From the NCBI GenBank assembly GCA_037903355.1, contig JBAJFE010000042.1:4104001-4168000 (forward strand): a DNA stretch of 64,000 nt, in the 5' to 3' direction. A program made the position numbers and the translations under genes. This DNA is from Trichuris trichiura (Eukaryota; Nematoda; Enoplea; Trichinellida; Trichuridae). Shown piece by piece: positions 1 through 64,000 of the stretch (position 1 is its first letter; the number at the start of each line of letters is the position of its first letter). The notes under the pieces are model-generated. The model was not told the DNA's origin. It was given only the letters and a program-made list of their open reading frames with translations, and did not search any database.

Positions 1-1070
1 TTAATTTTTGTCTTTGCTTTTCCAGTTTCCTTGTTCCTTTTATCGTTATTGTTCCTTCTTTTGGCGCTCTTGTTGAGTTGTTTCTTTTAAAAACAACCCT
101 CTACTGTGTGGAAGGGATCAAGTTTCAGATACGATATAAAAGAGGCTACAATGCTGACGACATGAACTCATGTCCCTGTGCCTACGATGCCAAGGACAGG
201 AAATTGTTCTCAATGGCCATGATGTAGACGAAAAGAAAAATAACGGTGTGTGTGGACCCGTGGGCTACTCTTACTTGGATACTATGTAAAGGAACCTTTT
301 ATGCCGACGAAGGAGCAGGAAAAATATTCCATGCGAATGCTAGCAAAAGAGGAATAGGGGCCACCGGGAAAGTCTGAGCGCTTTGGGGGGAGGAGGGAGC
401 ATTCGCTCGCAAGTGTTCAGAAACTATGGCATAGGCCATTGATCCGTAAGCTTCACCCGATATCGCGTCAGTTTTCCAGCTTGGAGACCGTCGTCGCCTT
501 TACTCTGGGGCGTGGAAACACAACGTGGGCGCGATATAGTAGATACAATAAGATAGGATACAGTAAAAAGATGCGAATCAACAGAGCCTGTTTTCGGGAT
601 TTCCGCTACGCACGCGAACCGTCACGACCGTCAATGAATTTGTACAGTACTTCTTAAAGTGTGGAAATCAACAGGTAAAACAAACCAACTTCCAGGCACA
701 ACGTTCTAGTGCAACGATGGCACCGAGAACTTTCAGCCTGTTTTTAACAACGAGAGAACAAACTCGAATCACGGAACAATGAAAGAAGCTAAAGGTATTT
801 ACACAACTGAAATGTATAGGGAGCAATTAATGCAGCAATGTAGGCTAAACGATAGCGCTTCCAAACAGTTTTTCATGCAAAATCTTTGCTTCTTGAAATT
901 CTCAGAGGTAGCGGTGTACAGTGTCCGACCGGTTTCCCTGATGATGCAATCAAGAATGAAATTTTATAAGATGCATGTAAACCATCATCATCAGCTCTCG
1001 ACAAAAGCAAATTGCGTTGCTGCTGCGAGGTAGTTGAACATGTGATACATTTTTATCTGCTCTGTCAGGA
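1..1070. other. No gene recognised
   Basis: Only short open frames without family resemblance are present. A stretch near 779-1033 stays open and ends beside a GT (1034), so it could be an upstream exon of the segment that follows, but the phases do not join in the open frame. I see no repeat or RNA gene here. Confidence 0.3.
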
Positions 1071-1311
1071 TATGTTTTCCTAACATTAGCTATTAACCAT
1101 GAAGATTTCATTGACCCATTGATTGACAAATTGTCGCAGATTAGGCACATAGGTGATCTGTTAAAATATTCAATGCAGTACTGCCAACAGTTTTTCTTAA
1201 TTTCTGCCATCTTTCAAAACACAAAGAATGATTTTTACCATGTGACGATTGCCTACGTCGGAAAATCGCAGTCTTCCGGAGGCTCGTTCGCTGGAAACAT
1301 GATTATCGGAA
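1071..1311 (+). CDS. Possible internal exon, unknown protein
   Basis: The frame reads through from a CAG acceptor (ending about 1070) to a strong donor, A|GTAAGTG, at 1311/1312. It encodes about 79 residues that look protein-like: LTLAINHEDFIDPLIDKL, then a segment rich in aromatic and hydrophobic residues ending SFAGNMIIG. I do not recognise a family. It could belong to the gene whose 3' end is at 4846, but the exon at 3.5 kb does not join in phase, so an intermediate exon would be needed. Treat as a candidate only. Confidence 0.25.
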
Positions 1312-2159
1312 GTAAGTGTTCCAAGGAGTAGTTCTGATAACGAAAAATTCCCATAATCGAGAATTTGTTCGTTTATCAGTTTTGCTTAGTCTACAACTAT
1401 TCTAAATTGCACTCCTTGAAGAGAGGCTCGTGCGTCAACCAGCTCAGTTGTAAATCCGGAGCTACCTTTTAGGCTTAGTCAGAAAAGAATTTATTCGTTG
1501 TCCCGATCAGTACACGATAAACGAACCAAGAATCAGAGAGAGAAAGACGCAGAATCTGGACACAACAGCAGTATCCACACCAACCCCCATCACCATCACT
1601 CCACCCTTTATATAGCTTTTCTCTGGTAAAAAATACCCGGTGTTTAACATACTTCTCTGTTTGTTACGACCTGCTCTAACTCTCGAAGTGTGAAACAGTA
1701 AAATCATCAGTCCGCTTGAACACGGCCAACCTCCGTGACCTGCCTCGTGACCGTCGTGGTCACATGAACACTTGTTTACCACTTCAGCTGCATTGAAAAT
1801 AAAGCTCCTTCTAACGGGTGTGTGAATTAACATAATGGTGGTACGGACAAGCTACCCTTTAATCATTTATTTGGCGAAGCGTTGGGGAAACGCCGGTTCC
1901 CGTCTTCAGCGCATGAAAAATGGCAGAGCGAATTTTGATATAGCACTAGTCAGACCAAGTACTTTAAAACGCAGGAGTGTTGAGTGGTTTTTAAGCGAGT
2001 TACAACATTAAAAAGGGTGAGTGGTTGGTAGGAAAGTTAAGAGTAACAGAAAGCATGGGGAAGTGGGGTGTGTTTTTTTGGGGAGACTTTGACGGCTAAG
2101 TCACTGGCACTGCGCTGTGCAGCTGGCGACCCGCCTGCGCTTTCGCCTTTGACTTACTG
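1312..2159. other. No gene recognised; one repeat scar
   Basis: No supported coding sequence. On the minus strand at 1889-1910 there is GCTGAAGACGGGAAC, the 5' half of the dispersed motif described for the Penelope-related repeats, but the second half (CCGAAA) is not clear. Confidence 0.3.
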
Positions 2160-2630
2160 CTCTGCGTACGGTGGGACCTCGATGTGTGCACTTTCATGAA
2201 TTGCTGCAGGCAGTCACTGTCAACGTCTACCGATCGCAGATCAAAGAATTATCACAAATATTGAGAGAAAAGCGACAGAAATATGTGCGTAATCAACTTC
2301 TCATTGTTCTGTTGAGCGACAGAGCGCGACTTCATGTCGCTTCAGCGACGGAAAGCATTGTTCACCAGCGGGGCTGGAAGGAATTGATATGTAGCGCATT
2401 CGTCGAGCCTTGCCTCATCAGATTATTACCTCTTCCGGTCCGTAAAGCGTGCCATATCAGGGCAGCACTTCAAACAATCCGAGGACGTCAAAAAATGATG
2501 GTTCGGTTTTTTGGTTAAAAACTCGGATCTCTTACCGCGATAGGATTCATTCTTTGCCAGAGCATTGATAGAAGGTTGTTGAGTGCAATGGAAACCACAT
2601 TTAATAATCAATGTTCTTACAATTTGGATT
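2160..2630 (+). pseudogene. Mariner (Tc1/mariner) transposase C-terminal relic
   Basis: Cut-and-paste transposases of the mariner group carry a DDE/DDD catalytic core. Here the C-terminal half can be read: a segment resembling VHFELL..VTVN..VYRSQ, then KRQKYVRNQ, then LLSDRARLHVA, which aligns to the second catalytic Asp segment (HDNARPHVA) with Asn replaced. After a frameshift near 2400 the frame continues as SSDYYLFRSVKRAISG and EDVKKWFGF, the usual mariner end. The N-terminal DNA-binding part and first Asp are missing, and no terminal repeats are apparent. It is a dead fragment. Confidence 0.75.
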
Positions 2631-3490
2631 TATGAGTACTTGAAGTTGACGAATCAACAATAAGAACTTTTCTTCACACCTAATACCTCCGTCCGAGTCC
2701 GCGGTGTCCGGTTGATTGAGATGCTTTGCTTGATGAATTGGGGGTACAAAATCGGAAGAAATGTGAGGAACAAATGGCATTGAACGAAGACAGATGAATG
2801 AGCAATAAGCCAGCTTGAGTAAACCAAGAGAAGGATCCAGAGTATGAACCCATGGCAGCGCATCAGTAAGGGCGAACAAAGCGGAATCAACCAACGGTAA
2901 TGAACCCACGGTAGCAGGTTAGCGAATACGGATACGCGAACGTCCGTGAATAAGCAGGCGACAAACTGACGTCGTTGAACCTAGAGCAATAAGCCAACGG
3001 CGCTGAGCCTCATTAGTGAGTAAACGCACGCCCACAGAAACACCCTAAAATTGAGACAGAGTAAGCGAACTACGGTGGTAAAACACTGCCGGACGGCGGA
3101 CTGCTGTTGAACTAATGGCAATAATGGGTCAATGACATTGAAATTTTTGATGAAGTGAACTACTGTAAGCATGGAAAATGATGCCTGCGGATATGTTGGC
3201 ATATAAGCAGGCAGCTGGCAAAATGTCACGTGGAGTCGGCGAAACGTCATGTTCCAGCTTTAAACATTGAACACATTAAAACACTCAACAGGAAGTTGCC
3301 ACTTCTAGCAAATGTTATTAAGTCACTTTGAAATTTTCTAAATGCCACGTAGAGAAGCCCATATCCAATCAAAACGCACTAATGACCAAAGAATAAAATA
3401 AACTTAAAGTTGATTTAGTGGGTGGCAATTCCGCCTTCTTAGGTTCATTATCGAGTCGATCATCCATCTTCCCAGTTTACTTCGCTATTG
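2631..3490. other. No gene recognised
   Basis: Antisense open frames occur at 2601-2909 and 2981-3250, but they overlap the mariner tail or have no exon signals or family resemblance. Nothing else supported. Confidence 0.3.
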
Positions 3491-3518
3491 AATGGGCCAT
3501 TTTTTTCGACAGGTGGTG

Positions 3519-3789
3519 CTACTTGTCAGCTTTGGTTTTCCCTTCGTAACCCACATCGAGGTTAATTCTTTGAAAGTTGGAACTTTCCTTGGCTCCATTG
3601 TCATTGTTAGCCCATCACGAATTCCGATCAGCTCATCTCTAGGAAATGCAAAGCTTATTTTAAACAGAATGAAGTACTCACTGACTGTTCATGGTTCTAC
3701 ACCCATTGTGATTGCTCAACCTTGTTCTACGGTACCCGGCAAATGGCGGTGGCCGCTTCTGGTCATTTACGATACCATAATCAGCAAAG
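3519..3789 (+). CDS. Possible exon of a membrane or secreted protein
   Basis: An open frame (from ATG 3492; possible acceptors CGACAG at 3512 and TGTCAG at 3529) runs to a donor G|GTAAAT at 3789/3790. It encodes EVNSLKVGTFLGSIVIVSPS and then a beta-strand-like sequence ending LLVIYDTIISK. The composition is that of a folded extracellular domain. I do not recognise the family. It lies in the same orientation as, and 0.7 kb upstream of, the exon ending at 4687, but a direct splice to 4495 is out of phase, so the link is inferred only from proximity. Confidence 0.3.
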
Positions 3790-3885
3790 GTAAATATGTT
3801 CAATTTATTTGCTTGCATCTCATTAAAAATTATACTTACTTTGTAAATGGAAAGAATTCGTATTTCAGATACTTTCTAAGATTTA

Positions 3886-4054
3886 CAGTAAAACCCCCGT
3901 AAGTTGACCACCCAACGGACTGGGGAACCTGGTCAACATATAAGAAGCGGGTATAAGTGGCTCGGCTAACGTGCGGACAAATCAACTGGCCAAAATTCGG
4001 TCAACTGAGGGAGGTGGTCACCATATAGGAGTGGTCAACTTCGGGGTTTTACTG
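3886..4054. mobile_element. Pogo-type MITE, copy 1 (169 bp)
   Basis: The element begins CAGTAAAACCCCCGTAAGTT and ends in the near reverse complement, AACTTCGGGGTTTTACTG. It is flanked on both sides by TA, the target duplication of Tc1/mariner/pogo elements. Inside, GGTCAAC-type words recur in both orientations, so the whole element is a weak foldback. It has no coding capacity. CAGT..AACC ends are typical of pogo/Tigger elements, and pogo transposase relics occur elsewhere in the window. Confidence 0.8.
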
Positions 4055-4494
4055 TAGTTCATTTTTCATCAGTACCAAAACAGCAGAGCGCTCATTACTC
4101 AGAGGGCACGAAGAATTAGTTGGAACGAACCATCAGTACTTTTTTTTGACCATATAATTAAATGGGCACAGGCAAAGTCGGGATTGGCAATGTAACATTC
4201 GGCGTCTAGTACACACACACACAGGCAGTTCTCATATGACGCGAGAGTTGGTTCCTGAAAACCCTTGCGCAATATGAAATTGCGTTGTAGGGAACACATT
4301 AAGTACAGGAAACCAGAATTCAGAGCAGAGAGTTAGAGAGATTGTTTACTTGCACACAACAATGAAGAAAAATCGTAAGTAAGCTGCGTTCAGTAAGGAA
4401 TTATACCGTGTGTACGCTATTATTCAACCGTTACACACGCAAAGTAGAATCCACTCGCACAGGACTTGAATAATACGTTCTTTCTTTTTATGAG

Positions 4495-4846
4495 TTGGCC
4501 TACCAATGGGCAGTTTTTGTGATGGAACCGGGAGCGACATGGTTATGTCTTAAGCTTGTAGAAAAAACTCTCAGTTCTAAAATAAATGTCTTCGTGCCAA
4601 GAGAAGAACGGAGGTTCACTGGAGTCACTTTCCCAAATCTCACTGTCTTTAGTTACGGGTGGAATGAACTCCTATTAGAAGTGGAAGGTAACGTCACGTC
4701 GTCGCCATAATGTTTTTTCATCTCGTTAAAACAGAAATTGACCTTCTTGTGTCTTGTACATGTTGTTATTTCGTACAGCAGTTGCTGGGGCTGGTTATGT
4801 GCTAGCTTGGACATTTCTCGTGGTTATTGTACTTTCACACTCTTAG
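4495..4846 (+). CDS. 3' end of a single-pass membrane (or GPI-anchored) protein gene
   Basis: Two exons join in phase. The first is 4495-4687 (acceptor ATGAG, donor G|GTAACG), encoding an extracellular-looking segment from LAYQWAVFVMEPGATW to NELLLEVE. A 91-nt intron follows. The second is 4779-4846 (acceptor GTACAG), encoding AVAGAGYVLAWTFLVVIVLS and a stop at 4844-4846. The C terminus is therefore a hydrophobic helix with only a short tail, which fits a type I transmembrane anchor or a GPI signal. Upstream exons are uncertain. The family is not recognised. No poly(A) signal was identified. Confidence 0.5.
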
Positions 4847-5770
4847 GAAAAAGCAAGTCTTTATTTCGTGCAGACAAGGCAAATGAGATAAGTTCCTTCT
4901 TCATGCGATCAGTCTAAGACTCCTAACTCCAGCTTATGCCGTCGTCTCATACAGCCGTTTTTACCATGACCCACGAGTACGCATCTACCAATCGGCGCTC
5001 TCTTCTTTTAATTATTGGTGCCTGGGTCACGCTAAGGTAACTGATCAAGAAAACAAGCAAGTATTCCTTTGGTAAACAGAATAACATGCAGAGAGATAAA
5101 CATCCTAAAGCATAGTTATATCAGTTATCCTACTGCGTCCTGCATTATTATAATTGTCGTCTTCGAGCCATTTAAACCGCTGCTCTACAGCTTTCAGATC
5201 ATCTGCTTCTTCTCACCCCCTGCTTCAATGCAGCTGACAGTTCCTGCGCCTCCTCGGTAGTCAGCTCGTCCGGTGATGACTCAAGCCTAATTTTTCACTT
5301 CTTCAAAGCCCAGCCTGCTTGTCAGGTGAACATAGCTTTTAGCGATTTTGTGTACTTGAGAAGGCTGAAAGTGTTTAAAATCACGAATCAAATCTGGAAT
5401 ACGTTTCTGCAAAACAAGGTGCAATCATTCTTTTGGCACGTCATTACACGGTTCTACGATGTTATTAACGGCAGTTCTTAGGTGATAACTTTTTATGTGA
5501 ATTATAAAGGTTCTTGAGGCAGTAGAATCAGTGCTTCGCTTTAGCGTGACAGAAGAACGCGCATAACATCAGGAGGCGGCCTGTGTTTACTCTTGGTGCA
5601 GGAAACCAGAAAGAGACTTCGCCATACGCTCACACTTTCCAGCCATTAAAATCGCATGTGACCGAAAATAGAATCACGTTATGGGTGAATTTACGATACG
5701 CTACGATTTCGGAATCGCAGATGAGGGAAAACCCTCTGTATGAACATGCGTTATATAAGAACTACAACGG
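4847..5770. other. No gene recognised
   Basis: Short open frames at 5069-5260 and 5583-5819 have no family resemblance; the second runs into a repeat. Nothing else supported. Confidence 0.3.
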
Positions 5771-5995
5771 AACCTCCAAAGTTGATCACCTCTATATGTC
5801 AACCGCCTCCCTAAGTTGACCGAATTTTGACCAGTTGGTTGGTCCGCACGCTAATAAGTGCAAAGACAACCTCTATAAGTCGACCACCGTAAGTGGGAAG
5901 TTGACCGCTTTAGCCGTGACGTGATATAAGAACGCAATGCTAGTTTCCCCTCTGTAAATTGACCAGTCTGTTGGGTGATCAACTTACGGATCTTC
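5771..5995. mobile_element. Degenerate pogo-type MITE, copy 2
   Basis: Words shared with the copies at 3886 and 46550 appear in order: AAGTTGATCACC, CCTCCCTAAGTTGACCGAAT, TTTTGACCAGTTGGTTGGTC, and GGTGATCAACTTACGG at the right end. The CAGT tips and TA duplications are no longer recognisable, and the middle has an extra block. It lies immediately upstream of the membrane protein gene at 6050. Confidence 0.6.
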
Positions 5996-6049
5996 ATCTT
6001 CTTGCATGCCAACGTTTTGCATGAAAGCTGAACAAAATTTGTCTTATAG

Positions 6050-8327
6050 AACAACTAGCGCGCGTGATCAAACGAAGTTTAAATGTGAATGAAGCATGCG
6101 ACCAAGTACACGGGATGTTTAAGGAACAGCACATGCCCAAAATGGATAATGTGAAAGTGATTAAGTTATTCACTAAAGGCATCACAAAGGAGGAAGCTGA
6201 TGAACTAACAACTGAAAGCTTTGAGCAAGCTTCTCTGAAAGCTGCAGTTTTCCGTTTCTCTTTGAACAAACATGAAAGTCGAAATGCAAAACATGTATCG
6301 TTTCACTTGAAAACACCCATAGCAACAAGTATAAACATGTTGTTCAACAGAAGCAGAATGGAAAATATTAACTTACTTTCTCAAGAGATCGCCTCTGCAG
6401 TACAGCATTTGCATATGGTGGAATTTATTTACCAGAAGAAACAATGGATGACAAAAAGTAATCAACGAACGGAAAGACAACATAGCCGAGCACCTAATCC
6501 CGAACGGAATGGTAAAACAATAGAAGCAAGATCGTATAACAGAAAGCACAGGCGACACATCAGAATTGGCGAAAATAAAAGTCTGATGAAGAAACCAAAG
6601 GTAGTTATACAATCTATTAAAGTATACCGCAATGAAAAAATAAGACAGCCCTCTAGCAGCCACGATTTTCAGCACCGTAAGGCGTCCCTCATTCCTAGTA
6701 GTCTACGAAAAATGTCTATCGTAAGTGACAAAACGAAGGATAACAAGAGAATAGACTTGCTTGAAGAAGCTGAGATGTTAATTTGGAAGGACACAAGAAG
6801 TGCAACCGTACAAGAAACAAAAATTCCGTTAGGTAATTTTGATCAGCACGATGAAATCACATCTGAGCAAGCAAACTCAACGTTTATTATAAACCAGACA
6901 GGGGAAAATGATCCGCTGAATAAAAATGCAACCCTCGCCACTACAGATGTACCTACGAGCTTCGGAGATACTTCTTCGGAAACAGCTCATAAGTTGCAAA
7001 ATAAGTCTTATTATAATTATGCGATTCCACATTCAACAAATGAGAAAAGTGAAACTGCGGAAAAGAGCACTTCGTTTTCTGAAGCTAACGTTGGGGATAC
7101 GGACTCAAACAAGAATGTGAAAGATCCAGGAAGGGCAGTTGATTCAAATCTAGACGACGCAACCTATTCAGTTTTTAATGTATCCTATGGTTCAGAACTG
7201 TCGGAACAGGAAAGCGTATCTAGCACGGTTGGCCTGTTAAGTTTCAATATAACTGCTTATGATACCCAGCACGTAGTTAACTTCACTTTATCCAACGAAA
7301 TGTTCAGTGCATTGGTTGCAAATTCAAGTCAGCCACCAATTAAAATTACTTCCACTGCTGAAAATACTAGAACTGGAGCTAAAGAGACGCTCTATCTGGA
7401 GGGCGCAGATCACAAAACAGCATTTGAAAAAGAAAACTCCAGTAAAGAATTTGGAGTGCACCAAATGCCGAAAGTTAATAAGGGCGGCGTTGGTGTTTTA
7501 CATAGCAATTCAACCGAGGAACAGGAAAGCTGGTTTAAACATTCTATCGGTTATCTCGTTTGCGCTGCTAGTTTTGTATTAGTTTACGCCTGCTTGCTAC
7601 TCTCTACTGCAGCCATCAAGCAGTGCAAACACAAGAATAAACGCGAGAAGCTAATTGCGGATAGGAAGAATCATAACGGTAACAGTAGCAGATTATTAGC
7701 CTAATTATTTTAACCTGCTTTTCGTATGTTCAGGCACTAAAGTTGATTCTCAGAAAGATCAGGCTCAAATTAAAGACAAGAGAGATGGGAATCAAAGTAG
7801 TTCGGCTAATTTCGATAACGATGTAGAAAGATACAATGCCTCTTGCCATATCTCGCAGTCCAGTCAAAATTCACAAGTTCTCACCAGCGCGGTCAACCGT
7901 CGTCTGACTGTCTTCAGAAAAAGGGACGATTCATTGTACCTGCATGACGACTTCATCACTGGAATGCTCAACAGCAGCAACAGCAGTAACTCTGGTTGTT
8001 CGTTTACAATGGTTAAAAGAAATAATTCAGCTCCAGTTCTGTCATTTAACGACACGCAAATGCCGCAAGGAAGCATTACAATTTGCCGCGTACTTTGGAA
8101 GGAGCTTGAAAAGCATTACAAACCATGCATTAGGAGAGTCGCATCAGATACTTTGTCAAGAAAAGGAAAGTGTAAGTCACTTGATGCTCTGCCATGCACT
8201 GAAACTAAAGGAAACCTTTCACGACAGTGCAGACGACATAGCAAGAGTGCTGGGCCAGAAATACTACGATTTTGACCATGTTGGACTTAATCTGTGCCTG
8301 GCTGTGGATTTGATGCTGTGTACCTGA
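6050..8327 (+). CDS. Probable type I membrane glycoprotein, unknown family
   Basis: A long exon (6050-7678; first in-frame ATG at 6115, or an acceptor TTATAG at 6044-6049) is joined by a 55-nt GT..AG intron (7679-7733) to a second exon that keeps the frame. The ectodomain is about 480 residues, rich in Ser, Thr, Asn, Glu and Lys with many N-glycosylation sequons (NST, NQT, NVS, NFT, NSS). One transmembrane helix, YLVCAASFVLVYACLLL, follows, then a basic stop-transfer KQCKHKNKREK and a tail of about 170 residues. The tail either ends at the stop at 8273-8275 or, if GTAAGT at 8172 is used with a 61-nt intron, at 8325-8327 with IARVLGQKYYDFDHVGLNL. No signal peptide is visible, so a 5' exon is probably missing. 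I recognise no domain. Confidence 0.6.
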
Positions 8328-9067
8328 ACTGTTACAACTGCAAAGGTTACAATCCGGAAGCAGCTTTTTGTGACATAGAATAGTCAGACCTCACAAATCA
8401 ATGCAGACGTCCTATATTGGCAAGTAAAATAACGGATAGTTTCAAGTTACTCCAATGACCACAACTACTGGGCATCATACAATATGGTCAAAAGATTTAC
8501 CAATCAGGTCTATTACGCGCTACGCTGGTAGAATTGCATTGTGGATTTCTTAGATAAGCTTCAAAATAAATTTGCTACATTGATAGAATGAAATGGCTAT
8601 CAGAAGCTGGCAGCTTTTTTGGTTTGGCCGACCATGAGGACTCGCTTATAACAATGGTTTATTGCGGAGTAAAAGCGATAAATCAAACGCACAACTGATG
8701 GCGATAGCTTGAACGCACTGGACTTAAACCCGACGCGTATATGTAGCCTCCCACGACCTCTGCCCTTCTCATTCCCACGGACTGTAGGCTCTCCTGCCAA
8801 TGCCTACCGGGAAGCAGGCGGCGGGAGCGGCGCTAATCCTGACCCTGGCTGCCTTTGTGCTAGGCCGTCGATGCTACATTCTCACGCTAATCCGGAGGTC
8901 GTGCTCTCTCGTCGCGGTGGAGTCTGAGACCCCATGACGCACACTGGGCCGCGCTCCGACGGACGGATTTCTGCCCGCGCTCACTGGGACGTTGAGACTG
9001 CCATCTCTGGCATACTTTTATAGCTTAAGGTGTATCTTAGTAGAAAAAAGTTTTAATTTTTTTTCCT
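8328..9067. other. No gene recognised; GC-rich stretch
   Basis: The part from about 8700 to 9000 is distinctly more GC-rich than its surroundings and has open frames on both strands without family resemblance. It may belong to the neighbouring repeat cluster. No terminal repeats of its own were found. Confidence 0.3.
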
Positions 9068-9312
9068 GGGTCTTTCCTAATAGTGGCTCGCCACGGCAAC
9101 TTCAAAGGAGGGCAAGTGGAACTAAAAGAACAATGCCGGCTATTTTGTCCCGCCCCAGTCTAAGCCTAAGCCTAAACATAACGGAATTACTCGGCAGGTA
9201 TTCCGCGGGTCAATAACCGGGTCAATCGCGCCTCACTACGCAGTAGCGTCGCGCATTGCCCTTTGATATTGCCGCCTGCCGGCAGTGGCGCGCCACTAAA
9301 AGGAAAGACCCT
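9068..9312. mobile_element. Short inverted-repeat element (MITE), about 245 bp
   Basis: The left end GGGTCTTTCCTAATAGTGGC and the right end, GTGGCGCGCCACTAAAAGGA then AAGACCC, are near reverse complements over about 27 bp. The interior is non-coding. No unambiguous target duplication is visible, so the superfamily is open. Confidence 0.6.
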
Positions 9313-9328
9313 TCTTCATTTTTTGACC

Positions 9329-9907
9329 TTTTTTTCTTGCTAACAGGTGCGTTATTCAGAATGAAAGTTTTTTGCGGCCTTGCAACCCGTTCGTTAAATT
9401 AACGTTTATTTCTAAGCGTCAAATCACGGAGCTTTCGCGCCTCAACAGGGCCCGTCATCAGCGCTATGTGTGCCACCCATCGGGTCGGTCATTATGTTAG
9501 CAAGACGCTCCATCTGACCGACATTGGCGGAGACCTCAGCCGTCAGGTCTACCTTGACCCATCGGGCCTTGGTCCCACCATGTCAGTCAGACTTTGCAGC
9601 GAGCACCCAACCGACCTTCCACGTCAGCGGCAGCACTAACAATGAGCAACAACAAGACAACAAACGAAATTCGCTCGTCTGTTTTAAACAAACGGGTTTT
9701 AAACTGACATCTTTCCCGTGTCTTTACTTTCTTCCTTCTGCGCTTTTCGTTGTCTCCTCTGCTGTCCGTGCCCGCAAACACATACTGATTTAACTTTTTT
9801 ATTTTATTTTTCTTTCTAAAGAAATAAACGTTAATTTAGCGAACGGGTTGCGAAGCGGCAAAAAATTTTCATTCTGAATAACTCACCTGTTAGCAAGGAA
9901 GAAAGAA
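9329..9907. repeat. Foldback element with about 85-bp arms
   Basis: The left arm (about 9329-9412) includes TTGCTAACAGGTGCGTTATT, CAGAATGAAAGTTTTTTGCG and CGTTAAATTAACGTTTATTT. It is repeated in reverse complement at about 9819-9907. The 400-bp centre is non-coding as far as I can tell. It directly abuts the MITE to its left and carries a hammerhead-like motif just inside the left arm. Confidence 0.75.
9433..9461 (-). ncRNA. Hammerhead-like motif (uncertain)
   Basis: The minus strand reads CTGATGA at 9461-9455, then CGGGCC, then GCGCGAAAGCTCCG ending about 9426. The GAAAGCTCCG tail matches the tail of the motif beside the Penelope element. The helix between the two core strands pairs poorly, so this is a decayed copy at best. 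Confidence 0.35.
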
Positions 9908-9953
9908 AAAGAAAAAAAATTAAATCAATATGTGTTTGTGTTTCTTAAAATCA

Positions 9954-10443
9954 ACTGCTCAATGTTTGGGCGAAAGAACGACACATTTCATCCTTACTGG
10001 TTACTATGAGCTAACGTATCGTGTTACGCTTGTCTATCTGATGCAGCAAAGGCTGAAAATTCACAGCTCTTGAAGTTCGTTGAGAACGCTGCGTGACCTC
10101 TATCGATGATAGCCGTAAGCTCAATCGACGAAGGCTGCACGCTCAGTCGGTGGGCGCTCCTTCACTTGTAAGTTTGCGCAATGGCTGTTGAAGTTTGATG
10201 ATAACGCTGCGTGACCTTTATCGAGGATGACTAAAAGCTCGGTTCTGAGCAGGCGCACAGTTCTCATCGATTCAGCTAAAAGTTATCATCGATATAGGTT
10301 ACGCTGCGTTCTCAATGAACTTCGAGAGTTGTGAATTCTCATCGTTTGCCGCATCAGATAGACAAGCGTAACGCGACATGTTAGCTAATAATAACCAGTG
10401 AGGATGAAGTGTGTCGTTCTTTCGCTGAAACATTTAACAGTTA
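9954..10443. repeat. Foldback element with about 145-bp arms
   Basis: The left arm runs from AACTGCTCAATGTTTGGGCG through AAGAACGACACATTTCATCC, TTGTCTATCTGATGCAGCAA and CACAGCTCTTGAAGTTCGTT to about 10105. The right arm is its reverse complement, from about 10295 to 10443, ending GCTGAAACATTTAACAGTT. The spacer is about 190 bp. RNA or single-stranded DNA from this locus would form a long hairpin. There is no coding capacity. Confidence 0.8.
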
Positions 10444-10747
10444 GCGTCTGCATTCACTTCATGTTTCTGAAAAGTAGGAGGCGGTGCTACCTAGGCTTTG
10501 GCATTTGAAGAGAGATGAAGTTGTTTCTTCGGACCACTGTGCTTCGTTGGTTCGTACATTACAGTGATGTACTGCGACAGTTTGAGCACATTTGGTTTCT
10601 TCCTATTTCGTCGAAATTTGTCCCCATGTGCCGCTCTGGATCACGCTCTTAGTAGCAACTGAAAAAAAAGCCGTCTGACTAACGAAGAATAAGTTTCCCC
10701 ATCGAAGGAATTGTTCAGCTTTACCTAATGCACTTCGCCACCGATTT

Positions 10748-11215
10748 ATGACGAGGAGAAGCTACAAAGCCGGATTCAAGTTGGAAATCGTCAAAATGGC
10801 AAAAGAAAGCAACAATTCACTGGCGGCCAGGAAGTATGGCGTTACCCGGAAGATGGTGATAGATTGGAGGAAACAGGAAGAGGCTCTGAAGAAGATGCCG
10901 AAGGAACAATGCGCAAGACGCTCAAGCATCGCCTCGTGGCCGGAACTAGAGAACAGTTTGGCAGAATGGGTACGACAACAGCGACTGAGCGGCCGTATCA
11001 TCAGAATGACAGACATGAGAGATCAAGCGATGAACTGGGCCCACTGCAACCCACACTTATCCTACTGGATGGTGCAGCCGTTTCATGAAAAGGAAGGACC
11101 TGGTCCTGCGATAAAAGAGGAAAACTGCACAGAAAATGCCTGCGGATTAGGAGGATAAGCTGGGCGACAAAAATAACGATGAACTGCCAGACAGTGATGA
11201 AGACTACGCCTAGCT
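10748..11215 (+). pseudogene. Pogo-family transposase, N-terminal relic with internal deletion
   Basis: ATG 10748 opens a frame encoding the helix-turn-helix DNA-binding start of pogo-like transposases: YKAGFKLEIVKMAKE, NNSLAARKYGVTRKMV, DWRKQEEALKK, then a second CENP-B-like helix block around WPELENSLAEWVRQQR. The coding frame shifts near 11050. In another frame it continues as RFMKRKDLVLR, KRKTAQKMPAD and then a short acidic end, NDELPDSDEDYA, and a stop. The whole catalytic DDE core (about 250 residues in complete copies) is absent. Confidence 0.75.
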
Positions 11216-11269
11216 TAACTGTTAGCAGTGTAGTTTCAAAAGACCAAGCACAACAAAGGAAGTTGACTA

Positions 11270-12440
11270 TGAGGGTGTCTACTCGCCAGCGTCAGGTTTC
11301 GATAAATGGATAGAAGGTTGAAGGAAACTAACTCTACACGCAACAGCCCAGTTCGCATGCCTAGGATCTGAGCAGTTGTACTGTAAGCTAGTGAGGTCCA
11401 TCTACGGTTTAAAACAGAGCAGTGGATGTTAGAATCAGTGCCTCACGAAGTCAGAGTTCAATTGAATTGGTACAATTGAACTATGCATATACAAGTTGAC
11501 GCTTGAAAAAGGTCGTGCAAATGTGTCCATTTATATGCATGACATATTCATCATGTCCCAAAATGAAAGGATAAGGAAAACGTTAAACGAAATGTTGAGC
11601 GCATGTTTCAAATGCAAGTTCATAGGAAAGCTTTCCTGAATGCTCGGTGTGAAACTCAGTCACTCAAAAATCAGAGCGTCACTAAATCGCAAGAAGCTTA
11701 CATTGAACGACTGCTTCAACGATTTCGCACGGAAAAAGCTAACCACATAGCGATTCCAATGGAAACAATGCTGAACTCCCAAGAAAAAAAGGCGACGCAG
11801 AAGGCCCGAAAGCATTTCCCTTCGAGAGCTGGTGGGGGCCTGCTCTACCTATCCCAGAGGATGAAACCAGACATCGCCTTTTGATTCGGAAAATTATCAC
11901 AATATAGTTCGAACTACACGCATCACCATTGAAATGCAGGAAAGAGGATACTACGATACTTGAACGCCACTATACGAGCTGGTGTCGCATATAAAAAGGA
12001 AAGTGAGCCCATAAGCGCAATTGCTGACTGTAACTAGGCTTCATGTATCGAAGACAGGAGTATCACCGACTACGTCATAACTTTTCGTGGCGCAAGCATT
12101 ATGTTGTGCAGCAGGAAGCAGAATTCTATTGCTTTGAGTACAATAAAAGCTGAGTACATTGCACGGAGCGATTGTACGAGAGAGCTGACTTCAACGAAGC
12201 AGCTTAATGAGTGGTTGGATTTCAACCAATGGGTATCCATGTTGATACCTGTAATACCGCTAATGGGCGACAGCCAAACGGCAATAACCCACGGGAATAA
12301 CTATGTGATAAAGCGCAGACGAAACACATCAGAGACGAGGCCTCCGACGGAATGATTAACATATATTACGTTCGAAGCAGCGACGTTGCTGACATTCTTA
12401 CAGTCACTGATCAGCCGTCAACGTCTCATTTCCAGTGAAC
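11270..12440 (+). pseudogene. Copia (Ty1-like) pol relic, RT C-terminus and RNase H
   Basis: Across several frameshifts and stops the plus strand reads typical copia C-terminal motifs: SQEAYIERLLQRF, IAIPMETMLNS, GGLLYLSQRMKPDIAF, then ILRYLNATI, GYVITFRGA, LCSRKQNSIALSTIKAEYIA and the DSQTAI segment, ending near IYYVRSSDVADILT. No LTRs were found at either side. It is an old fragment. Confidence 0.8.
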
Positions 12441-13178
12441 GGATAGTCGGTACTGGCAGAGTGACTATCTGAAAATGACATCTCTCCAAGGGGTTGCATG
12501 TTGGAAAGCCCTACGGTGCCCACTCCCATTCACACAGTGCCCACCTATTCTTAATCGGTTGCGTTACTGTGGCTTTTTACCTTCATGTTGTTTGCGTACG
12601 TACATTAGAGTTGTCATTTGCGTTCCAGTCTCTACAGTTTTGCAGAGTGGAAAATCTTTTAGGAAGGCGGGAAGTTTTGTTTAGTCACCTTTTATTGCTT
12701 TGCAGTAGAGGGGACAATTTTAAATCTGTCTATCAGCTTTCCTGAATCTATTTCAGCTGACGTCCGTTTCTTTTAACGTCCGTACGTCGCTGCCTATGGT
12801 AGCAAACCTGTCAGGCAGCTTTACTGTCAACTTTCTTGTTACATGAGATATAAGAAAAAGATGTAAGAAAGCTAAGCCAGAAGGAAAATTCATATTCAAC
12901 CTTATCTGCATCCAAAAGCTCGCCAGCTTTCATCTTGGTAAGTCGACGAATACCTTCTTCGTCCAGCTCTAATTGTAGCTTGTCATCTCACTGTTGTATT
13001 GATTATAGAAGCTTTATCAACACCTCCGAACTAGCCTGCCTTTCCTGCCAGAAGCATTATAAAGACAAAGTCTGTCTCATAGCTAGGATAAAGTTTTAAT
13101 GACCCATCATTCAGCAGCTGCTGTTCTCAGGTATAATGAAATGGGGAAGCACAAAACGCAACATCGAAGAAATATGGG
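12441..13178. other. No gene recognised
   Basis: Open frames at 12475-12745 lack family resemblance. This is the left flank of the outer LTR element; its last five bases, ATGGG (13174-13178), are that element's target duplication. Confidence 0.3.
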
Positions 13179-13298
13179 TGTATAGAGCACGGACCAAGAC
13201 ACCGAAGAGACCACCAGAACGCCGAATGATACTTGATTGACTTGCAGTACTGTCTACCATCTGATTCGCAGGAACCGTTCAAAACATCGTTTGCTACA
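13179..13298 (-). repeat. 3' LTR of the outer gypsy element
   Basis: Starts TGTATAGAGCACGGACCAAG and ends CATCGTTTGCTACA on the plus strand. It aligns along its length with 23077-23197. Flanked on the left by ATGGG. Confidence 0.85.
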
Positions 13299-13299
13299 T

Positions 13300-13588
13300 T
13301 ACTCCCTCCCTAGATGCAACGAGTGAGACAGGAGGCCACTGGAAGACAACTTGTCGGTCAGGGGGCAAGGGTGTATTCTGAGCATCGTTGAGCAGGAAGG
13401 CGGGCTTGGTTCGGAGCCGATCGATTGCGACCGTCAGCGGAGAACTGCCTGCGTCAACGGTGAACGTCTTGTCGGTACGGCGGAGAACGCGGTACGGGCC
13501 TGCGTATGGAGACGCTAACGCCGTAGAAAATCTGATGAAAATGTGTGAGCAGTCTTTGAGTGCTTCGCTGCAAAAAATGGAATGATTG
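13300..13588 (-). pseudogene. Outer gypsy integrase C-terminal segment
   Basis: The minus strand encodes GPYRVLRRTDKTFTVD and IDRLRTKPAFL, the chromodomain-less integrase tail common in metazoan gypsy elements, ending at a stop just inside the 3' LTR. It is cut at 13588 by the inner LTR insertion. The upstream integrase core is not found on the other side of that insertion. Confidence 0.7.
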
Positions 13589-13780
13589 TGTAATTTCACG
13601 CAGCCCCAACTATGGCTCGAATTCGGCACTTCACACACGTTGACGATACAACTTTACTACGAAAGAGTACATATACCGGACTTGGATACACGACTATGGC
13701 TGAGAAAGTGCACTCTCCCTTGCGCTGGGTGAGGTGACGTATATATATACAGGTCCTCGTTCAGCAACAGCTGGCTTGCT
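13589..13780 (-). repeat. 3' LTR of inner element 1
   Basis: Plus-strand start TGTAATTTCACGC, shared through TACAGGTCCTCGTTCAGC and GGCTTGCTT. Partner copy at 18049. Confidence 0.8.
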
Positions 13781-14272
13781 TGACGTTTTTATTACTTGGA
13801 CCATCTGCCCGGGGTGCCACTGCTTTACTTTTGCCGGCGCCCGGGTGGTCTCGCCAGTCTGCACATCTGGCTGCAGGGAGCGCCGCTGGAGCTCACCATC
13901 TGGCCAGATCGAAGTCGCCTTTTGTCGGCAGCATCCGGGTGGTCTAAGCAGGCTGCACATTTGGTCGAGGATGTCGCTGTTCAGTCACACTCCCCCTGAT
14001 CTTCTAATCAACACTGGTGGCGAGAACCGCTACTTCGAAGTCGCGTAGTGCGTCTGGGGCACGGCTCGTCAGCCGAGTCTTGCGCTGACGTTACTGCGGC
14101 ATCTAAGGTCGTTGCAGCCGTCCTCGTGGACTCTCTTTCTTCCCCGCAAACTTTGACCATGGCTTCTGCAGCCACTGGTGACGTCTCAGCTTCGGGCGCT
14201 CCCATGAGCATGCTTTGCGCTTCTCTATTCGGTCTCATGTGCGCTTCGTTCATCTCTAGAGCAATCTGTGCA

Positions 14273-15628
14273 TCACCAGCGTTTCTGTTTCCCGTGTCGC
14301 TTTCTGTTGCCACTAGACTTCTTGGCGCGGAGCAGTCCTGGAGATGACATCGTCGGTGACGGCGTCTTCTTGCTGAAGGACGGACGGAGCGCTACTTGGA
14401 CTTGCTCCCTGCTCTGCTCTGCGTCGAACGATTCTGCCTGCCTTGGTTCTTTGATGTTACTGAATACGATCATCCCGGGGCCCGTCGCTTGCCCTGTAAT
14501 GAGAGCGATGGGCTCACCGTCGTCATAAGCGTCAGATGACAGATTCGTTGGAGGATTAGGTCCTGAGCCACGTCGCCGGATGTCGCGGACATGGCGGTGG
14601 ATCCCGTTAACGTTTACCGCCTGCTCAGAGATCAGTCCGGTGACAATACCGCTCTCATAACGATCGTCGCATCTTCCTCCGCGTGGTTTCACCCAGACGG
14701 ATTGGCCAATTCTATATGGGCAGTTACCATTTTCTTCAGTGGAACTGAATGTCATCTCATTCCGATTCCACACTGTATATCGATAGATGGCATTGGCGGG
14801 AGCCGTAGCCGGAGTGCGGTCATCTCGCGGCATAAGGTTATATCGATAGACCGCTTCCCGCACTGAGCATCCCGTTCTAGCGGCAATCACCTTAACTGTT
14901 CGATGACACCGTTCCGTGATATCATTCCCACTTGGTGCGTAGGCACATCTGAAACGGAGACACCTGCCCCACCGTTCTGCTAGCGTGGCAACCTCACGGC
15001 TCTGAAATGCCGTATCATTATCGGCTAACAACTCATTTGGAACACCGCGCTCCAAAAAAATCGACTCTAGCTGATGGGCGATCTCCGCACCGGTGCGTCG
15101 GCAAAGACGGCGCCAGATAGAAAAGCGTGAGGGCCCACAATCAGTTAACGTCAGGTAAAGTTCTCTGCCATAGTGTGCAACATCAATTCCGACCCTCTGC
15201 CACACTGTGGGCACCTCCAGAACCCCATGTCGCCATTTAACTGGAGCTGGGTCTATGGACTGGCAGATGTCGCAGGTGCTTATAACGCGACTAACGTCAC
15301 GTTTGGTTATCGTGGGGTCACGGCGGCGGGAGAAGTACAGCGTGCGTCGCACTCCCGGGTGTCCTGAAGCATGATGTACTTCTGCAATCAGCTGCTCAAG
15401 TAGTGTATCATCGGCTGTAGCGCGCACCTCTTCTCCGATGGGCTCCGCGGAAGCCAGCCACTGCTTTGGCACCCTGGTTAGACGGTCGGCTTTATTCTCG
15501 GATGGTCGGACCAAGGTGACCGTTACTGCCAAGTCGTACTCCTTAATCAGCGCCAGCACTGTTTCTATTCGACGTCGGATAAGCATTTCATTCGCCGCCT
15601 TAGTCCGCAGACGAGCCCGGCCTGACAA
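14273..15628 (-). CDS. Inner element 1: RNase H end and integrase
   Basis: The integrase joins element cDNA to host DNA. The frame shows a zinc-binding HHCC module (HHASGHPGVRR, then STCDICQ), followed by the DDE core: Asp in IDVAHYG, Asp in LLADNDTAF and Glu in DITERCHRTVK. The spacing between the second Asp and the Glu is about 35 residues, as expected. A basic tail follows. The start is really a continuation from the RNase H domain upstream, separated by stops, so the protein could only be made by read-through or from an intact relative. Confidence 0.85.
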   Translation of the reverse strand: MSGRARLRTKAANEMLIRRRIETVLALIKEYDLAVTVTLVRPSENKADRLTRVPKQWLASAEPIGEEVRATADDTLLEQLIAEVHHASGHPGVRRTLYFSRRRDPTITKRDVSRVISTCDICQSIDPAPVKWRHGVLEVPTVWQRVGIDVAHYGRELYLTLTDCGPSRFSIWRRLCRRTGAEIAHQLESIFLERGVPNELLADNDTAFQSREVATLAERWGRCLRFRCAYAPSGNDITERCHRTVKVIAARTGCSVREAVYRYNLMPRDDRTPATAPANAIYRYTVWNRNEMTFSSTEENGNCPYRIGQSVWVKPRGGRCDDRYESGIVTGLISEQAVNVNGIHRHVRDIRRRGSGPNPPTNLSSDAYDDGEPIALITGQATGPGMIVFSNIKEPRQAESFDAEQSREQVQVALRPSFSKKTPSPTMSSPGLLRAKKSSGNRKRHGKQKRW

Positions 15629-15691
15629 TGCATCTTCTATCCATCAGTGCACTGTAGCGGAATCAGTCATGAGTTCTATTTCCTTCATCCT

Positions 15692-15940
15692 TCAGGCGAT
15701 CGCAAGGTTGAGCCCCTTAATCACTGCGTCTAATTCTGCCATATTGATATGGCGCGCCTCATCAGGTCGTAGCCATGCTCCGTCTTCTATTATGGAGCCA
15801 CCTACTTCTAATGCAACGCCTAACGCCAACATACTGGCATCAACCCATAACCTGACTTGGCTGCCTGAGACATCCCAGCGACCGCGCACTGGGCCGTTCT
15901 TCTTTAGCTCATTGGCGATCTCGGCAAGGTAGTTCCGCAT
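15692..15940 (-). pseudogene. Inner element 1: RNase H segment
   Basis: Contains the catalytic Asp in LWVDASMLALGVAL and Glu in INMAELDAVIKG. The next expected Asp lies in MTDSATVH, just beyond the stop at its 3' end. It is bounded on both sides by in-frame stops, so the pol reading frame of this copy is broken here. Confidence 0.75.
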
Positions 15941-16021
15941 CCGTTCGTCGCAGATGGGCTCATCCCACCGTGACGTTGCACGGTTGGCTTCTCTCTTGAC
16001 GAATGCAGTGGCTATTCGTAG

Positions 16022-17299
16022 TCAGCTGCCCACTGGGTAGTGCCCTATTAATTCGCCACAGTAAGCAAACACTGACCGCTTAGTCAGCCTTCTGGGAGGG
16101 TCTCTGATGTCAGTGCCTCTCGTCCACTGAAGCGTGTCACGCTCCCCCCAAACTGCCAAACCCAAAACTCGCGCGCCTTCTGATACCTTTTCTGGGGATT
16201 TACATTCCAGTCCGTACCGGGAGAGATGTTTTCTCACAGCGTGCGCACTGACGATTGTCTCGTCAACAAGAATGTCATCGAGATAGGCTGATGTGCCTTT
16301 ACTGACGTCAGAAGCAAGAGAGAGCACTAGCCCTACTATGGCTTTCATAATGGTCGGGGCAACATTCAGGCCAAACCTGAGCCGGGTGAGGCAATATCTA
16401 CGCCCTCGAAACATGACGGTTTGATATGGCCATAGCGATTTCTCGACGCGCACCTGCAGGTACGCCTTCTTTAAGTCCAACATTGCGACATGCGCGCCGC
16501 GTTGGCGCCATTCACGGAGCTTTACAGCACACACGTCGCTCTTTGCTGTGAACGTATCAATGTAGGTGTTTAGCTCCCGGAAATCGAGTGCTGGCCGAAC
16601 TTTCTCCTTACTGCGTTGCACCACAGCCATGAGTGGTATCAATCCTTTGGCGGACCCAAGGTCCCGTTCATCGTATGGGATCAGCCATCCATTCCGTACC
16701 CATGTTTCCAATTCCTCTTCGTAAGACGCCTTGACAGAGGAGGCCGGCGGATATTCTTCTATCCTATTGTGCAGGACCTCTGGTGCATTGCCGCCGGCCC
16801 ATTTCCATGCGGTCGTCCATGAACGCGTAGCGGGCTCATAAGTTACAACGAAGTCTTTTTCTTCGACGCGGAGTCCCGCTTCCGCGGCTGCGCATATCTC
16901 TGCAGCGGGTGGATTAAATCGCACATGGCCGTCGCGATCTAGCAATAGTTCTCCGAGGAGTCGTATACCTTGCATACCAAGGATAAGGTCAAATACTAGT
17001 AGTTTCTGGTCGCATACTAGTACGTCAACAACCACCTCAGAGACGTCGGCTGTTTCCAGTCTGGCGTGACATATTCCCACACATTGTAGTTCGCCTCCGC
17101 TAATTGACTTCACGCTGACGGGCTGTTCCTTCCATCTTCTGCAGCAAGGGGCGTAGATGACACACCGTGTACATCCACTGTCTACCAGCGTGCGGCGAGA
17201 TACCCCATCCACGCGCATCCACACTATTGGCAGCGCCTCAGTCATCGACGGGAGGAAGCTGGCGCCGAATCTTCCTCCCAGCGCCCGTATCCCGAGCAT
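16022..17299 (-). CDS. Inner element 1: protease and reverse transcriptase
   Basis: An aspartic protease motif, LVDSGCTRC, lies near the N terminus (about residue 35). The RT follows: VRPALDFRELNTY, LDLKKAYLQV (first catalytic Asp), then the active-site box YLDDILV with both Asp residues intact. The frame overlaps the end of gag by about 58 nt, the usual arrangement for a frameshift-expressed gag-pol. It ends in the RT thumb and RNase H tether at a stop. Confidence 0.85.
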   Translation of the reverse strand: MLGIRALGGRFGASFLPSMTEALPIVWMRVDGVSRRTLVDSGCTRCVIYAPCCRRWKEQPVSVKSISGGELQCVGICHARLETADVSEVVVDVLVCDQKLLVFDLILGMQGIRLLGELLLDRDGHVRFNPPAAEICAAAEAGLRVEEKDFVVTYEPATRSWTTAWKWAGGNAPEVLHNRIEEYPPASSVKASYEEELETWVRNGWLIPYDERDLGSAKGLIPLMAVVQRSKEKVRPALDFRELNTYIDTFTAKSDVCAVKLREWRQRGAHVAMLDLKKAYLQVRVEKSLWPYQTVMFRGRRYCLTRLRFGLNVAPTIMKAIVGLVLSLASDVSKGTSAYLDDILVDETIVSAHAVRKHLSRYGLECKSPEKVSEGARVLGLAVWGERDTLQWTRGTDIRDPPRRLTKRSVFAYCGELIGHYPVGS

Positions 17300-18009
17300 G
17301 GGTTTCCAGCTCTGCTAGCTTTGCGCCGACCTGATCCACGCCCATGTCTCCAAGCCTGACGTTCGTCGTTCCGCTGAGGTCTTCCCCCCTCTCTATGTCG
17401 TGTGGGGCACTCTCTTGCAAAGTGATTTATCCCCCCGGATGCATAACAACGCCTATCGGTACCTGGGCTCCGTGCGACGGAAGTCGAGTTGCCTGCCGCG
17501 GTGACCAATTCGCTCAATCCACTGCAGCCGGATGGTCCTCGTGCCAGCATCGCCCTGGCGCGCGTCAGCAGTTCGTCCAGCGTGAGGCTTTTCATGCGGG
17601 CCCCGGTCCGCATCGACTCCTGGATTGGCTCTGGTAAGCCGTCTACGAATGCGCTTGCCAATGCTGTCTCTGATACACCGCCAGCTAGCTGCGCCAATCG
17701 ACGCAGTCCAGCTAAAAAGGCATCCGGCGTTTCGCCATCCCGTAGCCTTCGCACTTTAAATTCTTGGAAAGCCATAAACGGGTCTGGAGCAAAGGCGGCA
17801 AGCAGCCGTTCTTTAACCTTCTCAAGATTGCTCTGCTCTTCAGTCGGCATCTGATCATAAACGTCAAACGCTGCGCCGGTTAACTTCACACCGATTACCC
17901 GAACCGTGTCTGTCACTCCGCATAACTTACATGTAGACTCAACCTTCCGTAACCATTCTGCCGCCGAAAGGGACGACCCATCGAACTCCGGGATAATCCA
18001 GTAGTTCAT
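17242..18009 (-). CDS. Inner element 1: Gag with one altered zinc knuckle
   Basis: The first ATG after the 5' LTR is at 18009. The protein of about 256 residues has a capsid-like helical region (EFDGSSLSAAEWLRKVE to ARAMLARG) and one CCHC-type knuckle in which the second Cys is Ser: CYASGGINHFAREC. The C terminus is basic. Gag packages the element RNA; the altered knuckle could weaken this copy. Confidence 0.8.
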   Translation of the reverse strand: MNYWIIPEFDGSSLSAAEWLRKVESTCKLCGVTDTVRVIGVKLTGAAFDVYDQMPTEEQSNLEKVKERLLAAFAPDPFMAFQEFKVRRLRDGETPDAFLAGLRRLAQLAGGVSETALASAFVDGLPEPIQESMRTGARMKSLTLDELLTRARAMLARGPSGCSGLSELVTAAGNSTSVARSPGTDRRCYASGGINHFARECPTRHREGGRPQRNDERQAWRHGRGSGRRKASRAGNPCSGYGRWEEDSAPASSRR

Positions 18010-18048
18010 TGGGGCAACCGTCTGCTCCACAACAAAGCCTCGATAGCT

Positions 18049-18239
18049 TGTAATTTCACGCAGCCCCAACTATGGCTCGAATTCGGCACTTCACACACGT
18101 TGACGATACAACTTTACTACGAAAGAGTACATATACCGGACTTGGATACACGACTATGGCTGAGAAAGTGCACTCTCTCTTGCGATGCGTGAGGTAACGT
18201 ATGTATACAGGTCCTCGTTCAGCGACATCTGGCTTGCTT
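18049..18239 (-). repeat. 5' LTR of inner element 1
   Basis: Pairs with 13589-13780. On the minus strand the primer-binding region would begin at about 18048. Confidence 0.8.
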
Positions 18240-18600
18240 CGCGGCCTTCAACGGAGGAGAGGAAGTGTTTCATCGCGGTATAAACTGCGAACAGTTTGCT
18301 GCCGAAGGTACTGTAACGCTTCTGACGTTCTTGCAGTCTCCTGAAAAAGAACTGTTGTGTCTTAGCTTAACTGCTGACAACACACTCTGAGACACTCTAA
18401 TAACCGTTTATTGAGTATAAAATATCATGCAGAGTAAAGACGTTGGAGATGAGAAAACTAGACAGAGACTGCCAGACGGGATGAACAATCCTCATAAATA
18501 CCTACAAGGGGAGGTGAGTGGGTCGGCTCTTTCACAAGATTAATAGAAACCGAGTCAGGCATGCAAAGAAGATTAATGGAGCGGTCATGACCGCTGGGTG
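18240..18600 (-). repeat. LTR-like fragment of a further element
   Basis: The segment from about 18352 to 18536 has TG..CA ends (TGTTGTGTCTTAGC on the left, CTTTCACA on the right). Read on the minus strand it carries a TATA-like word before CTCAATAAACG, the order expected in an LTR. No second copy and no target duplication were found. It separates inner element 1 from older gypsy pieces. Confidence 0.4.
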
Positions 18601-19040
18601 CATTCATTTGCGTAAGGAATCCTTGCAGGTGTGAAGTGATGAGGCTAATGTACGTGCCAGGAAATAAGGCGGCGGTATCTTCAAATACACAACACCCCTT
18701 TTCTCTAGCAGAAATAACTATCGAGATATATTCGCGAAAACTGTTCCTCCTTCCAAGTTATACAATAGATTATTAACCGCCGGGATAGGATATGGGTTAT
18801 CATGCAGGGCAGTGCTGATCGTAACCTTGTAATCGCCGCAAAAGTCGAACTTCGCCACTCGACTTGATGACAGGAACAATCGACGTAGACCACCTCAGAT
18901 TGCTGATAGGCTCAATGACACCTTCTTCCAGCAGTCGGTCGATCTCGTCTTCGATGCGTGGGAATCCTTGCAGGTGTGAAGCGATGAGGCTAATGTGCGT
19001 ATCAGGAACTAAGGCGGCGGTATCTTCAAATACACAACAA
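18600..19040 (-). pseudogene. Reverse transcriptase fragment of another gypsy element, with a local duplication
   Basis: The minus strand from about 18965 reads DEEIDRLLEEGVIEPI, LRWSTSIVPVIK, then CGDYKVTI and DNPYPIPAVNNLL, the start of a gypsy RT. About 80 bp upstream of it, including TTGCAGGTGTGAA and AAGGCGGCGGTATCTTCAAA, occur twice (18610-18693 and 18955-19040). The second copy ends exactly where the outer element's RNase H resumes. Confidence 0.65.
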
Positions 19041-19710
19041 GAACGCTAGCGGTTTCCAGGTGGCCTTGACGCGCTGTTGGAGGACTGCACCTATGCGTTG
19101 GTCATAAGCGTCGACCATTAACGTTAATGGTGCGGTCGGCTCAGGATGCTCGAGCAAGGTGGCTCGGGCTAACGCAGACTTTGCTTGTTCGAATGCGGTA
19201 ATTGCCTGTTGTCCATGTGATGCTGCTCCGCGTTTTTGTGACCAGTTCGTCCAATGGCTTGAGAGTAATCGCTAAGTTGGGGAGAAAGCGTCGGTAAAAG
19301 TTTATCATTCCAAGAAACTGACGAAGTTGCTTGAGCGTCGTCGGTTTGTGAAAATGTTGTATTGCGTCAACCTTTCCGGGTGACGGTTTGATGCCGTTGG
19401 AATCAACAAGGTGACCTAGGAAGACGAGCGACTTGGCGCTGAGAACACATTTGTCTGGGTTAACCTTGAGTCCAAACTTGCGCTAGGCGGTCGAAAAGTT
19501 TTGTCAGCAATTGCAAGTGTTCCTGTTCTGAGGGACTGGCAACAGGAATGTCGTCGACGTACGCAAAGCAGTCGTCGATTCCGCGCAACACCTGGTCGAT
19601 AAAGCGCTGGAACGTTTGAGCTGCGTTTCTGAGACCGACGGGCATCATCGTGAACTCGTACAAACCGAATGGCGTAGTGACCGCCGTTTTCGGTATGCTT
19701 TGCTGTCACA
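19041..19710 (-). pseudogene. Outer gypsy RT (second half) and RNase H
   Basis: After a single frameshift the minus strand reads TAVTTPFGLYEFTM, GLRNAAQTFQRFIDQVLRG, the active site YVDDIPVAS, then LVFLGHLVDSNGIKPSP, LRQFLGMINFYRRFLPN and the RNase H motif LMVDAYDQRIGAVLQQ. It continues the RT begun at 23076-22797; the two halves were separated by the insertion of inner element 2 at the sequence CTGG. Confidence 0.8.
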
Positions 19711-19799
19711 CTGGTGTAACACAGCGCAGAGGAAGTCCGTTTATTCGCCAAGTCACAGTACAACAACTCCCAGGCGCGCACAGCCCTCTCACCCTCGCA

Positions 19800-19936
19800 C
19801 ACCGAGTAATTTTTCTCCGCCTTGCGAAACACGCGGCTAGCATAAGCTACCACTCTTCCGTGCTGTTCCAGTATAACCGATGGCTTCTCCACTGGCGTCG
19901 GTGAATAAGTCGAAGGTTTCCTTAACATTCGGCAAC
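19800..19936 (-). pseudogene. Inner element 2: truncated RNase H joined to LTR
   Basis: The minus strand reads FDLFTDASGEAIG (first catalytic Asp) and, after a 1-nt shift, VVAYASRVFRKAEKNYSVC EGE. At that point, about 19785-19803, the sequence becomes LTR. The RNase H codons (GTGTGCGAGGGTGA) and the LTR (GTGTGAGGGTGAGAGG) share nearly the same letters at the join. Confidence 0.7.
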
Positions 19937-19941
19937 GTAAG

Positions 19942-20171
19942 TGTCAGGTATCAAACCTCACGACAGGGGGAATCTACACACTGTCAGGTATCAAATCTCG
20001 GGACAGCCGAAATGATACACACTTTAATAATGCAAAGGAAACGAGCAACCTTCCGTCACACCGACGCAAACCGTAACCTTGTTACCCAAAAATTCTCAGG
20101 TTATATAGAGTACGTTCCTATAATCCAACAGTTTATATTTTATCGATCTATTCCGTGGCTTGTTCACGACA
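19942..20171. repeat. Solo LTR inserted in inner element 2 (230 bp)
   Basis: The insert begins TGTCAGGTATCAAA, ends TTCACGACA (TG..CA) and is flanked by the 5-bp duplication GTAAG (19937-19941 and 20172-20176). It interrupts the reading frame between RT and RNase H of inner element 2, which would otherwise be continuous. Its first 80 bp are two imperfect tandem copies of a 40-bp unit starting TGTCAGGTATCAAA. It is the youngest layer of the stack. Confidence 0.8.
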
Positions 20172-20176
20172 GTAAG

Positions 20177-21811
20177 AATTGGTGCCGTCGTCAACGCTGT
20201 CTTCAGAGCATCAAACGAGTCTTGACGTTCGCTGTCCCACAGAAATGGCGCACCCTTTTCTGTCAATTCATACAGCGCATTAGCGACGCTGGCGAACCGT
20301 GCAATAAATCTCCTGTAGTAAGATGCCAGTCCTAAAAACTTTCTGACGTTTGAAACATTAGCTGGCGTTTGCCAGTTCACGATAGACTCTATTTTAGATA
20401 GGTCCGGCTGCATTCCCGCCGCTGAGAAAACGTAACCCAGATATGTCACAGATGAGACGCCTATTCTACATGTAGAACCGCGCAGAGTCAATCCGGCCTT
20501 GCGTAGCCGCTCAAAGACGGCTCTTAAGTCACTTTTGTGCTTGGCAACAGTGTTCGAGAATATTAGTATGTCGTCTACGTAAACTAGCGCTTGGTCGCAA
20601 CCTTCGAGCACAACGTCCATCAAACGCTGGAATGAACTGGGTCCATTCGACAATCCGAAGGGCATTCGTAGGAATTCAAACATCCCTAAGCCTGGTCCTG
20701 GAGAAAACGCCGTCTTTTCCACATCCTCTGGGCGTACTGGCAACTGCCAGAATCCACTGTGCAAATCTAGCACAGAAAATACTGTTGCATTTCGCAGCCT
20801 TGCTTGGACTTTATCCGGCAATGGAAGAGGGTAGCTGTCCCTTTTCGTCAGCTTGTTTAACTCTCGGTAGTCAACACATAGCCTCAGTTCTCCGTTCCTT
20901 TTCTTCGTGAAAACTGCAGGCGAGAGCCACGGGCTGCTACTACGCAGTATAATGCCAGCGCTTAACATCTGTTGCACGAAGGCGGATATCTCCTGCCGAT
21001 AACTTTCTGGGACCCGCCGAGGAGGGAGTCGCACGGATTCACCTTTTGTGTTAATGCAGTGCTCTGCCAGAGTAGTATAACCGGGTCGCAAACGGAACAG
21101 GGCTCGAAAGGCACTCACCTCTTCAGCGAATTGCTCCGCACACTGAGGCAGCTCACATTCCTCCTTGTCTCCCTCAAAGTTCGGCACTTCACAGTCAATC
21201 AAACATTCGTTTTCCGGCGGTGATGCTTCGTCATGTCCATGTACTGTACAGACCTCCGGAAGTGAGGCATTTAGCCCCTTGTTCATCCATTTCAGTTCTC
21301 CCAACTCCGGGCCGTACACCAAACCTCTTTGAAAGTCAATTACCACCTCGTGTTTTGCCATGAAGTCTACACCGACCATGACATCCGCGACCAAGGTTTC
21401 AGTAACAAAGAATTCAGTTTGATATTCCAACCGGCCAATGTTCAGCTTCAACGTGACGATTTCTTTGACCGCCAGTGTTTCTTTGGAAGCTGTAACCAAT
21501 TTGACAGTGGTGCGTCGCCTCAAGCTATCTACCTTCCCCAGGCGTAGAAGGGCTGGACGGGTTATTAAGCTGACGTTTGAGCCACTGTCTAACAAGACAC
21601 TTATCTGTGTGTCCTCTATAGATGCATCCACCGTACATAACGTAGAAGACTGATTTGGAAAAGCAGTAAAATTTACCGAGCCAATCTGGCCCCCAGTTGA
21701 ATTGTCCGAAAACTGCGGCATTGCGTCAAGACGCGCGGACGCGACGTTTCGTGAACGAGAGCTCGCTAATAGCAGATTCCGGTTGACTAGTCGAGCTCGT
21801 ACACCTGCCAA
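20177..21811 (-). CDS. Inner element 2: protease and reverse transcriptase
   Basis: The protease motif LLDSGSNVSLI lies near residue 70. RT motifs follow in order: SPWLSPAVFTKKRNGELRLC, DYRELNKLT, SVLDLHSGFWQLPV, FGLSNGPSSFQRLMD, the active site YVDDILIFS and YLGYVFSAAG, then RKFLGLASYYRRFI and APILT, where the solo LTR cuts the frame. The domain is intact up to that point. Confidence 0.85.
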
Positions 21812-21817
21812 CCGATG

Positions 21818-22575
21818 TCAGTTTAGCTGTCCACTGCGATATCGGGAGGAACGTCCACGACGCTCAGCCCGCGGGCACGAACGAGCGAAATGCTCTACCG
21901 ATCCTAAAACAAAAGAGCCAGTGCGTTTGTTCGACCGCAAGCGCTGCTGCCCCATGGACGCCAGCTGCTTGGTTAATTCACCAATCTTCCATTCCACCTT
22001 GTCTAACCGAGACGTACTTGGTGCGATAGCACCAACTGCAGTCACGGGTACCATTTCGCCAGCGCTGTCAAATGGCATTAAGCTTCGGAGTTTTCCAATG
22101 GCTTCCTGCAACGTCAAAGTGTCACTTTCTAACAACATGTACTTTCGGAAGCTTCTGGGATAGCGGACAAAAGCCTTTGCACGAGCAATTGATCCATAGC
22201 ACTCTGATCCAGGCCCGGCAATGCGACTTCAGCTGCTTGTGACAGACGGTGGGCAAATGCCAACACACTTTCTCCTGGGCGCAGGGTGATTTTCTCAAAC
22301 TCTGAATACGCAATACGCCTAGTACCGATTGGACGCAGAGCACTCTTCAGCGCTTCGACCAATTCCCTGTCCGGACAGACAGAGCCATAAACTAGGAAGG
22401 TTTCTCCTTCCAACAGCATAGGCAACTTCAACCTCTTCACAGCATCATCCCATCTACTAGCATTTGCGCAGAGCTCGAACTTCAATAACCATTCAATAAA
22501 GTTACCGTTCTCGAAGGGTCGAGGCAGAGTGACGCTGTTGATACAATATGCTATCTTGGACTCCGAGTCACTCAT
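21818..22575 (-). CDS. Inner element 2: Gag, frame-broken
   Basis: A gag starting MSDSESKIAYC at 22575 runs about 148 residues with the retrotransposon gag helices (ENGNFIEWLLKFEL, RPGESVLAFAHRLSQAA). A shift near 22130 separates it from a second part with the zinc-knuckle remnant SVEHFARSCPR. The break makes this copy non-coding for full Gag. Confidence 0.75.
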
Positions 22576-22620
22576 GGCGCCGCAGAAATGAAAGAGAAAA
22601 ACACGGCTCTGCTACCAAGT

Positions 22621-22792
22621 TGTAACACAGCGCAGAGGAGGTACGTTTATTCGCCAAGTCACAGTACAACAACGCCCAGGAGCACACAGCCCTCTCACCC
22701 TCACACCCCTCTCGTTGCCTCCTGTCCTACCGTCCTCTCTTCCATGCTCAGGTCCGTCATCGCGGCGTGCGTTACATCTTATGAACGCTACA
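22621..22792 (-). repeat. 5' LTR of inner element 2
   Basis: TGTAACACAGCGCAGAGGAG to ATGAACGCTACA on the plus strand; 172 bp. The first 85 bp match 19715-19800. Confidence 0.85.
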
Positions 22793-22796
22793 CTGG

Positions 22797-23076
22797 CATT
22801 TGAAAGTACGCTCAGGCCAAGTCGATTTTGGAGGAAATGGTTTTGCCGTAGAGTTCGTGACTGAAGTCGGCGATGTTGGGCAAGGAATAGCGGTCCGGCT
22901 TAGTGCAACGGTTTAGATTGCGGTAGTCACCGCACAGGCGCCATTCGTCGGATTGCTGTTTGGGCACCAAATGCAAAGGGGAGGACCAGCTACCGTTTGA
23001 CGCTCGCGCTATTCCGAAGCGCAAAAAGTCGTCGAAATGTTTCCTAGCAGTACGGTAATCACTCACGAGCCACCAG
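22797..23076 (-). pseudogene. Outer gypsy RT (first half)
   Basis: The minus strand reads [67 protein letters not shown] and SKIDLA. It starts directly beside the 5' LTR, so gag and protease have been deleted, and stops at the CTGG target of inner element 2. Confidence 0.8.
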
Positions 23077-23197
23077 TGTAGAGCATGGACCAAGACACCG
23101 CAGAAACCACCAAAACGCCGACTGAAACCACTTGACGAGCTTACAGTACCCTCTACCATCTGATTCGCAGGAACCGTTCAAAGCATCGTTTGCTACA
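23077..23197 (-). repeat. 5' LTR of the outer gypsy element
   Basis: TGTAGAGCATGGACCAAGAC to GCATCGTTTGCTACA on the plus strand, followed by the target duplication ATGGG at 23198-23202. Confidence 0.85.
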
Positions 23198-23202
23198 ATG
23201 GG

Positions 23203-24645
23203 CACAATATTCCACTACGGACTATCGATTGGTCACTCTAGTGACCAGCTCGCTACTTGCAGCTCGCTGTAGCAGTGTACCATTGCAAGGCTATTGTAAG
23301 TGTCTGTAGTCTTTGTAAAATAACAAAACATCATTCTAATTAAATGTGCGCCGCTGTCAAACCTATCGCAAAGCGGAACATCTTAGGTAAGGAGCCTCCG
23401 GTATACCTGCCGGCAACGTGTGCAACCCTTAACGTGGAGCCAAGAATTGTGCCAGTGCTCTTGCAATGCCGAGCTCCCCACTTTTTAAAGTAAACTGCAA
23501 CAGAATAGCTGCCAGCACGCGTTAGAAAAGTAAAACATTATTATTATTATTTTCTTTTTTTTTGGGGGAATCCTCGATATATTTCAAATGAACTTAATTG
23601 TACTCCTGGGCTACTGTACATGTGGAGCTGATAGGAAAAATAATCCATTCACTGTATCTGTGTGCTGCTGCAGATAAAATCCTGCATAACAGCTCGAAGA
23701 AAATTATTATTCTGAATTCTGGGGACAGTCAGTCATTACACCTGTAATCACTAAACAAAAATCATTTCACTTGATGTTTGGGCATCTCTTAGCAAAAGTG
23801 ATGTACTCAGAGTGCGAAAGTTACAATGACATTTCGAAAATTGTCCATCCTGTCATTCTTGCCGAGACTAAAAATGAAAATAAGTGGCTCGTCAGTTCTT
23901 AATTGCAGCAACAAAGTTAAGGCGGTCAGCCATGGATTTTTTTAATTTAAGGTAAAAAAAATAGGGCTTGTGAGAGAATTTACGAATACACATCAATCTC
24001 ACTGAAATTTCCTATACCCACAGCGTATCAAACCTTCAACTTCCTTGGGGTTCTTTTATCATGAGCTAAGATACATTGAATTGTTCTCACTGGTTTTAGG
24101 AGCCTGTAATCATACATTTTACTTTTTATTTATTTTTTGTGCATGTTTAGAAGTTGGTTGGATTAATTACGTAAATGAGTTACTTACATTCAGGTACATA
24201 CTGTGATTTATTGTAAGGTATTGCATGCAATCGTCTGGTGACCGGTAGGTTGGCGGTTCTGTTTGAATTCACCGACAGATCTTTCTTTTATTACGTCGTT
24301 TTAGTGAGGTTCGCTGTCAGTATTCGGTACGATTGACAGATTTTCTCCATTCCTACTGTAACATTGTTGAGTTGTTGTCTGCTGATGAGGTAAAGTTGGT
24401 TGATTTTAGCTTAGTCAAGACTTTCATAAGTGATGAGAATTCATTCTTTGTCATTTCATACAGGCTCGGCCTGTTAAAGGGCACATTGTTTTATTATAAG
24501 TTATGATAAACACCTTCGAAGCTGTATGCAGCTTCCACAGTTTATGTTGTCATTTTAGTGCTCGCAATTATTTGTTTCGCTGAAGACCAGGCAGGAACGC
24601 CTCGAATGCTTCGAACACGTTTATCGTGGTTTCTAATAAAATATC
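23203..24645. other. Non-coding, upstream region of BPTF
   Basis: No supported coding sequence. AT-rich runs occur, such as the ATT repeat near 23539-23551. It presumably holds the promoter and 5' UTR of the BPTF gene, but I can name no specific element. Confidence 0.35.
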
Positions 24646-27600
24646 ATGCCCTATAAAAGGCCGTGCCCTTACAAAAAACAACGAGACTTTTTGCTACTGT
24701 TACGACAACCTTTTTTTCAAGGTAGCGTATTGCTGTATATGGCATATGAAGAGAAAGGTAGACTCCACTGTGCTGAAATGAACGATCGGGCTGTTACTCC
24801 AGAACCAGGGAGCAATGTTACGATGCTGGAAAATGGCCATGGAGATTTATCAAATGATGTTGACCAAAACACAGAACTGACAAAGAGGGATGGTAGTGTT
24901 TGTGGCAGCGAGTGTAATATCGATGCCAGTGACCAAGATTTCACGGACAGTGAAAGCTGTTCTTCGGATAGTGATGCATCACTTACTTCTTATTCGATAG
25001 GGAGAGAAGGTTAGAAAGTGAAGCAATGTTGAGTAACGCCAATTTCTAGAATTTAAGATTCTTTGCTTGATTCTGTGACTAAGGAAGAATACTCGCGTTG
25101 GCAACTTCCTCCTTCTAGCGAGGACTTGCTACTTCCAAATGAGCATCTTTTTGGTGCTTTAGAAGTCTATGAATTGTGTCGCCATTTCTCACAAAGTTTG
25201 CAGCTGTCGCCGTTTCTTTTTGAAAGTTTCTGTGCAGCACTGATGTGTCGTAACCAATCATCTCTGTTGGATAATATCCATTTGGCATTATTAAGAGCAA
25301 TCTTTCGAGACGAGGACTCTTCTGACACTCATTTAGTACCTCAGGTAATGATTATCACTTCAGAATGTCTGTTTGAAAATTAGTAATGTCCTTTGGATAT
25401 ACAGCATGTAGAAATGACTGTTTCACCATCGTTGCTAAACTGCACTTAACCAAGCTTTTCATTTAGGATTCGACTGGTCATTTCAATCAAACTTTATTCG
25501 TTCTTGATCGTAACACCTATGGCGAGGTGTTACGACGTTACTTGGAAAGTGACCAACGCTTTCCCAATAATATCATTAGTACCTTGGAGAACGGAAACTA
25601 CCCTTTCGTAGAAATTTCAGAGCGCCTCACTGTTCTCTTGTGGCTAAGTGAACGAGCGCTTCAAACGCAATTAATACGCGACAAAGTGCAGAATAGCGAA
25701 GGGCTGACGAAGAATGACGATCATTGCCGGTAAGTACAGATTTTTATTTTTTCGTAATACGCTCATTTTGCAGCAGTCGTTCTCTATCTTAAATATCTCT
25801 AAGTTTCTGAATTGATATTGCGTTGATTGGACTGCTGTTTTAGAATATAAGCTGAGTAGCAACATTTATAGTGTGCATGTTTGCTCGATAGATTCTGAGT
25901 GTAGTTAAAATGATCAGATTATTTGGTTATGTATAAAAATAGACTGTCTTCTTTTATATTCTCAGTAGCGTTATGGTTTGCACTTTACTCCGCAGCGTCA
26001 AGATAAACTCGGTGTCCTTGGGCAGGACTATCAATTCAGCATGTAAAAAACAAAAACAGTAATGCATCTTTACACGTTGATGTCGAAGAGTGCGCGCATA
26101 CTATTCTGAATACGCCGAGAACACATTCCATTTTATCGATGAAAGTGGGCTCTTTTTTTCGGCGATGTCTCGAACTGGACGAAGGCGCAAGGTACTATAG
26201 CTCGGGGTGCAAACACACACATATAGACTCAAACGATAACCGTAACATGTGCATTGAAATAAAAAAGAATGAATAATTTTTTTACTGCGTGTGCAAGTGT
26301 TCTTAGCTACAGTCGCGCTGAAAATCTGAAGTGTTTTGATTCCGAAAGCTGCGCTGCAATTTGTATACAAGGTTTTCAATACATGGGTTGCCTCCGTAAA
26401 GAACGGACGTGCAAACTTTTTTCACAGAAATTTTGTCAACGGCATTCCAGAGACGCTGAATTTCCCATTCTGCATTCATTTTGTTCTGGCTTTCCCTAAT
26501 CAATGAGCCGATCTTCCCTTGTTTAAATGTTGTTTTTCCTTGACTGCAGTATCATATAACAATTTAAACTTGACAAGCGGATTCTGAAGCTGTTCTCAAG
26601 GAGACATTTACCGTAAATGACGATCCATAAGAACACCCGCTACCTTAGTAATGGGTGGTAATGATTGGCCAGCTTTACAGCGAAGCCGATTGCTCAAGCC
26701 TTGCTCGATTCTGATTGATCAGTTTGCTGTCAATGCTAATTGCCCATTCGGTTGAAACTGTCTTTCCTTAACTTCAACGCGAAAACTGATCAGCTGCCGA
26801 CAGCGCGTGTTGTAGCACTGCGTAGGCTATGAGAAATGAATCGTATTGAATAGTTTTATTGGACGTCTATTACAACTGTTGTACGTAAAACAAAGATGAA
26901 TAGATTGTGGAAGCAGATAAACATGGTGCATGAAGCGGAGAACATTAAGTGCAGTGCCAAAACGGTAAAGCCAACAGTGCTGTTGGTCACTGTTTGGCAT
27001 TTGGTCGTCCTCTGTGTCTTCCAACAGGGCAGAAATGGAGCACTTTTGGAAAGACTTTATAACAGTTCCGTTTTTACTTTGCTCCAGGCCTTTATAACGA
27101 TCTGGAACAGCAAGCTGAGCGATGGAACTCGCATTCGTCCGCTGGCTGTGTACGTCTTCTGCCCGTTCGCCATCCATTCTTTCCACTCTTCTCGCATGTA
27201 GCCTTTAAAGGGCTTGTTAATGCAGACGTGTAGCGGCTACAGAACAGACTTAGGCCCACCAGGAATCACGGCTGTTTTTATTTTGCATTTTTTTAAATGT
27301 GATTTTATTGCTTCAGCTACGTGACTTCGGAATGAGTCCCACACCAGTAAGCTTCTGTTGTTACCATGCCCAGATCTTTTCCTCCAGATGTTGTCAATCC
27401 ACAGTCTCACGCCCTGTTCATCCATCCAGCCTTTCTTATGAAAGTGGACAAAGGTGTCAGAAGGAAAATCTTCCTTTGGCCTTCTCTTTCTCTTAAATAT
27501 GACCATGGGCTTCAGCTTCATTCCATTAGCTAGCCACGACAGCACCACCTTGAAATGAGTTCTTTCATGCCCGGTGCTCTTCGCTATGATCGACTTTGCA

Positions 27601-30600
27601 CCTTTACTGTCCACGGTTCTACTGCCAATCATATCAAAAAATATTGGCGTCTCGTCCATATTGCCGATGTTGCCCTATGGAAACTCATCCCCGCTTGTCA
27701 GATCTTTGACATGCCTGGAAATACAATTTCTTTAGATAGGACATTCCCGCTCAGTTTTCACACTGCTTTGTAGGGCATGTTTTTTGTTTTCCGAAATTAA
27801 ACCGAATCAACTTCTTACCAACGGATGGCTAAGCACTTGTTTAAAAAGGCGTAGAAGGGAAACACTAATTCTTGAATATGTAGATGTTTTCCCCTATTTC
27901 CATAATAAGTCCATTCGTTGGTAAAGCGCGGTTTAGTTTAATTTCAGAAAACGAAAAAGGAACAGTAAAAAGTCATGTACGGGTCAGTGTGCAAACTGAC
28001 CATACATTGTATGCAAGAATAAAAAAAATTTTTTAGCGAGTGAAAATCATACTGCTTTTAGATTATTTACGCTAAGGTGAAAGCTTTGAGGATCTAGTTT
28101 TTCCTAACGGTCTCACACGACGGTGTTGGTCGTTTCTTCTGTCATATTATTTAAAGTCGCCTCTGGTGTCCTTATGATCAGTGTCCAATTTTCCTTGCCG
28201 TATTGCCTAAACAAATGAATATTCTATATTCGCAGCAAACGTATATTTAACTTTCAAGAGACTGTGGAAAATTTGGTGATCTTCTGTGCTGCACAACTTG
28301 CTCTGCTGTGTACCATTTGCGTTGTCTTCCGGAAGGGATGAAAATTGACAACCCTTCTACTTGGCGGTGTTCCATATGCCTAAAGCACGAGGTAATAAGT
28401 TATGACTCGTGTTTTCAGTTCTAATGTATGGTTCGTAGCTACCCGGTGTTACAGATTGTTTGTTTCCATGGGAGGCAGCAGGAGTGTACGTTCAGGCGGA
28501 GCCATGGGGATATGACAATCATGGCCGTCGCTTTTGGTTTATTGCTCGCCGCTTGTTTGTGTAATGCTTTAAGGCAAAACTGCCCTATTCCTAATAGACA
28601 TTGCTTTAGTGAGGATGACGCACGTGGAATTGTTTCTTATTACAGTACTTTAGAACAGTTCTACGACTTAGTTAAGTGCTTCCAAGGGGGGACGCCAGAA
28701 GAAGAGCTGTGTTACCAGTTTTTGGAATTCTTTGATGTCATTGAATATCAGCTAATCCTTAATGAAGTGCTGACTAAGAAAGCTAAAGATAACGTCACCT
28801 CATGGTTTGAATTGAATGTTGAAAACAAAGTTAGCGATACTAAATGCACCAACGGACAAACCGCAGGTAAAAAAGGAAAGTGTTGTCGCAAACTGTTGGA
28901 AGCGGTCGAGCGTGCGTTGGAAAAAAAGCAACAACGAATAATGGGTAAGTCTGTTCTTCTTTTTTTCTTGTGGCAGTTTCGCTTTGCAGACCTGTGTGCC
29001 AAGGAAGTCAAGAAGAGTAAGATCTTTCCAATCGGACCGTTGAAGTCGACCGATTTTTCAGATTCTGTTGAGGATCCTGAGTTCGCTTTGATGCCCTCAC
29101 TTAGCCTTGTTGATAGTGGGTTGAATATGGAAACAGACTTCTATTGTTCCTTGGGTTCTGCTTTCAAGCTTGGCATGGAAGGAACTTTTATGGCAAGAGT
29201 CAAGTTTCAGTTTCTTATGAGCATGCCTGTTGCTTCAGAGTTATACCAACCATTATTTGGAAGATCCCTATGCCAAGTCACCTTATCAGCGCGCGGAGGA
29301 GCATCGGAAGTACAAGTACATAAGTGAAAAGTTTCACGTCGACGAAGAAGGACAATTTAAGGTGAAACTTTATGCTACGTCCTTTAGCGCATTCATTACT
29401 GTTCTGTAGAGTTGTTTTATTTTGTAAAAGTCTTACCCTGTTCATGAAAGATTAATTCAAATTGAAGGAAAATTATTAATGAATGAATGGAGGGATAGTT
29501 GTCAATTATCTGAAAGGGCGATCACTGTACTACCTGCTGTTGAAAACTGGGATTTTCGGACAAGTGCATCTTTTCCGAACGATTGTTCTTCTTTGCGTCG
29601 CTCAGGCACTTTTTTCAACTGCAGTTCCGTAAACGAGCGTTAATCGTTTGATTCCTCAAACTGGGGCTGATCTCTTTGTTAAAAGCTTTTATTTTTCAGT
29701 CTTCGTTTTAATTGCCTGCTGATAGGGACTTTTCAATCTTCTATTCGTAGCGGGTATTGGATGAAATTTTCTTTCTTTTTTGCGGAGAATGAACCAGTTG
29801 TCAGGACAACTTATAATGTCCAAAGAAGTTCTTCAGCGAAGGTTTTCGATGACCGGTCATCAGCACAACGTTGGCACTCACTGGGTAGCTATTACTGTTG
29901 CAAGCTCCTCGATCCGATCAACTTTGGCAGGTACATCAGCTGTCAGCTCTGATCTCGACTCGTCGAGCGTCCGTCAAGCCTCGTCATTCAGGCGGTAGAG
30001 CAAGCGAGCGAGTGCCCAACTCGCATTTTAACTTTTAATTTATCCTCTATGCATGACGGGTATAGGATAAATTGGGCGCTACCGATGGGGAACAAGGAGT
30101 AGGATGGATCAAAGAATGATGCTGAAGTGAAACTGAAGGTCGCTTAAAAACTGACGAGTATTATGTTTGCGTGCTCATTGTTTCTTAAATGTTGTAATGT
30201 CACTACTGTGGTCGGTTGAAAGAACGTTCACTCTACCGCGTGAATGACAAAGCTGGGCGGACGCTCAGTGGCTCACGATTGGAACTGACAGTTGATGTTC
30301 CTGTCAGAGTTGGTCAGTCGGAAGAGCTTACGAACAGTAAGACCAGTCCACTGAGTGACAATGTTGCGCTGATGACGGGTCATGGTTCGACCTGAAATTT
30401 TCCCTGAAAATTTTTTTTTGGAAATTAAACTTTGTTTTGAGAACGGATTTATTCACCAGAACACCACAAAAAAAGTATAAAGAATTCCGCAAGTTTAGCG
30501 AAGATCGATGCAATGGTTTTTGTTACGCCGGTTTTCCTGTTTCCCCTTGACGATGTTTTCGCTATCTCGTCTTATGTTGCCAGAAGCTGCCTATCCTTCT

Positions 30601-33600
30601 AATTACTGAGTTTCATCTTAATGATAAAATTTAACAATACACAGTTTCCGTTATTAAATGACTGCACTAAGTCTTGGGAACTACAAAGTTGGTTATCTGA
30701 AGTAAAGGTTGGATGTTTCAGAAATGGAGATAAGATAATATAATGCCATTGCGAAATCGTTGCTATCAAGAATCCGTTTTCTTTGCATAGAAGTTACATG
30801 GTGCCATATAATTTTACTTCTTCCAGTCGGTAAAATTTTTCATTCTTACAAAGTGTTAGCAGAATTTTCGCCACGCTTCCCTGTTTCAATTCCGGCACAC
30901 TAGCAGTGGGATTGTGTTTCATTCAGCTTTCTCTGTGCTTGCTTGTTTTCAGTGGTTGCTGTTTGTTTTCGCAATCATGTATCTTACGATGGCCAACTAC
31001 ATTTCGAAAACTTAAGTAGCTGCTGCCTTATGTTGTGGGCAGAATGATTTTCCCAGTGGCATTTCCCTTTCCGGCTTTAACGGCGGTAATAACTTTCATT
31101 GTCTACAGCTTAGAGCGTAGCGATATTATTCACGGCAGTATACTGCTGCAATTTTCAAGTTCATCAGTATGATAGTTTGGCGGTTTTAGTTCTTTCAGCT
31201 TGGTTTTTAACTTCCATTTACAGCAGATAGGCATTTATTTTTTTTACCCTTGCAGTAATGGCTTTTCAAAGTTCCGAAAGTTTGGGAGAATTGTTTCAAT
31301 AAAAACTGTTCAACAATCCCAGCTTCCGTAGCAGTTTGTCAACATGAAAATGTACATCACCATTATCAAAAGCCTTGTTTTCAAAAGCATGAAACGTTGA
31401 ACAACGCATTTTTCGGCATTTCGTGTTTTGTTACTGTTTTATGCATTTAAGGTGTGAATGATATCAATGCAGGCAAGATTCGTAATAGGGAATGGGAGTC
31501 TCTTCAGTATTTGCACAATGGCAGTAGTGTTGAATATTGTTTTCTAAAGTCAGTGAACGTTTAATAGAAAGGGCTTTTACTATGCGACGAAGGATAAAAA
31601 CTACGAAGTTTATGGGCCCTTTTCGTCCGTTTTCCAGCGAACGAATTTGTGGCGTATCACTACTAGCCCAGCGATAGTATTGATGAAGTTTAAACAATAT
31701 TTTGTTTACTTTCTGTAGCGCTAGTGCAACCCAGCGCCGTTTGGTCGCGTGCATGCCAAAATCAGATGCGTATACGTGGAAAGTCTAAGGCGCGTATTCA
31801 AATACGAGTACCTTTTACGTTACGGGCCAATGAACTTTTCTCCTTAACTGACGCTGAACTGACCGCTGTCGAATATCTAGGGCGCAGCGCAGTCCTCAGC
31901 ATTTTAGGTACCCCTGAGAGTCTTCTGGCGTCCTCTTGAAAGCTGCTCATTGAGACGGAAGAGTTTGAATCCCTTGTGTTTTGCAGCAACTGGTTTGGTG
32001 AATTATGTGAGTTGAGGTTGTGCTCACTAACGCTCTATTGTCTTTATCCATACAGCTATTGTTTCTCTTTAGGTAATGGCTTTCTTTGCATATCTCTACC
32101 GCAGTGCGGTCTCGTTTGCATATATTCACATGCCTCACTAACCTAGGGCTTATGCGTAGGTTCAGATTTATTTTTTCGTTGTTTAAACCTTTTGATCATT
32201 TTGTTGTTTTTATTCCACGAGTTTGTTCTCCGCTCTCGTCCGCTTTTTATACCAGACAAGCGTAAAAGTTTTATTACGGAAGTATTCCCGTTTAATGTTC
32301 TAAATAACTCCGGAGCTTTCGGGTCGACCGAGACCCGTCTTCAGCGGTTGTGAATTACGGATGTAACTTGAGTCTTCTGTCGTTTTCATGGTTTAAAGCG
32401 GGTGTTTTAAAGCTCTTTGTTGGTGGTCTTCTGTTTGTATGATATGTAATTTGTCCGTTTTTTCGCATTTTTTCATGTGCGGGGATTATTTCTTCTTTCT
32501 CTTGCTCCATGTGTTCTTGTATCATGTCCAATTATGGAGCAGCAGTCGTAGCGCGTCACTATATTTGTCCAAATTTCACTTACATCTGCTCCTTGGTCGC
32601 GGTTATATGTGAGGTTGTGTCTTATGTAAAGGGCTTCTTTGATTCTTCTTAATCGTAGGTTCTTTTCATAACATAAGACTTTTGGGTTGAGCGTCTGGTT
32701 ACATTCTGTGGCATGTTCTGCCACAGCAGAGGCTTGTTTGGCTTTGTGTAGTTCCATTGCCACTGCTATTGAGCATGGCCTTCGCATTGTTGTAACTTGC
32801 AAGCTTTTTTAAGTGTTCATTAAATCTATGTTCTAAAGTGTTCCCTGTTTCGCCAATATAAATTCCTGAGCAAGAGCATTCCACTGCGTATACTAATCCT
32901 GTTTTCTTGTTTGTTGGGATTTTTGTTTTGTCCGAGCGAAGAATTGATCTAAGGTTAGGGGAGCTCTTGAAGAAAACTCTGAAACCTAATGTTCTTCCTA
33001 GCCGGGTAATTTTTTCTCCTAAGCTAGCCACATAGGGAATAACTAAGCAAGGCTGGTGCGAAGCGTTTTCTGCACTAGGTTCACGTTTGCGAAGCTTGTA
33101 GTTGAATACTTGGTTAATAAAGGACCTGGGATATCCGTTCTTGTAGAAAATTTTTCGAATGTGGTTGAAGTCTGGTTGAAGATATTCAGGACTGCATAAT
33201 TTGATTGCTCGGTCAATCATTCCGGAGAGGATACCTCGCATTACTGATCTGGGGTGATGTGATGAAAAGTTGAGATACTGATCCGTGTGCGTGGGTTTTC
33301 TATATACTCTGGCTTTTAGCCCATCGTTTGGGCGAATAATTAAAGCGTCTAGAAAGGGTAGGGTGTTGTTGTCTTCTTTTTCCATTGTGAAAACGATTTG
33401 GTTCGGGCGGATGTTGTTGAGGAATTGTAAAAATTGCTCTTTCTTTCCAGCTTTAATAATTACGAATATGTCGTCTACGTACCTTTTGAAAAGGCGTGGA
33501 GCTATGTATCTGTCTACTGTTGCGAACATTTGTCTTTCAAAGCTTTCCATAAAAGTTTCTGCTAATACTGGAGATAAGGGGCTGCCCATAGGTACTCCGC

Positions 33601-36600
33601 TAGACTGTTTGTAGTACTTGTTATCAAAAGTGAAATGATTGCCTTCTTCCATGCAAAAGGAAACCAATTTGACAATGTGAAAGGGATTTAGTTTAGTTCT
33701 GGTGGGTAGACTTGTGTCTGCATTGAGGAGATTGTATAGGATCTCAAGTGTATCTGATATGGGGATGCTCGGGAATAGTTCTTTTACGTCATAACTAACC
33801 AGAATCTCATCTGGTTCTAGGTAGTGACTCCGGATTTCGTTGACAAAAGTTTTGCTATTTTTGATAAAGGACGGCTCTTTGCCAGTAAGCGGTTTGATGA
33901 TCGTTCCTAAGTATCGACCGAGTTCACTTGTGATACTATTAATGGTGGAGACTATTGGTCTCATTGGAATCCCTGGTTTGTGTACTTTTGGGAGACCATA
34001 GAGCTCAGGGGGTCTGAAGTTCGATGCAAACTTAAGATGTGTTATCATTTTGCTGATTTCAGGTTCTTTGGCCTCAGCGGCATATGTGATGAGGAGAGAT
34101 CGAAGATTTTTCCGGGAAGCCTCTGTAGGGTCAGTGGGTAAAGGGACATAATTGTTGGTGCTTAAGATAGCTGTCATTTTTTCAATGTAAGTCTTTCTGT
34201 CTAGTAGAACTATTTTATTCCCTTTATCGGGTTTAGTGATAATTCTGTTCGGTTGATTTCGAAGCTCATGTAGGCAGTTCATCTCATGTCGACTTAAGTT
34301 AGGAGTGGCGTTGAAGCGGTGATTTAAGATTAATGTAGATAAAGTGCTTTTAATATGTCCGGCTCTTTGTGGGTCTGTCGAAGATAAACTGTCTTCAATT
34401 GAGGTAATGATATCGAGAATGGGTGGTCGTTTAGGGGTGGGAACGAAGTTCAGTCCCTTTTTTAGTATGGCCTTCTTATTTTCACTTATAGAGGAGGAGC
34501 TGAGGTTTACTGTTGTTGTATTTAGTTCCGACTCAGTGGTCCTTTGTAAGCTATTGCTGTAGACATTTAGAGAAGTCACCGGGAAACTCGCCTGAAGTCT
34601 ATCGAATTTCCTTTTTAATACCTATTTTTGTGTCGTGCAAGCTGTTCCTGCGGCCACATCCACATGCCTGACCAAGGCTTCGTAAATTGCTCTCTGTAGT
34701 TGGTTTCTGAGGTAACTGAGTGTGTTGTTGTAGTTTGCTGTCAATTTCGCTAGTGTAAATCTCTGTTGTCTTATAACGTTTTGAGCAGAGATAATCCAGC
34801 GGAAAATAGGATTCGTTTTGAGTGACTATCCACGTTCTGGCCCCATTTTAGTTGAAAGCACTTCGGTAGAATTCTGTGGTCTCTGCATTTCAGTAAGAAG
34901 GTCAGTTGGCTTTGAGTAAGACCCGCTTTAATACGTGTATGCTCCAAATATCTGGCCGCTGACAGGAAGGATGTTCCGTATACACCCTGTATAGTCTTGA
35001 AAATGTTGTTTCTTGGTACGGGAGCGTATGTTTTCATGATGTAAAAGTTTTATTACGGAAGTATTCCCGTTTAATGTTCTAAATAACTCCGGAGTTCTGT
35101 TTAATGTTCTAAATAGCTCCCCAACACTGCTGACGACGGAACACGAGCAGTTCCGAAACGTAAGGGATAGAATTGTTCTGTAATTTCTCTAACAATTTGC
35201 TCATCCATTCGTTGGTAGGGCATTTTGAAGTTTACTTACAGATACATCCAACATCCCAAACCCGTGAACCAGAGAAACAACTATGTTTTGTCTTTAAGGA
35301 AATGCGTTTCACATGTTCTGGTCTTTCTTTGTTCAGTTTTTTTTTGTAGCGTTTTCCCTTAGTTTATTACTACCAATTCAGTTAGGCAACTACGTTGCGC
35401 TGCACCTTTTAACAACTGGCCTGTCAACAGAGATTCCTGTACTTCGTTTCTCCTATCGTTATCTTCATTTTTCTCCACCCTCTGTTTTCTTCTCACCTGC
35501 AACAATATTCTTCATTTCATAGTCGTTTTTTGATGAACAGTAGCAGTAGCATCATCTCAACTTTACCTATTCTTTACAGTAATGCCTTCTTTTATCGTTT
35601 ATCCTGCACGTTAGTTGCACGCGCGGAGCATGTCTAAGTTAAAGACAAAATGTTTGGTAACGGGATGATGGGTGTTACTTATTAATCTTTCGATGTCTCC
35701 CCATTCTTTGCTAACTGTATTTGTAACAACCAAAACTAGAGCCTTTTGTTGGTAGTACGTTTGTCGTTTTTACAGATGCAATTACAGAATATGGGGAAAC
35801 GCCGCGGAAAAATTAATAATGAACATGTCTGAGTTAGCATAATAGCCGGATTAGTGAAGTTCAATCTTAATAAGAAAATGCTATTTTTCTTGTAACTTTT
35901 GCCTGATACTGAAGTAGCTGAGCTCTGCATAGGCCAACATAACCGACTCGAGCCTTTGTGGAAAATAGTGTCTTCTTTTTTCTCGTCAGGCAGCAGCTTT
36001 CCTATTAATAGTATTCATTAACAATATAGGAATGGCAGGGACACTAGGATTGGAGCATATCCTTTACGGGTGTTTTACCTGCTCGCGTTTCGTACTACTT
36101 TTCCTAGTAAGTTTTGGCATCTGTCTCTGTTAGACTTTTTCTGCCTGATTATATATACATTGGACGAGAACTTAGCTGTAAGATGCAAATGAATTCATTT
36201 CACTTCGTTGCAAATAATCCCATTTTAATAGAACGGAAGTAGAATACCTTGAAGTGGTTTGTTTACTATAGTAAAATGATTGGCGGTCTTGGAAACCCGC
36301 AAGACAAAATTTGTTTCATTTTGAATTAAAGTGCGTTGTAGCGTAAGTGTTTCATCGCGAAGCTGATGAACTTCATTCGGAATGAAAGAACTTTGAAAAT
36401 CACTTGATCTACTATCCCTTTATGACTTTGTGATCCAAGTAAATGCCTATTCAATGGTCGATTGAATGTGACGCATTTTTTAATGAACCTGTTCAAATGT
36501 GTGATGTTTTCAGTGGCCTTGCGGTTTCTCTCGGTCAGAGGGCAGCATTATTCTTATGCTACGACAAAGTTTGCACGATCTCTGCTTACGCTTTCCAGAA

Positions 36601-39600
36601 ACGTTGATGCATCCACTATGGTGGAGGGAGCAGAGAGCTGATTGGTTAAAAACTCTGGATAACGCTGAACGTCTGGAAACTCTAATCAATCACCTGGCAC
36701 GATTTGAACTGCTCGTGCGACCTTCTACGCTGGTGGAAGTATGGTACCAAGGCTTGGGTTATTCGCGCCTCTGGCGTCAGACTGCCGCTGATAGAGAGGA
36801 GCGCAACAATCAGAAAGCGAGAGCCCGAGAGCAACAAGCTCTTGACGAACCCAACGAAAATGCCGTTTTTGCAAAGTATACCGTGCTGAATGGTGCACCA
36901 AAGCATCAAATCTGGAAGCTCAAGCATGAGCAGTATCGTATCTCTGGCGATGGACATTTAGGAGGGTGGATTTGGATTAGACGGCAACCGCATATTAACT
37001 CTGTTTCCTGCTTGTCTCATGTATTTTGTGGAAACATTATCCGAAGCTCACCACACAGTTTGACTGTTAATCAGTTAATCATGGATTTTAGTCTAGGTGA
37101 CTTTAATACTGTGTAATAATGTTAATAATGTCTTCAAACCTTCAATTTCAGGACTTCGCTGCCCACCCAAGCGAGAACAGGGCCAATTAAATTTACAGGT
37201 TCCCGAAGTCGATTTTTTGGCTGGTGCACAGCTACCAGTTGAATTTGATTCTTTGCTTGAACACAGTGCAGTTCAGCCAATAGAGTCTTCTATATTTGTG
37301 AACTTAGGTCTCCACTCACCTTTGGTCAATGTTAGCGATGGCATTCGTGTTCATTCTGTTTATTTTAAAAAAGCGAAAGAATGCTGGCTGTTAGATTCTC
37401 TGTTGAACACGCTGGAGTGTAAGCGAGAAGTGTCGCCGTTTGTTGCAGTGCAACGCGGTATTTGTGATAGCCGTGCCTCTTGCTATACCATTAGCTGCAG
37501 AGTTTTTGGCAAGTATGCCTGTTATAGCCCTTCTTGTATTGAAAACTTCGCCGGAAGTCGTTTTCATCTTCTTGGCTTTGGTGGACGCAAGAGAGTGGAA
37601 GTAGAGCAGCCGCAATCAAATGTTTCTTCGGTTTTCCCCCCTGAACCAGTCCATTTAATGTACAAGTGTTGTGAAGAAGAAAATCCGAACATATTGAACG
37701 TGTCGCAGAATGTTTTAACGCGCCTCGCTCGTCGTGGTCCCGATGACGAGTTGGATGGTTTCAATTGCAGCGGTAGCAGCTCTGGTTGCGTGCCTTCACT
37801 CTTTCAGGCATCTATATTTTAGCAAAAGCTGGTTGGAACTGGTTATATCCATCTCCTAGGCCTACTGTGCAAACATGTTGGCGGTTGGCAACTCAGCGAA
37901 CTCTGAGTTTGCATTCTGTAGCCTTTCTGTTTAGGAGTTTTTACATGTCCATCAGGTAATTAGTCACTCGTCCATACTTTTTAGTTTCTAACGTTAATAA
38001 CTAAGGTGGAAAGAAGTACTAGTGAAAATGCCGCTGCAAACCAAGCATGTGCTAAGATCTGAAACCTACAATGAATCTCGCGAAATCATACAACATAAAG
38101 ATCTCCCACCCTTTGGTCTCTGCTGTGTATATATGACACGTTATCACAGGCTCGCGGATGACTTACGAAGTGTGAACTTCTTGAGTTCCTCGGAGCTGGA
38201 TGATGACGATTTCATATCCCCTGAATACGCACCTGGTAAGTATGATTTCGTCATCGTGCAATTAATCATTTTACAGCTCTTGCTACTAATGTCTGAAATA
38301 TCTTTGATTTTCATGTGTAAGACAAAATGAACGTATGAATGCTGAGCTTTTGAAATAGGGTTGTTACTCTTTTAGAAATGTGGTACGTCTAACAGAAGCG
38401 TTCTTGATGTTCCACGTTTTTATTTGAAGTATGCGCTTTAAGGAGGAGCGAGTTTCCGTAGTTTTTTGGCTGTCTTCCATTTTCACGGGAAATTAGAATT
38501 TTTATCAGCATTATGGTCAGTATATTGACTTTCCTAAGATCTTTTTGAAAATTTTTTTTACGGTTTCAACCCATTGTGTTTTCACATAACGTTTATTTCT
38601 GTCATAAACGTTGTACAAAACCATTAGTTTTTCATCTCAAGTAATTGTGCGACTTGTGAAGTAGTGGTATGAGAAGCGGCACTCATCTATAATAGGGAAC
38701 TTTAATTAACGGCGAACATGGTCTAACGAGTAGTGAGTTTTGGTAACGGTAGCAGTCCAAGTCGTTGAAATAGTACAAAAACGGAACTTTGAGGATTCTC
38801 TCGTTTTATTTTCTGCATATTACGACGCGAAATTCGTCTTTGTTGTGAAGATCTTTAAATATACACGCCCCGTAGCTTTCGCGCCAATATAAAATTTGAT
38901 CTTGTGGGTATGGCGGTGTGTTTGTGCAACTGTCTTTGTTTTGTACAGTCAAGCTAGCGCAGGAACAAGGTGGAGCATAATATAATTAAGAAAAACCTGA
39001 CCAATGAAAACTTATTGTGCGAAACTTTCGCGAAGCCTCTGTTCCCGTCTTCAGCGCAAGTATAATAGCAAAGAGCATTTCTGCATTTTCACGGGTCGAA
39101 TTTTCCTTAGTTACGTTATGCACTTCTACCTGCCCGTAAGGCAGAGCCTCATTTTCAATGGAACAAGCTGGCAACAAAACCACGAATGTATGCAACTATC
39201 TATGCTAACAATTTATAGCTTAGCAATGGGGCAAGTTTTTCTTTTTTACTTAGATAAGCTAATGTTTTAGTGTACCTTAAGGGATTAGTTAGGATCATAA
39301 TCTACCCAGAATAGATTCTAGCACTAAATAATGCTTTAAAGTTCATTTAGCCTGAATAGAATGAAAGCGGTTTACGGAAATTTCCTACTCTACTATGAAG
39401 TCAGTTTTTTTCATTGTGGAGCTGTGAAAACCATTTACTGACAGTGGCTGTTGATTTTAGAATGATTTCCGTCGAAAATTAACACCTACGTCTAAGCGCG
39501 AAATTCATTTGCTTTCTACGCAGGCAGCATAGAGGCAATTTTATAAAATTATTTTGGTGGAATCCTTCACGTGTGACGTTAAATCTGCGCTCGAGTTAAG

Positions 39601-42600
39601 TTTTCCATAAAAAAGTATCTACCGGCATTAATGAATGTGAGATATACGATACCAAGTTTTGACCTTTACCTGTGGAAATAATGCATAGTTTTTACGGTTT
39701 TATCAGCTATTCTTTCTGAACTGCTCATCTTTTAGCTGTTGTCTGAGGATGGGTAAATTCCCTTAATTTCTTCTTCGTAGTTTGAGCAAGCATATGGCAT
39801 GTAATAGAGATGTTCCTCTTAGCTAAATGGAAGGTACTGTAAGGGCCCCGCACAGAGCGGAGCGTTTACGGGGCAGTGGTTCCGGTGCTTTCGACGCAAT
39901 CTTGAATTGTTCCTTCGTCTACTTTAGTAACGTTGTAGAACATAGATGTCTTTTACATCAACTAATGGTATGTTTGGAATGTAATCTTTGCCTTTCTTAT
40001 CACTTTAAAGTATTAGCTACAAACACTTTGGAAACTTTACGTAAAGGAGCTCTTTGGTTGTGGATATAGTATGTCGTCTTGGCTTAAATCAGTGTATTTC
40101 TTTCTCGATTGTCCTGTGTGCCTATTTTTTATACGTAGCTGCCTCTCATTTTCTTCCCATTCTTTGGTTATGCTTGCTTTCCCCTTCAGATGACAGAAGA
40201 AAGGTACAGTATGTATAGAGCACATCGATTTACGTAGACTTAAATTACTCATTAGGAGAAGGTAGGTGAAAGACTATGAGCAGTACCACTCCCGGGTGAC
40301 ATCTGTATGGGATACCTGCCCGTGCTTTATTGATGCCGAGTTGAGTGATGACGGGCTAGCGAAATCACCGGAATGTCAGCTACGTTCCTCGGGAGGGTAG
40401 TAAAAAGCAGTGAAAACAGGCAGTTCTTTTTGACACAGTAATCATTTTAAGATGGTTTCCTTAAACCTTGCGTTCTTGTTTTTTCCTTTTTGATCTCTGC
40501 AGAGAAAATTGTTCCACTTGTTAGTCCGTTCTTTGACAGCTATTGTTTGCAGTAAGTTCCAGTTCAGTAAAGCGCAGCAGTCCGCAGTATTCGCCGTGGC
40601 AGTTGCGAAAGAGAAAACAGAAAGAATCCCAACGAGCGGATGGCCTTTCTGATCGTTTTGTTTGGCACGATGAATCCGTCTTCCTGTTTTGGGAAGTCAA
40701 GAATTATTGGATTCTGTGAATATGGCAACTGTTGGTCCTAGAAAAGTTCACTGAAAGTTTTTTAGGCAGAAAAGAAACTATTTTATTGAAAAAGAAAGGA
40801 ATGCTAACGGAATGTCCAACTCATCTCCGCTTTCTCGACGAAGCATTTTGGCCAAACCAACTATCATACTTTCAACGAATAAGTCGTCTGTTTCGGGAAA
40901 TTCTGTTGGCTTAAAAACTATTAGCGTGGTCTCACCGAGCATAAGAATCAGTGAGTCGTCTTAAAAATGGATTTAAGGCAGCAACCAAATTCGTGTGCTT
41001 TGTAGTTCCTGGTAAAGTAGACGGCGGGACTGTCTCTTCAGAGGGAGCTTCTTTACTGTTTCCAAAAACAACTATTGCTTCTAATACAACTGGACCGCCA
41101 ATCCTTACGTCTGTCACCCCGGTCAAAGTTGTTTCTTCTATTTGCCGGAAACCCAGTGGTTCCAGTAGTACAATGAGTTCGTTTCCCGTAGCGACTCCAA
41201 AGGCACCATTTGTAATGCTGCGTCTAGCTGATGGTCGAACTGTGTTGTCGCGGGCTGCTCCTGCTACCAACAGAGAAGCATTAGTTGGAGGTACGACGGT
41301 CACTACTATCCCTACGAATACTTCCATGTCTAGTTTCTTGCCCTCGAGGTAGTTTTTCGAGCTTTGAATTCCGTATTTGTTACATACTATTTAAGACTTT
41401 CCACATCTATTGCGGGTAAACCTACGCTACCATTGCGGACTGTCACTGCAGGTAGGTTCGGTACTTGTCGAATTAGCGTCTTGCGAATTACTTTTCGCGT
41501 TCATGTTTTGCAGAGAAATTTTGCGCACAATCTAGTTCTAAGTTGGCTGTGGGAAAGCTGGTTCGACCAATCATTGACAGTAACTGGTGAGTAGTTTGCC
41601 ACAGTTTTCTTCTTGCAAGCGATTTCAGCTTTCTGCTTTTTTCTGATATTACTGTTTCTGAAAACAGCATTTTGTATCGCCTATGTAAGCTTTTATAATT
41701 TTAATGAAGTCATGATTAATCCGTATAATTCACAATGGCCAAAGGCTGACTGCTTTCTGATCATTCATGATGGTCAGCTTAGTGGTTAATCTGAAAACTT
41801 CAATTTTTCAGTTTTCGTGTGTTGGACAGTCCAATCGTGATTTTGTTAGTCGGTTAGATGTGAGCAAAAGTTCGTTCCGTTTTCATCAAACCTGAATGCA
41901 TTTAAAGTCAGGCTTAAAGAACCGTGCCTGTTCAAAATATTTTCCGTTGCATTCCGATACCTTTTCTCAGCTTTCTGCCAGTAATTGAATTACATTTTAT
42001 TAGAGGGACCGTGGCTTTAAAGTGATGAATTAATCTTATTTTGGCATCCTAAAATTCTTTGGAGGGTTGTATAGATCGGAACATATTCAGAGTACGCCGG
42101 GAGAAAAACAATGCCTTTAAGGCATGCTGCTATTTGTCGCTAAAACGATATGAAGTGGCGCGTAGTCGTGCCACGGAAGTACATCATGCTGGTGAGTCGT
42201 ACACTTCTGCCGGTTTTTTCTCAACTTGTATGCTGTGAGCAGTAGATTCTGCAGCGGCCATCTAACCAGGTCCCACTGTTCACGAAGAGGCACCTTTTGT
42301 TATATATGTTTGCCGTTGCCGCGGATATAGATTGATCTGGTCTAATCTGACGTGTTTTTTCTGAGTTGTCACGAACGAGCCTTTCTTCTCCACTATCTGC
42401 CAAAGGAGACTTTTTTCCCATGCTTCTTTAACAATTTGTTGCCTGTCCTGGGGCATTTCTTTGTGGATTCTGGTAATGAACGTATTATCCATTTCCTGTA
42501 CTTTCATCTTTCAGTCATCGGATATAGGTAGCGGTGACCCACGGGTGCACCGCTCTCCGACATATTTCTGTGATTTCTTGCGCTGTTGCAGCTGAGTCTT

Positions 42601-45600
42601 AATCTAGTGGGGTGTGTGAATCTTCATTTTCAGTTATTGGTCGGCACCGTGAAAACCCTTTCAGTTCTGACGTTCTTTCTGACATCTTTTTCACCGTAGA
42701 TCTCCCACAATATTCTCGTAGCTTGTGCTCTTGTCCTTGAAAGGAAAATACGGGACGCACCTGAAACGCTCCTTTCTGGGACTCATGACAAAAGATCAAT
42801 GAAAGGGCTACTAAGCGAAATAAACCAACTAGATATTTTTTGGTTGAAGCAGAAGTTTAGCCTAGTCACGCTTGCGCAAGGAAGCTGAAGACCCTATGCA
42901 GTCGTTGAGATTTTCGAAATCAAGTTTAGTCGGACGAAGTTCTGCTCAATCCTAATAATTATGAAATTGTTTTCATATTCACGACTTCGTGCTTTGACAT
43001 TTTTTGTTAGCTTTACAATTTGTCGAAGTGTGCTGCTTGAAATTGTGAACAAAGTGGTAGAGAATGAAAGGCGGCAAAAGATGGTTCGAAGGCACAGGAT
43101 AAGCTGTGAAAGCCGCCGGATTTATTGGAAGAAGTATCGACTTAGAGCAAAGGCGAAACAAGTGCAATGCGATGCTATACAGTCCTGCATGCGGCAGTGG
43201 AAGATAGCACAGCGACTGAACCGTGAAAAGCTAAAAAGTACAATTGAAAATAGAGTCATGGTAGGTGCATGTTTTCTAAGTTATAGTTTTAACTTCTTAT
43301 TGTATTTAGAATTTCACATTTAAAAAATTTAGCTTATTTGGCTATTTTCTTTTTAATTAAACTTCATCTGTCCAACGTAAGAAGCCTGAGTTTTCTTGTG
43401 AACAGAATTTGATGTAGCCAACTGTCGTTTTTTAAAAATTGACTCTAAACTAGTATTAGTTGTATTAAATAATGTTTATCACGCCTAATAAATATTGACG
43501 ATTCTTAGTACAGCTTCTCTTCGTAAACGTTTTGATTAATGACCTATTGTAAAGGTCATAACATGCAAGGTTTATTGGGTAAGCTGCAGTTTGGTCGTTG
43601 TAAATTTAAAAACCTAAACTCAGTAACAAAATAACTCAAGCGCTATTTGTTAAACAGTTCTTCATAATATGAATTTTCTAGGTGAGTAAAGGACTTACGA
43701 AGAGAGATTCTATAGAAAATTTTATTCTGTGCATTAGGTAGCAACTCTTGCGCTTGTCACTTGTTTACCGCTATTGATGCTTCTTGTTATCTTGCTTTAT
43801 TTGCGTAAGTTTTCTCTTTCTTACGTTGCTTTTGGATGCAACTAACTGTACGCAGGCATTTTGATGAGACCACATTGGCAGATCCGTTTTGTCGGAGCGA
43901 CAGAGATCACGTGGCAGAACTGTTGCTAAGCTTGAACTTAAGAGCGGTACAGACTATGAAGCGTCCTAACAAATTTTTGTGGTTCTGTTGCATGATGGCA
44001 TTGCATTTCCACGAAGGCGTACGTTGTATAACATGGCCTGGTTTAAGAACACACATTAGACCTTTACGATTTGAGAATCAAGCTGGTAAACTTTGGGCGC
44101 GGGTTTATGGAACTCTGTTGTTAACAGCAGTGTAAGTTGTCTTGACACAAGAATTTTTAAAGTTCCGTAGACTTTTATCGGCCTAAAGTAAAGTGATTTA
44201 AAGCTTCTGAGCGGGTCTTGAGCGCGGAATAAGTCTCGTTCACGCAGATACGCTACTGGGCATGGTTAAAGGTTGCACAAAGTTTTTTGAGATTAATACT
44301 TTAGGCAGGACGAAAGTTGAATTGACAGAACTGGACTAATATAACACGTTCTGCCTTAAAAATATGTTCTAAAAGTTTAAGACCCTTAGTTTACAGTCGA
44401 CAAAACTTGCCGAACTTTAAGCCTTTTTGTACCATATTTTGCTGCTATCAGAAAAGAGAGTCCCGTAAGTTGGCGCTCAAGGTTTAATTGCTCTTGACGC
44501 TCCTATGCGTGTTCTTAAGCCAAGTTATCTCAGTTGAACTTGTGCGTCCAACGAAACGTGGTGCCGTCAAGCATCAGAACCATACAAACATGATGGGAAG
44601 CCTTAAGTCTGTAAGGTTCTTAGCTTTACGTTGAAGATGCCGAATAAATACCATTGCAGCGCCAAAATAAGGTAACGACAAAACGTCCTGCTTGTGAAAT
44701 GCTCAGTGGAATCCCAGCAAAAAGTCATTGACTGGTAGTAACAATTTGACTACTGAAATCGATGGGACTACTGTTTAACGCGCGCGTTTCATCGTATTTT
44801 GTTTTGAAATCAGCATATAGCTTTAGCTTAATCACGTTGGTTTATGTATTTCAGCATGTTTTTTCGAAGCTGAAGGTAGCGAAACCTCTTCCGGCATCCA
44901 CTCCAAGCAGGAAAACTGGGAAACTGCTTGCTCCAGTCATGTTCAGTAAGCCTTTTATCGATTGACTATAGTAATGGTATTTAACTTAGAAAAACAAAGA
45001 GCCGAGAGTAACCCTGCTCTCAGATTCGAGAGTAAAGGTTTGCGAATTCCATTACCTTTGCGACGTCCGTCGCCAAAGCGACCAATTCATGTGATATGGA
45101 AAAAGCCAGAGTCTAGCGCTAATGTATCGCAACGTCGTGGTGGTTTTGCTTTTCCTACGAGTTGTTCAAGACAAGAATCCGCTAGCCATCCAGCGAAAAA
45201 GCGTTCTGTCTTGAGAAGAGCTTCTAAAGAAACGAGTACTCGTAATGTTTTCTTAGACACCAAGGACGTTGTGGAAAAGTTCATCCCCAAAAACGACTTT
45301 TTTTGCGCTTGCTGCAATTCTCCTTATAATTCAGACAAGTGATGTTCGTTTCCTTAGAGAGGAACACTTACTTGAATAGTTTTCAGGTTTTATATCGCTT
45401 GCAGCCTCTGCTCGAGATGGTTTCACGGTATCTGTGTCGACATCACCGAGTCGCAGAGCAAACAGATGATTAGTTGGCACTGCCGAGACTGTCAAAAAGA
45501 GCGAGAGAGAACAGTTCAAGAATTGCATTGCATCTGTCGCACACCGTACGATGAATCAAGGTGGCCACTAATTACACCAACTGCTTCCTTAAGATCCTGA

Positions 45601-46130
45601 AATTTTTAGACCTTACGTATGTTGCGATGTTTGCGAAGGATGGTTTCATTGCGAGTGCGTCGGTCTAACTGCAGAAGCGGCGGAAGCAATCCCTTTGTAT
45701 GTCTGTAAGATTTGCGATGAGAAGAGAGATGTAAATGCCATGGTGAAGCAACTTACAAGCGCAGATTACGGCAAACTGGAAAACTTGGTTGTCGATCTTT
45801 TGGATCACAAGATGTCTTGGCCTTTCAGAGGTACTAGTAGTGGCGACGTTTCTCCATCGTATAACAAGCTTCAGCCAGATACACCAGGTATGTTGAGACT
45901 TTATATTGCATTAAGAAGAAAGTTCACGTTCCACAGGTCTTCGTACAATTTTGGATGGAGTAATGCAACACAGTTACTGTACTCTGTCTGATTTCGCTGT
46001 GGACATGGCCAAAGTGTTCAATGGTGTCCGGAGGCGCTACGGCACGAACGCATCGGAATTCCAGTGTGCTAATGTTATCGAAGCGCTGTTTACGGAAAAG
46101 CTGAGGTCCATAAAAGCAACACTGTTGTAG
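24646..46130 (+). CDS. BPTF: BPTF / NURF301 ortholog, NURF chromatin remodelling subunit
   Basis: BPTF is the large scaffold of the NURF complex. It binds the ISWI ATPase through its DDT/WHIM region and reads histone H3K4me3 and acetyl-lysine through PHD and bromodomains in the nucleus. I joined 23 exons with consistent phases, 1852 residues: 24646-25009, 25058-25344, 25467-25729, 28259-28391, 28439-28560, 28598-28944, 28990-29198, 29239-29361, 36514-37096, 37152-37772, 37823-37955, 38006-38235, 40553-40715, 40766-40928, 40978-41348, 41396-41451, 41514-41586, 43029-43260, 44855-44945, 44990-45338, 45387-45560, 45610-45887, 45937-46130. Domain order matches the family, though the protein is much shorter than the vertebrate form (about 3000). 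The N-terminal start and the intron at 40929-40977 are the least certain; every other join is supported by family alignment or phase. Confidence 0.9.
25058..25729 (+). CDS. BPTF: BPTF exons 2-3: DDT domain
   Basis: Residues about 135-300. PSSEDLLLPNEHLFGALEVY, LSPFLFESFCAALM and LHLALLRAIFRDEDSS-type words are the DDT signature (the sequence has IHLALLRAIFRDEDSS). Exon 3 continues EVLRRYLESDQRF and ends NDDHC R, directly before the PHD finger, exactly as in the animal family. The upstream exon is acidic and Ser-rich. DDT domains contact ISWI and DNA. Confidence 0.9.
26830..27785 (-). pseudogene. Pogo-family transposase relic in BPTF intron 3
   Basis: The minus strand reads GNMDETPIFFDMIGSRTVDS (first catalytic Asp in MDET), SWLANGMKLKPMVIFKRK, WIDNIW, LLVWDSFRSH (second Asp), KTAVIPGG, then after a stop INKPFKGYMREEWKEWM and ending VIKSFQKC and EDTEDDQM in shifted frames. 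The usual VPPGLTS-type stretch before the third catalytic residue is altered. Frameshifts and stops make it dead. It lies antisense to BPTF. Confidence 0.8.
28259..28391 (+). CDS. BPTF: BPTF exon 4: N-terminal PHD finger
   Basis: The exon completes a C4HC3 zinc finger: HCRDCGKFGDLLCCTTC, then AVYHLRC and STWRCSIC. It reads in phase from the preceding exon (CG|A splits an Arg codon across a 2529-nt intron) and ends LKHE. The open frame here is under 50 codons, so it is easily missed. The next exon begins LPGVTDC, the family's expected continuation. Confidence 0.9.
28439..29361 (+). CDS. BPTF: BPTF exons 5-8: region between PHD finger and WHIM
   Basis: Exon 5 encodes EPWGYDNHGRRFWFIARRLF, which matches the family's GYD..RRKYWFLNRR. 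A 37-nt intron (28561-28597) leads to SEDDARGIVSYYSTLEQFYD, and exons 7-8, over 45- and 40-nt introns, give AFKLGMEGTF, RAEEHRKYKYISEKFHVDEE and GQFK. The introns are so short that a long frame reads through the first and second in the wrong phase and imitates a secreted protein. The donor GTCAAG at 29199 is weak and is the least certain of these joins. Confidence 0.85.
30215..30400 (+). repeat. Dispersed repeat, copy 1, ending in a hammerhead-like motif
   Basis: Resembles 49035-49226 over about 190 bp (shared words GGCTCACGAT, CTGACAG, GTTGG, CAGTC and their order). It ends GCGCTGATGACGGGTCATGG followed by TTCGACCTGAAAT: CTGATGA at 30369-30375 and GAAA at 30393-30396, with GGTC/GACC able to pair between them. 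No coding capacity. Confidence 0.5.
32317..32344 (-). ncRNA. Hammerhead-like motif at the Penelope 3' repeat
   Basis: The minus strand reads CTGAAGA (32344-32338), a hairpin CGGGTC..GACCCG, then AAAGCTCC and GGAGTT, in which AGCTCC/GGAGTT can form a short closing helix. This is the order of a type I hammerhead (core strand, helix II, GAAA, tiny helix III). The first base after CTGAAGA is C, so helix II either has a bulge or uses the G of GAAA. Activity is uncertain. Confidence 0.45.
32473..34579 (-). CDS. Penelope reverse transcriptase with GIY-YIG endonuclease
   Basis: Read from 34579: a linker, then RT motifs ELRNQPNRIITKPDKGNKIV, ASNFRPPELYGLPKVHKPG and PMRPIVSTINS; ILVSYDVKELFPSIPI carries the first catalytic Asp, SGVPMGSPLSPVLAETFM follows, and the active site is FKRYVDDIFVI. 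After a His/Cys-containing connector comes the GIY-YIG nuclease: GLVYAVECSCSGIYIGETG, LEHRFNEHLKKL and, after a frameshift near 32790, LRRIKEALYIRHN with the conserved Glu. Without the shift the endonuclease is cut short. Confidence 0.9.
34771..35037 (-). pseudogene. Penelope N-terminal segment
   Basis: MKTYAPVPRNNIFKTIQG to KAGLTQSQLTFLLKCRDH and LPKCFQLKWG is the conserved N-terminal region of Penelope proteins. It is separated from the RT frame by a shift and by a stop near 34620, so the original single protein is now in pieces. Confidence 0.7.
35116..35285 (+). repeat. Half-copy of the 58.7-59.0 kb palindromic repeat
   Basis: Begins CACTGCTGACGACGGAACAC, continues GAGCAGTTCCGAAACGT, and runs through TTCGTTGGTAGGGCATTTTG and AAGTTTACTTACAGATACAT to CCCGTGAACCAGAGAAA. 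It matches the right arm of 58694-59028. Its first 40 bp are a hammerhead-like motif (CTGACGA 35130-35136, GAAA 35155-35158) with GGAAC/GTTCC pairing. It directly abuts the Penelope repeat. Confidence 0.65.
36514..37772 (+). CDS. BPTF: BPTF exons 9-10: WHIM-like region
   Basis: Exon 9 starts WPCGFSRSEGS and contains LMHPLWWREQRADWLKTLD, EVWYQGLGYSRLWRQTA, REERNNQ and KHQIWKLKHEQYRISG, the block that in BPTF packs with DDT against ISWI. A 55-nt intron follows. Exon 10 carries LVNVSDGIRVHSVYFKKAKE, LLDSLLNTLECKREVSPFVA and ends LTRLARRGPDDELDGFNC, all in family order. About 80 residues between WIWI and RCPPK are poorly conserved. Confidence 0.9.
37823..38235 (+). CDS. BPTF: BPTF exons 11-12: conserved YPSPRP block
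   Basis: AKAGWNWLYPSPRPTVQTCW and RWRLATQR match the family's strongly conserved block. A 50-nt intron then gives RWKEVLVKMP and KDLPPFGLCCVYMTRYHRL, the counterpart of the family's DVGPYGIRSEYCIRK. The end is acidic (SSELDDDDF). Donor G|GTAAGT at 38236. Confidence 0.9.
38236..40552. other. BPTF intron 12
   Basis: 2317 nt, donor GTAAGT, acceptor TTTGCAG. A copy of GCTGAAGACGGGAAC..GCGAAAG lies on the minus strand at about 39020-39056, a further hammerhead-like relic. No gene seen. Confidence 0.7.
40553..41586 (+). CDS. BPTF: BPTF exons 13-17: Ser/Thr-rich middle
   Basis: Exon 13 has WQLRKRKQKESQRADG and FVWHDESVFLFWEVKNYW, the equivalent of the family's TWVAEEELELWEIRAF. A 50-nt intron leads to a low-complexity stretch rich in Ser, Thr, Pro and Val (NSSPLSRRSILAKPTIL, GTTVTTIPTNTS) that corresponds to the long disordered region of the vertebrate protein, here only about 220 residues. 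The intron at 40929-40977 uses GTCTCA; an alternative, GTGAGT at 40951 with CAG at 40981, also keeps the frame. Confidence 0.75.
43029..43260 (+). CDS. BPTF: BPTF exon 18: basic coiled region
   Basis: VLLEIVNKVVENERRQKMVR, RRIYWKKYRLRAKAKQ and QRLNREKLKSTIEN form a highly charged helical segment. It aligns to the family's VCNQVMKYILDKIDKEEK and the following basic helix. It joins exon 17 in phase (TG|T) over 1442 nt and leaves in phase 0 at ATG|GTAGGT. Confidence 0.8.
43261..44854. other. BPTF intron 18
   Basis: 1594 nt. An open frame at 43836-44135 lies in it but does not splice in phase with exon 18, and I do not recognise its product. Otherwise AT-rich non-coding sequence. Confidence 0.6.
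44855..45560 (+). CDS. BPTF: BPTF exons 19-21: linker and first C-terminal PHD finger
   Basis: Exons 19 and 20 give a basic, disordered linker (RIPLPLRRPSPKRPIHVIW, SHPAKKRSVLRRASKE). The PHD finger is split by a 48-nt intron (45339-45386): FFCACCNSPYNSDK then FYIACSLCSRWFHGICV and ISWHCRDCQ, a complete C4HC3 set. Exon 21 ends ELHCICRTPYDES, the start of the next finger. Confidence 0.9.
45610..46130 (+). CDS. BPTF: BPTF exons 22-23: second PHD finger and degenerate bromodomain
   Basis: The PHD finger continues PYVCCDVCEGWFHCECV to YVCKIC; aromatic residues in TPY, PY and GW, expected for a H3K4me3 cage, are retained. The bromodomain follows: ADYGKLENLVVDLLDHKMSW, PF, then a ZA loop of the same length as in human BPTF keeping PSY but with Asn for the second Tyr, then FAVDMAKVFNGVRRRYGTNA and SEFQCANVIEALF. 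At the acetyl-lysine-contacting Asn (RYYNP in vertebrates) this protein has Tyr (RRRYG). Stop TAG at 46128-46130. Confidence 0.9.
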
Positions 46131-46549
46131 GTGTTGCCATTCTTACCTTCCCTTCAATCAGTGTCGTTCAAGATGAAAACTTTCGATTTCTCCCTCTGCC
46201 CTATGATCTGTAACATCTGTGGACTCTTTGTTCCATCAAATGTTCGATCGACCAAAGAAACGCTTGTCATTTTTTTCTTTCTCGCAGCAGAAACGGCAGC
46301 GTATCTCCCACGTCTCTGTGTCCATGCCCAGAATTTAAGATTCTTTGAGCGTAATGTACTTTTGATGAACGATTGAACTTTTTATATTATACCAACTACT
46401 TCAATGTCTGCTTTATTTACGATGCAAGTATGGGCATTATACTGGTATTGCTCATTTGCGTCTGTTAGGTGATATATGTTTTCGTTCATGCCAAGATTTA
46501 TTAGTTTACTTTGTTGTGTTCCTAGAACACTAAAGCAGTAACCAAAGTA
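46131..46549. other. BPTF 3' flank, nothing recognised
   Basis: Probably the 3' UTR and spacer. No coding sequence supported and no clear AATAAA close to the stop. Confidence 0.3.
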
Positions 46550-46734
46550 CAGTAAAACCCGCGAAGTTGACCACTCCTATATGTGTCCACCTCCCTAAGT
46601 TGACCGAATTTTGGCCAGTTGATTTGTCCGCACATTAGCCGAGCCACTTCCACCCACTTCCTATATGTTGACTACCTGCTATGTTGACCAGTTTTCCACA
46701 GTCGTTGGGTGGTCAACTTACGGGGTTTCAACTG
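46550..46734. mobile_element. Pogo-type MITE, copy 3 (185 bp)
   Basis: Begins CAGTAAAACCCGCGAAGTTG and ends CAACTTACGGGGTTTCAACTG, flanked by TA on both sides. Internal words (CTCCCTAAGTTGACCGAATT, GTTGATTTGTCCGCAC, TGTTGACCAG) are shared with the copies at 3886 (in reverse) and 5771. Confidence 0.8.
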
Positions 46735-46736
46735 TA

Positions 46737-48190
46737 GTTCGTTTTAAATGCTTGAGTGGTTCGGCCAGGATAATTCGTTGCGTTAGAAATTGTGTTGCTG
46801 GCTTATTTGTTTATGCTTAAGGCGGAAGTGTTGCAGCGGGCTCATTACTAAATGAACCGGGTTGTGAAAGCCACGATACATTTACAAGGAGTATTCGGCT
46901 TACAATGGGCTTGTGGGCTGTACACATTCTCTTTGAAATGTATATTTTGTTCTTTCCTAATGCTAGCGGCCAGCCTTACAGTAGTCTCATGATGCTGCCC
47001 TGGTGCAGTGAGCTGCAATTCGGCCAGCTACGTAATCACTGGGATAGTCCAAGATAAATGTACTAACTGTTTCATGGATATTTTGCTTTGTAGTTCTCCA
47101 TTCCATCATGTCTCGGTATATGGCTTGCTCGATAGTGGGACAGCGTGGTTTCATTTCATTCATGTGAGTCGTTTTCTCTTGCTAAAGGTCAGTAGCGATA
47201 AGTGCACATAGCTAAGGAACGAATGCTAAACTAATGGATTACAGACGGCTATCGGTAAGAACGAGAAAGATAGCCATAAATGTTTATTGTATTAGAGCCT
47301 TCAGAACACGTTTCCCGTCTTTGTATAGATGTTCGGTGTTCTTTTAACACTCGCGCAAAGGTTCGCGTCGATCTGTAGGAACAGTGAATTTTGAGTGCTC
47401 CAATGATTAAGTTACACAGAACGAGTGTTTTCATTCTTACTTATAACTGTCAACTCACGTGTTGGTTAAGTATCTGTTCTTTTATCACTAACACAGTTCG
47501 CCGTAAGGAGGTAACGCCATGATATGCGTTAATAACGTGGAATCCCATATCTGCGAAGCCTCTGTCGTATTTTCTGCTTGTTTTTAAAAGAATAAAAGGA
47601 AGAGGACTAAAGTGATTGATTACCCTTGAGACGAAACTAAAAGTTATTGCGCTGCATGAAAATAGTAAAGTGCTAATGGACATGTCCGTAAGCTACGACT
47701 TCCGCAATCGGCGATTTCAACAATTTTGGAAGACTAAAAGTGAATAGCTGATGCAGTGAAATAATTAACATAAATTAGATCTGCTTTCGTCACTAAAAAA
47801 AGAACTGGGCTGGTTGATGATATTGAAAAATACTTTTCATATGAATGGAATGTCAGATACCGAAGGACGTTCTTCTGAATCTTACGACAGTCCAGACAAA
47901 GGCGAAAAGTTTTCTTAACATGATAAAAGAATGACGCGCAGATCCTACGCATGTGCAAATGTTTAGTCGTGGGTGGTTTCAGCTTTTCAAAAGGCGTCAT
48001 AATTTCCATAATATAATGGTCAGTGATGAGATAGCATGTGCTGATATTCAAAAGGTTATAGCATTTAAAGATAAGCAGGTCAGATAATTGCAGGAAAAAT
48101 ATTTGCCAGAACAAAGATACAGTGCCAGTGAAACCAGCTTGTTCTGGGAGCGTTTGTTGGACTGTACTCACATTCAGCAATAGCACAAAA
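46737..48190. other. No gene recognised
   Basis: Short open frames only; none with family resemblance or splice context. Confidence 0.3.
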
Positions 48191-48965
48191 CAATGCCAGA
48201 GCACAACGTCATTACAGACCGCGTAACGTTGGTTTTGGCAGAAAGCGTAGCAGGATTCAAACTAAAGCCCTTCCTGAATCCTATACCTTTGAAAAAATTC
48301 AATAAGAATAGGCTTTCTGTTTTTTATCTCCATAAAAAGAAAGCTTGGCTGACACTAGCGCTTAATTGGAGACCAGTTTTTGTACTATTTTGTCCCAGAG
48401 ATGAGAGATTGTTGCATGCAAAAGAACGTGCGGTTCAGGATTCGTTTGATGACGTTAAAGAATGCAGCAGCACATCCCTGATACATTAGTGGCATGGATC
48501 CTGACACAAAGGTTGCTAATTTGCCGCCAAACATGACTGCACTTACTCATTCAATTGACTGGGGGGCAATAGCCACTTTCAAAGCATATTACTAACTGCT
48601 GACTTTTGATTCCCTTCTAGTGCGACTAGATCTGGCTGGGTACTCCATAAGCTTTGGAAAGATTTTAGTACTGTAAATGCTATTCACATGCCGATGCTGC
48701 ATGAAAAAAGTCATAGAGCACTGTATGAAAGGCATTTGGAGGAAGGTTTTGAAAACACTGGTGAACGCGTTCAAAAATTTTAACAAACCCTCCGCAGCTC
48801 ATGAAATGGTGAGCGATAAGCTGGTGACACAGAGAACTCCTGAGCAGGTGATCTTGGTGCCTGCCAAGAACTGTTATATGCGCTGAAAACTGCCAGAAGG
48901 GCGGGACTGAAAGCTTCGCAGAAATGTTGTGGTGCTAAAGAACAGGATTTCATTAATAAAGAAAA
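48191..48965 (+). pseudogene. Tigger/pogo-type transposase relic
   Basis: The plus strand reads DRVTLVLAESVAGFKLKPFL and VFYLHKKKAWLT, then the catalytic-region phrase NLPPNMTALTHSIDWGAIAT followed by FKAYY, and a C-terminal LWKDFSTVNAIHM, with several stops and shifts. These are Tigger DDE motifs, with the normal QPLDQG changed to HSIDWG. No terminal repeats seen. Confidence 0.75.
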
Positions 48966-48989
48966 ATACTTCATTTTTTGAAAAACATT

Positions 48990-49500
48990 TTACGGTTTTA
49001 ACCCGTTCACCCGTAAGTCGTTGCTCCGTCGCCGTAAGTCGGTTGGGAGCTCGCTCTGACGTCTGAATGACTAGGTGGGGCCAAAGCTCGATGGCTCACG
49101 ATAGAGCTGACAGCTGCGGCTCTGGCCGAAGTTGGCCAGATAGAAGCGCTTGCAACCAGGAAGAGCAGCCCGACGGTGGACACTGTTTACGCTGAAGACG
49201 GTTCATGGCACGACCCGAAAGCTTCGTGTAGAGCGTTTATTAACTTCAATTAACGTTCTTCATAACTTCTTTATAAGGTATGTTCTCTTGCCCGTTGATG
49301 GAGTCTGGAATTAAACCGAAGCAAATGTCCTACCAACGGATGGATGAGCAATTATTAAGGAAAAATTCAGAACAATCACTTAACAGATTCGTAGCTTTCA
49401 AGACTAACCTTGTCCCGTCGTCAGCGATGGTGGTAATGTCTAGTCGTCAGCAACATGGTAGAAATAATGGTAATGCCCAGTCGTCAGCGACATGGTAATG
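48990..49500 (+). repeat. Dispersed repeat, copy 2, with two hammerhead-like motifs
   Basis: 49035-49226 resembles 30215-30400 and ends GCTGAAGACGGTTCATGGCA followed by CGACCCGAAAGCTTCG (CTGAAGA 49192-49198, GAAA 49217-49220). About 50 bp further on, the sequence matches one arm of the 58.7-kb palindrome (CCTACCAACGGATGGATGAG), ending in an inverted motif at 49424-49396 on the minus strand (CTGACGACGGGACAAGG then CTTGAAAGCTACG). A short duplication of GTCGTCAGC.ATGGTA-type words follows to 49497. Confidence 0.5.
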
Positions 49501-52500
49501 AAATCTTCGGGACGAACTTTTCAAAATATTGCTCTGATTCTGTACTATGCTGACCGCTGATTCAGTGTCTTTTATTGCTCATCGTACCTGCAGCACCCTG
49601 GCTGTAATCGTTCTTCACTGCCGAGCTAACGCACTCTTGCTATGTTTAGTGTACCGTCTGTTTAACTGCTGTCAGCAGTTGTTAGTCGTCCTTTAAGTTG
49701 TTTAAGTTGAGTAAAACCAGAGTTTGGTTTTGTGACAAGTTCACCTTTGAAATTACTAGCGGAAGTTCCATCTGCTGAAAATTTTTCTTTTTGAATTTCA
49801 AGTTCTTCTGTATTGAACCGCACTTTGAATTTTTGTGCTAGCTAGAGATAGCCTTGTGAGAATTACATTGTAGTCAATAAAAGGAAGTACGGCTGTCTTT
49901 ATTTTTGCATTATCAGGCGGAATACGTTTTATAACAGCTGTGCTAACGCGGTGTTCCTACTCAGGATTGAGAATTACACAACGAGCATTGAACTGATTGG
50001 TTGATGCTTCATTTATTTATTCTGAATGTCCATTAGCTGAAGCCTAACTACCGTTTTTATAATTTCACTATTTCTTTAGGCCTATAAGTATAAACCTTTC
50101 AGCAATGCAGTTAAGCTATCGCTCTTACTTGAACAATTTATGTTAGGTTGATACGTTCAAAAATACGCATTTCTGATTGGATGATTTTCACCGTAATTTC
50201 TCCCACCTGCAGGAAAATTGTAATCTTAAAAATACTTTGGTAAACATTATGGCAAAATACCGTTCAGCTGACAATTAAACTACTGTATTTAACAGTGTTC
50301 GTGTTTGGTCACATGTAACCCCGCTTTAGATGAGATGAGCTGTCTCAAACCTTTCTGAAAAACTTCCATTTAACGCACCAGACTATCCATCACCTCGCCA
50401 CAAAACGTTCACGCTCGTTACGAAGAGTCATATGTTCAAAACTTTCAAGTGAATGCATGTAATAAAAGTTCAGCCGATATATGATTCAGCAAGCATAAAT
50501 CCCAGGAATCGTTATTTCCACTTCCTGAAATACCTCTAAAAATACGAACGTAGCATTAGCAATGACGAGTAGTCAGGTGGAAAACATTGAAGCTCACCGC
50601 TCGTTATCATGACAACTTCTGCCTCCTGCTGCAGTGTGCCTCCTAGAGAGTCTAATCGGCAGATTAGCTATCCTTTTAGTGCACATGCGATTTCCGAAGA
50701 GCAAGTTTAATACCGTAGAATCAGTTTGGTCTAATCTTTGACTGCGCGTAATTTTTGACGTCCTTCAGCACTTATTCTGCTTTCCAGTTCTATGCGTCCA
50801 GGAACAAATTGCAATTTTACTTACTGTGACTCAGTGAGAAGAACAGGAAATGCATTCATGTTTAACTATTGAATAAAGAGCCTGTTAACTGCGAATATGA
50901 GTGCACCTGGGTGCACATTTGCCTAATGCTCAGAAGTGCGAAAAAGTCGTCAATCTCTTGATTAGGGTTGCGTTACTGCTTCATATATATTCTCTGATGA
51001 ACGAATCTCAGAACGTCTTCATCGCAAAAGCAAGCATTGCACAGTGTGCGCTCTGTTCTGATTTTTAAGAATGCATCCATTCGTTGATCTAGTTTGTCCA
51101 GTTAGAGAAAGCAGTTCATCTAACAAAAAAGTGAGACGCTTCATTCATGTTAGGGAAAACAGTTTTAATGTAAAAGTAAGTAAGCAAGAAAGATAAATGT
51201 GCAGCTACTCTCTTTGATCATTTTTCAAAAGATTGTACTGCCTTTAGTGGCAGATTCTGAATTCGACATCATGAATAGGATATTTAGAAGCAATGGCATT
51301 CCATGAACCTACTAATTAATGCAACGCTGCCGTAGGAACTGGTCCGTAAAAGGCCATCATCTCTGCAAATACCTTAAACGAATTCATTGGACTTTTGTTG
51401 GCATACCAGCAAATTGATCACTATGTGTGCCATGTATTAACATGTATCTGTCTAGTCTGAAAATTTGCCTTGGAAATATAGTTCCTTCAAATGGAAAATT
51501 ATCTTTGTGAAAAGGATTCTTACAGTGTACAATGGGATCAAAAGTCATCAAAAGTCAAAATGATTATTCTTTCGCTAAGCACGATCAGTGGAGCGCTGAC
51601 TAAAGCAGTTTAGCTCGTGTTACTGAACTTGTTCACTAGATCTTGCTGCGGGACAGCTTAACTGATCTTCCTGGTGTCTTATGCTAATCGAAGGAGTACT
51701 CATTTTCTTCAATCAGCTAGTTTTTATTTTTTAATAACGTATAATTAGGGAGGAAACAAGCATGAAAGAATCAGAACCGCAATTATCGATAGGAACTGGA
51801 ACAGTACTTCTAATTTTTCGTTAATACGAAGCTTTCACAGGCATCCTGAAAATGAGCAGGATAACCTAGCGCTTATGCAGTTGAGCGCAACGCGAATTCC
51901 GTTCAAGAGTAAGTCAGAAGAAAATTCACGCAAAGCTACGTTTGCCGCTTGGGTTCTACTTCGTTCAATGTGACAAAACTATATTTACTGTAGAGTTGTC
52001 CTTTGAAAAAAATGGGGATTTTCTACAGATTAGAAATTCTGCGTATAACTGTTGACCTTCTGACTATTAACCATTAGCGGATAAGTTATTAGTAGCGTCT
52101 AATGTTACTGACCTGATTATGGATACGTATGAATGGATGCTTATTCAGATATCAAATTAGTTTTCATTCGCCATGTTGACTGAGATGTCTTCACACATTC
52201 AAACTATAGTTTTACGAGTGCATAAATTCTACACATTTGCCAGAAATAAATGAGTCTAGAATTGTCTGAATCTTTGCTTAGAAATACCCACCCGCAACCA
52301 TCTCCCTTTTTCTTGGCGCTAGCACGGTGCGATAATGCATTGGCAAAGAGAATGAGATCACTTAAAGAACGCGTCCAAAGTGCTCGTTGAAACTTATTGT
52401 ATTCTCTCATTGATTTAAAAATGGCTGCCGTTGGCAAAGAAACTGCTGTTAATGTCAGCTGACGTCTTGCGGTGTTTAGATAGAGCACGTGGGTTCTTTT

Positions 52501-52680
52501 GTCTGGTGAGCCATTTCAGTGAGTCTACCAAGAAGAAATTATATTAATCACTGCCACGGGATCATCCATTTATACGATTTTGAGACGTCCTTTTTCAGAG
52601 GAATAGTCTGCAACAAAAACGTTTGAAGAACTGACAAGTCCTAAAAAACTACTTTATGGCACAAACTTCGCTCATTTACA
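49501..52680. other. Gene desert, nothing recognised
   Basis: AT-rich, with only short open frames on both strands. No inverted repeats of note seen by eye. Confidence 0.35.
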
Positions 52681-52689
52681 AATGATTTT

Positions 52690-55230
52690 TCTTCTATATG
52701 CGATTTAAATTGAAGGATGAATCTATCGCAACGTATTTCGCGGAGTTCAGATGCCTAGTTGTATGCAGCGAGTTCAAGAATATAGGGACCCTGAGATCAG
52801 TTAGTGTTCAGACAGCGGGATGGTACCACCGGTGGTATCTTCTCCTGAAACGCCTCTTACCTGTGATGGAACTGTCAAAAGAGAACATACGGGAGAACCT
52901 GTGGCTAGTCAAAAAAGAAGTTGCAAGCTCGAAAGTCTTCCATTGACGTTCCAACTACAAATCAGACATGATGCACTAATTCAAATAAGCTGATCTTTTA
53001 GAAGGACTTTTTTTCAGCCTTCGTGAACCCCTACGTCTCTTGAGGTTGTTTGCATAGCCGCAAAAACTGTAAGCTCAGAAACGCAGGGTCAATCTGTGTC
53101 ACAAAAAGGGCACACAGCCAAACCTTGCAGGAACACGAAGTGTCAGCGAATTAAGCGTATCACAAATGACTCCTGCGATAAAGCGCATGCACGACACTTC
53201 GTCAACAGCTTGCATCAAGCTAAACCTGTAATAGTTCTCATCGTAAGGCAAATTGAGGCTGGACGGTTCTTTTTGGCAGTCGGCTCCGGTTCTACTTTTT
53301 CTGTCGTCTCTTTAAACAGGTACTCAGAATTATGACTAAGGGGAACTAATCTGATACGGAGACTTTACTCAAACAGTTGGCATTATAAGAAGCCTAAAAA
53401 GCTCAGGGGCCACAGAAAAGTCGATACAGCGTAAAATTTCTATAACAAGAAACTTCACCTCCTCGTCACAACAGGTGATTGAGAAAGCCTCTCAAAGTTC
53501 GAGTGGTTTTCTGCGTTGCGCTTGAGCGCTCATGGAATTCACTGACTGCGTTCTAAAGACAGTATATGAGTCCTGTCAGAAGAGATCGCTGACGTCTTCA
53601 AAGAAAATTTGTAAACTTACAAAGGACCTAAGGTGGAGCTACCAGTCGATCCTAAGGTTCTTCCAATTCGACTGAACGCACGAAATGTGCTCTGAGGCAA
53701 AGGCGGAAATAATACGCTTGCTCGAAGAGGTTTTTGAACTAATTAGCAAGTTGGAATAGTGGACCGCAGTGATCCCGGTAATCAAACCCACGGAAGCTCT
53801 ACCCTATTGCAGCGAATACAGAATCAGAAAAACATGGCACTGAAGAGCCCTTTTCATCCACTACTATAAGTAACTCATCTGCCCTGAAATCTATTAGGTG
53901 GATGATGCTATTCCAGAATTGACATGCCCCAAGTTTGTCTGCAATAAATTGTGAAAGATGCTTCTGCGGAAGTTCAAACGGTTATCTTTCAGAAGGAAGA
54001 ATTCATAGTAAATAAACTTTAATTTGGTGTATGAAACGCCCTAAGCGTGTTCCAACAGCTAATGGACGATTTTCTGAGCGATGTTTTAGGAACAGCGATT
54101 CAGTAATTCGATAACATATTAATCTGACCTACGTTGCTTTCAGAGTTAACAGACAGATTATGTCGAACCTTCAGAATTCTGGGGAAGGTGCAACTTTACG
54201 CAGAGAAGAAAAAGTCACTTTGGCGTTACATCCAACAGTTTGAGTGGATAAAAAATCAATGCGTTTGACATCCCTCTTTCTAGAACAATGGAAGCCACTC
54301 ACAATGGCCCAACTCTCGAAAACAAACGGAAGCTGTAGGTGTGGCAATGCTGGCCAGTGATCCGGACCCCTTAAAAGCGCAGCGGGATGATGCTTCGCAC
54401 TGCCTAGCGTCGACGTTGTCCTCCCTGTGGTGCCAAGGGTGCGACAATATCGAGGCCACGTCTAGCGGGTTAGGTCACCTCCTCGATGATGCGCGACCCC
54501 ACTTCAGGTTACCGACCAACGAGTCGTTCACCACAGAATGGCCCTGAATTCGCCTATATAAAGTTACGGGCACTGGGGTCTAAAGAGTTTCTCCGTCGGT
54601 CTCTCCCTGATCGTACGATCGTTCCTTCTCTGTCTTGTGTCCAGCGATCACCACGGCGTTCAGTGTCAATAAACTTATACTTCTCTTGCGTATCATCCCT
54701 TCAGCATTCGCGTACAGTAAACGTTCTTGGGACTGCTCAGTTCTTGCCATACTTTTCCTAAGAACACGGCGAAAACTCGAGAGACATTGTACTGCTTGCT
54801 TGACAGTGGCATAAAGTAGTACTGAACGAAACCTCATCACTGAAGATTTACGGCAGTTAAGCGACCACTCACTTTCAAGAGTGTGCAGTTCTCATTCGTC
54901 ATTTTGTGCCCTACACTACTAAGGCGCAATGCGACTCTCATAAAGAGTAAGAGTCGTTTTAAGCCAAATCAGAAAACTGGAACAAAGCGGCAATCGCTTT
55001 TGCCTGTCGAATGCTGACATAGGCAGAACAGAACTACGGTGTTAAATCTCGTTACTCTACTTAGATCGGGAAGTCGAGAAGAATTTGCCTTAATTTCCGG
55101 AATTAAGAAGTTTCACCAGTTCCTTTACGGTCGAAAGCTCACATTCGTAACAGATTGTTAGACTCTGCTGAACTTGTTTGATCCTACGGGGTCACAATGA
55201 ACATAATCCGTCGAAGAAAACTGTTGCGGG
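52690..55230 (+). pseudogene. Gypsy retrotransposon relic
   Basis: Gag-like DESIATYFAEFRCLVVCSEF is followed, in other frames, by a zinc-knuckle remnant (SQKGHTAKPCR), a protease remnant (VGSGSTFSVVS, with Asp lost), RT remnants near 53.6-54.2 kb and RNase H words near 55.0-55.2 kb (IKKFHQFLYGRK-like). Many stops and shifts. No full LTR pair found. It is interrupted by a separate solo LTR. Confidence 0.65.
54340..54716 (+). repeat. Probable solo LTR inserted in the gypsy relic
   Basis: About 377 bp, more GC-rich than its surroundings, TG..CA ends (TGTGGCAATG at the left, GCGTACA at the right). It holds a TATA box, CTATATAAAG at about 54557, and AATAAA at 54668-54673 in the U3-R-U5 order on the plus strand. 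It interrupts the RNase H region of the older element. Target duplication not clear. Confidence 0.55.
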
Positions 55231-57585
55231 CCGTAATGTTGTACGCTTATTCTTGCAAGCTTTTGTACAAGTCAAGCAGCCATTTGAGCAACGCTGATGT
55301 ACTAAGCCATTTGTTCTGGTCTTACAAAATTATGAATTCGCAGGTTTTTCAGAAATAAGCGAGAAACTCTGAATTTGGCTTAACTGCGTGATTTCAGAAT
55401 TATCTCGCCTTTTTCTTGTTATTCGCACGACGCGATGCATCATACGGGTCTTCATCCTCCTTCCACTTCGCGTTGAGCGAACTGAGGAGCTAAACAACGC
55501 GTTGATTTTTCCTTCCCAGCAATGCTACGACGTTTGCCTTCATTTCAGTCTACTGTGATACTGCCCAGTGTAATCAATGGATGTTCATTCATAAAGTTTC
55601 CATAAATTTCAAGATTTGAATGTATGTTACGGTAAGAAATCATACAAATTATAAAGTAGTTAGCATGCGCATTTATACTATGCGTTAATGAAAAGCCCGA
55701 TCGTATCTGTTTCGATATTTCATGGCTACTTGGCTCGTTTACGTTTTCAAAGTTTCAACACATCCCAGAAAAGCTTTCTAGCACATTCACTGGAACAACC
55801 AGGTTAATCAAACCCGCACTATTAAAAAGACCGTTGTCAGTATGGTTGAAGTGACCGCAAGTCGATACTATAAGCTGCCTGTTCATCAACGGGCAAAGAG
55901 TATACTGCTATGGAATTGCGAGGACTAACAAAGGTTCTGCAGAGTTGCGCAGAAAATGCACAAGCCTTCCATCAAAGTAAAACAGTCAGGATTTTCAATT
56001 TTAGTGCCAGTTAGCGGGTTTTATATAGAACGACAAGCTTGAGGTCGCCTATCCTTTGTCGTTACCTCGAAGGCAAGACTTATTACTCCCTGAATCAAAA
56101 CAGCAGCGGTAACGCGCAATGAGATTTGTTCCGGAGCCTGATATCAGTCCCATGGCTGAGAACAACAGGAGAATGTACATATGTGTCGTACGGAATGAGT
56201 AGTGTTAGTAGACAAAGTAAAAAAATATTTTCATATGGATAGTGTAGTAGGATGTAAGGCTAGGCCATTTCGACCATTAAAACTTTCTATTTCCCTTTAA
56301 CTACCACTTTATCGCCAAGTATAGCTGTCGTAATGAATCATTCTGTTTTCCTGCTACCATGTTACATAGCAGCTTTGGCAGATAACACAAATTCATTTTG
56401 CAGAGAACCAATTGCATGCACAGCTCTGGATAGGTCAGTAGTAGAAAGCAAATGATCGTTCATTGTTGTTCTATTTAGATTTTGAGACTACCACAGTCGG
56501 TGAGTTTCAGTCCAAAGTTTTAAGTATTTCATTAAAGATTTGTAAGGTAATCATCTCCAGATAGTAGTGATTTCTTTCTTAGTATTCATACTAATATTGA
56601 TTCCTCTGCAAAGAAAATGGGCGAGTATTATTCCTTTAGAAAGTAAAACAGCCTGTCTGACAACTTTCAGAATTGAGAAGTATTGAAAGAAAGGTAGACA
56701 CGTTAAAAAGAATACCTTTAGTTCGTTTGTAAGGGTAACGAAACGTAAAAAAACTTTAAAATAAGCCATAATTATGCCAGCAATTCAGATTTATTGACGT
56801 ATCTCAGTTGTATTGAAGGCATTACGCAGACGTAAAGTTTGGTTTAACCAAAATTTCCAAAATGCTATTCGCTTCAAATAGCCCAGGTATTCATTGAAAA
56901 CCTCACTTTTGGAACTGGTTGGTTGGCGTGTTCATGCATAGTCCTTACCAACTGTTCGCCTAAATGCGCTAACGGAGTAACAAGTAAATGCTGGGTTTTC
57001 AAGATTTTCCTGTTTCGCCCTCAGTAGCTCTTCCTCTTCAGAACACAAAAATTGAGATTAACCGTAGCTTATAAATTTATTAAATCAAAACCAGAAAAAT
57101 CAACAGTAGGAAATAATGATTTATCTACAAATCACGTTTATGTTAAAATTTTTCGTTGTACTTTCAGTAAACTGGCACGCCTGTGACGTGTTGATCCCTG
57201 GCAGAAGAACTTACTCCACTTGTCAGAATTCGAGAAACGCTAACTAGACGTGAATCAGTTACAAAGAAATTAAAAGATTCTTCATATGCTGAGAACCAAT
57301 TCAATTAATGGTGCGGGTCAAAATTTGAGATAATCGTCTTGCCTTATTAAACTATAGTCCACTTTCAAAAATTTTCCGGTGAGAGACTTTTTTTATTGCT
57401 TGCACTGAATAAGCTAGTAGAAGATCCTACGGCGAAAAGAATCAATAATTCTTTGTTCAAGCTATCGGCAACGCAGCTACATAATGGCAGCAAATGTACG
57501 CAAGAAATTTCCTCACAGTGTTCAGTTTATTCAATTAACTCAGTTGTAATTGAAAACTAATGACTTTTCAACGCTGTTTTGGAAT
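55231..57585. other. No gene recognised
   Basis: AT-rich, short open frames only. No supported feature. Confidence 0.35.
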
Positions 57586-58225
57586 TTCATGTATGTATTT
57601 ATTACGGAAAAGGTACAAAGCATTTATTTTGTAAATGTAACTTCTTGGTACGGGACTGTGAATTTTCATGTTAAACTATTTCTTATACGGAATGTATGCC
57701 CCGTTACTTTCTGTATAAGAAACAGTTTAACACGAAAGCATTTATTTGTACTTATGAAAACAAATTCTCAAAGCTTTCAAAGCTTTACAAGCTCTGCTGT
57801 TAGCGATAACAAGTACAAGTACAACAAGTACTTGTACTTGTTATCGCTAACAGGTAGGTTCCTTCTCTGTCTGTCAGCTATCAGAAGAAACCTCCAACAG
57901 AGTCCGTCTTTTACGTCTTCCCTGTCTGTCAGCTGTCAGAAGAAACCTCCAACAAAAACTTTAAAACATTCGTTTGAAACCGTTAAAAACGATTGAAGGT
58001 TGACATCGGTTCGCAAATTACATTCATTTTATGACCGCTGAAGACGGTTCACAATTGATCCGGAAGCTCCGGAGATTAAAGGTTATTGTACATATAACGG
58101 GAAATTCACTCCGTAATGAAGACGCTTCATTATGAAAACTTATAGTCCCGTACCAAGACATCATATCTTCAAAAATAAACATTTTGTAGCTTTTCCATGG
58201 TAAATACATACATGAAACTCAGTTT
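57586..58225. repeat. Foldback element with internal palindrome
   Basis: The left arm (57586-57670: TTTCATGTATGTATTTATTA to CTTGGTACGGGACTGTGAAT) is repeated in reverse complement at about 58128-58220 with some divergence. A second, shorter inverted pair (TTAAACTATTTCTTATACGG / CTGTATAAGAAACAGTTTAA) lies at 57672-57732. The right half carries a decayed GCTGAAGACGGTTC..CCGGAAGC motif at 58036-58068. Confidence 0.65.
57797..57853. repeat. Perfect 26-bp inverted repeat with 5-nt loop
   Basis: CTGTTAGCGATAACAAGTAC then AAGTAC, loop AACAA, and the exact complement ending TTATCGCTAACAG. Followed by two direct copies of CTGTCTGTCAGCT.TCAGAA plus GAAACCTCCAACA (57868-57902, 57923-57957). Confidence 0.85.
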
Positions 58226-58693
58226 ATTCACTTAAAAAGCAACATTAACTGTGGAGGCACCATGAAGTAGTTAGTTACCTGGCATTGTAACAGGAAACGA
58301 GTTTGGCTGCTTGGCAAGAAATCGTGTAGATAAAGTGGGTCTTCAGGTGCTGGCCTCTTGCACTAGTGAAGGTATCATAGAAAGACGCTGACTGAGAGCC
58401 GTGGATGGAAACTGAAAGTGCAGCTAGAAGTGAAAACTTCTAGCGGTAAATTTACCATAAGCTAGACTGATCAATTGAATCGCAGGACAAGGCAGCTGGC
58501 AAGGGGAACAAGTAGGATCGCTATAAAAATGCTGAGTGGCAAACAGAACGGTTATCAGGAAAAAATGGTTTATGCGGTTGTCACTCTTGCGGCACATCTT
58601 GTTCGATATCATAAAATTGTTTATGTACTACTCAGCGAGTTTAATTTGCAGAACCTGATGTTCGTATCACCTCTCTTGACCGCCCCATCTCAA

Positions 58694-59028
58694 TTTCATA
58701 GTCGGTCTTCTGGTTCACGGATTTGGCCTGTTTAATGTATCTGTAAGTAAACTTCAAAGTGCCCTACCAACGAATGAATAAACAGACTGTTAGAGAAAAT
58801 ACAGAACAATTTGTGTACCGTACGTTTTGGAACTGTTCTTGTTCCGTCGTCAGCAGTGTAAGGGAGGAACTGACGACAGAACAAGAGCAGTTCCGAAACG
58901 TACGGTATACAAATTGTTCTGCATTTTCTCTAACAATCTGCTCACCATTCATTGTTAGGGCACTTTGAAGTTTACTTCCAGATACATCAAACAGGCCAAA
59001 CCCGTGAACCAGAAGACCAACTATGAAA
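58694..59028. repeat. Long palindrome, arms about 165 bp
   Basis: From TTTCATAGTCGGTCTTCTGG to GAAGACCAACTATGAAA, centred near 58861. The arms are nearly identical. Each contains a hammerhead-like motif close to the centre (CTGACGA 58870-58876, GAAA 58895-58898 on the plus strand; the left arm reads CTGACGACGGAAC..GTTCC then AAAACGTAC on the minus strand). Half-copies occur at 35116-35285 and about 49280-49430. Confidence 0.85.
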
Positions 59029-59397
59029 CAACCTAAGCCTGTTAAAAGACACCCCGTCTTTCGAAACTGCCGGTTCATTTGTTTCATTCATTCCAATTGA
59101 TTTTATTTTTGCAATAATAGAAACTTTCAAAGAATTAGTTTCTACCAAAGAAATCGATGGAGCAAGATGTTCTTACTGTGTGCGTAGGAAACTAAATTGC
59201 TGAAAAGATACTAGAAATTTAATTGGCTGCGGTGATGCAATGATTGCTGGCCTGATCATCTTACAAAATGGCCAATTACCTGGGAATGCTCCTGGAGGGC
59301 GCTGGTATCTCTTGCTTAAAAGCGTGTTGCGCAAGTTCTCAAGGAAATTTATGGACTTCATACGCGGTACTATCAATGCGTGGTGATTTGCGGATGC

Positions 59398-59580
59398 CGA
59401 ACAAAACTTCGGATGAAATTTCTGATTTCAATTCTACAGAATTTTTGAAACTTGTGCTGCCCAATGCACTCATCCATTCACTTACCGCTGTAGCTTGCAC
59501 TACGGTTGTTTTGAATATATTTTCACTAGCCGTTATTCATTGTATAAAAGAAAAGCGAGCGAATCTAATCCTTTGTTCTG
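59398..59580 (+). CDS. Possible exon with one membrane helix
   Basis: An open frame encodes NKTSDEISDFNSTEFLKLVL, PNALIHSLTAVACTTVVLNI and FSLAVIHCIKEKRANLILCS, and ends at a strong donor G|GTAAGTG at 59580/59581. The pattern (sequons, a helix, then basic residues) fits a first or single membrane segment. No family recognised, and neighbouring exons were not found. Confidence 0.3.
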
Positions 59581-59689
59581 GTAAGTGCAAACACATACTT
59601 CATAAATTATTGCGATTAAAAATTAGGATTCTTTACGAGAGGTATAGTTGGAAAAAAATATGGCAAAAAATCAGCTGAAGGGTGGTAAA

Positions 59690-60610
59690 TTATTTTTCAG
59701 AGTTAGTATCAATCTAAGAGGTTTGCCATCGTTTTTAAGCTATGTTACTAACAGTATGCACTGACAGTACAAATCTTATCAACAGCCAGTTTATACGTGT
59801 CATCCTTGTCCTGGTCAGATCGGCTAATAAGGTTCAAGGACATGCTTTACCCTGCTATTTAGACGATTATATGGGTAGCATTTAAACTGCTGAAAACTAT
59901 ATAAGGGAAATTTATTTTTGCCTTTCAAGAATGACTTATTCTGCATGAGCACATTTTTAACAGATACTTAGACGAATCGGGAAAGATAGTAGATGGAGAT
60001 ACATTCGTCACCAAAACTGATAGCATTGCACATAAGCAGTCGCTCACTAAAAGATTCATTGCAAATGAGAACAAGCATTGAATACAAGCTATTGCAGTTA
60101 ACTGCCTTTTCACAAACAGTACAGGCAGCTGTATTTATTAATAATTTAAATTGAATGGTAAATAATGAAAGAAGTTAACTTCCAAAATCAAATCACATCC
60201 ACAAAGATGAATAAGGCTGCCAACTTTATCTGCACAGAAGATGGTAAGATAATGAGTTTCATGAAAAGAATCTCACCTTCGAAGAAACAATTCAACGGCA
60301 TGTTTGGAATCAATACACCTTTTGTTAGGAGCAATGACAGCTTGGAAACTTCTTTGTTAATATTAAAGTATATCAGCACTTGTTCAATTCACTACTTCCG
60401 TCATCAGAAATAGTGCTCAGAACTGTTCAACTTTGTAAGACAGAAAACCAACGTACAGTTGTGCTTTTGTTGTAGGTTTTTCCAAGGCATGATTCTCTAA
60501 CTATAGAATTTGAAAGGCAATGCATCTTTTAGTAAATGTACCAGCCATCAAGAAACGTGCTTACAGAGTTCAGAAATGACACTAGGCATGATGATATAAT
60601 GCATAATTTC
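59690..60610. other. No gene recognised
   Basis: Short open frames only. Confidence 0.3.
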
Positions 60611-60615
60611 TGTAC

Positions 60616-60945
60616 CTTTATCGCGCCAGTTCCCGTAGACCTCTCCATTTCCTGCTCAATTATCTCCCTGGACTTGTCAGCGCCCCCAGATGACGCGTGA
60701 GCACCTTGCCCGCCGCTCATTGGTCTTGCCCGTCCAAATGTCGATTTGACAGCATGGCGTGCTGATTTAATGCGTGGCGCCTGCCGGTCTCGATCTACCG
60801 ACTTTATGGTTCCTTTCGGGTTTAAACCGGCTGCGAACAAACAAGCACCGTTTTGTTGTTCACCATATATTGGTTGTTCTGCTGGCTCAAGCTTAGCAGC
60901 CTCAGCTAGCGGTCCGTGCTCTCCACCGCAGGAAAGTTGCCAGTC
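60616..60945 (-). CDS. Possible exon, unknown protein
   Basis: On the minus strand a stretch with markedly higher GC reads EPAEQPIYGEQQNGACLF, RIKSARHAVKSTFGRARP and KSREIIEQEMERSTGTGA and ends at a donor AAAG|GTACAG. A CGTAAG acceptor lies at its start. Composition and the RS/KR-rich sequence look like a real coding exon of a regulatory or cytoskeletal protein, but I recognise no family. Confidence 0.4.
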
Positions 60946-61254
60946 CTTACGGCAAAAGCAGATAAGATTATGTTGTAAACTTATATGCACAGCACTCAAA
61001 GTCCAATTAGGAGCTCTATAGTAATGTCAGCACACGTCTGACAAACAAGCACGGAGATTCAGCGAAAGCGTAACCTACCGAGCTGAGACAGAAGCGAGAT
61101 ACAAAAGCAATAAGTCAGAAGAAGATGCAAGCGCTCAGCACTCGTCTTGCGTTACAACCAGCAAGATTCATCTTCACAGTGAACCAATCCTTTAGTAACA
61201 GATTATGACAGCGGCAGTTAGGGTCTATGATAAAGGCGAAATAGAAGAGCTTAC

Positions 61255-61444
61255 TTCCAGAGAGTTTACGGGCAGCTGCAGATGATAGCCCGCAAGAATC
61301 CAGCTGTTCTTCGAATATACTTTCACAAACAAACATGGAGGACCAGCGTGCTCTATTATTAACAAGATTCACAGAGCCGGTTAATTTGCGCGACATTTCC
61401 TGGTCAAACGCTGTCAGCGCAGTTTGCGCAAAGCATCTGCGCAT
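61255..61444 (-). CDS. Possible first or upstream exon, unknown protein
   Basis: The minus strand reads MRRCFAQTALTAFDQEMSRK, LTGSVNLVNNRARWSSMFV and EQLDSCGLSSAAARKLSG, ending at A|GTAAGC. It is in the same orientation as the exon at 60616-60945 but the two do not join in phase, so a missing exon or an unrelated gene must be assumed. Confidence 0.35.
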
Positions 61445-61823
61445 CGTACCAGTTTCTTCTCATCGTTTTCGTCTCATGAAAACTGTACGTCAAACACTTG
61501 CGCTAAAGTGAGCTCTGCATCTCTCCTTTCTTCTCAGCATTCCTGAACCTCCAGGGCGTCTAGCTCAATTGTGCTTTCTTGATACTTCTAGCACCCTCCT
61601 CTAAACGGTATCCCGGGCTAAGAACGTCCCCCAAAGTCTGCCAGTGACTACAAGAGGACAACATTCACCACATTCAGAATCAGTAACCCAGAGAAAGCTC
61701 TGTCATTCCGACAGATGTCTGCATTTCACATTATCCTCCTTCCGTCAAGATGGGAATAATTAATAAATCAATAGTCTGCGCAGCTTCAGCTTCACATTGC
61801 GACTTACATTTCCTCCTGTTACC
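61445..61823. other. No gene recognised
   Basis: Flank of the hAT element; no supported coding sequence. Confidence 0.3.
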
Positions 61824-61831
61824 GTTTAATA

Positions 61832-62506
61832 CAGGGGTGGGGAACCCTTTTGGTATCGCGGGCCGTATAGCATACTTAAACGAAAAACAGCCTGCTTTAT
61901 TTGCACGTATGTTTATTAAGTCCCCCGTAATGGGATGCTTGGAACTGCTTTTCCCTGGCGAGGAAACTCCGAGATAAAAGGCGGAATTTTGAGACAATTC
62001 TGCAACCCAGTTGTAAAGAACATAATTGCAACTGGAGAGAACGAAATAACTTTTTTGTACTTCGAAGACTTAAAGGACAGGCGGCCGGCGCAAACCGACG
62101 AGAACGATAGAAAGAGAAGGCGAGAACGATGCCAGTGACTACTTGAGAGCAAAAAAAGCGAAAGTGCTCTAGCAAGCTGGACAGTCGTTATCTCGAACAA
62201 AGCAATGGCCCATCCTATTGACGCGCGCACACACACTATAGTGCCGCCTACTGCTTGTCACCGAAGACTAACAATGTCGGTTTGTCGACAGAGAGCTGTC
62301 AGCAACGCATCCTTCTGACCCAGCCTGACGCTCCCTGCTTGTTACGCAAGATTTATGTTCTTACTAGGATTCACATAAAATACGTTTATCGCTTTATGGA
62401 AAAATAACCTCCTACAATCACATTTCACTGAATCTTGCATCCATGTGCGGTTGCCCCAGCGCGTGGGCGGAAAATGGTCTCGCGGGCCGGACGTTCCCCA
62501 CCCCTG
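61832..62506. mobile_element. Non-autonomous hAT element (675 bp) with 8-bp target duplication
   Basis: Ends CAGGGGTGGGGAACCCTTTT and, in complement, GGACGTTCCCCACCCCTG, with a further shared TCGCGGGCCG inside each end. The flanks are GTTTAATA at 61824-61831 and GTTTAATA at 62507-62514, a perfect 8-bp duplication, the hAT hallmark. The interior has no transposase. The perfect duplication implies a recent insertion. Confidence 0.9.
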
Positions 62507-62514
62507 GTTTAATA

Positions 62515-63857
62515 CACGAGAATGCAACGAAATTAAGTGGGCTAAGCTGAAGCGAGAGAGAGAGAGAGATTAACCAGCTCCGAACGGCGTAAAATGATGA
62601 AAATGATAAGGGGAGCAGGCTCGCAAAGTCGCTCAGAACTTGAAAATAAAGTTCCTGGCCGTTACATCGAAATACTGGTTCTTCCGCAGTTGCTGCTTAA
62701 GATTTCATAAATTATTCACAGTATTATCCTTTCATGATTAAGTTATTTGTAGGATAGGACCCATTGGCGCTTAAAGGTTTTTACTGCAGAGCTTTTACGT
62801 CTATCTCTGACCCTTTATCGGCGGTAAATAATAGCTACAGGCGGCAAATACTGAGTCAGTTGACCGAGTGCAGGAAACAGTGGCGCAAAACGGTGCGACA
62901 GTTTTCTGCCTGCTTCATCGTTTCGAGCGACATGTTTTCCTTGTAAAACGTTTGTTCGATACCAAATCTGAACTCCACGATGAAGTATTAGGCACACTGA
63001 GAGAAAAAAAGCAGAAAACGAAACCTCCCAGGGGTTATAGAACGTTGCCCTAAATCATCTGCAAAAGTTGAACACGGTTTTACAAGTCACCAACGACTCA
63101 ATACGGAAACTGAGTACCATGAGAGCCATTAGGAAAAGTGAAAAATCAGAGGAGCACTGTATACTCGACACAATAACAATTTAAAAGGTGATAATGGAAC
63201 CGTCCAGAGTCACATCTGGACTCATTTGGTAAACTGACATTAGCGCTGCTCCCTTTGAGAAAAGGAAAAGACGGTATTTTTCTTCAGAAGAAAGAACAAA
63301 GAGAACGAAATCTCCCAAGGTTGAGAACTGAGGAGATCGGTCAGTGTAAGCTGATTGCAACAGAAAGGAACAAAGAAGCAGAAACGTGAAAATTGAAGAA
63401 CGAAAATTACAAGCAGAGCAACAGAACATCAGGAGCAGAAGCAAACATAACAGTACTACATATAACGCTTTTTAAAGGGGAAAACTTAAAAATCAAACTG
63501 ACTTTAAGATCACAACACCTGGACGCCAATCCTGACAATTTCTTCTCCTTCCTTTCTCGCGCTGACAACAGACCCTGAACGTCAAGAAAGATCAGTTTTC
63601 TTCCCCTTTTTTTCTCACCTTTTAATAAAAGAAGGCCATACCATACCTTACCTTTACCAGCGGAAACCTACACGCCAGTTACCAGACGTACTACTTTTAA
63701 ACTATCAGTGTCAACACGCTTGTTTGTGATGCTTGTAGAAGTAGCTGTGGACTGGAAACAAAGTGCAAATGTATACGTTCATAATGAATACTATACCACA
63801 GCCTTCCGGAACAGAACAACGGACGTCAGAACGCGTTGCCAATACGCTGAGAACTGC
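62515..63857. other. No gene recognised; GA microsatellite
   Basis: A GAGAGAGAGAGAGAG run lies at about 62554-62569. Otherwise only short open frames. Immediately before the rRNA start one would expect external transcribed spacer, but I cannot recognise a promoter. Confidence 0.3.
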
Positions 63858-64000
63858 TACCTGCTTGATCCTGCCAGTAGTTGTATGCTTCTCTCCAGGA
63901 CTGAGCCATGCAAATCGAAGGGCGCATCGCTGAACAGTGAAGCCGCGAATGGCTCATTACAGCAGTCACTGTTCGCTAGAACTTATGTCCATCTGGACAA
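63858..64000 (+). rRNA. 5' end of 18S (SSU) rRNA sequence, cut by the window edge
   Basis: TACCTGCTTGATCCTGCCAG, GTATGCTTCTCTC, GAGCCATGCAAATC, then GCGAATGGCTCATTACAGCA correspond in order and spacing to the universal start of eukaryotic 18S rRNA (TACCTGGTTGATCCTGCCAG, ATATGCTTGTCTC, AAGCCATGCATGTC, GCGAATGGCTCATTA). Several normally invariant bases differ (GG to GC in the first word, ATGT to AAAT in the third). It may be a pseudogene or a divergent unit; only 143 nt are visible. Confidence 0.75.

What the first reader, a model, noticed from the sequence alone, without database searches (positions are those of the whole stretch)
1889..58898. One motif, CTGANGACGG..CCGAAA, recurs at about nine places in unrelated contexts
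Seen, with varying decay: near 1.9 kb (-), 9.43-9.46 (-), 30.37-30.40 (+), 32.32-32.34 (-), 35.13-35.16 (+), 39.02-39.06 (-), 49.19-49.22 (+), 49.40-49.42 (-), 58.04-58.07 (+) and twice in the 58.7-59.0 palindrome. It sits in foldbacks, palindromes, a SINE-like repeat and beside a Penelope repeat. Inference: a small mobile RNA module spread by Penelope-type machinery, comparable to retrozyme-like non-autonomous elements.
Basis: partly seen in the sequence, partly recalled or inferred. Interest (0 to 1): 0.75.

Follow-up and report, generated by a model that had tools for sequence, protein, structure and literature searches.

The report
Penelope retrotransposon hammerhead ribozymes in whipworm
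The recurring motif is a tiny RNA-cutting RNA (a hammerhead ribozyme, with one extra letter that may hold it switched off) carried in the ends of Penelope-type jumping genes and their small non-coding passengers, of which this whipworm genome holds thousands.

Summary
The motif is real and not chance. It is a minimal type I hammerhead ribozyme (HHR): the core is conserved position by position, helices I and II covary, stem III is a palindrome (AGCU or ACGU), and the base before the cut is almost never G. A model trained without window copies finds all eleven reported copies plus two more at E<0.002. The pattern occurs 3,553 times in the 72.7-Mb genome against 2 for its reverse. The host is Trichuris trichiura or a near relative.

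The 'unrelated contexts' are mostly pseudo-LTRs of several Penelope-like element (PLE) lineages and a 475-bp non-coding passenger. Insertions with and without the PLE ORF share one anatomy: two head-to-head arms, one ending nearer and one farther past its ribozyme, inside a 12-16-bp target duplication (19 of 19 insertions with such a duplication).

PLE-type HHRs are known. What stands out is a nearly invariant extra C after core A9, predicted to pair with the catalytic G12; in a viroid HHR a C there was strongly detrimental. It could be a brake. Catalysis and circular RNA are untested.

The parts
32309..32352 (-). hammerhead ribozyme in the 3' pseudo-LTR of the PLE
   Evidence: R1 61.7 bits, E 5e-16
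32699..34621 (-). PLE ORF (stop to stop): reverse transcriptase and GIY-YIG endonuclease
   Evidence: Pfam RVT_1 7e-10, GIY-YIG 4e-5; best relatives Trichuris; 70 matches in the genome, a lower bound
32262..32315 (-). PLE tail after the ribozyme; identical piece upstream of the ORF at 35041-35094
   Evidence: repeat D2, context
35122..35166 (+). hammerhead ribozyme of PLE family 2, head-to-head with the PLE
   Evidence: E 3e-9
9425..9469 (-). hammerhead ribozyme of a family-1 (passenger) copy
   Evidence: E 2.5e-8
9312..9917 (-). two-armed family-1 (475-bp unit) insertion, about 78% identical to the unit of L071; no target duplication found
   Evidence: BLAST, inverted repeat I4
30368..30402 (+). 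decayed hammerhead, family 1 related
   Evidence: E 8e-6; family by BLAST
29835..29871 (-). doubtful decayed hammerhead facing the one at 30368
   Evidence: E 0.17
49184..49228 (+). hammerhead, family 1 related
   Evidence: E 4e-10; family
49388..49432 (-). hammerhead, family 2
   Evidence: E 8e-12; family
58030..58073 (+). hammerhead with PLE-type tail ending near 58174
   Evidence: E 7e-11; sequence
58817..58861 (-). hammerhead, left arm of the family-2 palindrome
   Evidence: E 1e-9
58870..58902 (+). hammerhead, right arm of the family-2 palindrome
   Evidence: E 0.0018
58694..59067 (.). family-2 two-armed insertion; left arm ends at tail position 159, right end near 197-199 judged from other copies
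   Evidence: no target duplication found
39018..39062 (-). decayed hammerhead
   Evidence: E 1e-8
1873..1917 (-). decayed hammerhead
   Evidence: E 2e-6
24572..24615 (+). decayed hammerhead not in the finding
   Evidence: E 4e-5
48875..48920 (+). decayed hammerhead not in the finding
   Evidence: E 6e-4

Best explanation
[quoted passage not shown] Anatomy, 5' to 3': helix I strand (usually ACCG), CUGANGA, an extra C, a 5-bp helix II with a loop of 6-7 nt, GAA, the self-complementary AGCU or ACGU, the cut site, the helix I partner, then a tail that ends about 80-216 nt from the start of the core and in most families examined holds the start of a PLE-like ORF. How it moves: the PLE protein binds the tail (inferred from work on the Anolis PLE); both target strands are cut with a stagger of 12-16 bp (inferred from the duplications); each 3' end primes reverse transcription inside the tail, one at the nearer start site and the other 27-57 nt farther on; the two cDNAs meet head-to-head (arrangement shown, order of steps inferred). 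What the ribozyme does: it would cut between body and tail, probably as a dimer through the palindromic stem III (inferred). Because a cut there removes the priming site, I infer that it is normally held off, perhaps by the extra C pairing with G12, and acts after protein binding.
For: Core conservation in 80 distinct copies that were not pattern-selected: C3 .97, U4 1.0, G5 1.0, A6 .99, N7 free, G8 .92, A9 .99, G12 .97, A13 .99, A14 1.0, A15.1 .96, U16.1 .96, H17 not G in 79 of 80. Covariation on 24 copies: 28 cells changed on both sides against 8.1 in shuffles (0 of 500) and at most 5 when slid. PLE ORF with RT and GIY-YIG; R1 hits in 29 of 29 other PLE loci searched. Tails translate to MKTYAPVPRNHIF, MKTYGPVRRNHVF, MKQPKPVKRHPVF, MKTQPVTKHPVF. 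19 of 19 two-armed insertions with a 12-16-bp duplication outside a microsatellite have one short and one long arm, 5 with and 14 without the PLE ORF. Passenger: 21 of 23 two-ended insertions short/long. The Anolis PLE cuts and extends both strands, starts inside the RNA at two sites, and its HHR cleaves only with protein (PMC11167929, main text).
Against: No catalysis or RNA data. No hammerhead family of Rfam matched the window up to E 10; the genome search with RF00008 gave nothing, but rang in no control either. The extra residue departs from the strict HHR consensus. The number of pairs changed on both sides was reached by 27 of 500 shuffles and the fourth pair of helix I holds in only 7 of 24 copies. 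R1 was trained on copies that all have the extra C, so its hits lean towards C. In vitro the Anolis PLE showed no difference of start site between strands. Two of 23 passenger insertions and 1 of 25 family-2 insertions break the short/long rule. The link of the 475-bp passenger's own tail to a PLE ORF start (MLNDTPVRR) is weak, and no autonomous partner was found (searches unanswered).
Confidence: 0.85

Rival explanations
1. Independent retrozyme: the module belongs to its own circular-RNA element, as in metazoan retrozymes, and PLEs merely share it.
For: 475-bp ORF-less unit, tandem in L071; tandem 218-bp spacing in L010; passenger arms cluster near one unit, 32 of 57 at 425-640 nt and 3 above 665.
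Against: Same minimal HHR and same kind of insertion ends as PLEs; the PLE loci searched carry the HHR; tandem units are also normal for PLEs (PMC11167929). Arm lengths are biased by selection for long matches.
Confidence: 0.1
2. DNA foldback or MITE elements that happen to contain the motif.
For: Many copies sit in head-to-head inverted repeats with target duplications.
Against: The arms end at different, family-specific points (19 of 19), are truncated at variable inner points, and in 5 cases have a PLE ORF between them.
Confidence: 0.02
3. Degenerate former ribozymes: the extra C inactivated the family, and the motif is kept only as part of the tail that the PLE enzyme binds.
For: C at this position was strongly detrimental in the viroid HHR (PMC3705267); predicted pairing with G12 in 77 of 91 copies with C and G.
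Against: Residues needed only for catalysis (G5, A6, A9, G12, A13, A14, H17 not G) stay conserved across families whose helices have changed.
Confidence: 0.15

Closest known systems
Minimal type I HHRs of Penelope-like elements (Cervera and de la Pena 2014; Lunse et al. 2017; both known to me only as cited in papers read in part, and from recall)
   Same: Minimal HHR with diminished helix III, in pseudo-LTRs, thousands per genome, thought to act as dimers (PMC7761336, passages)
   Different: Nearly invariant extra C after A9; whether those papers show it could not be checked
Penelope insertions of Anolis (PMC11167929, main text read) and Adineta (PMC3846280, passages read)
   Same: pLTR, adjacent inverted pLTR, 30-40-bp tail, pLTR includes the start of the ORF, AT-rich targets, unrelated sequence mobilised between pLTRs
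   Different: There the tail is called optional; here each insertion with a clear duplication uses one near and one far end; duplications are 12-16 bp against 8-10 bp
Metazoan non-LTR retrozymes (PMC7229834, passages read)
   Same: Non-autonomous, HHR-bearing, small, sometimes tandem
   Different: Those have canonical HHRs with loop-loop contacts and shown circular RNA; here minimal PLE-type HHRs and PLE-type insertion ends
Chrysanthemum chlorotic mottle viroid plus-strand HHR (PMC3705267, passages read)
   Same: One extra residue between A9 and 10.1
   Different: There it is A, and changing it to C or G was strongly detrimental; here the natural residue is C

Membership tests
Hammerhead ribozyme (type I) | Core C3 U4 G5 A6 N7 G8 A9 / G12 A13 A14 / A15.1-U16.1 / H17 | tested here: met
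   80 distinct copies
Hammerhead ribozyme (type I) | Helices I and II supported by compensatory change | tested here: met
   outermost helix I pair weak
Hammerhead ribozyme (type I) | Helix II directly after A9 | tested here: not met
   one extra residue, C in 73 of 80; insertions of 1-2 nt there are known in HHR alignments (PMC10085705, passage)
Hammerhead ribozyme (type I) | Rfam model match | tested here: not met
   none up to E 10 in the window; minimal forms score poorly
Hammerhead ribozyme (type I) | Self-cleavage | not testable with these tools
   needs RNA
Penelope-like element | RT plus GIY-YIG in one ORF | tested here: met
Penelope-like element | pLTR with HHR and ORF start, inverted pLTR and tail, target duplication | tested here: met
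Retrozyme | Non-autonomous, no ORF, HHR | tested here: met
   475-bp unit
Retrozyme | Canonical HHR with stable helix III | tested here: not met
   stem III is AGCU or ACGU in 88 of 100 copies
Retrozyme | Circular RNA intermediate | not testable with these tools
   no RNA-seq at hand

The most novel reading that the evidence does not exclude
PLE ribozymes of this genome (3,553 exact-pattern copies with the extra C) are built with their own brake: the C pairs with the catalytic G12 and keeps the template RNA whole until the PLE protein, bound to the tail, opens it. Reverse transcription then starts on the two target strands at two different sites of the tail, one per strand, and a non-coding 475-nt RNA rides on the same enzyme.
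Probability: 0.25. Interest if true: 0.75.

Novelty: new variant of a known kind. Interest (0 to 1): 0.5.

Why it matters
The role of PLE ribozymes has been called a mystery (PMC7761336, passage read). A genome with thousands of copies, a core insertion that should harm catalysis, and many insertions with clean duplications makes two open questions testable: whether the PLE ribozyme is meant to stay off until protein binds, and whether each target strand is primed at its own start site. It also ties a retrozyme-like non-coding element to PLE enzymes through insertion ends and duplications; the review cited argued for that tie from the ribozymes and their co-occurrence.

Tried and rejected
Rejected: chance recurrence; Rfam matches such as mir-3913, which fit the palindrome and lie below their gathering scores; DNA foldback reading (unequal arms); a coding passenger (a reading frame open in L071 breaks early in L075, by eye). 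Led nowhere: helix I beyond 4 bp; a peak of passenger 5' ends at the cut site (alignment ends too fuzzy); target duplications for the window spans at 9.3-9.9, 29.7-30.5, 32.3-35.3 and 58.7-59.1 kb (a fifth span, 57.5-58.2 kb, has a 12-bp repeat but outside an outer foldback); looking for an autonomous partner of the passenger and counting copies with G12 changed (both unanswered). Cervera 2014 is not held; Lunse 2017 I did not look up by id and saw only as a citation, so the extra C may already be shown there. Library searches: Trichuris + hammerhead + Penelope 0 papers; Trichuris + Penelope + retrotransposon 1, by its title on telomerase; Trichuris + ribozyme 6, none by title on this. That covers only the open-licence library.

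Full report
Observation. The eleven reported copies are present. Model R1, trained on 24 copies from other loci and none from the window, finds them all and two further decayed ones at E<0.002, plus a doubtful one at E=0.17. CTGANGA-N4-30-GAAA is three-fold over shuffles in the window (18 against 5.7). The full pattern occurs 3,553 times in the genome against 2 for its reverse, 49 per Mb.

Host. The PLE ORF's best relatives are Trichuris muris and T. suis. A host ORF (window 6025-7704) is 95% identical to T. trichiura over 58% of its length and 64% to T. suis over 97%. The genome is T. trichiura or a near relative.

What the motif is. R1 found 148 copies at E<=0.001 in 332 kb of held sequence. 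Among 113 rows not selected by a pattern, 80 are distinct: the unpaired residues of the hammerhead core are conserved as expected and N7 is free. In 100 copies taken with a strict expression, helix I has at least 3 contiguous pairs in 84 (CCG/CGG, GCG/CGC, TCA/TGA, ACG/CGT, TCG/CGA among others), stem III is AGCT in 81 and ACGT in 7, and H17 is C 67, T 19, A 13, G 1. Helix II varies with compensation (GGGTC/GACCC, GGAAC/GTTCC, GGCTC/GAGCC, GGGCC/GGCCC). On 24 copies 89.8% of cells pair and 28 cells change on both sides against 8.1 in shuffles; 0 of 500 shuffles reach these or the covariation score, and slid versions are far lower. The number of pairs with a double change is reached by 27 of 500 shuffles, and the outermost helix I pair holds in 7 of 24. 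With a 2-bp self-complementary stem III such ribozymes are expected to act as dimers; that comes from work on PLE and newt hammerheads described in PMC6155905 and PMC7761336 (passages read) and is not shown here. No hammerhead family of Rfam matched the window up to E 10.

The extra C. One residue between A9 and helix II is present in all 80 copies (C 73, T 6, A 1); R1 was trained on copies that all have C, so this leans towards C. Pattern counts do not depend on R1: with C 3,553, with another base 366, by eye mostly T in the 100 places listed. A pattern with GG directly after A9 gave 45 matches, several of them a periodic non-HHR repeat and others C-to-G changes rather than losses. Nearest-neighbour folding, which ignores the tertiary core, pairs this C with G12 at P>0.5 in 77 of 91 distinct copies that have C and G. 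In the chrysanthemum viroid hammerhead an extra A sits there; A to C or G was strongly detrimental and A to U raised the rate (PMC3705267, passages read). The Anolis PLE's HHR cleaved only when the PLE protein was present (PMC11167929, main text read). From these I infer a brake; the inference is mine and untested. The C lies in a CpG, which may explain the excess of T.

Where it sits. Of 30 PLE loci (L033 is the window's own), 22 have the strict pattern; R1 hits all 29 that were given to it. After the HHR comes a tail: in the PLE family an ACGG..CCGT hairpin, AATAAA, then ATGAAAACATACGCTCCCGTACCAAGAAACCACATTTTCAA, the start of the PLE ORF, within or after which many copies stop. Other tails translate to MKQPKPVKRHPVF, MKTQPVTKHPVF, LKILKLVKKHAEF and, less clearly, MLNDTPVRR. 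So the apparently unrelated contexts are mostly pseudo-LTRs of several PLE lineages. BLAST grouping of 112 held copies gave families of 70, 15, 15, 3 and 2 copies and seven singletons, which stay unassigned; the sample is enriched for PLEs.

The passenger. Family 1 is a 475-bp unit without PLE ORF. The genome search lists 127 pieces from 40 scored candidates of 458, which I joined into 41 insertions. Of 27 two-ended ones I dropped four with odd ends (C22 twice, C30 twice). Of the 23 left, 21 have one tail ending at 92-110 and the other at 143-160; the exceptions are 96/90 and 158/137 (P 3e-5 against equal chance). In 17 of these 21 the short-tail arm has the longer part upstream of its ribozyme (by eye; P 0.004; by whole arm 16 of 21). 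In family 2, 24 of 25 two-ended insertions pair a tail of 192-211 with one of 130-166; the exception is 197/199. One of the 24 is the window's own copy, whose right end is just the query's end, and the list is ranked by score, which favours long arms. L071 shows two full tandem units, three sense HHRs and one antisense.

Integration signature. Among 39 divergent HHR pairs in 26 loci, 20 loci have an exact direct repeat of 12 bp or more 75-240 nt outside the ribozymes. One lies in a microsatellite (L046) and is dropped. In all 19 others the two arms differ in length by 27-57 nt. Five have the PLE ORF between the arms (L038, L043, L048, L051, L057). Fourteen do not: family 1 L025, L028, L071, L075, L076; family 2 L001, L044; family 5 L014; PLE-type L003, L004, L017, L053, L063, L067. 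Unrelated stretches give 12 bp or more in 6 of 560 comparisons. Six of the 26 loci gave no repeat of that length; L074 has 10 bp with arms 106/151. Of five window spans tested, four gave none. The same arrangement and duplications in ORF-bearing and ORF-less elements are the main evidence that PLE enzymes move both.

Mechanism. Shown here: two arms, head-to-head, inside one duplication, with one near and one far end. Shown by others for the Anolis PLE: both strands cut and extended, reverse transcription starting inside the RNA at two sites that bound the 'tail', with no difference between strands in vitro. Inferred: in this lineage each strand uses its own site. Adineta Penelope has the same layout, with the tail called optional and on one of the inverted pLTRs, and unrelated sequence moved between pLTRs (PMC3846280, passages read); the layout is known, its strictness is what I add. 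The ribozyme lies between body and priming site, so cleavage of the 3' copy would destroy the template; Anolis PLE insertion did not need cleavage. A held-off ribozyme fits both.

Limits. No RNA, no catalysis, no second whipworm genome. No circle: of 57 passenger arms (34 of 41 insertions; seven with odd or partial ends left out) 32 are 425-640 nt and 3 exceed 665, which fits a monomer, a circle, or selection for long matches. The G12 count and the search for the passenger's autonomous partner did not complete. Cervera 2014 and Lunse 2017, the key papers on this HHR class, were not read.

Noticed in passing
window 63858-64000: 5' end of an 18S rRNA gene, cut by the window's end; the sequence beyond was fetched (L032) but not analysed.
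   Followed up: no
window 14273-22611: LTR-retrotransposon-like ORFs with reverse transcriptase, aspartyl protease and integrase domains on the minus strand.
   Followed up: no
window 10679-11158: ORF with a Brinker/Tc5-type DNA-binding domain, probably a pogo-like transposase fragment.
   Followed up: no
window 9953-10442: A 190-bp foldback (83% complementary arms) directly beside the family-1 insertion.
   Followed up: no
window 57522-58230: The PLE-type copy at 58.0 kb lies inside an outer foldback with a 12-bp direct repeat TCAGTTTATTCA on both sides.
   Followed up: partly
L028 780-1224(-): A PLE-type HHR is followed by the family-1 body and then a family-1 HHR, a chimera that suggests template switching.
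   Followed up: no
L010, L023, L046, L062: Tails abut (ATT)n microsatellites, in line with the ATT cleavage preference of the Anolis PLE.
   Followed up: no
HHR loop II: Third loop position is G in 34 of 39 distinct stem-loops and 75 of 79 copies although the rest of the loop varies; a possible tertiary contact.
   Followed up: no
G000 contig C61, 26-103 kb: A sequence near CTGAAGAGGAGTGAAGGTGAAACGCCCGAAA recurs every 7.4-8.2 kb; possibly a long tandem gene array, not an HHR.
   Followed up: no
window 35086-35130: The PLE's upstream pLTR piece begins near its HHR cut side (CTCCGGAG) and abuts a family-2 HHR head-to-head, as if two different RNAs had formed one insertion; no duplication found.
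   Followed up: partly
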